Positions 1-40,246 of a DNA stretch of 40,246 nucleotides are shown here, in pieces. Every line of letters begins with the position of its first letter. Position 1 is the first letter of the stretch. The DNA is from a virus, in IMG/VR virus record IMGVR_UViG_3300042881_003136, positions 1 through 40,246 of that record; one strand, given 5' to 3'. The translations under genes were made by a program, and so were the position numbers. The notes below the pieces were generated by a model. The model did no database searches and had not been told where the DNA came from. It was given only the letters and a program-made list of their open reading frames with translations.

Positions 1-106
1 CTAAAAGTTCATCGCCAGATTGCTCAAAAACTTCAAAGTTTTCTACTTCAAAATCATTTGCTACTTTGTATACTGCTTCACCGTTTATATTTGTTTTTAG
101 TATCAT
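1..106 (-). CDS. Hypothetical protein, N-terminal part (runs off left edge)
   Basis: The first 35 codons are present, beginning MILKTNINGEAVYKVANDFE; the rest lies left of the window. An AGGAGA site at 111-116 overlaps the stop codon of the upstream glycine-rich gene, so the two are probably translated together. It sits at the downstream end of the tail-fibre run and may be tail-associated. I do not recognise the family. Confidence 0.7.
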   Translation of the reverse strand, partial: MILKTNINGEAVYKVANDFEVENFEVFEQSGDELL

Positions 107-115
107 TTTTTCTCC

Positions 116-991
116 TTAGTACCAGACCATGACGACTCCGTCGCCACCCCATCCAGCATATCTGCTTTCACCGCAGGCTCCACCGCCTCCGCCTCCACCT
201 AATCCACCATTTCCACCGTTAGACCAGTTTTGGCCCCATGGTTCTTGACCTAGGCCTAGAATTCCTACTCCGCCAACTCCTCCGCCAAATGTTCTTCCGT
301 TAGAGTCTGCTGGTAGTAATGATCCAGCTCCTCCACCAGTAATTCCAGCGCCACCCTTGTTTGTGCGTCCTGCTTCTGTTAATCTTGTTCCTGCTCCACC
401 ACCGCCAGAGAATGAACCTGGGGCTCCTGGTGCGCCGTTGTAATAAATACCTGGGCGAGGATTTGTATTATTAGAATCTGATACAGATGATGTTGATGCC
501 GCTATAGATCCTGTCTGCATAAATTGTCCTGGTGTTCCCTGTGGTAATATAATTTCTGGTGTTAAGAACACAAATCCTTGTGCGTATCCACCGTTTCCAC
601 CTGGGCCAGCATCAGTTGTAGAGAATCCACGACCTCCACCAGTTCCGCCGTATGCAATTAGATTGCCAAATACTGTTGTCTGTCCGTCGTGTCCGAAGTT
701 TCCAGTTGTTGTAGTGTTAGCTCCTCTTCCACCTAGACCAACTCTTGTGTGGTAGGTTTCTCCTTGAGTTACTTTATAGTAACCAACTAATACTCCTCCA
801 CCGCCTCCGCCACCAGATGCCCAAGTTGTGGAACCTCCACCACCTGCGCCACCTCCACCTGTCATGACTATGAATACTTGTTTTACTCCAATTGGTGCTG
901 TCCATTGACCAGCAGCAGTAAATACTGCATGTGGCTCTTCTCCTAGTAAGTCAACTAGTGGACTCTTGCTTATGTGATTTTGTGTTATCAT
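116..991 (-). CDS. Glycine-rich tail adhesin-like protein
   Basis: 291 aa. After an N-terminal leader of about 35 residues comes a beta-strand region (AGQWTAPIGVKQVFIVMTGG) followed by long glycine runs through the rest of the chain, ending WGGDGVVMVWY. This is the layout of the phage glycine-rich domain, in which polyglycine segments pack around a beta core and often form the host-contacting tip of a fibre. It follows the 801-aa tail gene after only 5 bases. It most likely serves as a receptor-binding or tip protein. Family-level recognition is good; the receptor is unknown. Confidence 0.75.
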   Translation of the reverse strand: MITQNHISKSPLVDLLGEEPHAVFTAAGQWTAPIGVKQVFIVMTGGGGAGGGGSTTWASGGGGGGGVLVGYYKVTQGETYHTRVGLGGRGANTTTTGNFGHDGQTTVFGNLIAYGGTGGGRGFSTTDAGPGGNGGYAQGFVFLTPEIILPQGTPGQFMQTGSIAASTSSVSDSNNTNPRPGIYYNGAPGAPGSFSGGGGAGTRLTEAGRTNKGGAGITGGGAGSLLPADSNGRTFGGGVGGVGILGLGQEPWGQNWSNGGNGGLGGGGGGGACGESRYAGWGGDGVVMVWY

Positions 992-996
992 TTTTG

Positions 997-3402
997 TTAT
1001 ACTCCTTCTGTACCTGTGATGTAGACTGTTCCGCCTACTGATCCAGTTACGAATACTCTATCTCCAGCATCTGCAAGGATGGATGTATCCACTTGTAAGC
1101 TTGATCCATTTGGAACGTAAACTGGTGCCATTACAGAGAAGTTATTTATTTTAACTGCAAACTTTCCTGACTGTCCAGTTGGGTTAGAAATATTAATTTT
1201 ATTAATTAATACCCTGTTATCAATATTTGCTACGTGAGCATCCTCAATTCCTTGAGTGTTTACTCTGCAAATTCTTTTTGCTGTTGGCGTTGTTGGAGCA
1301 GATGGTGCTGCTGTGAATGTTATTGACTTGAATGTCGATGAGTATGCACTCACGGTTCCATCTTCTGTAACAAACGCTAGTTTGAATTCATATGTTGCTC
1401 CAGGTGTAAATGCCGATCCTGGAACATTTACAGTAACAACTTCATTATCTTTTGCTGTCATTCCAGTTGAGTAGAATGGCATTGTTGTTTCTGTAGCTTG
1501 GAATGTTGTTCCATTCCAGTATGTAGTTGTTGAACCTGTTGTAGCAGACAATCTAAATCCTCGGATATTTGTTGCATATCCCCAGTATGTTGATCCTGCA
1601 CCATTTGCTGTAGTTCTAACCAATGGCTTGAACTTAAGCGCAACTCCACCTGGCTGACCAAGTGTATTGTCTACGGGTGCTAGTGACTGTGCTGATCCAG
1701 CAGTTGGCGCAATTCTTGTAATTCCGTCATTATTAAATGACCATACACCAATTCTGTTATAAATCTGGTTCCAGTAATTTTGTCCCACATATCCAGATCT
1801 GTTTTGGTACTCCTCAAATCCAAGATTGGTTCTGATACTACCGCCGTACATCCACCAGTAGAAGTTTGTTGTAGATTTTGTTGGATATTTTGCAACAGCT
1901 TGAAGAATTCCTTGACGTGAGTAGCAATAATTCATATCTGTGAATTTTGTTGCTGTTGCAGGGAATGTTAAGCTTGTTGTTTCACCAAAAGTATAGTCTA
2001 TATCGAAGTAGAACATTCCTGTAGATGCTGTTGTTCCATCCCAGTTATCTGCTCCGTGTTGCCATAGACGCATCTTTCTTTCCTCTTGGAATACTTGAAG
2101 TTGTCTATTGTATCTTCTTCCTCCATCAGTTCCTGTGGCTGCGGCGCTGTTATTAGTACCACGCCATCTTGTATGCCATCCCGCTGAGTTATCTGCCCAT
2201 CCAGTATGAACTGTAGGTGTTGCAGCAGGTGATGCGAAGTTAGATCCGTTGGTAAACATAATGTAAGCACGGATATTTGTATCAACGCTAGTGTCTGAAT
2301 CTGGTCCTAGAACTGAGAAGTAATAGTTTCCAGAGTATCTTCCTAGATATCCAATTACGTGTCCGAATCCTCTTCCATATCTACCAGGTCCACCTTGCCA
2401 TGACTGGTTAGATGAGTTTCCTACTGCTGAAGAAGCAAATGTTTCAACTCTTAAAGTTAAGTAGTTAAATCTCCATAGGTTAACAAAGTGTCCTTGGTAT
2501 CCAGCTGTTCCTATTGATTGAGAGTTATTTCCCCAAACATATGCTCCTACTGGCTCACCAAATCCAAATTGTGTATTATCATCGAGTTGTGACTGTGCGC
2601 CATCTCCTCTATATCTTTGAATTTCTGAATATCCAATATATTCACCTTGTGAGTAATATCTATCTTGTGCAACATTAATCTGTGTCTTTAATTGGAATGT
2701 ATGTGCTGTCCAGTATTCTGCACCGTCTGATGTACTATCTGTATACATCCAAACAAGTAAGTACTGTCCTCTAATCCACATCACATCAGAGATGTGTTTT
2801 CTTGTACTTCCAATATCTGGTGATACTGAAATTCTAGATACCTGAATGTCTACTGGCATTGGTGATGATGATCCAGAGACTCCTGCTGTAATTGTGTAAG
2901 GTGATGTTGATAGGTTTACAGAGGTATTTGATGCCACGTTAATAAGCTCTGCGTTTCCAAATGTTACACCCTCGTTTGTGTTAATTCCTGTTTCTATATC
3001 ATAAGATTGTGTCATGTCTGACCATCTCATCCAACCTTGTGGTGGGCATGCAATCTTGTAAATCTGAATAAATCTTTGTGCTGGTTGTGTAGGGTCAACT
3101 TGATACACTGCAAAGTAGATGTTGTCTTGATCATCTTTTGCCAATGCTTGAAATTCTGGTCTATCTGAATTGTATTGGTAGTTTCCCTGTACTGAAAATT
3201 GTGTTGTAGCTACTGGTGCGTTCTCTTTACCATTTACGATAAGATCGCATCGAATAATGTGTCTTTCGGTATCAATTTCTTGTCCCATGAATAGCATTAA
3301 TTCGGCTCCGTCGTTTGTGTGAATGACAGATCCGTGTCCTGAATAGTTTAAGTAGTCTGTTTGCCTTGGCCCAGTTACTACAAATTGTTTTGTTAGTGGC
3401 AT
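997..3402 (-). CDS. Large tail fibre / minor tail protein
   Basis: 801 aa, the largest protein in the window. The central part is rich in Trp, Tyr, Asn and Gly, as in beta-propeller or beta-helix receptor-binding proteins. Residues around 625-705 resemble a fibronectin type III-like beta-sandwich (FTPGATYEFKLAFVTEDGTV). The last 90 residues look like a small beta domain (VYVPNGSSLQVDTSILADAG) common at the ends of virion proteins. A strong AGGAGA site lies just upstream at about 3410. It is flanked by other tail genes on the same strand. The precise role is inferred. Confidence 0.7.
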   Translation of the reverse strand: MPLTKQFVVTGPRQTDYLNYSGHGSVIHTNDGAELMLFMGQEIDTERHIIRCDLIVNGKENAPVATTQFSVQGNYQYNSDRPEFQALAKDDQDNIYFAVYQVDPTQPAQRFIQIYKIACPPQGWMRWSDMTQSYDIETGINTNEGVTFGNAELINVASNTSVNLSTSPYTITAGVSGSSSPMPVDIQVSRISVSPDIGSTRKHISDVMWIRGQYLLVWMYTDSTSDGAEYWTAHTFQLKTQINVAQDRYYSQGEYIGYSEIQRYRGDGAQSQLDDNTQFGFGEPVGAYVWGNNSQSIGTAGYQGHFVNLWRFNYLTLRVETFASSAVGNSSNQSWQGGPGRYGRGFGHVIGYLGRYSGNYYFSVLGPDSDTSVDTNIRAYIMFTNGSNFASPAATPTVHTGWADNSAGWHTRWRGTNNSAAATGTDGGRRYNRQLQVFQEERKMRLWQHGADNWDGTTASTGMFYFDIDYTFGETTSLTFPATATKFTDMNYCYSRQGILQAVAKYPTKSTTNFYWWMYGGSIRTNLGFEEYQNRSGYVGQNYWNQIYNRIGVWSFNNDGITRIAPTAGSAQSLAPVDNTLGQPGGVALKFKPLVRTTANGAGSTYWGYATNIRGFRLSATTGSTTTYWNGTTFQATETTMPFYSTGMTAKDNEVVTVNVPGSAFTPGATYEFKLAFVTEDGTVSAYSSTFKSITFTAAPSAPTTPTAKRICRVNTQGIEDAHVANIDNRVLINKINISNPTGQSGKFAVKINNFSVMAPVYVPNGSSLQVDTSILADAGDRVFVTGSVGGTVYITGTEGV

Positions 3403-3414
3403 TTATTTCTCCTT

Positions 3415-3969
3415 TTAAATTGCTCCCATTAGCGAGAGGATTTGTGTTCCTGTATCAGATAGTTTTCCCCATCTAACACCTGAAGTTTCTGTGGAATCTG
3501 CAAGTAATGCGGTTCCGTCGCTACCTACGGCAACCCTTACAGGGTTGGAATTTGCCGTCGAAGCAATTATATCACCTTTCGTTGTAAAGGTCGATTTCTG
3601 AACCCTTGCATTTAAGGCTGTTGTTACTGTAGAGGCGAAGTTTGAATCGTCTCCAAGTGCTGCTGCTAATTCGTCTAGTGTATCTAGAGCTGCTGGAGCA
3701 CCTAAAACTACTGAGTTGTAGTAATTCTGAAGATCTGTTAATTTTGTAGCACCTGCTGAGTTTACAGCTGAAATTTGTGAGGTACCAGCGGCTTGTACTA
3801 AGCCAATCTGTGTTGTTCCTGTTGATTGAATATCTGCTACAACAAGGTTTCCTACTGTTGATTGTACAGACTTTGATATAAGCAACAAGTCCTGTGGAGT
3901 TGTGCTTGATGTTACTGCATTAAGTTTTGCTTGCAGTACCGTTTCATAATTAGTAAAGCTTAGTGTCAT
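3415..3969 (-). CDS. Tail fibre protein (short, coiled-coil plus C-terminal module)
   Basis: 184 aa. The N-terminal half is Ala/Thr/Ser-rich and probably helical; residues 95-130 match the widespread phage fibre motif LDTLDELAAALGDDSNF followed by ASTVTTALNARV. Its first 40 residues resemble those of the next gene (4060-4935), so the two are paralogues. A near-perfect promoter sits upstream with the start codon exactly 6 bases after the -10, so the mRNA is predicted to be leaderless; no ribosome-binding site is visible. Confidence 0.75.
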   Translation of the reverse strand: MTLSFTNYETVLQAKLNAVTSSTTPQDLLLISKSVQSTVGNLVVADIQSTGTTQIGLVQAAGTSQISAVNSAGATKLTDLQNYYNSVVLGAPAALDTLDELAAALGDDSNFASTVTTALNARVQKSTFTTKGDIIASTANSNPVRVAVGSDGTALLADSTETSGVRWGKLSDTGTQILSLMGAI

Positions 3970-3975
3970 ATTTAA

Positions 3976-4004
3976 ATTTTACCATCCCTTTTCTGCTCTG
4001 TCAA
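3976..4004 (-). promoter_or_regulatory. Leaderless sigma-A-type promoter for tail gene 3415-3969
   Basis: On the minus strand: TTGACA (4004-3999), 17-base spacer, TAAAAT (3981-3976), then 6 bases to the ATG at 3969. The match to the vegetative consensus is close, and the distance puts the transcript start at or next to the start codon. Confidence 0.8.
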
Positions 4005-4059
4005 ACCCTTGGTCGAAAGGCTTTTAGAGACTGTTTTTGTGTTTTCTTGCTTCATAATA

Positions 4060-4935
4060 CTAGTCTGTTAAGGCGTAGATAAGCGCCTGTGGGCTGTTAG
4101 CCTCCAGGATGTCTAATCGTCCGTCTAGATCATTTAGCGATGCTGATATCGTTGATAATCCAGTTCCTGTAAGAGTTGTATTAATTTCAACTATTGCTGC
4201 ATCTTTGGCTGTAGTGATTGCTGTTGTAGCAGTGGTTGTAGCAGAAGTTGCTGCATTCTGAACCGCTGTTATAGATGTAGACTGCTGACTGGAAACAGCA
4301 TTTACAGATGTTGTCTGTTGTGCTGATACAGCATTTACGGCATTTGTTTGAGCAGTGCTTGCTGCTGTATTAATATTGTTAATTGCGGTAGTTGTAGCAG
4401 AGTTAATTTCTGCAAGCTTTTGTGTTACAAGGTCAATAATGGCCTGTGTATTAATGCCACCCAGTTGTGCTAAAAGTGCATTTAACTGTGTTGTGGCTGT
4501 TGCCACATTTGAGTTATATGTAGATAGGGCTGAGTTTGCAGTTGTTTGAATAAGACCCTGTTGATACAGACCCTCTGCAACTACTTTACCTAATGATAAA
4601 TTTTGCGTGGCCGCTTCTAAGGCCTTCATTTGAATTAAAAGTTCTTTTGAGTCAACAATGATTGTTGCTACTCCTGATGCTCCTGTTACCGCTGTGCCAG
4701 TGGCTGCATTTGTAACTGTAAACTGTGTAGGAGACTTTGTTGCTACTGTAACACCCTGTAGGTTAAATGCTGCTGTAGACAGTCCAGTAATTGTTATTGT
4801 CTGTCCTACTGCAAATGCGTTGTTTGCTGTATAGGTTACTACACCACCTGCTGCTGATGCAGCGGTTACTGTTGCAGTAAGCGAATTAAGCTTAGCATTG
4901 ATTGTTGCTTCAAGATTTGTGAAATTAAGTGACAT
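4060..4935 (-). CDS. Tail fibre protein with inserted beta domain
   Basis: 291 aa. Residues 1-20 (MSLNFTNLEATINAKLNSLT) match the start of the 184-aa fibre gene downstream, and the similarity resumes around SKELLIQMKALEAATQNL. Between them lies a segment of about 70 residues (YTANNAFAVGQTITITGL and following) of a beta-domain type often seen in phage fibres and absent from the paralogue. The rest is an Ala/Thr/Asn-rich heptad-like stretch, probably a trimeric coiled coil. An AGAGG site precedes the ATG. It is a structural tail protein; its position in the virion is unknown. Confidence 0.7.
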   Translation of the reverse strand: MSLNFTNLEATINAKLNSLTATVTAASAAGGVVTYTANNAFAVGQTITITGLSTAAFNLQGVTVATKSPTQFTVTNAATGTAVTGASGVATIIVDSKELLIQMKALEAATQNLSLGKVVAEGLYQQGLIQTTANSALSTYNSNVATATTQLNALLAQLGGINTQAIIDLVTQKLAEINSATTTAINNINTAASTAQTNAVNAVSAQQTTSVNAVSSQQSTSITAVQNAATSATTTATTAITTAKDAAIVEINTTLTGTGLSTISASLNDLDGRLDILEANSPQALIYALTD

Positions 4936-4968
4936 ATTTACCTCTATAGAAGTATAGCATTACTGGCA

Positions 4969-5859
4969 TTATAAGCCAGCAAGTACTAGGGCTTCTAAAT
5001 CCTCCAGTTCCGCCTTTGTGGCAAATTGACTTGTATCGGCTGAGCTAGTTTGTACGCTGTTATCGGCAAACCTGATTCCGCCTGATCCTACCTGTACTGT
5101 TCCAGTAAAAGTTGGGTTATTGATTGTTGCATAGATTGTTGAAATGTCGACATCTTCCCAGAGGCCAGTGGTAGAGTTAAATAGTATTGCTGATCCATTT
5201 ACTGGACTAGTTATTGCAACATCATGAAGCTCACCTATCTCAAATCCATTTTGAACCTTTACAAATATAGATCCTGTGTTCTGCTGTGCTCTTGTTACTA
5301 TTCCAACAAACACCATATGTGCTGGAGCAACTGGTTTATTGGCTACTCCAAAAATTAATGATCCTGGTGTTGACCCAAGCCATACTGGGTCTCCTGGCTG
5401 GGCAGCAGATGTATCTATACCCTCGATAAGACCTTCTGTTATTACGGTTCCTATAGCGCCGTCGGATATTGTATCTTCTAATATTCCAAATGTTTTTGAT
5501 GATGTTGATTCTGATGAGTTTGATGAAAGAGTAACTCTTAACTGCCCAGATGAACCAACAGCTCCTGAAGCATATACAGCTTGACCTTTAAATAAAGTTG
5601 AACCAGTATTATTTATAACTTCTTGAGATATTTTTGATGCTGCTGTAACTGTAGCTGCAGCAGCGGATAAAACAATTCTATTGTTTGCATCATCGTAGGT
5701 AGCGCTTACATTTGTATGTAGGTTATGTGTAAATAAAGAGGCAACATCATCTTGAGCTTTTTCAACACTATTGTCTATTACTTTCCATGCTTCACCGTTC
5801 CAAATGTACCCTTGGTATACCTGGTTTAGCGTGGGGTTGGAAGGAAAAATTGTGGCCAT
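4969..5859 (-). CDS. Tail fibre protein
   Basis: 296 aa. The N-terminus holds the short WNGEAWKVID motif and the module ASLFTHNLHTNVSATYDDAN, which recurs in the collagen-like fibre gene at 8772-10469. The middle resembles the capsid-decoration or fibre module with FKGQAVYASGAVG and PGDPVWLGSTPG. The C-terminus has the common NNPTFTGTVQVG fibre repeat and a short coiled coil. TATAAT lies exactly 6 bases before the ATG (5866-5871), so translation may be leaderless, although no good -35 is seen. Confidence 0.72.
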   Translation of the reverse strand: MATIFPSNPTLNQVYQGYIWNGEAWKVIDNSVEKAQDDVASLFTHNLHTNVSATYDDANNRIVLSAAAATVTAASKISQEVINNTGSTLFKGQAVYASGAVGSSGQLRVTLSSNSSESTSSKTFGILEDTISDGAIGTVITEGLIEGIDTSAAQPGDPVWLGSTPGSLIFGVANKPVAPAHMVFVGIVTRAQQNTGSIFVKVQNGFEIGELHDVAITSPVNGSAILFNSTTGLWEDVDISTIYATINNPTFTGTVQVGSGGIRFADNSVQTSSADTSQFATKAELEDLEALVLAGL

Positions 5860-5873
5860 ATACTAATTATACC

Positions 5874-6578
5874 TCATTTAAATATTTTAGACCTTCTAAA
5901 AACCTTTTTATAATATCCAGTAATGCTTGTTCTTAATAGCCATTGCTGCTTATCTCGCTCCTGCATTAAATGCTCTGCTTTTTCCGATTTCCAGACTTCA
6001 TCAGTCTTTATTGGAATAATTTGAACAATTGGGGTTCCAGCTGGAATAATTCCAGTAAAGTCTTTTTTAATAAAAAACGGTACCTTTCCTTCACCCATAT
6101 AGTTATCAGAATCAACTATTCCACTCAGGGTATAGAATGGCAGGTCCGTTCTATTAAGGGGATGAGTCATTAGTAGGCTATACCCCTTGGGCGCTTTAGC
6201 ACCCCATTGTAAAACCCAATTAAACATATCTTCATACATTTCTGTTGGTCTTGGTATTTTAGCTCCCAGGTCTTTTGTTCTTTGAACTATAGGGTCTGGA
6301 GTGTTTGTCCAACTAATTTGTATTCCATTTTCTCCATTAGACACATGTATGTCTGTCCAAAGCTCGTATATGTATCCGTGTACCATTGCATCTAGGTATG
6401 ACATACAATGTTTTAAACCAGCATTTGTTGCATATCTATCTACCTGTAAACGATCTGCACCCATAAATAGTTCTGATTCTTTATACCAATCAGGTATTAT
6501 GTTTTTTGCAGGATAGGGGGTTTTTAATAAATTTGAAACTTCTTTATTTTTTGGTATAAAAAATATTTTTTTAAACAT
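5874..6578 (-). CDS. Conserved phage protein of unknown function
   Basis: 234 aa, start supported by AGGA 7-10 bases upstream. Recognisable features are the N-terminal PYPAKNIIPDWYKES, a central GAKAPKGYSLLMTHPLNR and a C-terminal FTGIIPAGTPIVQIIPIKTD. The pattern of a cupin-like or beta-rich core ending in a proline-rich strand recalls DUF6065-type proteins, which I cannot confirm. It lies inside the tail-fibre operon between fibre genes, so a fibre-assembly or modification role is possible. Confidence 0.6.
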   Translation of the reverse strand: MFKKIFFIPKNKEVSNLLKTPYPAKNIIPDWYKESELFMGADRLQVDRYATNAGLKHCMSYLDAMVHGYIYELWTDIHVSNGENGIQISWTNTPDPIVQRTKDLGAKIPRPTEMYEDMFNWVLQWGAKAPKGYSLLMTHPLNRTDLPFYTLSGIVDSDNYMGEGKVPFFIKKDFTGIIPAGTPIVQIIPIKTDEVWKSEKAEHLMQERDKQQWLLRTSITGYYKKVFRRSKIFK

Positions 6579-6589
6579 TTTTTCCTATT

Positions 6590-6973
6590 CTATAGTTTAT
6601 GATAGTTATTAATTTTATTTAATATGTCTTGCCAGTTCCATGGCTTTTCCATATTTAGTATATCAAAAAATGTCCACTTTGCATATACTAAATGTTCTGT
6701 TTTTTCTCTTCGTGGATCATTTTCTGGTAAAAATTGTAAATTTGGAAAAAATGAGCTATCTGCATAATGCTCCTCTATGTATGCCACCACGCAAGGTATA
6801 CTAGAAACAGAAACACTTAATTCTCTCATAATGGCATTTCTATTTGACTCTGCTTCTTCTGACCAGCCAAATGGTACGGAGACAACGTTTTCTGGAATTG
6901 TATTTAAAAGTTCTTGTTCATCTCCATATATATTATGAAAAAAATATATTTTGTTTTTATCTATCATGTCCAC
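6590..6973 (-). CDS. Hypothetical protein in tail-fibre operon
   Basis: 127 aa from a GTG start with AAGGA 7 bases upstream; an internal ATG at 6967 would instead give an ATGA overlap with the stop of the preceding gene. The chain is mixed alpha/beta with Trp-rich C-terminus (EKPWNWQDILNKINNY). No family is recognised. Placement between two fibre genes suggests a chaperone or assembly factor, but this is context only. Confidence 0.55.
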   Translation of the reverse strand: MDMIDKNKIYFFHNIYGDEQELLNTIPENVVSVPFGWSEEAESNRNAIMRELSVSVSSIPCVVAYIEEHYADSSFFPNLQFLPENDPRREKTEHLVYAKWTFFDILNMEKPWNWQDILNKINNYHKL

Positions 6974-8772
6974 AATAGTTTCCTTGCTGTTCCTGCGCCT
7001 CCGCTGTTAATTGCAGAAGCATTTGGTGTTGGACCCATATCTGTTTTTACCATAACCGTTATTGATCCACCACCTGATGCTTGACCATGTGATGCACCTT
7101 GTGCAGTTATAGTTCCAGTTCCACCAGTTGAAAGTGTACCATTAACAAAAATAATTAAAACTCCACCAGTACCAGTTACTGGAGAAGTTCCCAGCGCACC
7201 TGGATTATTAGTTCCGTAATAAGATCTTCCAGTTGGGTTTCCAGCTCCACCATTTTGTCCAGGAAAATTTGCATAATAGTTATGTGAGTCTCCTCCGTAA
7301 CCACCGTTTGATTGTGCATCTGGGTTCATTCCACTAAAATATCCAGAAAATACATCTCCACCACCAGATCCACCGCTAAATGAAGTTCCAGCAGATCCGT
7401 TTCCTCCTCGTGAAAAATTTGTTGGCTGTACTGGAGTGTAATGTGATCCACCAGCTCCACCACCAGTTCCTCCAGCTGTTCCTGCGCCGCCGTTGGTACC
7501 TGCTCCACTGTTACCCCATGCACCATCTGGATCTACTCCGCCAGTTCCCCCTGAACCACCAGATGCGGGAACTCTAGGGTTTGTAACACTACTATATGTA
7601 CCAGTTTTAATTAAAATTTCTCCAGGGCTTATATTTGACCCACTTGTAGAATGGTTTGCACCACGAGCAGTCATAGAAATTTCTCCATTAAGAGTAAGGT
7701 CTCCATTAACGTAAATACATGTAAATAATTTTCTTTTTGATGGCTTAAATATTTGTCCAGTATTTATTGTTAAATTTCCTTCAATGTAGACAAAGGCCGA
7801 TCTGCTATCTTCTGTAACAGTAAACCAGTCGTCTGATGAAAAATTAAATACTGTAAATGGTCCGTTTCTTTTAACATAATCATAAGATCCAAGTGAAACG
7901 CTATTTACTGATAGTGTTCCTCCAGCAGTTGGAATTCCAACAACTGCATCTGGATGAGAAAACGACTCTGCTGCGGTAAATAAATCTGGAACAGATTTAT
8001 TTATTAAAAATGGCGCTATTGGAGTAACTGTTGTAGAACCGCTACTTAAAGATGTACCATTAGCATTTGTAGATGAAGCTGTTATTGTATAAGTAACTCC
8101 ATTTGTTAATCCAGAAATTGTAATTGGAGATGAAGAACCAGAGGCAGTTATGTTGCCAGGGTTTGCTGTTATGGTATGAGATGTTATTGCTGACCCTCCA
8201 GTAGCACCAGGAGTAAAAGAAACAGAAGCTGATAAATCTCCTGGCGTTGCTGTTCCAATTGTTGGAGATTGAGGAACCGTTGTAACCGTAATAGAGTTTG
8301 ATGCCAAACTTGGCTGGGATGCACCTTGTGGACTTGATGCAACAACTGAAAATGTGTATGCCGTATTAGATTGTAATCCAGTTATTATTATAGGAATAGA
8401 GCTTGATGTTGTTGTTATTGCCCCTGGATTAGAAGTTGAGGTATATGAAGTTCCAGGTACTACACCTGGTTCAAATGACAACGATACTTGTCCATTATTG
8501 TAAGGCCTATCACTACCTTGATTTGTTGCTACTAAATTTGTTACAGTATCTGGTAGTAAAATTAGGGATGTCCATGCAGAGTTTTTAAATATTTCTAGGC
8601 TTCCTGTTTCTGTATTTAAATAGTTTTCTCCCTCTACTGGAGACTGTGTTCTATTAGCAGTATTACCACTTTTTAATCCCATTTTATTTTGTGATCCTAT
8701 AATAGTCTTACTCTCAAAAGTCTCTGTAGATTTTGGACCTTGTGGTTGTGAATTAGATAGATTTATTACCAT
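6964..8772 (-). CDS. Tail fibre with two fibronectin type III domains and glycine-rich C-terminus
   Basis: 602 aa from the ATG at 8772, whose A is shared with the TAA of the previous gene (TAATG). Domains in order: a short fibre motif (GSLEIFKNSAWTSL), two fibronectin type III repeats at about 75-250 (GLQSNTAYTFSVVASSPQG and GLTNGVTYTITASSTNANG), a beta-helix-like stretch, and a long glycine-rich tail from about 390 to 590. FnIII repeats plus polyglycine are typical of adhesive phage surface proteins. An upstream in-frame ATG at 8787 lacks a ribosome-binding site. Confidence 0.75.
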   Translation of the reverse strand: MVINLSNSQPQGPKSTETFESKTIIGSQNKMGLKSGNTANRTQSPVEGENYLNTETGSLEIFKNSAWTSLILLPDTVTNLVATNQGSDRPYNNGQVSLSFEPGVVPGTSYTSTSNPGAITTTSSSIPIIITGLQSNTAYTFSVVASSPQGASQPSLASNSITVTTVPQSPTIGTATPGDLSASVSFTPGATGGSAITSHTITANPGNITASGSSSPITISGLTNGVTYTITASSTNANGTSLSSGSTTVTPIAPFLINKSVPDLFTAAESFSHPDAVVGIPTAGGTLSVNSVSLGSYDYVKRNGPFTVFNFSSDDWFTVTEDSRSAFVYIEGNLTINTGQIFKPSKRKLFTCIYVNGDLTLNGEISMTARGANHSTSGSNISPGEILIKTGTYSSVTNPRVPASGGSGGTGGVDPDGAWGNSGAGTNGGAGTAGGTGGGAGGSHYTPVQPTNFSRGGNGSAGTSFSGGSGGGDVFSGYFSGMNPDAQSNGGYGGDSHNYYANFPGQNGGAGNPTGRSYYGTNNPGALGTSPVTGTGGVLIIFVNGTLSTGGTGTITAQGASHGQASGGGSITVMVKTDMGPTPNASAINSGGAGTARKLLWT

Positions 8773-10469
8773 TATTTCATCTTCCATCCATAAGTAGATC
8801 CAGTATATATAAATGATACTGAAAATCCACTTATATCTAATGATGCATTGTCAGCAACACCATTTATTTTTTCACCGTTTCTATTTATAATAACATCGTT
8901 AACTGATGCATTGTTAGATGCATCTAAAATTTCTATTTCAGCTCCTAGTGCTGGTGTGGCTGGCAAAGTAAGGCTTCTGTCTCCTGTGGTATCTACAAAA
9001 TATCTTGTGCTTGCCGATAGTGTTATGTCTGTAGATACTGATTGTGGTGATAGGCCTCCTGCAATGCTAGACCATTCTGTTGCATAATCTGTATTGCTTG
9101 ATTTTACAAGATACTGTCCTGTAGATCCTCCCGCTGCAACACCTGGTCCTGTAGCACCTGTGGCACCTGTAGCACCTGTGGCACCTGTAGCACCTGTAGC
9201 GCCTTGAATTCCTTGTATTCCTTGTTCACCTTGTGGACCAGCTGGTCCTGTAGCGCCAGTTGCGCCAGTTGCTCCTGTTGGTCCAGTTGGCCCAACTATT
9301 TGTCCAGCATCTGTCCAACTAGTTCCATTCCAAACATAAAGATTTCCGTCTGCATCTACAATCCATGAATCTCCTATTGTATTTCCGCTTGAAGGTAAAT
9401 TAATAACTGCAGCAACGCTACCCTTTAATGTGACTGATGCTCCAGCCTGTCCTTGTGGTCCCGTCGGACCTTGTGGTCCAGTTGGTCCTGTAGCGCCAGT
9501 TGCTCCTGTTGGTCCTTGTATTCCCTGTATTCCTTGTGGACCAGTTTCTCCTTGTGCACCAGTAGGGCCAGTAGCTCCTTGATTACCAGTTCTAGTAACA
9601 ACAAATAACATATTGCTATTATTTGTTGGAATAGATGTAGAACCAGAAACATATGCTACTGGAACCTTATAATATCCAGAAGCGGAAGTTACTGATCCAT
9701 TAATTGCAAAAACATAATTCCTAGATTCTGACTCACCACTTATTACTATATGTCCCTTTATTGGAGAGCTTGAATCATCCCAGCTTCCCAACCAGTCAAA
9801 CTGTGATGCAGATATTTTATCTGTATTGCTTATATAAATGTTTGTAACAGTTAGTGGAACTGCACTATTAAGTTTAAAGTTTCCCGATCCAGGATCTGAA
9901 TCTGTAGTTCCAGTTATAAAAGACCATTTTACTCCAGCAGAAGCACCCGTAACACCTTGTATACCTTGTATTCCCTGCTCACCCTGTATACCCTGTATTC
10001 CTTGTGGACCAGTTGCGCCTGTTGCACCAGCAGGGCCTGTTGCACCAGCGGGACCAGTTGCTCCAGTTGGTCCGACTGGACCAGTTACTCCAGATACCTG
10101 TACCCAGTATGTTCCATCAAATACATAAAATTCTCCAGTTTCATTATCAAACCATACTTCACCAGCTGATGAAGATGTTGGCGGGGTAAATTGTACTTTA
10201 ACAGCTTCGTCTACAGTTAAAACAACACGATTATTATTATCATCGTATGTGGCTGTTACATTGTTATGATTTGCATGATTAAAAAGTGTTGCTGTTGCAT
10301 CTTGAATTTCTTCAGAAGTCAGTGATGATGATACTGGACCCCATGCGGTTCCATTATAGTATTTTAAAGAATTTAGGGATGTGTTGTAATATATATCCCC
10401 AGCAATAGCTGTCCCTGGGTCTTGGGCTAAAGCTACTAAATTTACAGGTAACTTAAATTTAATAGACAT
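8772..10469 (-). CDS. Collagen-like tail fibre protein
   Basis: 565 aa. Three blocks of Gly-X-Y triplets ([19 protein letters not shown] type and [10 protein letters not shown] type) at about 133-177, 300-345 and 390-440 are joined by globular beta segments. Gly-X-Y repeats form collagen triple helices, a known design for phage fibres. Near the N-terminus [20 protein letters not shown] repeats the module of gene 4969-5859. The C-terminal 90 residues form a globular tip ([20 protein letters not shown]). The triplet DNA is repetitive, so copy number could vary by slippage. Confidence 0.85.
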
Positions 10470-10472
10470 TTA

Positions 10473-11780
10473 CTACCCTACTACTACTACCTTATAAGCT
10501 CCAGACGCAGGTGCTACTGCAAAAGATACTGTGGCAGCAGATGTACTTGTTCTTACAACGCCAGCCTCTACTGACTCAAAAGTTGCTGAATCAAAAATCT
10601 GGACTGTTACCTCTCTTGTTCCAAGATTGTGTGTGATTGTAAATGATGTTGCGGTACCGTCTCCTATAACCTCAGAGTGTTTTCTTGTTATAGCATGGTA
10701 TGTTGTACCGTTATTTGTAAGTGTCCAGTTATCATTTGTCTCATTCCATAGAATTTCAACATCTGATTCTGATCCACGCTCTACTCTAATTCCAGCATCT
10801 GCTGTTGGTGTACCAGTAAAGTCTGTATTAAGGTTAATCTTATTATCAACAATGTTTACCTGAGTAGTATTAACAGAGTTAATTGTTCCAGTTACGTTTA
10901 AGTTTCCGCCAACTGTTAAATTATTAGTAATGGATACGTCATTTGGTAATCCAATTGTTACGCTTGAGCCTTCTGATCCAGAACCAGTAACCTCAATCTC
11001 ATTTGTAGTTCCTGTAATTCCAGCAACGTAATTTCCTGTTGTTTGTGTTCCAAGGTTTACGTTCTTTATTGATACTGCGCCAGATGATACTGTGAAATCT
11101 GCATCTGCGAATGAAGCAACACCCTTATTAGTTGTTGTTGCATCTTCTGCAGATACTGTAATTGTATTGTTTGTTACAGCTACATCTATACCTTCTCCAC
11201 CAGATATTGTTAGTGTATCTGTAAGAAGATTTACTGTGTCTGTTCCAGTATCTCCTGCTATTGAAAGATTAGTTGCTACATCTACTTCACCAGCAGCGGT
11301 CAAACGACCTCTTGAGTCTACTGTGAATGTAGGAATTTTTGTTGTTGATCCATATGAACCAGCGGTTACACCAGTTGTAGGAAGATCAATGTTTACTGCT
11401 GCTGTTTCTGAACCAGAACCTGTAACTGTTATTGTTCCACCAGATGATGCTAGTGTTGCTACATAGTCACCAGTTGTATCTGTGCCAAGTGCTACTGAGT
11501 TTGCATTGATTGTAGCATTAAGAGTAATTTCTCCAGCTGCATTAGTTGTTGCTGTTCCTGTAAGATCTCCACCAAGAGTAATGGACATTTGTCCAGATGA
11601 AACCCATGCTGTTCCATTGTAATAAAATAGTTTATTTGATGTTGAATCGAAGTAGACTCGTCCTTTATATACGGTCTCTGATCCAGATGGTACTGTTGGA
11701 TTTGAAGTAGCGTTTTCTATGCGGAGTTTCTGGATTTCCAGACCCGTCATATCTATCGACGTTAAAAATTTACGTGCCAC
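10473..11780 (-). CDS. Tail fibre protein
   Basis: 435 aa from a GTG start with TAGGAGT upstream. It carries the fibre entry motif VYFDSTSNKLFYYNGTAWVSS, then Thr/Val/Gly-rich beta repeats (SGSETAAVNIDLPTTGVTAG and a similar copy later) and a C-terminal domain ending TSFTITHNLGTREVTVQIFD. That last domain occurs at the end of many marine and freshwater phage fibres. It is the first of three fibre genes linked by 0-3 bases, probably forming parts of one fibre network. Confidence 0.75.
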   Translation of the reverse strand: MARKFLTSIDMTGLEIQKLRIENATSNPTVPSGSETVYKGRVYFDSTSNKLFYYNGTAWVSSGQMSITLGGDLTGTATTNAAGEITLNATINANSVALGTDTTGDYVATLASSGGTITVTGSGSETAAVNIDLPTTGVTAGSYGSTTKIPTFTVDSRGRLTAAGEVDVATNLSIAGDTGTDTVNLLTDTLTISGGEGIDVAVTNNTITVSAEDATTTNKGVASFADADFTVSSGAVSIKNVNLGTQTTGNYVAGITGTTNEIEVTGSGSEGSSVTIGLPNDVSITNNLTVGGNLNVTGTINSVNTTQVNIVDNKINLNTDFTGTPTADAGIRVERGSESDVEILWNETNDNWTLTNNGTTYHAITRKHSEVIGDGTATSFTITHNLGTREVTVQIFDSATFESVEAGVVRTSTSAATVSFAVAPASGAYKVVVVG

Positions 11781-11806
11781 TGTTTATTACTCCTAGGTAT
11801 TTAAGA

Positions 11807-12262
11807 TTACGACAGGTATGCTTTTCCAGAAAAACCTGCTGCAAAACTAATTATAACAGAATTATCATTCTGGTACTGGACATGCCCCTCGACTTGATAT
11901 CCGTTATTATCCACTACGGTTACGTTTGGCTTAAACTGTAATTTATGTGCTGAAAATGGTATGTTCCAGGTGGTATTTGAAATCTCTTGAGTATGGGTAT
12001 AGACAGATTCTGGTAGGGTAAATAGATCAATTGGGGTTCCCCAGTCACCTGCATATGTTCTTGGACCGTATAGTAAATACTCTGGTACCTTAAGGTAAAA
12101 ATCTCCCTCTACTGCATTTACTGGAAAATTGGCTGTAGGAACTTGTGTTCCATTAAGTATAGAATTACCTCTAGGACCTGGTTGACCAGTATCAGATATT
12201 ATTACCTCATTTTCAGTGGTAGTAATATCTATAATATTTGAGTTGTCTATATAATTAGTCAT
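11807..12262 (-). CDS. Tail-associated protein with short Gly-Pro motif
   Basis: 151 aa. The N-terminal third has GQPGPRGNSILNGTQVPTAN, a linker seen where collagen-like or fibre modules begin, followed by EGDFYLKVPEYLLYGPRT. The C-terminal half is beta-rich (NVTVVDNNGYQVEGHVQYQN), similar in style to small carbohydrate-binding or baseplate domains. It overlaps the upstream gene by 8 bases, so translation is coupled. The structural role is inferred from position and composition. Confidence 0.65.
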   Translation of the reverse strand: MTNYIDNSNIIDITTTENEVIISDTGQPGPRGNSILNGTQVPTANFPVNAVEGDFYLKVPEYLLYGPRTYAGDWGTPIDLFTLPESVYTHTQEISNTTWNIPFSAHKLQFKPNVTVVDNNGYQVEGHVQYQNDNSVIISFAAGFSGKAYLS

Positions 12263-12605
12263 TTATTGTTACCGCTCTAGAAACATCTAGCCATCCCTCA
12301 AGCAGTCTTGTTACCACTCCGCTTCCGTTTACAATAATTAAATCATAAGCAGATTTTGGATATGCAATAACTTTTGTTTTATCCGCATTAACATTAATAT
12401 CAATTTTTCCAGCAAGCGGTGTAACCACTATGCCGTCTCCAATAGAGCATGAAGCTAGAATCTTTTTTGATCCTGGTGCTGACTTAATATCCATATAAAC
12501 TTGGTACTGTGTTAAATCTATTGGGTCTCCGTCTGGGTCTTTATAGACTATGCTAAAGCGGAAATTGGCGGCCTGATCAACCTTCCAATTCTTAATTCCT
12601 GCCAT
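12255..12605 (-). CDS. Small beta-sandwich tail/baseplate protein
   Basis: 116 aa from the ATG at 12605; a TTG at 12608 is a possible alternative, with GGAGG upstream of both. The pattern (ANFRFSIVYKDPDGDPIDLT, then YQVYMDIKS, ending VVTRLLEGWLDVSRAVT) fits the small immunoglobulin-like domain found at the N-terminus of baseplate upper proteins and in actinophage LtfC/Gp6-like proteins. It is the first gene of the long tail-fibre operon. The family assignment is by eye only. Confidence 0.6.
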   Translation of the reverse strand: MAGIKNWKVDQAANFRFSIVYKDPDGDPIDLTQYQVYMDIKSAPGSKKILASCSIGDGIVVTPLAGKIDINVNADKTKVIAYPKSAYDLIIVNGSGVVTRLLEGWLDVSRAVTIND

Positions 12606-12651
12606 CAATTATATACCTCCGAGATAATTCAATTTTATCATGAAAGTAGTT

Positions 12652-14586
12652 CTAGACTGATGTTGTGGTTAAGTCTACAATCTCGCAATGATCTGAGGTA
12701 CAGGCAAGAGTTTGGGCTCCTGCTGTCATGTCCTCTTTTTCAAAAAATGACAGGTCTTCCCATCTAATTACTGAAGGCATTTTAGCCAACAACTCTAAGT
12801 ATTCAGTTTCGTTAACTTCTTGGTATGGTGCTTGTTTATATGTATGGTCTGAATATGGTAAAAAGGATATTCCAGAAACCTCGTCAAAATGTTCCCACAC
12901 CCATGCACCTACGGCCATCCATTCAGTTTCGTGAACAGATACAGTAATTGATGGTTTATGCTCACACCATGCTCTTTGATATACCAGCCATGTATTTAAG
13001 TGCTCTATTGCGGTTAATTCATTTCTTAATATTGCGCCCTCTGGTGCTTTTACTGGGAAAGAAAATACCGTTGTTGAGTCTGGCTTCATAACATCTGGCT
13101 CGTTTGGTACGTTATAAGACTTCATTAATTCTGTTAAAGGATCTTTATTATCTGCACGTACTGTTCTAATATAATATTGAGAATGCCAAGGGTGCATTCC
13201 TGAAGATACTCCAGTAAGCTGAGATACTGTTCCAGATGGCTTTACGCAAGTAATGGCTGCTGATTCGCTTATTCCTATTTTCTTGGCCTCATCTGAATTT
13301 ATTGTACGGGCATACTCACGTAGCCCATTAAGTGTAGACTCTAGCTTTTTAATGTCTTCTTTTCCAGAAAAAAACTTATGCCCAAATTGTCCAGTTAAAG
13401 ATACTCCAAGTAAGCGCTCTTCTTCTGTATTATCCTTCCAAATTTTACGAAGGTATTTAAAGTCAGTAAGGGTTGATTGCCATGTTCCTAGGATTGTGGC
13501 TAGTCTTACTTTATTTGATATGTCCTCGACTTTATCATTTTCACGAATTACTACCTCTGAAAGATTACAGAACTGGTACGGGCGAAGGATAATTTCAGAG
13601 CATGGATTTGTTCCATAGTGTATTTCAGGATCTCTGCGACCATACTTGGCTGCCTGCTTCTGTGCAGCAGCAACATTGTATATACCACGTTCTCCAGATT
13701 TAGAGTCATATAAGTTTTTCCACTCTGCAATAAACTGTGCCATTTCTGGTCTTCTTGAATATGCAACTGAGTTATTTGATAGTGCACGTTGTGAATTATT
13801 TTCCCACCAATTTCCAACCTTAGCTTGTGCCATTTCAATGTCATTGATATTAGAAAGAGAAATCATTGCTGATCTACGTACTCCACCAACAACTACAATT
13901 TCTCCAATTTTACACATTATGTCATGGCATTCAATTGGCTTTAAATTTCTTCCGACAGCATTCTTAAAAACCTTTATTGTAAAATCAAATAAGTTTACAA
14001 GTGGTTGTGGTCCAGATGATCTTCCACCCATTGTCTTTAGCCTTGCTCCAGAAGGTCTTAGCTTACTAACATCTATTGTTGGTATTTGACCAGACCAGAG
14101 AAGTGCTAGTAGCTCTCTGTATGCTTTAGCCCAACCAGTTTTAGAATCTTCTACAGTTATAACTGTTGATGATTTTTCTAGTAATTCTGGGACTGGTGGT
14201 AATTTATTTATGTATTTATATTCTACAGAAAATCCTACTCCAGTTCCGCACATTAATATATACATTGTTTCATCGAATGATCTTGGTGAATCTACTGGAA
14301 CAAATGAACAATTGTATCCAGCAACGTGATCTCTTGATAGTGCTGCTCCAGCAGTCATAACAGATCTCATTGATGGCATGATGTCTAAATTATAAACAGC
14401 ATTTTTTAATTCTTGTATTAACTTTGTATCTGGTTCATATAAATGGTTCTCAAAAAGATGGTCAAGCATGAAACTAAAATATCTATCAACAGTCTCACCC
14501 CAGGTTTCTCTGCGATTCTCTGAATCTATATATCTTGCGTATCTTGAGAGAGCGATAAACTCTTGGTAAGCTGATGGTAATGACAT
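12652..14586 (-). CDS. nrdJ: Class II (adenosylcobalamin-dependent) ribonucleoside-triphosphate reductase
   Basis: 644 aa, monomeric RTPR type. It reduces ribonucleotides to deoxyribonucleotides using a thiyl radical generated from adenosylcobalamin. Visible residues: Cys93 in YNCSFVPVDS and Cys340 in YQFCNLSEVV form the reducing pair, NPCSEIIL holds Asn327, the radical Cys329 and Glu331, and the C-terminal CTSDHC (629-634) is the CX4C shuttle to thioredoxin. GGVRRSAMISL and CVKPSGTVSQLTG are family motifs. It is shorter than the roughly 740-aa lactobacillar enzyme. A dedicated promoter lies upstream, and a cofactor-making adenosyltransferase is encoded at 35743-36297. Confidence 0.93.
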   Translation of the reverse strand: MSLPSAYQEFIALSRYARYIDSENRRETWGETVDRYFSFMLDHLFENHLYEPDTKLIQELKNAVYNLDIMPSMRSVMTAGAALSRDHVAGYNCSFVPVDSPRSFDETMYILMCGTGVGFSVEYKYINKLPPVPELLEKSSTVITVEDSKTGWAKAYRELLALLWSGQIPTIDVSKLRPSGARLKTMGGRSSGPQPLVNLFDFTIKVFKNAVGRNLKPIECHDIMCKIGEIVVVGGVRRSAMISLSNINDIEMAQAKVGNWWENNSQRALSNNSVAYSRRPEMAQFIAEWKNLYDSKSGERGIYNVAAAQKQAAKYGRRDPEIHYGTNPCSEIILRPYQFCNLSEVVIRENDKVEDISNKVRLATILGTWQSTLTDFKYLRKIWKDNTEEERLLGVSLTGQFGHKFFSGKEDIKKLESTLNGLREYARTINSDEAKKIGISESAAITCVKPSGTVSQLTGVSSGMHPWHSQYYIRTVRADNKDPLTELMKSYNVPNEPDVMKPDSTTVFSFPVKAPEGAILRNELTAIEHLNTWLVYQRAWCEHKPSITVSVHETEWMAVGAWVWEHFDEVSGISFLPYSDHTYKQAPYQEVNETEYLELLAKMPSVIRWEDLSFFEKEDMTAGAQTLACTSDHCEIVDLTTTSV

Positions 14587-14645
14587 TTTATAAAGCCTCT
14601 TTCTTATCCCATTTAGGATTTTTTAATTTTTGATTTGGATTACTA

Positions 14646-14674
14646 AGTCTAGCACAAACAATTTTTGATGCCAA
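14646..14674 (-). promoter_or_regulatory. Promoter of the ribonucleotide reductase gene
   Basis: Minus strand TTGGCA (14674-14669), 17 bases, TAGACT (14651-14646), preceded by TGC (extended -10). The predicted leader is about 50 bases and carries AGAGG before the ATG at 14586. The promoter overlaps the end of the upstream glycosyltransferase gene. Confidence 0.7.
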
Positions 14675-14676
14675 GT

Positions 14677-15651
14677 CTAAGCTAGGTGGCTAAAAGATTT
14701 TTTAGTTAAATCTATCCAGTTATACTTCTCATAAATTTTAGTTGTGTTTTTCAGGGCAATTGCGGAGTATTTACTGTAACTGTTTATTGCTTCAAGCATC
14801 AATTCTTTCAAATGATCTATCTTTGGCTCAAACATTTTCCCTGGATGCATTATTGGCCATGGAGAGTCTCCAAGTGTTGAGTCTAACTTTAGAGTTATAA
14901 AATCTTTATATGGTGCCCAAGACTCTGTACAAATTACGGGCATTGCTGTTGCCATTGCTTGCAGTGGTATAAAACCAAACCCTTCTCCCCAAGACGGATA
15001 CACGAGGCAGTGGTGCATTGACATTAGTTGTAAAAGTTCTTCGTCTTCCATTTCACGATTTACAATTTTTATGTTTGGATACTTCTGAGATATGTCTATA
15101 AAATTTCCAAATATATCTTTGTGTCTTATCGTATGAGCTTCATGTGCTTTTATAGTTAATTCAACATCTGGATTATCACCAAATAACTCTATGAAAGCTT
15201 TTACTGTTAGGGATCCGCCCTTTCTTTCGGCTGGCTCTCCAATATGTAGAAATCTAAATTTATTTTTTACTTCCCTTACTCTTGGTACTTTCCATATATC
15301 GTGTAATCCGTGTTCATATACACGAACTGGTTTTTTTACACCAGCATCGACATACCATTCTGCAACAAGTGGGGAGGTAGCCCATACCTCGTCACATTGA
15401 TTAAAATTTTCTAACCAGTACATTGGCAACTCAGTAGATTCCCAGGGAGTATACCCAATTGTATGAATATCTGATCTAATATACTTATAGTGTATTGGCT
15501 GTACGAAATTTAGGTGAATGTCAGCTTTAGGGTTTGTAAGTGTAACAAAGTGTCCCAGACTCTGTAATGATGATATTATGCCTTTCCCAGCCTGACCATA
15601 CCCTACAGTGGCATTATATCCAGACTCAGACGTAAAAAAGCTTATATGCAT
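14677..15651 (-). CDS. GT4-type glycosyltransferase
   Basis: 324 aa from the ATG at 15651 (MHISFFTSESGYN), preceded by AAGGA; an in-frame TTG at 15723 would extend it by 24 residues into the promoter of the divergent gene and is unlikely. The GT-B fold is shown by the N-terminal GYGQAGKGIISSL, the central RFLHIGEPAERKGG and the C-terminal VYPSWGEGFGFIPLQAMATA, which holds the E-x7-E-type nucleotide-sugar site. It transfers a sugar from an activated donor. Possible targets are phage DNA, virion proteins or the host envelope; nothing here decides between them. Confidence 0.85.
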   Translation of the reverse strand: MHISFFTSESGYNATVGYGQAGKGIISSLQSLGHFVTLTNPKADIHLNFVQPIHYKYIRSDIHTIGYTPWESTELPMYWLENFNQCDEVWATSPLVAEWYVDAGVKKPVRVYEHGLHDIWKVPRVREVKNKFRFLHIGEPAERKGGSLTVKAFIELFGDNPDVELTIKAHEAHTIRHKDIFGNFIDISQKYPNIKIVNREMEDEELLQLMSMHHCLVYPSWGEGFGFIPLQAMATAMPVICTESWAPYKDFITLKLDSTLGDSPWPIMHPGKMFEPKIDHLKELMLEAINSYSKYSAIALKNTTKIYEKYNWIDLTKKSFSHLA

Positions 15652-15709
15652 AAAATCCTTCGCTTCAGAATATATTAAGTCTACCACATGGATATTTTTT
15701 TTAAAATAG

Positions 15710-15738
15710 TTGACTTGGTCCAATTTAGCAGATAAACT
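15710..15738 (+). promoter_or_regulatory. Leaderless sigma-A-type promoter for lytic transglycosylase
   Basis: TTGACT (15710-15715), 17 bases, TAAACT (15733-15738), then 6 bases to the ATG at 15745. No ribosome-binding site is visible, consistent with a leaderless transcript. Confidence 0.8.
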
Positions 15739-15744
15739 AATATT

Positions 15745-16365
15745 ATGAGTAAAAACCTAATTATAAAAGTAATTAGTTACTTATCGATAATTATAGTTGG
15801 TAGCAACATGCTTGGTACTACTATTGATTATGATAATTATACTAAAAATCCTTTGAAAAAGGTAAGTAGCTTAGGTGTCGGCTTACCACTTTCTATTGAA
15901 AGTAGTAAATACCAGCACTTAAAGGAAATTCTTGAGACTAGGGAACTTAGAGAAGCTAAGCTCGAAGAGCTTAAAAAATCTAAGAATCTATCCAATGAAG
16001 ATCTAGTTATTTTATTATACCTAGTTGGCTTTGAGGGTAGAGACCTAAAGGAGGCCTGGGCTGTTGCTAAAAAGGAGTCCAATGGGCGTCCTCTTGCATA
16101 CAATGGTAATAGAAAAACAGGAGATAATTCTTACGGTATATTCCAAATCAATATGATTGGAAATCTAGGTCCAGCCAGACTTGAAAAATTTGGACTTAAC
16201 AGCAATAAGGAGTTGCTAAATCCTGTTACCAATGCTGAAATAGCATTTAGAATGTCTAGGGGTGGTGAGGACTGGACCGCATGGAAAGGCCTTACTCCAA
16301 GGACTCAAGATTTAATGGAACAGTTTCCAAAAGTAGATATCCAAAAGTACCAAATGCCTGTGTAA
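15745..16365 (+). CDS. Lysozyme-like lytic transglycosylase with N-terminal signal/anchor
   Basis: 206 aa. Residues 6-24 are a hydrophobic segment (IIKVISYLSIIIVGSNMLG), a signal peptide or membrane anchor. A charged helical linker follows at about 55-85. The C-terminal part has the goose-lysozyme/SLT pattern: catalytic Glu in AVAKKESNGRP, then NSYGIFQINMIGNLGPAR and NAEIAFRMSRGGEDWTAWKG. It should cut the glycan strands of peptidoglycan, acting either in lysis or at DNA entry. It lies next to the lysis module but has its own leaderless promoter and the opposite strand to the endolysin. Confidence 0.82.
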   Translation: MSKNLIIKVISYLSIIIVGSNMLGTTIDYDNYTKNPLKKVSSLGVGLPLSIESSKYQHLKEILETRELREAKLEELKKSKNLSNEDLVILLYLVGFEGRDLKEAWAVAKKESNGRPLAYNGNRKTGDNSYGIFQINMIGNLGPARLEKFGLNSNKELLNPVTNAEIAFRMSRGGEDWTAWKGLTPRTQDLMEQFPKVDIQKYQMPV

Positions 16366-16370
16366 ATTGT

Positions 16371-16399
16371 TTGACATCAATCTTACAAAATGATACAGT
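16371..16399 (+). promoter_or_regulatory. Leaderless sigma-A-type promoter for 16406 operon
   Basis: TTGACA (16371-16376), 17 bases, TACAGT (16394-16399), 6 bases, ATG at 16406. The -35 is perfect and the spacing ideal. Confidence 0.82.
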
Positions 16400-16405
16400 T
16401 ATTGT

Positions 16406-16618
16406 ATGGACATAGATAATACTGGAACTATAGACATTAGAGTCGTTAGGTCATGGCTAGATAACAGAGATGGTTATAGGCATGGCGCAGAGTGTACTAC
16501 TAAATTGCTCTCTGGATTTGACGATGATGGTGTTTATTTAATATGCCTAGAGTGTAATGAAAAAACATACGTTGGATTACACACATACGAGATTATGAAA
16601 AGAGAATTAGATGTCTGA
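16406..16618 (+). CDS. Hypothetical protein
   Basis: 70 aa, MDIDNTGTIDIRVVRSWLDN at the start. Three cysteines include LICLECNEKTY (CxxC), so a small metal-binding knuckle is possible. It is the first gene of a three-gene operon ending in tRNA-Gly and is predicted to be translated from a leaderless mRNA. No family is recognised. Confidence 0.7.
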   Translation: MDIDNTGTIDIRVVRSWLDNRDGYRHGAECTTKLLSGFDDDGVYLICLECNEKTYVGLHTYEIMKRELDV

Positions 16619-16796
16619 AGAAAACGACAATATTCTTCTAGGTATTTATATACAGCTATCTAGAGTTTATGATATGCTTATGTTAATAGCAGATGGTGTA
16701 GGAAAAGGCGAAGAAGCAATAGAGATAAGAAATCTTCATAGCGAAGGTAAAATACTTACACCACCGCCATCATTAGTGGAGGACGAGAATGAATAA
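16611..16796 (+). CDS. Small conserved phage protein
   Basis: 61 aa, overlapping the previous gene by 8 bases. The start MSEENDNILLGIYIQLSRVYDMLM predicts an amphipathic helix able to form a coiled coil; the C-terminus is acidic and proline-containing. Similar short helical proteins are common in actinophages near the lysis genes, but no function is known to me. Confidence 0.7.
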   Translation: MSEENDNILLGIYIQLSRVYDMLMLIADGVGKGEEAIEIRNLHSEGKILTPPPSLVEDENE

Positions 16797-16968
16797 ATAT
16801 TTCGTAAATATCAGCCTTGAGGTTGATATAAATAAATACGATAATATACAAGCCATAGTTGACTCTTTTGACTTAATAGGATCTGCAGAAAATACAGAAA
16901 TCCTTGAAGTTACATATGAAAAAGTTGAACAAGACTGGCAATCAGATTCATCAGACGAAGACTACTAA
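16789..16968 (+). CDS. Small acidic hypothetical protein
   Basis: 59 aa, overlapping the previous gene by 8 bases. It begins MNKYFVNISLEVDINKYDNI and ends in an acidic tail (WQSDSSDEDY). The alternating hydrophobic pattern of the first half suggests a small beta/alpha fold. It is the last coding gene before tRNA-Gly, on the same likely transcript. No function can be assigned. Confidence 0.65.
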   Translation: MNKYFVNISLEVDINKYDNIQAIVDSFDLIGSAENTEILEVTYEKVEQDWQSDSSDEDY

Positions 16969-16981
16969 CTAGCATTTAATT

Positions 16982-17052
16982 GCGAGTGTTACATAATGGT
17001 AGTGTCTCTGCCTTCCAAGCAGATAGTGCCAGTTCGATTCTGGTCACTCGCT
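16982..17052 (+). tRNA. tRNA-Gly (anticodon TCC)
   Basis: Acceptor stem GCGAGTG (16982-16988) pairs with CACTCGC (17045-17051). The anticodon stem CTCTGC/GCAGAT encloses loop CTTCCAA with anticodon TCC, and the T arm has CCAG-TTCGATT-CTGG. The 3' CCA is not encoded. It reads GGA/GGG codons, which matches the glycine-rich tail proteins of this phage. Confidence 0.93.
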
Positions 17053-17058
17053 CAATAA

Positions 17059-17096
17059 AAAACCCCTAGGATAATGCCTAGGGGTTATTTTTTTTA
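17059..17096. terminator. Bidirectional Rho-independent terminator
   Basis: Inverted repeat AACCCCTAGG (17061-17070) / CCTAGGGGTT (17077-17086) with a 6-base loop, followed by a T-run on the plus strand and preceded by an A-run that serves the minus strand. It separates the tRNA operon from the convergent endolysin gene. Confidence 0.9.
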
Positions 17097-17103
17097 TAAT
17101 GTT

Positions 17104-17922
17104 TTACTTTTTAGCTTTTAATGCTTTCCAAGTATTTTCATCAACAATGCCAGTCTCAGCAATCTTATTTGCTTTCTGGAATGCTTTTACTGATGTTAAT
17201 GTTAGACTACCAAAATCACCGTCAGCCTTTAGTTTAAGGAATGATTGTAGCTTTTTGACACGATCACCCTTATCTCCAAGCTTGATGGGTTTAAATGGCT
17301 CTGTAGCCTCTTTTTTAACTACTGGTTTATCTGCTACAGAAGGTTTTGGTGCTGATGCTGATGGCGAATCAGTTGATCCAACTTTAGATAGAAGAGGTAA
17401 ATTTTCTTCTCCTACATAAACTGGTCTTCCCCATCCAACTACAGCGTTGAGAAGTTTCTTTTTGTTGTTCTTAACATATGCTCTAGTTTTTTCTACGCAC
17501 ATGCCACCATTACGTTGGTCACCCTTTGCTGTTCCTGAAGTATTTCCTTCAACAACCTGTATGGTTCCATCTCCATTATTCTTAACACAAATTCCAACAT
17601 GAGATATTCTGTTTACTCCATCTTCTGGAAAATCAAAATAAATCCAGTCTCCTGGAGTTGGGTCATCATTTCTTGCGTCTGCCCATCTATTGTTTTTCTT
17701 AAACCAATCAGATGCTGCAACGGTAGATGCTGACTTTGGATATTTCTTAGGATCTAGACCAGCAGTAAAGGCACACCAAGAAACGAAAGACTGGCACCAT
17801 GGTGCAAAATTTACTCCGCTCCATTTTCCATATTTAGTTTCGTTATCTTTTGGTCCTTCTATGGTACCTATTTCTTTTTTAGCAACTTCAATAATTGCTT
17901 CTAGAGATCCTTTTGCTGACAC
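17104..17922 (-). CDS. Endolysin: CHAP peptidase plus peptidoglycan-binding domain
   Basis: 272 aa, no signal peptide, so holin-dependent. Residues about 1-165 are a CHAP cysteine peptidase/amidase: Cys43 in APWCQSFVSWCAF, His108 in RISHVGICVKN, and Glu125/Asn127 in QVVEGNTSG. A Pro/Ser/Lys linker (170-205) leads to a C-terminal PG_binding_1 domain (KLGDKGDRVKKLQSFL through TGIVDENTWKAL). It cleaves peptide bonds of the cell wall at lysis. It follows the holin gene with 2 bases between them. Confidence 0.92.
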   Translation of the reverse strand: MSAKGSLEAIIEVAKKEIGTIEGPKDNETKYGKWSGVNFAPWCQSFVSWCAFTAGLDPKKYPKSASTVAASDWFKKNNRWADARNDDPTPGDWIYFDFPEDGVNRISHVGICVKNNGDGTIQVVEGNTSGTAKGDQRNGGMCVEKTRAYVKNNKKKLLNAVVGWGRPVYVGEENLPLLSKVGSTDSPSASAPKPSVADKPVVKKEATEPFKPIKLGDKGDRVKKLQSFLKLKADGDFGSLTLTSVKAFQKANKIAETGIVDENTWKALKAKK

Positions 17923-17924
17923 TA

Positions 17925-18176
17925 TTACTTGGCCGCCTTTTTCTTTGAAGGCTTTTTAACAGACTTAAGAGCTTCCTCAACATCTGATGTTGCTGGCAAT
18001 CTTCCAAAAGCTTTGTCATTTGGATTGATTGCACGTAATGCAACTGGGATTAGGGCAGCTAGTAAAGCCTTAGATAGATCTGCAGGATCTGTTACACCAG
18101 CCATGTATAGAGCTGTTGCTGCTCCAATTACGGAACGTCCGTATGAAGCTAATGCATTTTTAATTTGTTCTGACAT
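17925..18176 (-). CDS. Putative holin
   Basis: 83 aa. Two hydrophobic stretches (GRSVIGAATALYMAGV and LSKALLAALIPVALRAI) separated by a short DPADL turn, then a Lys-rich C-terminus (KKPSKKKAAK) expected to face the cytoplasm. Size, topology and position directly upstream of the endolysin are those of a holin, which forms the membrane lesion releasing the endolysin. An AAGGAAAA site precedes the ATG. Its 5' leader is long and strongly structured (see 18276-18323). Confidence 0.75.
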   Translation of the reverse strand: MSEQIKNALASYGRSVIGAATALYMAGVTDPADLSKALLAALIPVALRAINPNDKAFGRLPATSDVEEALKSVKKPSKKKAAK

Positions 18177-18275
18177 GTATGTTTTCCTTTTCTAATATCT
18201 TTAGATATTATTAATATTTATTAAATTATTAAGATAATAAATGAGCCGTTTACATGGACAATGCTCAGGTCCCTT

Positions 18276-18323
18276 ATGCTTTTCACCATAGCCTAAAAGG
18301 CTTTAGGTCCGAATAGAAAAGCA
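18276..18323 (-). ncRNA. Structured 5' leader of the holin mRNA (candidate regulatory RNA)
   Basis: On the minus strand TGCTTTTC (18323-18316) pairs perfectly with GAAAAGCA (18284-18277). Inside lies a second hairpin, CCTAAA (minus 18307-18302) / TTTAGG (18297-18292). A further GAGC...GCTC pairing follows downstream (18243-18267). The promoter directly upstream places this fold at the very start of a leader of about 145 bases. No known riboswitch class was recognised. Confidence 0.5.
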
Positions 18324-18325
18324 CA

Positions 18326-18360
18326 ATTATATTATAGCCTATTTAACTTTTATTTGTCTA
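18326..18360 (-). promoter_or_regulatory. Promoter for holin-endolysin
   Basis: Minus strand TAGACA (18360-18355), 18 bases, TATAAT (18336-18331), with a second overlapping TATAAT at 18331-18326. It overlaps the 3' end of the hsp20 gene. Confidence 0.6.
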
Positions 18361-18761
18361 GGCTTCTTTTCCTCTGGAAGGATACGCTCAATTTCAATTT
18401 TAAGCATCCCGTCCTTGAGTTCAGCAGCTTTTACTTCCATATATTCACCAAGGGCCCACTCACGGGTAAATTTACGGGCAGCGATACCACGGTGGATAAA
18501 CTTCGAATCGTTATCCTCCGCCTTTGTCTCTCCCTTTACGATGAGTTTTCCATCAGATACAGAAATATCAATATCTGTCTTGGTAAATCCAGCCAAAGCA
18601 AGCTCTACGACAAAGCTGTCGTCGTCTACTTTGATTAGATTATATGGTGGGTAATTTGTTGCTGTAGATACATTCTGGACATGATTCCAGGTATCTAGGG
18701 CTCTATCGAACCCAATGAAAAATGGGTCTTTAAAAAGATCCCATGTGTAAGTTGTAACCAT
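18339..18761 (-). CDS. Hsp20 / alpha-crystallin small heat-shock protein
   Basis: 140 aa. The alpha-crystallin domain spans about 40-130: NLIKVDDDSFVVELALAGF, then SVSDGKLIVKGETK, FIHRGIAARKFTREWAL, and ELKDGMLKIEIERILPEE. The C-terminal IKV is the IxI/V motif that docks between subunits. It is an ATP-independent holdase; phage-encoded copies are known from T4-like cyanophages and may help virion assembly or protect host proteins. AAGGAGC precedes the ATG, and a TATAAT-type promoter is 60 bases upstream. Confidence 0.93.
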   Translation of the reverse strand: MVTTYTWDLFKDPFFIGFDRALDTWNHVQNVSTATNYPPYNLIKVDDDSFVVELALAGFTKTDIDISVSDGKLIVKGETKAEDNDSKFIHRGIAARKFTREWALGEYMEVKAAELKDGMLKIEIERILPEEKKPRQIKVK

Positions 18762-18818
18762 TTTTTGCTCCTTTTAAGCGAGTTAATTTAGCACCCCCCG
18801 AAGCGAGGTACTATTAAT

Positions 18819-18848
18819 ATTATATCAAATATTTTTTAAATATGTCCA
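18819..18848 (-). promoter_or_regulatory. Promoter for hsp20
   Basis: Minus strand TGGACA (18848-18843), 18 bases, TATAAT (18824-18819). The leader of about 50 bases has a short hairpin, ACCTC/GGGGT, ahead of the AAAAGGAGC site. No heat-shock CIRCE element is seen. Confidence 0.65.
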
Positions 18849-18901
18849 TATAGACGGGAGTGAAGTGCGCCGAAAAATAGGGGTAAGAACACTTTTGCCT
18901 G

Positions 18902-18907
18902 TATAAT
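18902..18907 (+). promoter_or_regulatory. -10 element of leaderless gene 18914
   Basis: TATAAT with exactly 6 bases to the ATG at 18914. There is no clear -35. The geometry matches the other leaderless genes in this window. Confidence 0.55.
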
Positions 18908-18913
18908 TTAAGC

Positions 18914-19267
18914 ATGGAATTATACGACCAATTAACGCCTGTAGAAAAGGCCTATCATGACGCCCTACTTGGCGTAGTAGATAAATACGGACCATTTGAT
19001 AAAGGTAGCGGCAGTGTTTGGGTCGGATATGAAGATGGCGAAGATAATGAAAATTCAGCTATTGGAGTAAAGTGCGGAAACTGCTCATTTCATGTAGAGC
19101 TTTCTGGAACTACTGAGCTAGGATGTAAGATACTATCATTTAATGTAGAAGAGAATGGATTATGTAGATTAGCTGCTATTCCAGATGGATTAGTGAACGC
19201 CGAATCAGATGATATGGATGATATGGAAAATATGAATAAATTTTGGAATGGGGCATTTAGTAAATAA
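18914..19267 (+). CDS. Cys-rich conserved phage protein
   Basis: 117 aa. MELYDQLTPVEKAYHDALLG begins a helical N-terminus, and GSVWVGYEDGEDNENSAIGV follows. The core has four cysteines as VKCGNCSFH, then LGCKIL and GLCRLAAIPDG, a spacing suited to one metal ion or Fe-S centre. Related Cys-rich proteins occur next to phage structural or protease genes, but the function is not known. It is leaderless and its stop overlaps the start of the nuclease gene (TAATG). Confidence 0.7.
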   Translation: MELYDQLTPVEKAYHDALLGVVDKYGPFDKGSGSVWVGYEDGEDNENSAIGVKCGNCSFHVELSGTTELGCKILSFNVEENGLCRLAAIPDGLVNAESDDMDDMENMNKFWNGAFSK

Positions 19268-19647
19268 TGTATACATACTACACTAAGGTAAGTAATATAG
19301 TAGATGGAGATACAGTAGATGTATTTGTTGATTTGGGATTTAAGGTATGGCGTCAAGAACGTATGCGTTTAGTAGGTATTGATACCGCCGAGAAAAATAC
19401 ACCATATGGTAAGGCTACTAAAGAGTACCTTACTAAGCTATTAGTTGATAAGACTGTAAAGCTTGAGGTGTTTAAACCTGATAAATATGGTAGATACCTA
19501 GCAAAGATTTATATTAATTCCGAGAAATCGATCAACGACCAAATGGTAGAAAAAGGTATGGCTAAAGGCTATATGGGTGATTCTAAAGTTGGTCTATGGA
19601 CTGAAGCTGAATTAGCCAGAACTACTGTAGATATAGTATTAGAGTAA
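19267..19647 (+). CDS. Staphylococcal-nuclease-like (thermonuclease) protein
   Basis: 126 aa OB-fold nuclease. Motifs: VDGDTVDVFVDLG (metal-binding Asp), RLVGIDTAEKNTPYGKAT (catalytic Arg34, Asp39 and Glu42), and KYGRYLAKIYI (second catalytic Arg). No signal peptide, so it acts in the infected cell, cutting DNA or RNA with calcium. A role in host DNA breakdown or nucleotide recycling would fit the phage-encoded nucleotide reductase. It is coupled to the upstream gene and ends 4 bases before a convergent gene. Confidence 0.88.
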   Translation: MYTYYTKVSNIVDGDTVDVFVDLGFKVWRQERMRLVGIDTAEKNTPYGKATKEYLTKLLVDKTVKLEVFKPDKYGRYLAKIYINSEKSINDQMVEKGMAKGYMGDSKVGLWTEAELARTTVDIVLE

Positions 19648-19651
19648 TATA

Positions 19652-19795
19652 CTAGGAGTTAGGATCATAACTCTCTAGGGCAAGAAGGATCTCTTCTGCC
19701 ATCCCGTCGAAATTCAATTTTTGCTCTGAAGTGATATATTGACCTGATTGAATCATCTTTTGAATTACAGATGATAGATATTGTTTTTTAGACAT
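19652..19795 (-). CDS. Small hypothetical protein
   Basis: 47 aa, starts MSKKQYLSSVIQKMIQSGQY with GGGAGGT 5 bases upstream. It is predicted helical. The palindrome CCTAAATTTTAGG (19805-19817) sits directly against the ribosome-binding site and could restrict ribosome access. No family is recognised. Confidence 0.6.
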   Translation of the reverse strand: MSKKQYLSSVIQKMIQSGQYITSEQKLNFDGMAEEILLALESYDPNS

Positions 19796-19827
19796 AATTA
19801 CCTCCCTAAATTTTAGGTTAGTAATCT

Positions 19828-19856
19828 ATTATAAGATAAATAGACATATTTTACAA
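19828..19856 (-). promoter_or_regulatory. Promoter for 19652-19795
   Basis: Minus strand TTGTAA (19856-19851), 17 bases, TATAAT (19833-19828), upstream of the GGGAGGT site. Confidence 0.6.
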
Positions 19857-19886
19857 ATATAGCAATATGCCCTGTTTATTTATATA

Positions 19887-20132
19887 CTATGATATACGCT
19901 TAGTAGCTATATAAAGTGAAATACATACTGCAGACATTGCTAACATTGGTATTAAGCTAGAAAGATTATTGATCAAGCTATAGTGACCGTTATAGAATCT
20001 CCAGGCATACTCATGAATTGAAGTTACAGTAAATAGTGTTGATATATGAAGATGGAAAGATAATATTTTTGACAATACGCTAGCGCTACCGCCAGTTATA
20101 ATTGTTGGTTTATCTAATATGTTTAATGACAT
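19887..20132 (-). CDS. Small membrane protein
   Basis: 81 aa. A clear transmembrane helix near the C-terminus (LSSLIPMLAMSAVCISLYIA) ends in a positive tail, and a weaker hydrophobic segment lies at about 18-40. GAGGAGT overlaps the stop of the preceding gene, so the two are co-translated. The position within a cluster of membrane and secreted proteins suggests envelope modification or superinfection control, which is speculation. Confidence 0.6.
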   Translation of the reverse strand: MSLNILDKPTIITGGSASVLSKILSFHLHISTLFTVTSIHEYAWRFYNGHYSLINNLSSLIPMLAMSAVCISLYIATKRIS

Positions 20133-20134
20133 TT

Positions 20135-20281
20135 TTACTCCTCAAAAGATACTTGATTTTCGATCATTTCATCAGTTACAGAATTACATGAACAATTACA
20201 GCATTTTTCTTTAACCATTGAAATTGGATCGTAGCCTTTTGGGGTTTGTCTGGCCCATGAATCTGGGTAATTATTTTCCAT
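20135..20281 (-). CDS. Small Cys-rich protein
   Basis: 48 aa with the motif KEKCCNCSCN in the middle and an acidic C-terminus (MIENQVSFEE). The cysteine cluster could bind zinc or iron-sulfur. TAGAAT lies 5 bases before the ATG (20287-20292), so it may be leaderless. No family is recognised. Confidence 0.55.
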   Translation of the reverse strand: MENNYPDSWARQTPKGYDPISMVKEKCCNCSCNSVTDEMIENQVSFEE

Positions 20282-20292
20282 ACCCAATTCTA

Positions 20293-20754
20293 TCATGGAA
20301 ATTTTATATTGCCATTGTCGGCAAAGACAAGAGCTAGTGAGTCTCCTGGATTTAAAGATAGTTCATTAACTCCTACTTGAGCCCAAGCATATTTACCATT
20401 GAGGTCAAACGGGTTAGGGATAGGTTGTTTTCTTTTTTCTAGAATAGCCCAGTATGCTTTCTCTGAAGGCATCTCCTGACATGACTCATCTTTATAGGCA
20501 GGCAATCCATTTAGACGACATACTACAGCATCGCCATACTTAACTGTTCCCTCTACCTTAAAGCCATTATTCTTTAGGAAGTCTAGAGCTTTTACCTCAT
20601 CACTCCAAGGAATACACTTATCAATTGTTGGCTCTCCCAAAACGCTATAGTCTACATATAGACCTATGCAATCTTTACTTGGATCTGTTGCTACGGATAT
20701 TACTCCACCAACACCTAATAAAATTAAAATTGATAATAATACTCTAGATAACAT
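20293..20754 (-). CDS. Secreted protein resembling the DUF4430/transcobalamin-like domain
   Basis: 153 aa. Residues 1-22 are a Sec signal peptide (MLSRVLLSILILLGVGGVIS). The mature part runs from a beta strand (IGLYVDYSVLG) through LKNNGFKVEGTVKYGDAVVC, RLNGLPAYKDESC and KAYWAILEKR to KYAWAQVGVNELSLNPGDSL. This order (strand, YG/INGxP..C, AYW, G-x-G near the end) is how I recognise DUF4430, a domain related to the C-terminal half of transcobalamin and found on actinobacterial surfaces. Four cysteines could form disulfides. It would act outside the membrane, and corrinoid binding is only suggested by the family. GGAGAG precedes the ATG. Confidence 0.55.
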   Translation of the reverse strand: MLSRVLLSILILLGVGGVISVATDPSKDCIGLYVDYSVLGEPTIDKCIPWSDEVKALDFLKNNGFKVEGTVKYGDAVVCRLNGLPAYKDESCQEMPSEKAYWAILEKRKQPIPNPFDLNGKYAWAQVGVNELSLNPGDSLALVFADNGNIKFP

Positions 20755-20827
20755 TTACTCTCCTCTTATAGTAATAATAATATACAGAAAGCTGTATATA
20801 ATAATGCTACCATAATTATTAGGTTTT

Positions 20828-20989
20828 TCATAGGGTAGGCTTGGGAAAGTGAATTTCGAAACAGGACTGACAATATTTTATTAATATACCTTTAGAGTCT
20901 AACTTTGAGGTATAGGCATACTTATCACAATAATTACATATCGGCGGGGTGAAATCTAGTGAGTTCTCGAGATTCTCCAATATAGCCAT
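20828..20989 (-). CDS. Small zinc-ribbon protein
   Basis: 53 aa from the ATG at 20989, which has GGGAG 4 bases upstream. Two CxxC knuckles (PPICNYCDKYAY and IKYCQSCFEIHF) form a probable zinc ribbon. It is the first minus-strand gene left of the divergent control region, so it may be an early regulator or an adaptor to a host protein. Its partner is unknown. Confidence 0.65.
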   Translation of the reverse strand: MAILENLENSLDFTPPICNYCDKYAYTSKLDSKGILIKYCQSCFEIHFPKPTL

Positions 20990-21425
20990 AATACTCCCTA
21001 ATAAGATCAAAGGTTAATACGATACATACCTTGATATATCAATTATATCATATATGCCCTGTTTTTATATACCTATAATGTTAATAAAATTTTAAAATTT
21101 AGATACTATGTTACTGATGAGTAACTTATATTTGATATATATAATCATATATTCTTTATCTTTTCTATCTTGTATTCTATACTTATACTTGGGAATTAGA
21201 TTTTAGCAAAACCCCCCCTCCCCCCATGAATTAAATTCTCATGGTGAGAAGAGAGAAGCTTCACTAAACTCCCAAGAATTACTTGGTGTATTGAGTTCTA
21301 GTGTAAACCCCCAAAAACCTTTTCCTCAAGTATAACAGCAAGGTAAATTTTATGTCAACCCTTCTCGATCTAAAATACCCAAAATGTTAATAAATTTTTA
21401 TTTTGTATGATGCACTATTTTGAGC

Positions 21426-21441
21426 TCGAACACCTGTTCGA
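21426..21441. promoter_or_regulatory. LexA (SOS) box
   Basis: TCGAACACCTGTTCGA is a perfect palindrome outside its four central bases and matches the actinobacterial/Gram-positive LexA operator TCGAAC-N4-GTTCGA. It is the only full match I found in the window. It lies about 110 bases upstream of the first promoter of the small-gene region. Confidence 0.75.
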
Positions 21442-21498
21442 ATAGCGAGCACAGAGGATAGGGATAAAAGGGACATACTACTCAGTAGGGTCCCCCCA

Positions 21499-21514
21499 TG
21501 TGATGGACATCACA
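21499..21514. promoter_or_regulatory. CRP/GlxR-type box
   Basis: TGTGATGGACATCACA, a perfect TGTGA-N6-TCACA palindrome. Its centre is 62.5 bases upstream of the -10 of the promoter at 21552. Confidence 0.7.
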
Positions 21515-21551
21515 AAAATAATTTACCGACACGCCCGAAAAACACCCTAAA

Positions 21552-21574
21552 ATGTCAGTGGTCTATGTTAGGAT
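21552..21574 (+). promoter_or_regulatory. TGTC-class promoter for 21626
   Basis: ATGTCA, 11 bases ending TGT, TAGGAT. No -35 hexamer at 17 bases. The leader carries the hairpin TTAAGGA/TCCTTAA (21592-21608) before the AAAGGAG site. Confidence 0.75.
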
Positions 21575-21591
21575 ACTATGTATAAAGAAAG

Positions 21592-21608
21592 TTAAGGAAA
21601 GTCCTTAA
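21592..21608 (+). ncRNA. Leader stem-loop
   Basis: TTAAGGA-AAG-TCCTTAA, a 7-bp stem near the 5' end of the mRNA. The leader at 23164-23180 has a different but equally perfect 7-bp stem at the same place, so pairing rather than sequence is conserved. Confidence 0.65.
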
Positions 21609-21625
21609 ACTAGAAAGGAGTTCAG

Positions 21626-21820
21626 ATGAACTCAATTATCCTAGAGCCTAGCCACCCAATGGCTAGCAGTAATACAGGCGATAGCCGTATTTTCCGTAAT
21701 ACAGTAGGTAACTACATAAGCCGTAAGGCTTATCTAGAAATGCTATCTACTAGTAAGGGTTGCGTATCTCATAAATACCTTAGCCCTAATGAGTCTGCTT
21801 GGCTCATGAGTGTGAGATAA
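21626..21820 (+). CDS. Small hypothetical protein, first gene of the right early-type region
   Basis: 64 aa, MNSIILEPSHPMASSNTGDS at the start, with AAAGGAG upstream. It is basic and Ser/Asn-rich with SRKAYLEMLSTSKGCVSHKY in the middle. Its leader and first codons resemble those of the gene at 23198, showing a duplicated promoter-leader cassette. No function is recognised. Confidence 0.65.
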   Translation: MNSIILEPSHPMASSNTGDSRIFRNTVGNYISRKAYLEMLSTSKGCVSHKYLSPNESAWLMSVR

Positions 21821-21853
21821 CTCACACCCCACGCCCTGCGTGTCGGCTTGATA

Positions 21854-21876
21854 ATGTCGGTCAAGTCTGATAGTCT
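21854..21876 (+). promoter_or_regulatory. TGTC-class promoter for 21920 operon
   Basis: ATGTCG, 11 bases ending TGA, TAGTCT. It also has TTGATA at 21848-21853, 17 bases from the -10. Drives genes 21920 to 22538. Confidence 0.75.
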
Positions 21877-21919
21877 TACAGACAACAAAATGAAAGTTAT
21901 CTTAGAAAGGATAAACTAA

Positions 21920-22048
21920 ATGAATATCGAACAATATAAAGAAATGGTAGAGGCTCAGAGAGCCGAGAGCCTAAGAAACGCAATTCTTGCGCTAACAAAA
22001 GCGAACAACGCTTTAACTAATAATTTTAATGTAGAGGAGAATAACTAA
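21920..22048 (+). CDS. Small helical hypothetical protein
   Basis: 42 aa: starts MNIEQYKEMVEAQRAESLRN, predicted to be almost entirely helical, with AAAGG upstream. It heads a four-gene chain in which each gene touches the next. No family is recognised. Confidence 0.6.
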   Translation: MNIEQYKEMVEAQRAESLRNAILALTKANNALTNNFNVEENN

Positions 22049-22210
22049 ATGAAAATAACTTACTCAATTTGGCAAGGCTCATTACAGAAGGGCACACTAA
22101 CTTCTAATAGTATTAAAGATATAGTTAAGACTATAGACGAGTTAAACTCAGTTAATCCACCCGTTAAGTTTGAATACCTAGTCCATAAGATTGAACAGGT
22201 AAATAACTAA
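22049..22210 (+). CDS. Small hypothetical protein
   Basis: 53 aa, starts MKITYSIWQGSLQKGTLTSN. It begins immediately after the previous stop, with GAGGAGA in that gene's end as its ribosome-binding site, and shares one base with the next start (TAATG). Predicted alpha/beta. Function unknown. Confidence 0.6.
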   Translation: MKITYSIWQGSLQKGTLTSNSIKDIVKTIDELNSVNPPVKFEYLVHKIEQVNN

Positions 22211-22398
22211 TGAAATCAGGATATCAAGTTAGATTAGAAACTTACAGCGGTGAGGTAATGAATATCCACCTAATTAATAAAGAAGCCGTAAGGTTATTCA
22301 TAGAAGAATTACCTAATCGATTAAGTAAGGGAACTAAAGTCAGCTTCGCTTGCGATGTCTTGGCTATTGGTGGCTCTCTAATGGGGAGAAAAGAATAA
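22210..22398 (+). CDS. Small hypothetical protein, paralogue of 24423-24614
   Basis: 62 aa. The pattern T-x-SGEV followed by IN-x2-AV-x2-F, LP-x2-L and V-x-F-x-CD-L is shared with the 63-aa product at 24423. The two belong to a small paralogous family with four predicted strands and one helix. Both sit in the middle of similar small-gene operons. The role is unknown. Confidence 0.65.
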   Translation: MKSGYQVRLETYSGEVMNIHLINKEAVRLFIEELPNRLSKGTKVSFACDVLAIGGSLMGRKE

Positions 22399-22538
22399 TG
22401 AAATCTATAATCGCTTCCCTAGTAATCTGCTCGGCTATTGTGTCCCTCGATATTCTAACCGATCCAATTTACTCGAATTGTAAACAGACAATAGAAGGAC
22501 GCACCTGCGACCTTGTTGGATATAAGTGGAAGCCTTGA
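22398..22538 (+). CDS. Small secreted or membrane-anchored protein
   Basis: 46 aa from the ATG at 22398 (TAATG overlap, GGGAGA upstream). MKSIIASLVICSAIVSLDIL is a hydrophobic signal/anchor; the remaining 25 residues have two cysteines (NCKQTIEGRTCDLVGY) that could form a disulfide outside the cell. A superinfection-exclusion peptide would fit, without proof. Confidence 0.6.
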   Translation: MKSIIASLVICSAIVSLDILTDPIYSNCKQTIEGRTCDLVGYKWKP

Positions 22539-22541
22539 CAG

Positions 22542-22564
22542 TTGTCAGGGCTAACCGATAGAAT
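22542..22564 (+). promoter_or_regulatory. TGTC-class promoter for 22591
   Basis: TTGTCA, 11 bases, TAGAAT. It lacks the TGn extension but has TTGACA at 22535-22540 (N18), which overlaps the upstream gene's stop codon. TGACA-GT-TGTCA forms a palindrome here. Confidence 0.65.
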
Positions 22565-22590
22565 TAAACTACGAAAGGAAAACTAAACAA

Positions 22591-22761
22591 ATGGAAATAA
22601 CTATAGAAATAAATGAGTGGGGCTTAGGTCTTTACTCTCCTTGGGCTGGCTTCGATTTTACTTGGGGCTTTGCTATCACCACCGCAATTTTAATTTATGC
22701 GATTAGATATTTTAAAAAGTATCCAATCAAGACTCCTAGATTTTTAAGGAGAATTAAATAA
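22591..22761 (+). CDS. Small membrane protein
   Basis: 56 aa. One transmembrane helix (FDFTWGFAITTAILIYAIRY) is followed by a strongly basic tail (KKYPIKTPRFLRRIK), giving an N-out/C-in topology. AAAGGA precedes the ATG, and the stop is shared with the next start. It may act at the host membrane; function unknown. Confidence 0.6.
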   Translation: MEITIEINEWGLGLYSPWAGFDFTWGFAITTAILIYAIRYFKKYPIKTPRFLRRIK

Positions 22762-22952
22762 TGCCAATGACTAGAAAAGATTATCAGGAAACTGCTAAGA
22801 TTTTAAAACAATATGCCGATGAAATTCATCCCGCTATTTTTAATGATTTAGTAGATGAGTTTTCTGAAATGTTTGAAAAAGATAATCCGAGATTTGACCC
22901 AGAGCGATTTGAAAAAGCAACGGGCGCAAATAATTTAGAATTTAATTTTTAA
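22761..22952 (+). CDS. Conserved small phage protein (MPMTRKDY family)
   Basis: 63 aa. The start MPMTRKDYQETAKILKQYAD and the end KDNPRFDPERFEKATGA match a short helical protein seen in many phages of diverse hosts. The fold is probably two or three helices. Its job is not known. It is the last gene before the GC-rich inverted repeat at 22981. Confidence 0.75.
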   Translation: MPMTRKDYQETAKILKQYADEIHPAIFNDLVDEFSEMFEKDNPRFDPERFEKATGANNLEFNF

Positions 22953-22980
22953 TAAATTAAATTAACTCGTTAGGGTGTGG

Positions 22981-23020
22981 CGACACGCCCGAACGAGGCG
23001 CCCCGCAGTCGGGCGTGTCG
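22981..23020. repeat. GC-rich inverted repeat (operon boundary element)
   Basis: CGACACGCCCGA (22981-22992) pairs perfectly with TCGGGCGTGTCG (23009-23020); the 16-base loop contains GGCGCC. No T-run follows. Related elements occur at 23800, 24828, 25909, 26839 and 27769, each between operons. Confidence 0.75.
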
Positions 23021-23027
23021 ATTAAGA

Positions 23028-23043
23028 CGTGATTTTAATCACC
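23028..23043. promoter_or_regulatory. CRP/GlxR-like box (degenerate)
   Basis: CGTGATTTTAATCACC, one mismatch in each half from TGTGA-N6-TCACA; symmetrical. Confidence 0.45.
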
Positions 23044-23069
23044 TGGAAAATTTGAGCGTGAAAAATCCA

Positions 23070-23085
23070 TGTGAGGTTTATCACA
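23070..23085. promoter_or_regulatory. CRP/GlxR-type box
   Basis: TGTGAGGTTTATCACA, a perfect match to TGTGA-N6-TCACA. Centre 64.5 bases upstream of the -10 at 23142. Confidence 0.7.
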
Positions 23086-23124
23086 ATCCCAAATGTCCGT
23101 TTTGGTATGGTTACTGGTCAGTAA

Positions 23125-23147
23125 ATGTCAGTGGTAGGTGTTATACT
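23125..23147 (+). promoter_or_regulatory. TGTC-class promoter for 23198 operon
   Basis: ATGTCA, 11 bases ending TGT, TATACT. Followed by a leader nearly identical in layout to that of gene 21626, with a covarying stem-loop at 23164-23180. Confidence 0.78.
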
Positions 23148-23163
23148 TCTAGTATAAAGAAAG

Positions 23164-23180
23164 TTGAGAAAGGTTCTCAA
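23164..23180 (+). ncRNA. Leader stem-loop
   Basis: TTGAGAA-AGG-TTCTCAA, perfect 7-bp stem. Compared with 21592-21608 several paired positions change together, keeping the stem intact. Confidence 0.65.
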
Positions 23181-23197
23181 ACTAGAAAGGAATTCAA

Positions 23198-23377
23198 ATG
23201 AATTCAACAATAATCGAAGTGTGCAAGACACACGTTCCTAATAAATCTGCTATCTCCGAAGTAGGAGATGACCAGTTTACATTCTGCGAAGTTTGTGAAC
23301 AAAACATTGAGCGTTGGTATAACGATACTGACCCTGAGCGTCTACCTATGTGGACTTCATGGAAAGTAGGTAAGTAA
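23198..23377 (+). CDS. Small zinc-binding protein
   Basis: 59 aa. EVCKTH near the start and FCEVCEQN in the middle give a CxxH/CxxC set suited to one zinc ion. The C-terminus is Trp-rich (RLPMWTSWKVGK). AAAGGA precedes the ATG. It leads a four-gene chain with abutting starts and stops. Target unknown. Confidence 0.65.
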   Translation: MNSTIIEVCKTHVPNKSAISEVGDDQFTFCEVCEQNIERWYNDTDPERLPMWTSWKVGK

Positions 23378-23378
23378 T

Positions 23379-23513
23379 ATGAATACACTTATCTGCGCTT
23401 TCTGCGAAATGGTTTACACCAATGATGTAAAGTTTTGCGGTTTCTGTAATGAATATAAAGGTCTAATGACCATATCCGATTTTGATAAATACTATGGAAA
23501 GGTTTCTAACTAA
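23379..23513 (+). CDS. Small zinc-ribbon protein
   Basis: 44 aa: LICAFCEMVY and VKFCGFCNEYKG provide two CxxC knuckles, a minimal zinc ribbon. It starts one base after the previous stop, and its own stop shares a base with the next start. It may bind nucleic acid or protein; nothing more can be said. Confidence 0.65.
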   Translation: MNTLICAFCEMVYTNDVKFCGFCNEYKGLMTISDFDKYYGKVSN

Positions 23514-23674
23514 TGAATGACTATGAATTAAAAAATAATCTAATAAATCAAATTAAAGATTTAGCGGATAATAAATATACTAAAGAGTTTTCTAACTCTG
23601 CTCTATGGGGTTGTGCAACAGCATTGCTAACCACTGAACAATTAAAAATTATAAAATCGGTAATGGAGAAATAA
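23513..23674 (+). CDS. Small helical hypothetical protein
   Basis: 53 aa, starts MNDYELKNNLINQIKDLADN. Predicted two or three helices. Coupled at both ends by TAATG overlaps. No family is recognised. Confidence 0.6.
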   Translation: MNDYELKNNLINQIKDLADNKYTKEFSNSALWGCATALLTTEQLKIIKSVMEK

Positions 23675-23766
23675 TGAAAATAGAATTTGAAAAAGCAATT
23701 CAATTAGATCATTTAACTAAAGATGAATTGGAATTAGTAGAAAATATTTTAAAAGATTTTAAATAA
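23674..23766 (+). CDS. Micro-protein
   Basis: 30 aa: MKIEFEKAIQLDHLTKDELE and ten further residues, one amphipathic helical hairpin. The ribosome-binding site GGAGAA lies in the end of the upstream gene. Its place in a tight operon supports translation despite the size. Confidence 0.5.
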   Translation: MKIEFEKAIQLDHLTKDELELVENILKDFK

Positions 23767-23799
23767 ATAAAAAGCGTGTTAGCTTGACAAACGCAGAAA

Positions 23800-23830
23800 T
23801 GCGGGGCACCCCGCAGTCGGGCGTGTCGAT
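23800..23830. repeat. GC-rich inverted repeat (operon boundary element)
   Basis: TGCGGGGCACCCCGCA (23800-23815) is a 7-bp inverted repeat, followed by the sequence GTCGGGCGTGTCGATTAAG, also found at 23008. Confidence 0.7.
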
Positions 23831-23839
23831 TAAGTACGA

Positions 23840-23855
23840 TGTGATTAAGTTCACA
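23840..23855. promoter_or_regulatory. CRP/GlxR-type box (distal)
   Basis: TGTGATTAAGTTCACA, perfect TGTGA-N6-TCACA. It is 95.5 bases upstream of the -10 at 23943 and is paired with a second box at 23863. Confidence 0.65.
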
Positions 23856-23862
23856 GAATTTT

Positions 23863-23878
23863 TGTGGTGTAAATCACA
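23863..23878. promoter_or_regulatory. CRP/GlxR-type box (proximal)
   Basis: TGTGGTGTAAATCACA, one mismatch. Centre 72.5 bases upstream of the -10. Confidence 0.6.
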
Positions 23879-23925
23879 CGGCTGAGCGTCTCATTATTTG
23901 GAATTACTGGCGGGTAAGTAGCAAA

Positions 23926-23948
23926 ATGTCTGCCCGTTCTGATAGACT
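23926..23948 (+). promoter_or_regulatory. TGTC-class promoter for 23985 operon
   Basis: ATGTCT, 11 bases ending TGA, TAGACT. The leader begins with a 5-bp hairpin CTTAC-AGA-GTAAG (23946-23958). Confidence 0.78.
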
Positions 23949-23984
23949 TACAGAGTAAGAAAATAAAGAAAGGAAGTAGTCACA

Positions 23985-24185
23985 ATGGCTAACTTATACA
24001 CAATACAAGACCTTTTAATAGGTAAAAAATACGATAGCAATTCTCTAAGTGGAGTAATTGTATCTGCTGAAAAATCTAACCAACCAATTTGGTATGGTGA
24101 AAATACTGATGCTTATTTAGTAGAAATTAACTGCGGAACTTTGAAAAACCAATTCCGCACAATAGCAGTAAAGGTTGGTGAATAA
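23985..24185 (+). CDS. Small beta-rich hypothetical protein
   Basis: 66 aa, starts MANLYTIQDLLIGKKYDSNS, with AAAGGAAG upstream. The alternating pattern of the second half (AYLVEINCGTLKNQFRTIAV) suggests an SH3- or OB-like small barrel. It is the first gene of a five-gene operon. No family is recognised. Confidence 0.6.
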   Translation: MANLYTIQDLLIGKKYDSNSLSGVIVSAEKSNQPIWYGENTDAYLVEINCGTLKNQFRTIAVKVGE

Positions 24186-24187
24186 TA

Positions 24188-24310
24188 ATGGGTTATGTTG
24201 AAATCTTTCGCCTTGATGAGCAAGGTGCTGGCTGGGTAGATTTATCTGAGGCTACCCCGCAGGAATTATTAGACTTAGAAATTGGATTATTTCAGGAAGG
24301 TGCTATCTAA
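24188..24310 (+). CDS. Small acidic hypothetical protein
   Basis: 40 aa, starts MGYVEIFRLDEQGAGWVDLS and ends in an acidic helix. It is separated by 2 bases from the upstream stop and overlaps the next start by one base. Function unknown. Confidence 0.55.
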   Translation: MGYVEIFRLDEQGAGWVDLSEATPQELLDLEIGLFQEGAI

Positions 24311-24426
24311 TGATAAACTCCGTAATGAGATTTGATTGCAACGAATGTTCAGGCTCAGGCTTGATTTTTTGGGGCGATAATGATAACTATGATGTTGAAA
24401 CTTGCGAATGTGAGGTGCTAGTTTGA
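24310..24426 (+). CDS. Small zinc-binding protein, paralogue of 25120-25305
   Basis: 38 aa. CNECSGSGLIFWGDNDNYDV followed by ETCECE gives CxxCxGxG ... CxC, like half of a DnaJ-type zinc finger. The gene at 25120 has the same order (CGWCYGQGWQ, GND-DYDV, CECN), so both derive from one ancestor. Possibly a protein-interaction module. Confidence 0.65.
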   Translation: MINSVMRFDCNECSGSGLIFWGDNDNYDVETCECEVLV

Positions 24427-24614
24427 TACCAGCAACAATAACAACCTTTTCAGGAGAAGTAAAAAAACTAGAGTTTATAAATCCTAATGCAGTTGATTTT
24501 TTTACAAAGAAATTGCCTGCAGTATTGCCCGAAAATGTTTCGGTATATTTTGAATGTGACTTATTAGATTTGCGTGGAACAATTAGAAGCGCAATTAAAT
24601 CGGATGGAGAATAA
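24423..24614 (+). CDS. Small hypothetical protein, paralogue of 22210-22398
   Basis: 63 aa from a TTG start that overlaps the previous TGA (TTGA). It shares the SGEV, IN-x-NAV-x2-F, LP-x-VLP and V-x-F-x-CDLL pattern with the 62-aa product at 22210. The paralogues differ mainly at the ends. Function unknown. Confidence 0.6.
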   Translation: MIPATITTFSGEVKKLEFINPNAVDFFTKKLPAVLPENVSVYFECDLLDLRGTIRSAIKSDGE

Positions 24615-24615
24615 A

Positions 24616-24816
24616 ATGAAAACAATTAAACACTCTTTAGATTTTGTAACTGAGTTAGATGAAAATGACCCAACTGCTAAAAGATTATTAGCGATACCTG
24701 AAAATGAAAGAGAAATGTTGTTAAAAGATATGTTAATTAATATGTTTGATTTGGACAGTTTAATTGATGCAGTAAATGCTGGCAACTCTTGGGCTCATCT
24801 AAAACTTTTAAAATAA
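24616..24816 (+). CDS. Small acidic helical protein
   Basis: 66 aa from the ATG at 24616, with GGAGA 5 bases upstream; a longer in-frame start at 24574 overlaps the previous gene and is less likely. It begins MKTIKHSLDFVTELDENDPT and is helical with an amphipathic C-terminal half. It is the last gene of its operon. Confidence 0.6.
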   Translation: MKTIKHSLDFVTELDENDPTAKRLLAIPENEREMLLKDMLINMFDLDSLIDAVNAGNSWAHLKLLK

Positions 24817-24827
24817 AAAGCTTGGAT

Positions 24828-24869
24828 CGGGTGTGGCGACACGCCCGACCGAGGGGCCCCGCCCGAAAT
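24828..24869. repeat. GC-rich inverted repeat (operon boundary element)
   Basis: CGGGTGTGGCGACACGCCCG forms an imperfect hairpin and is followed by GAGGGGCCCCGCCCG, with the palindrome GGGGCCCC. Same family as 22981. Confidence 0.65.
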
Positions 24870-24907
24870 GTCCGATTTACGTAGATTAAGTAGATTGCCT
24901 GGAAAGT

Positions 24908-24923
24908 TGTGAAATAGATCACA
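24908..24923. promoter_or_regulatory. CRP/GlxR-type box
   Basis: TGTGAAATAGATCACA, perfect TGTGA-N6-TCACA. Centre 52.5 bases upstream of the -10 at 24968. Confidence 0.7.
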
Positions 24924-24950
24924 AAATTAAATTACGGCGTGTCGTAGAAA

Positions 24951-24973
24951 ATGTCACCCCAACCTGATAGGCT
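24951..24973 (+). promoter_or_regulatory. TGTC-class promoter for 24998 operon
   Basis: ATGTCA, 11 bases ending TGA, TAGGCT. The leader begins with a 6-bp hairpin CTTAGA-TTA-TCTAAG directly before AAAGGA. Confidence 0.78.
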
Positions 24974-24997
24974 TAGATTATCTAAGAAAGGAAAACT

Positions 24998-25120
24998 ATG
25001 AAAGACTACTACGACGAATACTATGATGATTACTATTCTAAAGAACTGCCACCTAGCGGTGATAGTTGTTATTGTCGCACTATGGTGTTATGCTCTAATT
25101 GTATGAAGGGATACAAATAA
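24998..25120 (+). CDS. Small Tyr/Asp- and Cys-rich protein
   Basis: 40 aa. The first half is Tyr/Asp repeats (MKDYYDEYYDDYYSKE); the second has CYC and CSNC, enough ligands for one zinc ion. AAAGGAAA precedes the ATG and the stop is shared with the next start. No family is recognised. Confidence 0.6.
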   Translation: MKDYYDEYYDDYYSKELPPSGDSCYCRTMVLCSNCMKGYK

Positions 25121-25305
25121 TGGGAAAGTTTAAGGAAAGTATTACTAATATATTGACCTGCGGTTGGTGTTATGGTCAAGGCTGGCAATATGTCGGTAAT
25201 GATGTAGACTATGATGTATGGGCTTGTGAGTGTAATACTTACAATATACCTGCTGATGAAATACTGGAGTACCACCAATTATTCAAAACTAAGGAGAACG
25301 CATAA
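25120..25305 (+). CDS. Small zinc-binding protein, paralogue of 24310-24426
   Basis: 61 aa from the ATG at 25120. TCGWCYGQGWQYVGNDVDYD followed by VWACECN repeats the CxxCxGxG...CxC layout of the 38-aa product at 24310, with a longer acidic helical C-terminus. It is linked by one-base overlaps to both neighbours. Confidence 0.65.
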   Translation: MGKFKESITNILTCGWCYGQGWQYVGNDVDYDVWACECNTYNIPADEILEYHQLFKTKENA

Positions 25306-25514
25306 TGGAATATAACTACTCAATTACCACTTCCTATGACGGGGAGTTGGTTCACACCCTGCGTGTTAGCGATATGCTAGAGGCAGTAGACGCTTGGAAT
25401 AAATGTGTAGATTTTGGCGACGCTAAAGAATACGCAACCTATAACTTGTCCGACCCAACGGGTAAGATGTATACAAAGAACTTCTATAGAAATGGAGTAG
25501 TAAGTGGGAAATAA
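25305..25514 (+). CDS. Small hypothetical protein
   Basis: 69 aa, starts MEYNYSITTSYDGELVHTLR, with AAGGAG upstream. Predicted alpha/beta with a helix at DMLEAVDAWNKCVDFGDAKE. It overlaps the next gene by 11 bases. Function unknown. Confidence 0.62.
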   Translation: MEYNYSITTSYDGELVHTLRVSDMLEAVDAWNKCVDFGDAKEYATYNLSDPTGKMYTKNFYRNGVVSGK

Positions 25515-25815
25515 TCTATCTCAGGAATTAGCCGAAGGTCTATTAGACTTAGACTTAGAAACTCAGATAACAATTCAATTAAGGAATAATCATTATCCGC
25601 CCGTTCCTTATTCAATGGTTCAACCTTGTATTGACGCTATTGACGCTTACAATGATGGTGAGCATGATAAGTTAATTCAATTACCAACCGACGGGTTTGA
25701 TGCTAATGGTGAGCCGTTCCAAATTACTTGGCGTGGTAAAACTTCAGCACCTGCTCATGCCTTAGTTGAAGCACACCACTTAGAAAATTGGATTATAGAA
25801 AGAGAGTTGTGTTAA
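25504..25815 (+). CDS. Hypothetical protein
   Basis: 103 aa from a GTG start. It begins MGNNLSQELAEGLLDLDLET and has the segment QLRNNHYPPVPYSMVQPCID, then an acidic, beta-rich C-terminal half. The product is acidic and soluble. It is the last coding gene before tRNA-Asp, presumably on the same transcript. No family is recognised. Confidence 0.62.
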   Translation: MGNNLSQELAEGLLDLDLETQITIQLRNNHYPPVPYSMVQPCIDAIDAYNDGEHDKLIQLPTDGFDANGEPFQITWRGKTSAPAHALVEAHHLENWIIERELC

Positions 25816-25831
25816 TTTATAATTAAATAAA

Positions 25832-25905
25832 GGTTCGTTAGCTCAGTTGGTTAGAGCGCTACCCTGTCACGGTAGAGGTCACGGGTTCAAGTCCCGTACG
25901 AATCG
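25832..25905 (+). tRNA. tRNA-Asp (anticodon GTC)
   Basis: Acceptor GGTTCGT (25832-25838) pairs with ACGAATC (25898-25904). The D arm has AGCTCAGTTGGTTAGAGC, the anticodon stem CTACC/GGTAG encloses CTGTCAC (anticodon GTC), and the T arm is CACGG-GTTCAAG-TCCCGT-like. CCA is not encoded. It serves GAC/GAT codons, frequent in the acidic small proteins here. Confidence 0.93.
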
Positions 25906-25908
25906 CAA

Positions 25909-25931
25909 CACGCCCGAACGGGGCGCCCCGC
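25909..25931. repeat. GC-rich inverted repeat (operon boundary element)
   Basis: CACGCCCGAA then CGGGGCGCCCCG (25919-25930), a 12-base perfect palindrome. It immediately follows tRNA-Asp and may end its transcript. Confidence 0.65.
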
Positions 25932-25980
25932 ATTTTCTGGCATTTACGTACATTAAGCAGAGCCCCACAAAATTTGTGGA

Positions 25981-26003
25981 ATGTCAGTCAAAGCTGCTAG
26001 AAT
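25981..26003 (+). promoter_or_regulatory. TGTC-class promoter, leaderless, for Gp88-like gene
   Basis: ATGTCA, 11 bases ending TGC, TAGAAT, then exactly 6 bases to the ATG at 26010. A different palindrome, CCACAAAATTTGTGG (25965-25979), abuts the TGTC element. Confidence 0.75.
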
Positions 26004-26009
26004 TAAATC

Positions 26010-26729
26010 ATGAAGCTAAAAAGATCAAATGACAGGAAGGTGGCCAACCTTGTCACAAAAAATGGAAAGCAAGCCGCTATGGCAAATACTTTTGGATTAC
26101 CTGCTGGTAAAGAATTCTCATGTCCTGGCGCTACTAGTATATGCGAAAGTGTCTGCTACGCAGGAAAGCTTGAAAAACTCTTCAAAGGAGTAAAAACTAA
26201 TCTGCTGCATAACTGGGAGCTCCTTAAGGACGCAGATCTTCAGACAATGTACTCTCTAATTTCTGACATGATCTCAGAATTTAAAACAGAATGCGTAAAG
26301 AAAAATGCGCCTATGTTATTCCGTATACACTGGGACGGAGATTTTTTTAACGAAGACTACACACATGCATGGAAGCTGGTTATTGAAGAACAGCCCGATA
26401 TTAAATTTTGGGTATATACTCGTGTTAAGTCCGCTGCACTAATTCTTAAAGACATCCCTAACTTATCACTATATTATTCTACGGATGATGAGAATCTACC
26501 AATTGCTACAGAATTAAAACAGGTTAACGGTGTTAGACTTGCATACCTAGGAAAAACTTTTGCTCTTACAGAAACTAAGATGAAAGAAATAACTGGCAAA
26601 GTTGGTGCAAAGTGCCCTGAAAACAATAAGTCTATTCCGCTAATTAGCAATGCAGGATCTGCCTGCGTCTCTTGTGGATTGTGTGTATACGGTAAGGCGG
26701 ATATTCGATTTAGCGCTACCAAAAAATAG
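26010..26729 (+). CDS. Gp88-family protein
   Basis: 239 aa. Recognised from actinophages such as mycobacteriophage L5 gp88: Cys-rich start FSCPGATSICESVCYAGKLE, central FRIHWDGDFFNEDYTHAWKL, the conserved FWVYTRVKSA, and a C-terminal CVSCGLCVYGKA. Eight cysteines suggest one or two metal or Fe-S centres, and the central part resembles a TIM-barrel-like enzyme core. The biochemical role is not established. Here it is predicted to be translated from a leaderless mRNA made by the TGTC-class promoter. Confidence 0.88.
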   Translation: MKLKRSNDRKVANLVTKNGKQAAMANTFGLPAGKEFSCPGATSICESVCYAGKLEKLFKGVKTNLLHNWELLKDADLQTMYSLISDMISEFKTECVKKNAPMLFRIHWDGDFFNEDYTHAWKLVIEEQPDIKFWVYTRVKSAALILKDIPNLSLYYSTDDENLPIATELKQVNGVRLAYLGKTFALTETKMKEITGKVGAKCPENNKSIPLISNAGSACVSCGLCVYGKADIRFSATKK

Positions 26730-26742
26730 TTAGGGCCCATTA

Positions 26743-26835
26743 ATGATTTGGTTTGTTGTTGTTGCTGCAGCGGGGATTGTTGTGGTCCCCGTTGCAGGGG
26801 TTTTTATTTTATTTAGATCAGCTCGTAATATATAG
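26743..26835 (+). CDS. Possible 30-aa membrane peptide (contains a terminator)
   Basis: 30 codons: MIWFVVVAAAGIVVVPVAGV then FILFRSARNI, a single hydrophobic helix with a basic end. No clear ribosome-binding site is seen. The central DNA forms a strong terminator hairpin, so the reading frame may be accidental or the terminator may have co-opted a small membrane gene. Confidence 0.35.
   Translation: MIWFVVVAAAGIVVVPVAGVFILFRSARNI
26766..26810 (+). terminator. Rho-independent terminator after Gp88-like gene
   Basis: TGCAGCGGGGA (26766-26776) pairs with TCCCCGTTGCA (26786-26796) with one G-T pair, 9-base loop, then GGGG and TTTTTATTTT. Confidence 0.85.
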
Positions 26836-26838
26836 CGC

Positions 26839-26854
26839 TGCGAGGCGCCCCGCA
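26839..26854. repeat. GC-rich inverted repeat (operon boundary element)
   Basis: TGCGAGGCGCCCCGCA, a near-palindrome around GGCGCC, same family as 22981. Confidence 0.6.
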
Positions 26855-26879
26855 AATCCATTTTGTCAAATTAAGAACG

Positions 26880-26895
26880 TGTGATTTTTCCCACA
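26880..26895. promoter_or_regulatory. CRP/GlxR-like box
   Basis: TGTGATTTTTCCCACA, one mismatch. Centre 71.5 bases upstream of the -10 at 26959. Confidence 0.5.
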
Positions 26896-26941
26896 AAAAT
26901 AATCAGTAAAATGTCCGATTTGCCCTATTCATAAATTGTAA

Positions 26942-26964
26942 ATGTCGGTCAGTTCTGATAGAGT
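26942..26964 (+). promoter_or_regulatory. TGTC-class promoter for 26991
   Basis: ATGTCG, 11 bases ending TGA, TAGAGT. A weak TTGTAA lies 18 bases upstream of the -10. Confidence 0.75.
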
Positions 26965-26990
26965 TGTATTACTAAACGAAAGGAAGCACA

Positions 26991-27140
26991 ATGGCAAATA
27001 CACCAAAAATCGGTGAAACAATTACCACTACCAAGTCTGGTATTACAGGCAAGGTTGAGGAAGTTGTAAAGAACGCATCTGGCTCGGTGCGTGTCCGTCT
27101 AACAGTAGATGGAAAGCCACGCTGGACTACTATCAAGTAG
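26991..27140 (+). CDS. Small beta-barrel-like hypothetical protein
   Basis: 49 aa, starts MANTPKIGETITTTKSGITG with AAAGGAAG upstream. KVEEVVKNASGSVRVRLTVD continues a pattern of four or five short strands, as in KOW/SH3-like folds that bind RNA or DNA. It is monocistronic with its own promoter, implying a product needed in quantity. No named family. Confidence 0.65.
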   Translation: MANTPKIGETITTTKSGITGKVEEVVKNASGSVRVRLTVDGKPRWTTIK

Positions 27141-27156
27141 CAAGCAACGCCACCTG

Positions 27157-27181
27157 AGCAAGTGGAGGGATAAACTGCTCA
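27157..27181 (+). terminator. Weak hairpin, possible terminator
   Basis: TGAGCA (27157-27162) and TGCTCA (27176-27181) form a 6-bp stem around a 13-base loop, followed by ACAAAAACC. There is no T-run. It separates 26991 from the next promoter. Confidence 0.3.
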
Positions 27182-27193
27182 ACAAAAACCCTA

Positions 27194-27216
27194 GTGTCTG
27201 ACCCCTATGTTAGACT
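27194..27216 (+). promoter_or_regulatory. TGTC-class promoter for 27254
   Basis: GTGTCT, 11 bases ending TGT, TAGACT. No CRP-type box upstream. Confidence 0.7.
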
Positions 27217-27253
27217 TAAATAACAACAACAAAAGAAAAGGAAACCCTACACA

Positions 27254-27679
27254 ATGGCAAGAAGCGGAAAAGCGATACAGGTAAAAATCGCAACTACTAA
27301 GGTTATCAAAGCCTTAGAAATAAGATTAGCCAAACTAGAGGCTGATTACACAAAGCAAGATGAAAACGAAGCAAAGTATCAGAAGGCTATGGAAAAATGG
27401 CGTAAAGAAATTGGCAAGTGGGCTATTGCTAATTTTGCTAAAGCAGAAAACCTACGCACCAACTATCGTCAATGGAACAGAACTCTCAATGTTGATTTTG
27501 ATTTAATCGTTGATGAGAAAGACTTTCCTGCCGAGCCAACTAAGGACTACGAGCAACTACATCAGCATACTTATCGTGAGATGAAAGATGAGATGGAAAA
27601 TGCTATCCGTATCCTTAAAATGACCGACGAGGAAACAGTAAATACAAGCACTTACAATGCTATTGCTCGTTATCTATAA
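27254..27679 (+). CDS. Hypothetical basic coiled-coil protein
   Basis: 141 aa, starts MARSGKAIQVKIATTKVIKA, with AAAGGAAA upstream. Residues 15-75 are a long charged helix (KALEIRLAKLEADYTKQDEN and beyond) suitable for coiled-coil dimerisation; the C-terminal half is helical and acidic. It is monocistronic. Similar charged helical proteins appear in actinophage early regions, but none has a known role. Confidence 0.68.
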   Translation: MARSGKAIQVKIATTKVIKALEIRLAKLEADYTKQDENEAKYQKAMEKWRKEIGKWAIANFAKAENLRTNYRQWNRTLNVDFDLIVDEKDFPAEPTKDYEQLHQHTYREMKDEMENAIRILKMTDEETVNTSTYNAIARYL

Positions 27680-27768
27680 TTCCCACTAGGGAAAAAGTCC
27701 TGAGCATGACTACTAAAACTGCTCCCAATTTTTCATAAGCCGTGATCTAAATAAGCTATAAGCAACAC

Positions 27769-27791
27769 GCCCGACTGCGGGGTGCCCCGCA
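27769..27791. repeat. GC-rich inverted repeat (operon boundary element)
   Basis: CGCCCGAC then TGCGGGGTGCCCCGCA (27776-27791), a perfect 7-bp inverted repeat almost identical to that at 23800. Confidence 0.7.
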
Positions 27792-27851
27792 CAAATCGGA
27801 CATTTACGACATTAAGTAAGAATGCCGTAGATTCCCAAGATAAGTAGACAA

Positions 27852-27874
27852 ATGTCAGCCAACCCTGATAGACT
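27852..27874 (+). promoter_or_regulatory. TGTC-class promoter for DUF932 gene
   Basis: ATGTCA, 11 bases ending TGA, TAGACT; TAGACA at 27845-27850 is 18 bases from the -10. Confidence 0.75.
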
Positions 27875-27905
27875 TGATATAACAAAACAAATAGAAAGGC
27901 AAAAA

Positions 27906-28922
27906 ATGGCTCATAACCTAGAAGAGCAAGATGGTCAAGTTGCTTTTGCGTTACGTGGAAAACCTGCGTGGCACAATTTAGCAAATGCTATATTCGACCA
28001 AGAAGCAGAAATCTCAACTAAAGAGATGTTAGATTCTGCTAAATTATCTAACTGGAATGTCAGACTTGAAGACGTTGCAGAACATATCCCTAGCACATGG
28101 AGAAATAATTCAGAAAATTTCTTTGTGATTCGTGATAACCCATTCGACGCTGGCACTGATGTTTTATCTGTTGTCGGTTCACGTTATAAGGTAGTTCAGA
28201 ATGAAGATTTATTTGCGTTTGCTGATAATCTACATGATGGCAACCCTGATGTTAAGTGGGAGTCTGCTGGCTCATTAAAGAAGGGCAGAGTTGTATTCGG
28301 CTCCGTTGCAATTCCTCGTGAAATGGTATTAGACCCACAAGGTATCGCAGATACAACTAAGTTGTATTTAATTGTTTGGACTTCACATGATGGTTCTGTT
28401 GCAGTTCAGGCAGCAATCACACCCGTTCGTGTTGTTTGCCAAAATACTCTAAATCTTGCAATGCGTAACTCTAAGCAGTCATTCAAGATTCGTCATACTC
28501 AGACCGCTGAGGGAAGAATTCTCGCAGCACGTCAAGCACTTGGATTAACTTTTCAATATGCTGATGAGTTTGAGAAAGAGGCTCAGGAATTATTCCAGAC
28601 CGCTTTCACCGATAAGCAATTCTCTCAACTAATTAACACCATTTACCCTAAGCCTGAAAAAGACGCTAAGGGTGCACTAAAGAAATGGGAAAATAAAGTT
28701 GTTTTAATTGACGAGTTGTATCATAACTCACCAACTAATAGCACAATCAAGGGCACTGCTTGGGGCGCATTAAACGCTTTGACTGAGCGACTTGATTATT
28801 TCCGTTCTGCTCGCAAGAGTAATGGCGAAGCAATGTTTGCTTCCGCTTCAGGTTTTGACGCTCAGATTAACTCTGAGAAAAATAAAATTCTGAAGATGGT
28901 TAAAGAATTCGCTAAAGCGTAA
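27906..28922 (+). CDS. DUF932 phage/plasmid-like protein
   Basis: 338 aa from the ATG at 27906 (MAHNLEEQDGQVAFALRGKP), which has AAAGG upstream; a start at 27852 would lie inside the promoter. Family motifs: GKPAWHNLA, the DVLSVVGSRYKVVQNEDLF segment, ITPVRVVCQNTLNLAMR and the C-terminal NNP-like KGTAWGALNALTERLDYFRS. Members occur in many phages and plasmids, often near DNA-metabolism genes; the mechanism is unknown. It has its own strong promoter and terminator, so it is probably abundant. Confidence 0.88.
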   Translation: MAHNLEEQDGQVAFALRGKPAWHNLANAIFDQEAEISTKEMLDSAKLSNWNVRLEDVAEHIPSTWRNNSENFFVIRDNPFDAGTDVLSVVGSRYKVVQNEDLFAFADNLHDGNPDVKWESAGSLKKGRVVFGSVAIPREMVLDPQGIADTTKLYLIVWTSHDGSVAVQAAITPVRVVCQNTLNLAMRNSKQSFKIRHTQTAEGRILAARQALGLTFQYADEFEKEAQELFQTAFTDKQFSQLINTIYPKPEKDAKGALKKWENKVVLIDELYHNSPTNSTIKGTAWGALNALTERLDYFRSARKSNGEAMFASASGFDAQINSEKNKILKMVKEFAKA

Positions 28923-28929
28923 TTCTAAA

Positions 28930-28963
28930 GTGGGGGGGCGAAAGCTCCCCCACATTTATTTTA
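28930..28963 (+). terminator. Rho-independent terminator after DUF932 gene
   Basis: GTGGGGGGGC-GAAA-GCTCCCCCAC, a 10-bp stem with a GAAA tetraloop, followed by ATTTATTTTAT. Confidence 0.88.
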
Positions 28964-28992
28964 TAAAGCTGCGTGAGCGGGGCGGGTCGGTG

Positions 28993-29008
28993 TGTGACGA
29001 AGATCTCA
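28993..29008. promoter_or_regulatory. CRP/GlxR-like box
   Basis: TGTGACGAAGATCTCA, one mismatch. Centre 62.5 bases upstream of the whiB-like -10, the same distance as at 21499. Confidence 0.5.
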
Positions 29009-29045
29009 TTACGTACGATCACCAAAATGCCACAGAATTTGGAGA

Positions 29046-29068
29046 ATGTCAGTTTGGTCTGCTACTAT
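29046..29068 (+). promoter_or_regulatory. TGTC-class promoter, leaderless, for WhiB-like gene
   Basis: ATGTCA, 11 bases ending TGC, TACTAT, then 5 bases to the ATG at 29074. Confidence 0.75.
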
Positions 29069-29073
29069 TAATT

Positions 29074-29304
29074 ATGAACAAAATATCGGGTTGGCAACTA
29101 GAGGCAAATTGTAGTCCTGATGACTTCGATTTATTCTTTAGTAATTCCAAAACAAAAAGAAAACAGGCGTTATCTCTATGTGGCACTTGCCCAGTTATAA
29201 ATGAATGCTTAGATTACGCTATGGAAAATAATGTAGAGCACGGTATATATGGTGGAAAAACTCCTGAACAAAGAAAGGTTCCAAGTGGACGTAGAAATAT
29301 ATGA
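29074..29304 (+). CDS. WhiB-like iron-sulfur transcription factor
   Basis: 76 aa from the ATG at 29074; longer frames start inside or upstream of the promoter. Four cysteines (Cys13, Cys36, Cys39, Cys45 in CSP and CGTCPVINEC) bind a 4Fe-4S cluster, and GIYGGKTPEQR (57-67) is the Wbl turn and basic region. WhiB proteins bind region 4 of the vegetative sigma factor and alter promoter choice. The family is restricted to actinobacteria and their phages. It is driven by a TGTC-class promoter, so it could regulate itself and that promoter set. Confidence 0.93.
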   Translation: MNKISGWQLEANCSPDDFDLFFSNSKTKRKQALSLCGTCPVINECLDYAMENNVEHGIYGGKTPEQRKVPSGRRNI

Positions 29305-29512
29305 AGTTAATTATGCATGTTCCCCTGGTGGTGTTGATTGCTGGGAATTAAATATCCAGGATTACGGGTATAGTAAATGCGTGTCTGATTTTAAGACTGC
29401 TGGAGACGCACTACAATATGTACTTGACAACTACCCACACGAGGAATTAAACTTAAATGTAAGGTCTCTCAACTGGTATTTTAAGGAGTTCGAAGATGAA
29501 TACGCAGTATAA
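29285..29512 (+). CDS. Small hypothetical protein
   Basis: 75 aa from a GTG at 29285 with AAAGG 6 bases upstream, overlapping whiB by 20 bases; an ATG at 29249 would overlap it by 56 bases. It reads MDVEIYEVNYACSPGGVDCW onward and ends FKEFEDEYAV. Predicted alpha/beta, acidic. It starts a long chain of overlapping small genes, probably co-transcribed with whiB. Confidence 0.6.
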   Translation: MDVEIYEVNYACSPGGVDCWELNIQDYGYSKCVSDFKTAGDALQYVLDNYPHEELNLNVRSLNWYFKEFEDEYAV

Positions 29513-29657
29513 ACCATATACAATAGATGAACTAGTAACTCATATTTATGAAGAAAATTTTTCTCACATAGATTTTATGGACAATATGGGTGGCGGAGAT
29601 TGTGATTGCCATATTCATACAACCCTTAATACTATATTAGAATACTGGGGTGAGTAA
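29496..29657 (+). CDS. Small hypothetical protein
   Basis: 53 aa, starts MNTQYKPYTIDELVTHIYEE, with AAGGAG upstream inside the previous gene. The GGGDCDCHIHTT segment has Cys and His residues that could bind metal. Overlaps both neighbours. No family is recognised. Confidence 0.6.
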   Translation: MNTQYKPYTIDELVTHIYEENFSHIDFMDNMGGGDCDCHIHTTLNTILEYWGE

Positions 29658-29890
29658 TGACTAGTTTCTTAGATAAAGAAAATGCAGAGATTGTTGCCAT
29701 AACATATACTGAAATAGGTGACCATTTATTTGAGCAATGGCATAATTCTAATTTAGATGAGGGAACATTTTGGGCTGATTACCAAATTGCTTTGATGTGT
29801 GATAGCAATTATCTAAAAGGTAGATTTAATCAGTTTTACAATTTAACACCCGATGAGGATGAATATATAGAATGGGATGAGGAAGCATAA
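29657..29890 (+). CDS. Small acidic hypothetical protein
   Basis: 77 aa, starts MTSFLDKENAEIVAITYTEI and ends NLTPDEDEYIEWDEEA. Strongly acidic, helical, with aromatic residues; such proteins are often DNA mimics or inhibitors, but that is only a possibility here. TAATG overlaps at both ends. Confidence 0.6.
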   Translation: MTSFLDKENAEIVAITYTEIGDHLFEQWHNSNLDEGTFWADYQIALMCDSNYLKGRFNQFYNLTPDEDEYIEWDEEA

Positions 29891-30048
29891 TGTTAGGTTA
29901 TACAAAAAGAGATTTAGCAGATATGACATATGGGGTATATCAGGCTGATTTGTTAATTAACTCTGATGAAAATCCTGCTATTCATAACTATCTAGTAACC
30001 GCTCATGATTTTCTAATGGGCCTACGGTCGGAAGGATACTTTGACTAA
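29890..30048 (+). CDS. Small helical hypothetical protein
   Basis: 52 aa, starts MLGYTKRDLADMTYGVYQAD. GAGGAAG lies upstream in the previous gene. Predicted two helices. One-base overlaps on both sides. Confidence 0.58.
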   Translation: MLGYTKRDLADMTYGVYQADLLINSDENPAIHNYLVTAHDFLMGLRSEGYFD

Positions 30049-30188
30049 TGAAACCAACATACAAGATTGAACTAGAGTTAGATGAACTCTGGTATAAAGC
30101 GCTACTTGACTTCCTATTTGTCGACATATATGAAAATGAGATATGTAAGATAGTTAATGTAGAAAGGTTAGAAAATGTCACAGCCTAA
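30048..30188 (+). CDS. Small hypothetical protein
   Basis: 46 aa, starts MKPTYKIELELDELWYKALL. One strand then a hydrophobic helix (WYKALLDFLFVDIYENEI). Overlaps the next gene by 14 bases in another frame. Function unknown. Confidence 0.57.
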   Translation: MKPTYKIELELDELWYKALLDFLFVDIYENEICKIVNVERLENVTA

Positions 30189-30339
30189 TAGTATGATTGA
30201 GTATATGAAGATACATCTAATTAGTTTAGAACAGGATTTGGAAAAGATTGACTATGTTAATGAACACCACTTCTATAGGGTTAAAGAGGCTGAGATTGCT
30301 ACTACCCGCCACCTTCTGTCAGTAGCGGAGGAACTATGA
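30175..30339 (+). CDS. Small coiled-coil hypothetical protein
   Basis: 54 aa, starts MSQPNSMIEYMKIHLISLEQ; AAAGG lies 7 bases upstream. Heptad-like leucines (LISLEQDLEKIDYVNEHHFY) suggest a short coiled coil. ATGA overlap with the next gene. Confidence 0.58.
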   Translation: MSQPNSMIEYMKIHLISLEQDLEKIDYVNEHHFYRVKEAEIATTRHLLSVAEEL

Positions 30340-30611
30340 TTATGTCTGATGAGTTAAGTCCACATTTACAAAAGCTGGTAGATATGGGTTTAACTGGTGT
30401 TGATATCATGCATGGAGAACTAAAGAATCTGATGTATGAGGCTGAACAAGAATATATAACTTGGCAAAAGGTTGAAGAGGATACGGGCTATGATGACGCT
30501 ATGGATTCTATGGAACGTAAGTATTGGGAAGGACAACTTGACGCCTTGACAGGCATGTATCAATTGACGTACAATTTATTATTCGCTATTAATGAAAGGG
30601 AAAGCAAATGA
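30336..30611 (+). CDS. Helical hypothetical protein
   Basis: 91 aa, starts MIMSDELSPHLQKLVDMGLT; the second Met is an alternative start. Almost entirely helical and acidic, with a GVDIMHGELKNLMYEAEQEY segment. Overlaps the next gene by 4 bases. No family is recognised. Confidence 0.62.
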   Translation: MIMSDELSPHLQKLVDMGLTGVDIMHGELKNLMYEAEQEYITWQKVEEDTGYDDAMDSMERKYWEGQLDALTGMYQLTYNLLFAINERESK

Positions 30612-30790
30612 AAGATAAATTAAATATACTTAATGAATGGCTATATGAGGCCGAAGAGAAACTTAATGATCTATACACAGATGAATTAGATGGCTTAGGA
30701 GATCCAGTGGTATTCCCGCTAGATCAGGCAGAACTTGAAGGTACTATCGAAACTCTTAATTCTGTGATAGGATTGTTAAGTGCTAAATAA
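30608..30790 (+). CDS. Small helical hypothetical protein
   Basis: 60 aa, starts MKDKLNILNEWLYEAEEKLN, with AAAGGGAAA upstream. A helical hairpin separated by DELDGLGDPVVFPLDQ. It may pair with the similar-sized neighbour at 30336. Function unknown. Confidence 0.6.
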   Translation: MKDKLNILNEWLYEAEEKLNDLYTDELDGLGDPVVFPLDQAELEGTIETLNSVIGLLSAK

Positions 30791-31124
30791 TACCGAGATT
30801 ATGTCTAGAACAGACGAGATGTTTGACCTTCGTCTAAAAGCAACTAGTTATACAGAAAAGTATAGCAGACCGTCATTGGCAGATGTTACGGCCTTTGATA
30901 CAATTATGGACATTATTAAAGAGCAAGAGGAACTCGGTGAGGAAAGAGAATATGTCTTTAATGCCGACATTTATTCTATATGGGGCGATATACTTAATAG
31001 TAATATTGTTTTTGGGTTAGACTATGGCATAGAACAAGTAAATGAAGAAATACAGCAATGGTTAATAGATTCAGGTAATATGAGTTTCATTGAAGACCTA
31101 GAGGAAGAGGATTTAGATGCGTAA
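30780..31124 (+). CDS. Acidic hypothetical protein
   Basis: 114 aa from a GTG with AGGA 7 bases upstream; the ATG at 30801 is an alternative start. Acidic and helical (MDIIKEQEELGEEREYVFNA), ending FIEDLEEEDLDA. The last codons overlap the start of the secreted protein gene downstream. No family is recognised. Confidence 0.6.
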   Translation: MLNNTEIMSRTDEMFDLRLKATSYTEKYSRPSLADVTAFDTIMDIIKEQEELGEEREYVFNADIYSIWGDILNSNIVFGLDYGIEQVNEEIQQWLIDSGNMSFIEDLEEEDLDA

Positions 31125-31647
31125 GTTACTAACACTGATTATTTCGGGATTGATTGTACTAACCCCGTCAACTGCACAGGCATCTCCATACTATACAGAG
31201 AATGTATACTCTGAGGAGTTTGAGACATTTAACTATTGGTGGGCCAACTGGATTTTAGACTGGCTGTCATTTCATGAAGGACTTTTTGGATATAACTATT
31301 CAAGCAATGATGTGGAAGAAGTGGTTGCAGAACCACAACCATTCTTCTATCCAAGAGCAGAAGTATCGGATGTAAGTTTTGGTTTTGCTCCACGAGGTGA
31401 ACCAATAGTTCCATCCAGCGCTGTAATGCCTTCTCCTGATTACAGATGTTCGATTGCTTGCAGCGGTACCACTGGTTCTGTTGGATTTTCTCCAGGTGAA
31501 GTTGGATACAATGATGGAGTAAAATTTATTGCACATGACCCAAGTACTGGAAGAATATATGAAGCAATAAACTTTAACAATGTAAGTCATAATTGGGTTG
31601 CTATGGGTTGTGACTCAAATGCCACATCGGCATGCTTTACTAAATAG
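31117..31647 (+). CDS. Secreted protein with Sec signal peptide
   Basis: 176 aa. Signal peptide MRKLLTLIISGLIVLTPSTA with a probable AQA-S cleavage at about residue 22. The mature part is rich in Trp, Tyr and Phe at the start (FETFNYWWANWILDWLSFHE), then Pro/Ser-rich, with four cysteines in the last 70 residues that may form disulfides (RCSIACSG and GCDSNATSACFTK). It is probably released to the cell surface, where it could change receptor access. No family is recognised. Confidence 0.72.
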   Translation: MRKLLTLIISGLIVLTPSTAQASPYYTENVYSEEFETFNYWWANWILDWLSFHEGLFGYNYSSNDVEEVVAEPQPFFYPRAEVSDVSFGFAPRGEPIVPSSAVMPSPDYRCSIACSGTTGSVGFSPGEVGYNDGVKFIAHDPSTGRIYEAINFNNVSHNWVAMGCDSNATSACFTK

Positions 31648-31653
31648 ATAAAA

Positions 31654-31687
31654 GCTGTGCCCTGGTCCCTTTCTACCAGGGTGCAGC
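31654..31687 (+). terminator. Hairpin terminator (no T-run)
   Basis: GCTGTGCCCTGGT (31654-31666) pairs with ACCAGGGTGCAGC (31675-31687), a 13-bp stem with G-T pairs and an 8-base loop. It ends the long whiB-led operon. Confidence 0.65.
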
Positions 31688-31728
31688 GATCTAGCTCGTT
31701 AATCTTAAAACGGGGCATTAAGTAGGAT

Positions 31729-31757
31729 TTGTTATTTTTCCCAGAATTCTGTATACT
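31729..31757 (+). promoter_or_regulatory. Leaderless sigma-A-type promoter for 31764
   Basis: TTGTTA (31729-31734), 17 bases, TATACT (31752-31757) preceded by TG, 6 bases, ATG at 31764. Confidence 0.72.
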
Positions 31758-31763
31758 TAATAT

Positions 31764-31952
31764 ATGAATACAACCTTGGAATATGTATTAACAACTCAAG
31801 ACCGTTGCGATAAATGTCAATCCCAGGCTTACTATTTATGTAAAAGCGTTTCGGGACAACTGCTATTCTGTGCCCATCATTTCAATGCTAATAAAGAATC
31901 ATTAACTAAATGGGCTTACGAGATCATCGACGAGTCCTCTAAAATATCCTAA
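31764..31952 (+). CDS. Small zinc-finger protein (DUF7455-like)
   Basis: 62 aa. RCDKCQSQAYYLCKS and LLFCAHHFNAN match the short actinobacterial/actinophage family with CxxC...CxHH ligands, which I know as DUF7455. A helix follows (LTKWAYEIIDESS). It probably binds one zinc ion; the role is unknown. Leaderless promoter upstream. Confidence 0.75.
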   Translation: MNTTLEYVLTTQDRCDKCQSQAYYLCKSVSGQLLFCAHHFNANKESLTKWAYEIIDESSKIS

Positions 31953-31969
31953 GCTAATCCCAATTTAAA

Positions 31970-31999
31970 TTGACAAATGCCCTGCGAATGGGGCATAAT
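31970..31999 (+). promoter_or_regulatory. Promoter for 32029
   Basis: TTGACA (31970-31975), 18 bases, CATAAT (31994-31999). The spacer contains the hairpin-like GCCCTGCGAATGGGGC. GAGGGGG precedes the ATG. Confidence 0.55.
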
Positions 32000-32028
32000 T
32001 ATATTATAAGAAAAAGAGGGGGTGGAAT

Positions 32029-32151
32029 ATGACAAAGAGAGAATACCTAGTTTCACTTGGACAAAAAGTAGGAAAGCGTGGGCGCTTTACGAAGGAACAA
32101 GTAGAACTTATTAAGAAGGCAGAATCAGAAGGCAAGACTTTTACTAAGTAA
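32029..32151 (+). CDS. Small basic protein
   Basis: 40 aa, starts MTKREYLVSLGQKVGKRGRF with GAGGGGG upstream. Highly basic, with RGRFTKEQVELIKKAESEG resembling the short helix-turn motif at the C-terminus of Lsr2-like DNA-binding proteins. DNA binding is plausible, not shown. Confidence 0.6.
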   Translation: MTKREYLVSLGQKVGKRGRFTKEQVELIKKAESEGKTFTK

Positions 32152-32174
32152 TTGTCAGTCCTATAGTATATAAT
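32152..32174 (+). promoter_or_regulatory. TGTC-class promoter for 32202
   Basis: TTGTCA, 11 bases, TATAAT; the TGn extension is absent but the -10 is perfect. It begins directly at the upstream stop codon. Confidence 0.72.
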
Positions 32175-32201
32175 TAAATAAACCCTACAGAAAGGAATCC
32201 A

Positions 32202-32966
32202 ATGCCGAATTGGGTGTACAACACTTTGACCATACAAGGTCCAAAGTCAGAAATAGATTCTATCAAGGATAGATTAAACAAGCCATTTACATTGGCACAA
32301 GAAACATTTGGTATGGGGGATATTAGCACTTCAGGCTTCCCCACCAAAATTACACAGGTAACTTATTCTAACCCTGTATTTGCATTCTTCAACATACATT
32401 CATATAAGGATGATGGTATTACGGATGAAGAGTATGCCTGCCAACCTGACCGTGGTGGAATTAATATGGATGACCCTGACTGGTTCCGCAAATCTATTGA
32501 GTTTGCTAAAACTCAGAAGGATTGGTATTCATGGAATAACTCTAACTGGGGAACCAAGTGGGATGTAGCAGTTCGTGATGATGACAAGTATCCTGAAACT
32601 GAATTACTTGAATATAAATCAGAAGGCGAAGATAACTGGCTTGTATATAAATATGAGACTGCATGGTCGCCTGCTGTAACTATTCTAACTAAACTAAGTA
32701 ATCTTGTTCCTAACTCTGTGCTCACATTAGAGTATGAGGAAGAAACAGGTTGGGGCGGAGAATATGAAATTATCCGTGGTGAGGTTAGAGAATTAGCAGA
32801 ATGGGAAAACCGTTGCTATGCCTGCCAATCTTTTAATACATTAGATTATTGTGAAGACGACTGCGGAGAATTCTGTTCAGAATGCAATCAAGGTTCTTGG
32901 CAAGATGAAGAGGCAATGGCAAAATGTGAGACACATGCTTCTTTATTAGAAAAAGTAAAAGCATGA
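32202..32966 (+). CDS. Api92/YubB-like protein with C-terminal zinc cluster
   Basis: 254 aa, AAAGGA upstream. MPNWVYNTLTIQGPKSEIDS is the signature start of the Api92-like ferredoxin-fold family (DUF1281 group); SNWGTKWDVAV and KYETAWSPAVTIL are further family motifs. The C-terminal 50 residues add cysteines (RCYACQSFN, DYCEDDCGEFCSECN) likely to bind one or two zinc ions. Members occur on phages and conjugative plasmids with no known activity. It overlaps the next gene by 4 bases. Confidence 0.82.
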   Translation: MPNWVYNTLTIQGPKSEIDSIKDRLNKPFTLAQETFGMGDISTSGFPTKITQVTYSNPVFAFFNIHSYKDDGITDEEYACQPDRGGINMDDPDWFRKSIEFAKTQKDWYSWNNSNWGTKWDVAVRDDDKYPETELLEYKSEGEDNWLVYKYETAWSPAVTILTKLSNLVPNSVLTLEYEEETGWGGEYEIIRGEVRELAEWENRCYACQSFNTLDYCEDDCGEFCSECNQGSWQDEEAMAKCETHASLLEKVKA

Positions 32967-33613
32967 CAGAAAAATGGAATAAGTATAGTTATTTAAATAC
33001 AGAAAATAACTGTTTAATTGAGGTTACTCATTTAGAAGGGACTGAGGAGAAGCTAATTCTCACCCCGCTTAATAATAGCCCGTACTTACTATTGTCAGTC
33101 GAGGATGCTACAATTAAAGAACACCCTACAAACGAAAGGAACACCATGGAACAAACAACTACAGTACCCGAAACATACAATCCAAATCTGCTTGTGACGT
33201 ACAAGAAGATTGCTGGAACATACGCTGCTCCTGAAGCGCCTGAATACATTACCGACAAAGTTGTCGATATTGAATGGGCCCTGGATGGTGCACGTCGCTC
33301 AGAGGCCCGTGCCAACAGTCTAAATTCTAAAATAGAAGAGATTCAATCTTTTATGACAGAAGACAATTGGTACAACCCTAACACTGAAGCATCTGAGATC
33401 CTCTCAGAACTTGAAAGAATTCTTGATTTTAATCCAGTTAAGCAAATTGAGTTTACTGGAACAATCAGATTCAGCGGAACAATTGAGGTCCCTTTAAATG
33501 AGTCAGAAGACTTTGATTTGTTCTACCACCTGCAAGACAATCTAACCCTGGATTCATATGATGGCAATACATCAATCGATTCATATGAGGTAGAAAATGT
33601 CGACCAGGAATAA
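32963..33613 (+). CDS. Hypothetical protein with internal promoter and second start
   Basis: Two nested products are likely: 216 aa from 32963 (ATGA overlap with the upstream gene) and 155 aa from the ATG at 33146, which has AAAGGA and its own TGTC-class promoter at 33092. The short form reads MEQTTTVPETYNPNLLVTYK onward, is acidic, and has a coiled-coil-like ARRSEARANSLNSKIEEIQS and a beta-rich end. The promoter DNA is translated in frame in the long form (residues 44-61). Confidence 0.65.
   Translation: MTEKWNKYSYLNTENNCLIEVTHLEGTEEKLILTPLNNSPYLLLSVEDATIKEHPTNERNTMEQTTTVPETYNPNLLVTYKKIAGTYAAPEAPEYITDKVVDIEWALDGARRSEARANSLNSKIEEIQSFMTEDNWYNPNTEASEILSELERILDFNPVKQIEFTGTIRFSGTIEVPLNESEDFDLFYHLQDNLTLDSYDGNTSIDSYEVENVDQE
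33092..33114 (+). promoter_or_regulatory. TGTC-class promoter inside gene 32963-33613
   Basis: TTGTCA, 11 bases ending TGC, TACAAT, then AAAGGAACACC before the ATG at 33146. All parts of the class are present although the region is also coding. Confidence 0.75.
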
Positions 33614-33647
33614 GCTAACTAGCTCCTAATGTAGGGTACATAGGGAT

Positions 33648-33673
33648 GTGGGGGGGCTTTACGGCTCCCCCAC
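33648..33673 (+). terminator. Hairpin terminator
   Basis: GTGGGGGGGC (33648-33657) / GCTCCCCCAC (33664-33673), 10-bp stem identical to that at 28930 but with loop TTTACG. Only a short T-run follows. Confidence 0.75.
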
Positions 33674-33680
33674 AGTTTGA

Positions 33681-33686
33681 TATAAT
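33681..33686 (+). promoter_or_regulatory. Extended -10 promoter for 33707
   Basis: TTTGATATAAT: TATAAT with TGA immediately upstream. No TGTC element and no clear -35. Confidence 0.5.
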
Positions 33687-33706
33687 GAAATAGGAACGAG
33701 GTGTGT

Positions 33707-34000
33707 GTGGCAGAGAGAGATATTGACGAGGGTAAATTAGCAACCGCAATAGAGGATAGTTTATCTGATATTAGATTTGATAAACTTAATTTTGCTTGGC
33801 ACATGGTTAATAAATCTCCTAGAACTCAGGGAGAGTTTTGGGAGTTAATGTATGCCTTTATCCAAGAAATGGCTGACTACTATCGCAGAGGTATGGTTGA
33901 TAGTAAAAATCTAGCCGTTGCTCAGATGTGTTATGAAATAACTAGATATCTGGAGGGGGACTATAATCGTGACCCTCTTGAACTTGACCTGACTATCTAA
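33707..34000 (+). CDS. Helical hypothetical protein
   Basis: 97 aa from the GTG at 33707 (VAERDIDEGKLATAI), with GAGG 5 bases upstream; a GTG at 33701 is also possible. All helical: DKLNFAWHMVNKSPRTQGEF, then YYRRGMVDSKNLAVAQMCYE. Probably a soluble helical bundle. No family is recognised. Confidence 0.62.
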   Translation: MAERDIDEGKLATAIEDSLSDIRFDKLNFAWHMVNKSPRTQGEFWELMYAFIQEMADYYRRGMVDSKNLAVAQMCYEITRYLEGDYNRDPLELDLTI

Positions 34001-34012
34001 AAGGGGTATGAT
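33984..34012 (+). promoter_or_regulatory. Leaderless sigma-A-type promoter for 34019
   Basis: TTGACC (33984-33989), 17 bases, TATGAT (34007-34012), 6 bases, ATG at 34019. It overlaps the end of the upstream gene. Confidence 0.72.
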
Positions 34013-34018
34013 TAATAT

Positions 34019-34279
34019 ATGGAACTAAAAGACTATGTAGAGATAGCCAAGAATAAATATCCTAACGGGTATTCTGACTATATCGCTATGAACCCCGAAG
34101 ATACCGTAGATTCATGGTATCAGTTATATAAGGGAATGAATATCTCAAAGGTTGTCGAAGGCAATACCTTTGATATAAATGAAATTGTCGTAATGGACAA
34201 GTGGCCTAATGAAAAGTTTTGGCTTTTTATTGGCGACATTAATCATGAGTTCGAAACAAAAAGAATAACAAAGGAGTAG
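34019..34279 (+). CDS. Hypothetical protein
   Basis: 86 aa, starts MELKDYVEIAKNKYPNGYSD. Trp-rich alpha/beta chain with DKWPNEKFWLFIGDINHEFE near the end. Predicted leaderless; AAGGGG is too far from the ATG to act as a usual ribosome-binding site. Function unknown. Confidence 0.65.
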   Translation: MELKDYVEIAKNKYPNGYSDYIAMNPEDTVDSWYQLYKGMNISKVVEGNTFDINEIVVMDKWPNEKFWLFIGDINHEFETKRITKE

Positions 34280-34281
34280 GT

Positions 34282-34632
34282 GTGGGAGCAAGAACTAACT
34301 TCGTAATTAGAACTACAAAGAACCCGTCTGAGGATATTGTCCTTTATTCTCATTGGGGTGGAGATTCATCTGAGAGAGATTTTGCTCAGGCTATTTCTAA
34401 AGCTATGGCAAGATGGGGTGATGACTCTTACTTTACCCGTATTATCGTTAGCCAATTAATTAACGAACAGTGGGATTCAGAAACTGGATTCGGTTTATAT
34501 GTTGGAGAGGTTACTCATGAAGAGTCATACAATTATAAAATGATTGACATTCCAAATGGCACAGTAACAATCGGAGACCATACTACTCCAATACAGGCAT
34601 TCTTAGATTATCATCTAGGGGCTATGGTGTAA
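34282..34632 (+). CDS. Conserved actinophage protein of unknown function
   Basis: 116 aa from a GTG with AAAGGAGTAG upstream. MGARTNFVIRTTKNPSEDIV and VLYSHWGGDSSERDFAQAIS are features I associate with a small family in actinophages, followed by TRIIVSQLINEQWDSETGFG. Compact alpha/beta fold. It is the last plus-strand gene and is followed by a hairpin. Confidence 0.68.
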   Translation: MGARTNFVIRTTKNPSEDIVLYSHWGGDSSERDFAQAISKAMARWGDDSYFTRIIVSQLINEQWDSETGFGLYVGEVTHEESYNYKMIDIPNGTVTIGDHTTPIQAFLDYHLGAMV

Positions 34633-34648
34633 CTAGCTATGCTGCTGA

Positions 34649-34666
34649 TCCCCGCTTAGGCGGGGA
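34649..34666 (+). terminator. Hairpin terminator (no T-run)
   Basis: TCCCCGC-TTAG-GCGGGGA, a 7-bp stem at the end of the plus-strand gene block. Confidence 0.6.
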
Positions 34667-34914
34667 CAGCGAGCCAAATCGTATAACAATATATACCATT
34701 ACGACCATAGTAAAAAACTCGTGGAATATCTACAGATCTTGATTGATATATGCGAGATAGCTCGCTAAAATCCAAAGTAGACATTAAGATGTTTTTGTAA
34801 AAAATCGCAGAATGTTTTGGCATATCAAATATGATCTATATATGTATATCCAGATATATATACATTATATGATCAAGATATCTTATCCTTTACTTAAGGT
34901 ATCTTAAGCTTTAC
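34667..34914. other. AT-rich non-coding stretch
   Basis: No credible gene. It contains one ATTAAG element (34783-34788) of the kind found in the operon cassettes, a TATGAT with a 6-base gap to an ATG (34830-34844) that opens only a 21-codon frame, and runs of TATATA. It looks like a decayed promoter cassette. Confidence 0.5.
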
Positions 34915-35058
34915 TTAGCCTTTCTTCTGAGGTTTATTTATTCTCTTAGGCATAGTGTTACCTTTAGGCTTCCCGCCTTTTTTAGGCTTAGGTCCTTTAC
35001 CAGCTCCCTGCTGTGGCCCCTTCGGGGTGGCGGAAGTAGAAGTTACTACATTACTCAT
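34915..35058 (-). CDS. Small Lys/Pro/Gly-rich basic protein
   Basis: 47 aa, starts MSNVVTSTSATPKGPQQGAG and continues with KGPKPKKGGKPKG, ending NKPQKKG. AAAGGAGGT 6 bases upstream is among the strongest ribosome-binding sites in the window. The chain is intrinsically disordered and very basic, suited to nucleic-acid binding or to serving as a linker. It stands alone in AT-rich DNA. Confidence 0.65.
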   Translation of the reverse strand: MSNVVTSTSATPKGPQQGAGKGPKPKKGGKPKGNTMPKRINKPQKKG

Positions 35059-35475
35059 ATATACACCTCCTTTACGATCCTTGTATAAAATATCCCAGAA
35101 TATCTGGAAAATAGATTAAAATAATGAATAATTATCCTATTATTGATTAAAATATGTACAATTTGCCCTGGTTTTAGTACGAATTTCTGGCATATATTAT
35201 GCCATATTTGGTACATATATAGGGGTATATTACGATGTATATTGATACTGGTAGAGATTATATATGATATATACATTACGAAGCTATGATAATATTTCTT
35301 AAAATATATTATGATGGGTATTGACATTACGATCCCTTTAAGATATGATGCTTTAATACACATATACTTTAATACCATATATCTCATACTGTTTATTCAT
35401 ATAGTAATACTCCATTTCTCTCCACTATGCTCCATTATACTCCCTATATAAGCCCTACAAGGGGTATATGAGAAG
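35059..35475. other. AT-rich gene-poor region with clustered ATTACGA words
   Basis: About 415 bases of TATA-rich sequence. The long reading frame here (35055-35387, minus) is biased to Ile/Tyr/Met codons and lacks a ribosome-binding site, so I do not call it. Three ATTACGA words (35229, 35275, 35326) and four spaced CTCC-type repeats at 35409-35444 are present. Possible replication or partition-related DNA, unproven. Confidence 0.5.
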
Positions 35476-35628
35476 CTAAAATGGGACGGGTAATGAGCTA
35501 TCTCTTGCTGCATACTCTATCTGCTTCTTGGGTCCTACAAGCATATTCCTATTGACCATATGAGCATTATAGTGAGTATCGTCTATATTGGGTATATGTT
35601 CTATGGTTATATTGCCTATAATGAGCAT
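35476..35628 (-). CDS. Small hypothetical protein
   Basis: 50 aa, starts MLIIGNITIEHIPNIDDTHY and ends AARDSSLPVPF. Its start overlaps the end of the small Cys protein upstream by 13 bases. Normal-looking composition argues for a real gene, although no strong ribosome-binding site is present. Confidence 0.5.
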   Translation of the reverse strand: MLIIGNITIEHIPNIDDTHYNAHMVNRNMLVGPKKQIEYAARDSSLPVPF

Positions 35629-35720
35629 ATCTTCACATCCCGCCTATTATCCATAGCCCCGCATTTAGAACATGTTACCTGTCCATCTAGATCCAATTTA
35701 AAGTCATGCTCATGTGTCAT
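35616..35720 (-). CDS. Small Cys-containing protein
   Basis: 34 aa from the ATG at 35720 (MTHEHDFKLDLDGQVTCSKC), or about 50 aa from an in-frame ATG at 35768 inside the adenosyltransferase gene. The TCSKCGAMDNRRDVKICSL segment has three cysteines, a likely metal knuckle. Downstream of the adenosyltransferase in the same orientation. Confidence 0.5.
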   Translation of the reverse strand: MTHEHDFKLDLDGQVTCSKCGAMDNRRDVKICSL

Positions 35721-35742
35721 GAGTTGGGGTCCACTTTTCGCT

Positions 35743-36297
35743 TCACTTTTCCGACCCTTTATAATCATTACGATTAATATTCCATAACTTCTCATTACCT
35801 ATATTATGATATCTAGCCATTACGAATAGTAAATCTGATAGCCTATTTAGGTACTTAGGTATATTCCTATTAAACTTCATGCCATCATTGGTCTCATGTA
35901 TTTCTATGGCCATCCAGACTACCCGCTCTGCTCTGCGGACAATAGTCCTAGCATTGTGCAAGGAGCCTGTTGGAAGTACGAATGAGGTTAGTGGCTCTAG
36001 GTAACTATTGTAGTCATCTAAGACATCCTCCAGATATTTAATTCTATCATCTGTCATCTCGAATGTTTTGGATCCAGCCAGCTCAGCCCCCAGATCAAAT
36101 AGATCATTCTGGATTCTTTCGATTATGTCATTACGATACTCTGTAGCCATACCGATAGCAGAGTTAGCCTCATCTACCGTACCTATGGCATCTACCAATA
36201 CGCTTGTCTTATGGACCCTTTCATTGTTGGCAATTGCTGTACTGCCATCATCACCAGTCCTGGTGTAGATCTTAGTTAGTCTCATCTTCTTACTCAT
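35743..36297 (-). CDS. pduO-like: ATP:cob(I)alamin adenosyltransferase (PduO/MMAB type)
   Basis: 184 aa. It transfers the adenosyl group of ATP to cob(I)alamin, making adenosylcobalamin. Motifs: KIYTRTGDDGST (9-20, ATP-binding loop), GTVDEANSAIGMA (39-51), FVLPTGSLHNARTIVRRAER (106-125, with the RRAER signature) and YLNRLSDLLFVMAR (149-162). All key segments are present, so it should be active. The product is the cofactor of the phage's class II reductase at 12652-14586. It overlaps a small zinc-ribbon gene upstream by 8 bases. Confidence 0.93.
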   Translation of the reverse strand: MSKKMRLTKIYTRTGDDGSTAIANNERVHKTSVLVDAIGTVDEANSAIGMATEYRNDIIERIQNDLFDLGAELAGSKTFEMTDDRIKYLEDVLDDYNSYLEPLTSFVLPTGSLHNARTIVRRAERVVWMAIEIHETNDGMKFNRNIPKYLNRLSDLLFVMARYHNIGNEKLWNINRNDYKGSEK

Positions 36298-36469
36298 GCA
36301 TTACCTCCTCATTCATCCATACCTCACCATTTATAATACTGTACCTCAAGGTCATCTTTGTAGACCCACACTTTAGGCACTTTGGCTTAAAGTCTATCTC
36401 TCTAGATATCTCAACGTTCAGTTCAGCCCTACACTTGCAGACAAAGCTGTAAGTGTGACTATTTGACAC
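36290..36469 (-). CDS. Small zinc-ribbon protein
   Basis: 59 aa from a GTG with AGAGG 9 bases upstream. FVCKCRAELNVEI and KPKCLKCGSTKMTL give CxC and CxxC knuckles, a zinc ribbon. It overlaps the upstream gene's stop and, by 8 bases, the adenosyltransferase start, so the three are coupled. Target unknown. Confidence 0.65.
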   Translation of the reverse strand: MSNSHTYSFVCKCRAELNVEISREIDFKPKCLKCGSTKMTLRYSIINGEVWMNEEVMHE

Positions 36470-36593
36470 GACTGTATACCTCTATCGCAAAATACCAATG
36501 TATTAGGTTTATGGTTATGGAATTGTCGTATTTACAAAATGCTATGCCCATACCCCAACTATCCCATTTCCCCATAAAAAACCTTATCTTCAT
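36459..36593 (-). CDS. Small hypothetical protein
   Basis: 44 aa from the ATG at 36593: MKIRFFMGKWDSWGMGIAFC then a beta-rich remainder ending AIEVYSRVK. A longer frame to 36641 overlaps the membrane-protein gene upstream. The Trp/Gly-rich pattern looks like a small beta sheet. No family is recognised. Confidence 0.52.
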   Translation of the reverse strand: MKIRFFMGKWDSWGMGIAFCKYDNSITINLIHWYFAIEVYSRVK

Positions 36594-36600
36594 TTTCGGC

Positions 36601-36735
36601 TCACTTTTTCCTGGTTCTTCTATACACTTTATATACAACATATAGTCCTATGATTATTGATATGATTAATATAGATCTAGTCATATGGTTATATGGCTCC
36701 CAGCATAGGTTACCTGTATAGCAGTCATCAGTCAT
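36601..36735 (-). CDS. Small membrane protein
   Basis: 44 aa. MTDDCYTGNLCWEPYNHMTR is outside, followed by one transmembrane helix (SILIISIIIGLYVVYKVY) and the basic end RRTRKK. The two cysteines before the helix could pair. It overlaps the upstream membrane-protein gene by 8 bases, like a small spanin or holin pair, though the lysis module is elsewhere. Confidence 0.58.
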   Translation of the reverse strand: MTDDCYTGNLCWEPYNHMTRSILIISIIIGLYVVYKVYRRTRKK

Positions 36736-36856
36736 TTTTTAGGGACTCAAGTTCACTTATACGTTTTTTTATAGGTCTAAGCATGTGTAATACCAATACG
36801 AAATCTAGGAGTAGGCCCAGAAATAAACCAGATAAAAACCAAAACAATGAGTCCAT
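36728..36856 (-). CDS. Small membrane protein
   Basis: 42 aa, AGGAGA upstream. MDSLFWFLSGLFLGLLLDFV and LVLHML form one long transmembrane helix, then a basic/coiled tail (RPIKKRISELESLKND). Starts one base before the speD stop region and overlaps the next membrane protein. Confidence 0.6.
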   Translation of the reverse strand: MDSLFWFLSGLFLGLLLDFVLVLHMLRPIKKRISELESLKND

Positions 36857-37243
36857 TTATTCTCCTGACTCTGAGGATGCTTCAATCTTGAAGCCATTCT
36901 CTCTATCAAATAGCATGTACTCTAAACTTACTACTTCAAAAGTTTCTTTGAATAGCGACAACACTTTGTCTAATTCTAGTTGGCCACAGGTATATAGATC
37001 AAATTGAACTAGGCCTGGGGTTACTTCATCCCATATGTGAAATGCTATGTGGCTTGTCTCTATCATGACAATGCCTGTCAATCCCCTATTTCCCTCTTTG
37101 TTTACATATGAGGCAAAAGGTCCTTTAATAATTTTCATGTCGATTTTCTCGACTAGGTTAGTTAAAAACTCAACTCCTTGAGCTTCTGATTTTACTGGGT
37201 TGCTAACCTTAGCGTTTACCAGTAAGTGTTTGTGGTATATCAT
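36857..37243 (-). CDS. speD-like: S-adenosylmethionine decarboxylase-like pyruvoyl enzyme (SpeD family)
   Basis: 128 aa, AAGGAGAG upstream. SpeD proenzymes cut themselves to create a pyruvoyl group from a Ser. Here IETSHIAFHIWDE (61-73) carries the Ser64-His65 pair and His69, and FDLYTCG (81-87) carries the catalytic Cys86. The usual Glu before the cleavage Ser is Thr63. The enzyme would make decarboxylated AdoMet for spermidine; some SpeD relatives act on ornithine or arginine instead. Polyamines help package DNA. Cyanophages also carry speD. Confidence 0.85.
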   Translation of the reverse strand: MIYHKHLLVNAKVSNPVKSEAQGVEFLTNLVEKIDMKIIKGPFASYVNKEGNRGLTGIVMIETSHIAFHIWDEVTPGLVQFDLYTCGQLELDKVLSLFKETFEVVSLEYMLFDRENGFKIEASSESGE

Positions 37244-37256
37244 TTCTCTCCTTCGG

Positions 37257-37694
37257 TTATTGTAACTCTAACGGCAAAAAGTCGTCTATAGTTATCTGGT
37301 TGGTCATTCCTATATATCTAACCTCATCTATTATACCCCCAGTAAGTGCTGTTTCTATCATCTGGTAGGAAGAATTGCCTTTAGTTGGCTTAGATGAGAA
37401 ATAGGCTACATAGTATATATCTGGGTAATGTACCTTTATTAGAGAAGCATTGGCTACCGCCTTTTTTACATTATCTGTTCTCTTGGCTCCAGGTCTTTTG
37501 CCCTCGCCTTCATAGCCACCCTTAGCTTCTACATATTCTTTATTGTCTGCCACAAAATCTACCTCGCAGCCAGATCCAGCCATAAATACATTTTGTTTTA
37601 TATTCTTAAATCCACGATCAGACAAATCTTTTAGCACCATATTCTCAAAATCGTCACCAGACCTCTTGGACTCAGACTGAAAGTCTATTATCAC
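37257..37694 (-). CDS. PD-(D/E)XK nuclease-like protein
   Basis: 145 aa from a GTG that overlaps the preceding stop (GTGA), with AAGGAG 5 bases upstream. An N-terminal helix (GDDFENMVLKDLSDRGFKNI), then GSGCEVDFVADNKEYVEAKG: Asp46 and the later Glu-x-Lys fit the metal-binding core of restriction-endonuclease-like folds. Ile/Val-rich strands follow. It could be a resolvase, repair or host-DNA nuclease; which one cannot be decided from sequence. Confidence 0.72.
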   Translation of the reverse strand: MIIDFQSESKRSGDDFENMVLKDLSDRGFKNIKQNVFMAGSGCEVDFVADNKEYVEAKGGYEGEGKRPGAKRTDNVKKAVANASLIKVHYPDIYYVAYFSSKPTKGNSSYQMIETALTGGIIDEVRYIGMTNQITIDDFLPLELQ

Positions 37695-37798
37695 TTGTGC
37701 TCCTTCATGTGTCTAGATAAGGTGAGATGTGCAAAATCTGATCGAACTTCTATCTCTTTCTTGCATATTTCACATATTACGATGCGATTACTAGCCAT
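37691..37798 (-). CDS. Single C2H2 zinc-finger protein
   Basis: 35 aa: Cys9 and Cys12 in VICEICKKE, and His30 and His34 in TLSRHMKEHK. This is the CxxC...LxxHxxxH layout of a classical C2H2 finger, uncommon in bacteria but seen in phages. The finger makes up nearly the whole protein. It precedes the nuclease gene with a 4-base overlap, so it may help it find DNA. Confidence 0.68.
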   Translation of the reverse strand: MASNRIVICEICKKEIEVRSDFAHLTLSRHMKEHK

Positions 37799-37800
37799 CT

Positions 37801-38028
37801 CTATCTTTCGTAGTTTGGATGATCTAATGGGGTTGGTGCTGTTATTAAACAGCCGCACTCATAGCACTCGGCATTGCTTAAAAAATACATACCAATTTCG
37901 TATGTTTCTGTGTCAAAAGATGCTGTTATCTTTAGCAAGGTAGAGCCGCAGCATGGACATACTGGGGTTGGCAATCCCCTAACATCATACCTTGGAGCGC
38001 TCTCACCAGGTTTGTTTTTTATACCCAT
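37801..38028 (-). CDS. Small zinc-ribbon protein
   Basis: 75 aa. VCPCCGSTLLKIT and AECYECGCLITAP provide two CxxC knuckles about 30 residues apart. Predicted leaderless: TTTACT, N17, TATAAT (38035-38040), 6 bases, ATG. It ends 2 bases before the C2H2 finger gene and heads that operon. Confidence 0.7.
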   Translation of the reverse strand: MGIKNKPGESAPRYDVRGLPTPVCPCCGSTLLKITASFDTETYEIGMYFLSNAECYECGCLITAPTPLDHPNYER

Positions 38029-38034
38029 ATATTA

Positions 38035-38063
38035 ATTATACACATATATATGGGTCAAGTAAA
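38035..38063 (-). promoter_or_regulatory. Leaderless sigma-A-type promoter for 37801-38028
   Basis: Minus strand TTTACT (38063-38058), 17 bases, TATAAT (38040-38035), 6 bases, ATG at 38028. Confidence 0.68.
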
Positions 38064-38067
38064 GTAT

Positions 38068-38214
38068 TTACTCTGAGTCAGATACATTGACCATTACGGT
38101 CTCTGTGCCACAGGCACACATTGGTTCTGGGGCTTGGATAGCTAATTCTGCATGGTATAAGAACTTAGAATCACACACATAGCACTCATACTCATAGATT
38201 AACTTATTAGTCAT
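38068..38214 (-). CDS. Small zinc-ribbon protein
   Basis: 48 aa: YECYVCDSKF and EPMCACGTET form a two-knuckle zinc ribbon of the FmdB/rubredoxin-like kind. One-base overlap (TAATG) with the lipoprotein gene upstream. Function unknown. Confidence 0.65.
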   Translation of the reverse strand: MTNKLIYEYECYVCDSKFLYHAELAIQAPEPMCACGTETVMVNVSDSE

Positions 38215-38486
38215 TACTTCCTGGACTCAATACTTTCATGTATCTCTTCTATGGTATCCACAAAGTCCTGCGGGAAGCATGTTCTATTTTCAATTACTAA
38301 CTGGACAGCCATACCCTCATATCTCATAGACTTGGAGTCCCTGCCTGCCTTTAAGTTCTCAATTGCAAGCTCGTACATTTTATCAAAATCCGCCCTTTTG
38401 GAGTGGCATAGATTTTCCTCTGATCCACAGCTGGTAAGTAATCCAGCCATTAAAATTGATATTACGAAGATCTTTAATAATCTCAC
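38214..38486 (-). CDS. Small lipoprotein
   Basis: 90 aa from a GTG with AGAGGT upstream. MRLLKIFVISILMAGLLTSC is a lipoprotein signal with lipobox LLTSC; the mature protein begins CGSEENLCHSKRADFDKMYE and is helical, with two further cysteines. It would be anchored outside the membrane. Small phage lipoproteins often block superinfection, which is the best guess here. A 16-base palindrome lies 22 bases upstream. Confidence 0.75.
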   Translation of the reverse strand: MRLLKIFVISILMAGLLTSCGSEENLCHSKRADFDKMYELAIENLKAGRDSKSMRYEGMAVQLVIENRTCFPQDFVDTIEEIHESIESRK

Positions 38487-38507
38487 AATAATTACCTCTT
38501 TTCATGG

Positions 38508-38523
38508 TATACATTAATGTATA
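38508..38523. promoter_or_regulatory. Palindrome upstream of lipoprotein gene (operator candidate)
   Basis: TATACATTAATGTATA is a perfect 16-base palindrome placed where a promoter -10 would lie. No other copy was seen. Confidence 0.45.
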
Positions 38524-38567
38524 ACTATCTTAATATACACTATATTTATTGAAAAAGCACCTTACCG

Positions 38568-39236
38568 TTATACCATTGGTACCTGTAAAGCCACAGTCTT
38601 CATATGCTTAAGTCTTATTGTAGGGTCTAAATAAATGCTGTATCCAAGTTCCCGTGCCTTGTTACAGAAATAGGTGTCTTCCCCAACCATATCAATTTTT
38701 CCATCTGTTTCTTTATATTCTACCTGAAACCACGGCGCCTTCATTTTTTTCAAGACATCAAATTTTACTGCCATAAATCCCATCCCAGTAAAAGCTAGCT
38801 CGACTTCATGATATGTTTCGTTTAAAAATGAATACGGAAGTCTTTGGCTATCAAAGCCACAAGCAAGGTCGCCGTTTACTGTCAAGTATGTTCCACAAAC
38901 TATGTCGTGATCTGAGTTTAGTATCTTATCCATATCTTGCAAAGACCAAACAATATCACTGTCTAAAAATATAACTTTTTTCGGTGATACCATTCCGTCA
39001 AATAACTCTGTGCTTAAAAATGCACTATTAAATCTACCAACTGTATTAAGAAGCATGTTTCTAGTTTCCTGAACTATTGGGCTGTATAGGTTATTAAACA
39101 TAAATGTTTTTCCAGAAGCCACCAAGCTAAGTAGTGTATTTGACCAAGCAATTAAAAACTCTCCAGAAAACTCTTTTCCTGGCAAACAAAAGAAGTAATC
39201 TACGGATTGACCGTTCTCGGTAATATTTGTTGACAT
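38568..39236 (-). CDS. GT-A-fold glycosyltransferase
   Basis: 222 aa, AAAGGA upstream. VIFLDSDIVWSLQDMDKIL holds the DxD metal/nucleotide-sugar motif, and GEDTYFCNKARELGYSIYLD is the family-typical acceptor-side segment ending in LKHMK. FTGMGFMAVKFDVLKK is another conserved stretch. It should transfer a sugar, perhaps onto modified DNA bases or virion proteins. It lies next to the protease-like and methyltransferase genes. Confidence 0.82.
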   Translation of the reverse strand: MSTNITENGQSVDYFFCLPGKEFSGEFLIAWSNTLLSLVASGKTFMFNNLYSPIVQETRNMLLNTVGRFNSAFLSTELFDGMVSPKKVIFLDSDIVWSLQDMDKILNSDHDIVCGTYLTVNGDLACGFDSQRLPYSFLNETYHEVELAFTGMGFMAVKFDVLKKMKAPWFQVEYKETDGKIDMVGEDTYFCNKARELGYSIYLDPTIRLKHMKTVALQVPMV

Positions 39237-39240
39237 TATA

Positions 39241-39516
39241 TTATTCCTTTGTCTCGTCTGAGCTTTTATTGTCTAGTGTTTCTTCTGTGGATTCTTTTGG
39301 CTCTAGATCTAATTCTATTCCCTGTTCACTAACCCACTCTTTAACGTTCTCTGGAAGCATATCCAAGCTTGTTATTTTTACCCCAGGGGTTGTGTTTCCA
39401 GGAATAGTCATTCCATTAGGTAGGGTTATTCTTTTTATTCCAGACTTTTTCCTTTTGTTTCTTTTAATAGCACGTTTAGATTTTTGCTGAGAAACTCTTG
39501 AATTGTTTTTTTTCAT
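39241..39516 (-). CDS. Hypothetical protein with basic N-terminus
   Basis: 91 aa. The N-terminal 30 residues are Lys/Arg-rich (QQKSKRAIKRNKRKKSGIKR); the middle has LPNGMTIPGNTTPGVKITSL; the C-terminus is acidic and Ser/Thr-rich (EPKESTEETLDNKSS). The split charge suggests a disordered scaffold or tag-like protein. It lies directly downstream of the protease-like gene with a one-base overlap, so it could be its substrate or adaptor. Confidence 0.62.
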   Translation of the reverse strand: MKKNNSRVSQQKSKRAIKRNKRKKSGIKRITLPNGMTIPGNTTPGVKITSLDMLPENVKEWVSEQGIELDLEPKESTEETLDNKSSDETKE

Positions 39517-40064
39517 TACTCTACCTCATAAACTTCTACTTGAATTGGACCTCCAGTATTAATATCAAATTGCGACGCCGCTTGAATTGAAGCTTCGGCC
39601 ACTCTTTGTGCCTCAATTATGTCAGCATCTTCGGATAACTTGGCATATATGTATCCCATTGCTATTCCAGAACCACTACCCGTAGCATAAAATTCTTCAT
39701 CAGATCTGCTTATAGAAAAATCAGAACCAACATCAAATAACTCGCCTTTTACTGATATCAAAAAATTAAAGTCGGACTCCTTGTGTTTCCAATCATACTC
39801 TGCAACATCTAGGGCCCTAATCATAGATGGAATCATTTTAGATACAACCCATGTTTGTATTTCTCCTGTAATTTTTGGTGGCTTCCACCCATAAGCAATT
39901 ATGTCTCCTGGCCTAGCATCACCACGAAGACCAATCATTATATCTTTAAATCTAATTATTTTAGGCGTAGCAGAGCTTATTATTCTACTGTTGTCTTCTG
40001 TAATCTGACTATCTGCAGCCATAACGGACCATCCATCGCCCTGTATACCAACAATAGTTGTCAT
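39516..40064 (-). CDS. Proteasome beta-subunit/HslV-like threonine peptidase
   Basis: 182 aa Ntn-hydrolase. Start MTTIVGIQGDGWSVMAADSQ gives Thr2 as nucleophile after Met removal, Asp18 in the AADS motif and Lys35 in ATPKIIRF, the Thr-Asp-Lys set of proteasome beta subunits and HslV. GLRGDARPGD and the C-terminal ATGSGSGIAMGYIYA are also family features. It would form a ring protease, perhaps working with a host ATPase or in capsid maturation. Overlaps the methyltransferase stop by one base. Confidence 0.85.
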   Translation of the reverse strand: MTTIVGIQGDGWSVMAADSQITEDNSRIISSATPKIIRFKDIMIGLRGDARPGDIIAYGWKPPKITGEIQTWVVSKMIPSMIRALDVAEYDWKHKESDFNFLISVKGELFDVGSDFSISRSDEEFYATGSGSGIAMGYIYAKLSEDADIIEAQRVAEASIQAASQFDINTGGPIQVEVYEVE

Positions 40065-40246
40065 TATCTCTTAACCACCCAAAGCTGTAGTCCTCTTTCA
40101 ATAATATCAACTTGGTGATAAACATCATGCAAGAACCTGTCGGCACCCATCTGTACCTCTACGTTCATTCCGTTCCAGCCATAATCATCAAATGACATGA
40201 GCCCACCTTGCTTTAAAAGTGGCCAGGCATATCGGGCATCATCATA
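40064..40246 (-). CDS. Class I methyltransferase, C-terminal part (runs off right edge)
   Basis: The last 60 codons. ARYAWPLLKQGGLMSFDDYG matches the end of SAM-dependent methyltransferases of the Methyltransf_24 kind (WPLLKPGG-x-DDYGW), followed by ADRFLHDVYHQVD. The SAM-binding part lies outside the window. It is the first visible gene of the operon with the protease-like gene. Confidence 0.68.
   Translation of the reverse strand, partial: YDDARYAWPLLKQGGLMSFDDYGWNGMNVEVQMGADRFLHDVYHQVDIIERGLQLWVVKR

Follow-up and report, generated by a model that had tools for sequence, protein, structure and literature searches.

In the middle promoters of phage T4 (MotA/AsiA), the -35 element gives way to an activator box around -27 to -30, while the housekeeping sigma factor is used. 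The RecA-NDp promoters of mycobacteria and other Actinobacteria, with the published consensus tTGTCRgtg-8nt-TannnT (PMC5656591), likewise have a box at about -26 and no -35 element. Here, PafB touches the -26 motif and PafC touches domain 4 of sigma-A, and ssDNA is the effector of PafBC (PMC11804915). The 40,246-nucleotide viral DNA stretch analysed here (IMGVR_UViG_3300042881_003136, hereafter the window) contains a small-gene arm in which a hexamer-N11-TAnnnT element recurs, the same layout as the RecA-NDp consensus. Judged from its sequence, this phage element is very probably the actinobacterial RecA-NDp promoter, read by the host PafBC together with sigma-A. The two agree in box sequence, box-to-minus-10 spacing, position around -26 and the lack of a -35. 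In the phage, however, about 13 to 20 copies lie in a single gene arm, many of them preceded by a phased CRP-type operator, and the box is mostly ATGTCAG with an extended -10. As in T4, the box substitutes for the -35 and a housekeeping sigma factor would be used, but the box differs and the predicted activator is a host stress regulator instead of a phage protein.

The initial annotation listed 13 copies of this promoter, and all 13 are present, each with a spacer of exactly 11. The + strand of the whole window has 21 matches to DTGTCD-N11-TAnnnT and the - strand has none, compared to approximately 3.0 expected per strand from local Markov samples (Poisson P = 1.3e-11). Spacings other than k=11 give 0-6 matches on the + strand. 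Within the arm (21.5-33.2 kb), 15 matches are found against 0.88 expected (P=5e-14), and the 13-site pattern is real and far above chance level. A matrix of 27 columns, trained on 582 sites from related phages with the window and near-identical contigs left out, recovered all 13 claimed sites plus one extra at 30175. These 14 matches, all on the + strand, score 15.9-27.0 bits, while the next best score in the window is 9.5 bits; in 60 null sequences, the top score averages 6.1 with a maximum of 12.9. None of the other literal matches (3963, 8848, 25072, 37137, 37910, 38902 and 39619) reaches 6 bits, and all are regarded as random.

Promoters of the RecA-NDp type, CRP/GlxR-type palindromes and annotated genes in the small-gene arm of the window
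Feature	Position	Strand	Details
CRP/GlxR-type palindrome TGTGATGGACATCACA	21499..21514	.	centre ~-74 of promoter 21552
RecA-NDp-type promoter	21552..21574	+	27.0 bits; gene ATG 21626
CRP/GlxR-type palindrome	21811..21826	.	centre ~-64 of promoter 21854
RecA-NDp-type promoter	21854..21876	+	17.8 bits; gene ATG 21920
RecA-NDp-type promoter	22542..22564	+	16.8 bits; gene ATG 22591; TTGACA at 18 bp too
CRP/GlxR-type palindrome	23070..23085	.	centre ~-76 of promoter 23125
RecA-NDp-type promoter	23125..23147	+	25.6 bits; gene ATG 23198
CRP/GlxR-type palindrome	23840..23855	.	centre ~-107 of promoter 23926
CRP/GlxR-type palindrome, 1 mismatch	23863..23878	.	centre ~-84 of promoter 23926
RecA-NDp-type promoter	23926..23948	+	21.4 bits; gene ATG 23985; position 6 = T, not R
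CRP/GlxR-type palindrome	24908..24923	.	centre ~-64 of promoter 24951
RecA-NDp-type promoter	24951..24973	+	17.6 bits; gene ATG 24998; position 7 = C
RecA-NDp-type promoter	25981..26003	+	22.5 bits; GP88 gene, ATG 26010 (+29)
GP88-family gene (PF17338)	26010..26729	+	leaderless
CRP/GlxR-type palindrome, 1 mismatch	26880..26895	.	centre ~-83 of promoter 26942
RecA-NDp-type promoter	26942..26964	+	20.9 bits; gene ATG 26991
RecA-NDp-type promoter	27194..27216	+	16.8 bits; GTGTCT variant; gene ATG 27254
RecA-NDp-type promoter	27852..27874	+	22.6 bits; DUF932 gene ATG 27906
DUF932 gene (PF06067)	27906..28922	+	
CRP/GlxR-type palindrome, 1 mismatch	28993..29008	.	centre ~-74 of promoter 29046
RecA-NDp-type promoter	29046..29068	+	17.7 bits; leaderless whiB-like gene, ATG 29074 (+28)
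WhiB-like regulator, 76 aa (PF02467)	29074..29304	+	behind a class promoter
14th site, absent from the initial annotation	30175..30197	+	15.9 bits
Candidate leaderless 44-aa ORF	30205 (+30)	+	behind site 30175
RecA-NDp-type promoter	32152..32174	+	25.8 bits; gene ATG 32202
RecA-NDp-type promoter	33092..33114	+	25.2 bits; gene ATG 33146

The promoter class first described for this arm, non-canonical, with an activator box and lacking a -35, is real in its main traits: a gene follows each of the 13 sites, the -10 carries the extended TGn in 11, and a credible -35 is scarce (TTGATA at 17 bp for 21854 and TTGACA at 18 bp for 22542). The start codon lies 47-74 nt past the hexamer in 11 of 13 sites, with a GAAAGGA-type ribosome site nearby, and the remaining two (25981 and 29046) are leaderless. 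Since leaderless starts sit at +28 to +30, the likely start point is fixed; the hexamer spans -29 to -24, in agreement with the proposed activator-box position near -27. The conserved stretch is longer than the proposed hexamer, reading A-W-T-G-T-C-A-G-T-S-S in the logo of the relatives (WTGTCAGTSS followed by TGnTAnAAT, built from 741 related phage sites). Promoter 21552, for example, is laid out as ATGTCAGTG-N8-TAGGAT. Compared to the RecA-NDp consensus, TGTC is kept in 13/13 window sites, the R in 11/13, the following G in 12/13 and the T in 8/13, with no exact copy of strict TTGTCRGTG and two of NTGTCRGTG in the window.

The same design is found in a large freshwater actinophage lineage, with 13-20 such promoters across a small-gene arm of 12-15 kb and 1095 motifs in forward orientation vs 68 in reverse. 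Megablast against cultured phages returned nothing beyond one tRNA-sized match. As for the host, which we infer to belong to the Nanopelagicales, there is no firm link, because the DUF932 of this phage has a sole match (57%) in 296 host-order genomes, and the short contig that bears it lacks the motif.

When the phage-only matrix was applied to the chromosome of LanE-43 (Planktophila), 14 matches of at least 10 bits were obtained. Among them are promoters for recA-recX, for the dnaE2 cassette and for genes of RmuC, a DnaQ-like exonuclease and a PD-(D/E)XK nuclease. The number of matches says little, as column-permuted matrices yield a mean of 12.7; what is informative is which genes they precede and where they lie. 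Only three strict LexA boxes occur in LanE-43, each beside a matrix match. In host upstream regions, WTGTCR-Nk-TAnnnT is highest at k=11 (9 vs 0-4), with no peak for TTGACA at 17. A lack of the element in hosts, suggested by few matches to a narrow pattern in six genomes, was overturned by looser patterns and the matrix. The promoter class is thus already known, given the same geometry at host recA, dnaE2 and repair genes and the RecA-NDp/PafBC consensus. Adjacent WYL genes are present in 3/3 Nanopelagicales host relatives, and those of LanE-43 match PafB and PafC of M. smegmatis (7P5X) with E=2e-35 and 5e-29, respectively.

These host sites also bear on whether the box might be an activator-free host housekeeping element within ordinary sigma-A promoters that low-GC actinobacteria build on an extended -10. 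TGn is indeed common and the hosts carry the same element with leaderless starts (start codon at +29/+30 for 6 of the 14 LanE-43 matches, the geometry also seen in the phage), but the strong LanE-43 sites are few and mainly at DNA-repair rather than housekeeping genes, and the box is conserved far above TGn, making this reading quite improbable.

The initial annotation had left open an activator encoded or recruited by the phage, or an altered sigma factor. No Sigma70_r2 was detected in 11 phage records and Sigma70_r4-like matches, in small ORFs of 46-69 aa, remained sub-threshold; the regulon of a phage sigma factor is not supported. The recruited option stands, while a phage-encoded MotA-like activator is not retained as first choice, with a promoter of the same geometry preceding recA and dnaE2 in the presumed host group. 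A phage activator binding the box with sigma-A in a MotA-like manner, either the WhiB-like protein or a 48-aa sigma4-like HTH protein, is unlikely. A WhiB-like protein is encoded in 8/8 phage records of at least 97 kb, the window's own whiB lies behind a class promoter, and an HTH-like ORF of 46-53 aa is conserved in the six phages compared. However, this ORF falls under the Sigma70_r4 cut-off, neither protein could be tied to the box, and a host relative in which no phage protein is present has the element at recA, at dnaE2 and at further repair genes. A WYL protein, in turn, was matched in 0/15 phage records.

Another reading takes the box as an operator for a phage repressor, comparable to the stoperators that L5 and other cluster A mycobacteriophages use, which have the consensus GGTGGMTGTCAAG. 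TGTCA is common to both and cluster A phages have a GP88 homologue too, yet every copy here lies 11 bp from a -10 and is oriented toward the downstream gene, and the same element is found at host repair genes. With this fixed phase and the absence of such an array in the cluster A phage KingCyrus, the stoperator reading was dropped as very improbable. Least probable of all is co-activation by WhiA and WhiB. WTGTC can be read as complementary to GACAC, the WhiA motif, a partial match, and the phage encodes a WhiB, but the orientation of WhiA sites is not fixed (PMC3781837), unlike that of the sites in the phage, which moreover read mostly A/TTGTCAG and not GTGTC. This reading was abandoned because the host targets turned out to be repair genes and not division genes.

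Upstream of many promoters, palindromes are present as in CRP/GlxR class I activation, sharing its TGTGA-N6-TCACA form and 10-bp helical phasing, although here these putative operators are combined with a PafBC box. Among the relatives, 251 of 437 non-redundant promoters carry such an operator, and 211 of 268 palindrome centres fall in three of ten helical phases. The centres lie at -54.5/-64.5/-74.5/-84.5 relative to the assumed start. One CRP-family protein (PF00027) is encoded in each of three host relatives and none in 10 phage records; the host protein would presumably bind the palindromes. That this abundant lineage has converted a host-takeover arm to hybrid promoters, which require PafBC bound at -26 together with a CRP/GlxR-type protein on the phased upstream sites, is a tentative proposal, nearly as plausible as its opposite.

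In the proposed mechanism, the host PafBC, a WYL-domain activator turned on by single-stranded DNA, would read the WTGTCRG(T) box around -26, bringing sigma-A RNA polymerase to the extended -10 (TGnTAnnnT) without a -35. The phage lineage would have placed its small-gene arm under at least 12 such promoters, many with a CRP/GlxR-type operator. The arm would therefore be run by two host regulators that the phage lacks. PafBC binding, PafBC dependence and the timing of the arm are predictions. The likely trigger would be single-stranded DNA, arising as the phage enters, as it replicates or as the host chromosome is broken down. That PafBC needs ssDNA to be active fits poorly with the early expression expected of the arm, unless ssDNA arises at entry.

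Phages are usually seen as either provoking the damage response of their host or evading it. In this widespread lineage, the damage promoter itself seems to have been copied at least 12 times, so that a host ssDNA sensor would drive phage genes; if true, the host DNA-damage alarm and a nutrient signal would form the genetic switch of the phage. While the promoter class is known, its massed deployment by a phage looks new, as no report was found. Low-GC freshwater actinobacteria are among the most abundant lake bacteria, and under the model their infection should be coupled to DNA damage and to nutrient state, offering a direct test of their takeover. The phage promoters would also be natural material for studying sigma adaptation by PafBC.

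The cultured Stanwilliamsviridae (Streptomyces phages Karimac, Tomas, NootNoot and Bmoc) possess a homologous arm (DUF932, GP88) in which most genes likewise have their own promoter, but their left arm uses ordinary TTG -35 elements at 17-18 bp and has neither the -26 box nor CRP-type palindromes. In many relatives of the present phage, a promoter of the class is found at the same position before GP88.

All 13 promoters that the initial annotation had described in the small-gene block at about 21.5-33.2 kb (the arm) are present where it placed them. The spacer is exactly 11 in every copy, and the extended TGn is borne out in 11 of the 13. The reported scarcity of -35 elements also holds, good hexamers being found at two sites only. 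On the plus strand, DTGTCD-Nk-TAnnnT gives 21 matches at k=11, against approximately 3 expected and 0 to 6 at every other spacing (P of about 1e-11 for the window and 5e-14 inside the arm), while the minus strand has none at k=11. A 27-column matrix trained on sites of related phages, leaving out the window and near-identical contigs, recovers the 13 sites and one at 30175 with scores of 15.9-27.0 bits. The remaining literal matches in the window score below 6 bits; in null sequences, the top score averages 6.1 bits and never exceeds 12.9. In two leaderless genes, the distance from box to ATG puts the start point where a sigma-A promoter would put it (Table).

This promoter class is already known. 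The published RecA-NDp motif, tTGTCRgtg-8nt-TannnT (PMC5656591), equals hexamer-N11-TAnnnT, the layout of the phage element. The motif is used by PafBC, which is placed between sigma-A domain 4 and the promoter DNA, with PafB contacting the -26 motif, and which is activated by ssDNA bound to its WYL domains (PMC11804915). No WYL protein was found in 15 phage records searched, nor sigma region 2 in 11.

In LanE-43, a Planktophila genome from the inferred host group Nanopelagicales, WTGTCR-Nk-TAnnnT upstream of genes likewise peaks at k=11, and TTGACA shows no peak at 17. The phage-trained matrix gives 14 matches of at least 10 bits there, including the promoters of a PD-(D/E)XK nuclease, recA-recX, the dnaE2 cassette, an MmeI-type enzyme, a DnaQ-like exonuclease and RmuC, and a site 5' of nrdR. 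Of these 14, six have a leaderless start at +29/+30, and each of the only three strict LexA boxes of LanE-43 adjoins one of the 14 matches. Two adjacent WYL genes occur in each of LanE-43, IMCC19121 and AAA044-N04, the LanE-43 pair matching M. smegmatis PafB and PafC (7P5X). The MmeI-type gene (Table) suggests a defence gene in the host damage regulon. In three Nanopelagicales (L155, L156, L157), a conserved AATGTCAGTnnCnCCTGCTATCTT promoter precedes a region in which no long ORF is called, possibly a damage-induced RNA.

The same array is found in eighty IMG/VR relatives of GP88, with 1095 forward N11 matches vs 68 reverse; the box position before GP88 is identical in many. The logo from 741 distinct sites of relatives reads AAWTGTCAGTSS-N4-TGnTAnAAT. 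Synteny holds among six related records, each 106-115 kb long. In the relative G032, the sites make up a 12-kb small-gene block, nearly all 47-59 nt 5' of an ATG or leaderless, and structural and replication genes are without them; clustering is similar in the other records. A small ORF of 46-53 aa, whose similarity to Sigma70_r4 is below threshold, is conserved beside a 188-aa gene in all of G014, G016, G024, G026, G027 and G032. The consensus pattern has at least 120 matching stretches in IMG/VR, and 79 new loci were read; among the matches listed, most of these belong to this lineage. Also among them, G115-G117 have few proteins in common with the lineage, yet carry 11-23 copies of a stricter ATGTCAGTGGT form.

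Palindromes of the CRP/GlxR type (TGTGA-N6-TCACA, at most one mismatch) number 8 in the window vs 1.5 expected, all within the arm (21499-29008). In relatives, 251 of 437 non-redundant promoters carry one, centred at -54.5, -64.5, -74.5 or -84.5, in helical phase with the promoters, and across whole phage genomes exact copies lie almost only 5' of these promoters. GTGA-N6-TCAC is strongly avoided genome-wide in the host group: LanE-43 has a single copy where other spacings give 15-46, and 400 kb of IMCC19121 contain none. Seven phage genomes, by contrast, have 54 copies (0-6 at other spacings). Three hosts have one CRP-family protein each, and none was found in the phages. From these patterns we infer that a host CRP/GlxR regulator would help activate the arm. 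Since the G115-G117 lineage is without such palindromes, the PafBC-type box may suffice alone.

The cultured Streptomyces phages Karimac, Tomas, NootNoot and Bmoc resemble the window in having a homologous arm, with most genes under their own promoter. However, in theirs a TAGACT-type -10 is paired with TTG at 17-18 bp, and the -26 box is lacking. DUF932 and GP88 lie at two places per record in cultured relatives, and in G016 a perfect terminal repeat of 3269 bp lies inside the arm, which suggests that the arm is located in terminal repeats and enters the cell first. The most probable course is that ssDNA arising as the phage enters or replicates, or as host DNA is broken down, would switch on PafBC, which is predicted to load RNA polymerase at the arm promoters, assisted by a putative CRP-type protein. 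If the arm is indeed expressed first, an explanation is needed for where the ssDNA would come from. No report of PafBC-type promoters in phages was found in the literature searched, which was partially covered; massed use by a phage lineage with phased CRP-type operators is, to our knowledge, unreported, and is testable.

The LexA/SOS box near the arm (Table) is confined to the window and near-identical contigs, and absent from other relatives.

Table. Features in the window and in host or phage relatives
Position	Strand	Feature	Remark
21427-21440		Perfect actinobacterial LexA/SOS box (CGAACACCTGTTCG)	Just 5' of the promoter arm
27793-27808, 26911-26923, 24867-24879		Other intergenic repeats: AAATGTCCGATTT, also as its complement, and TTTACGTACATTAAG-like	Located between terminator-like hairpins and the promoters
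26010		ATG of leaderless GP88 gene	29 nt past box; class promoter upstream
29074		ATG of leaderless WhiB-like gene	28 nt past box; class promoter upstream
39516-40064	-	HslV/proteasome-subunit-like protein (PF00227, phrog_1040)	184-188 aa gene kept in relatives
L216:16899-19643 (LanE-43)		MmeI-type restriction-modification enzyme	Leaderless RecA-NDp-type promoter in front
L109:2783-2929 (phage relative)		Sigma70_r4-like ORF	Example
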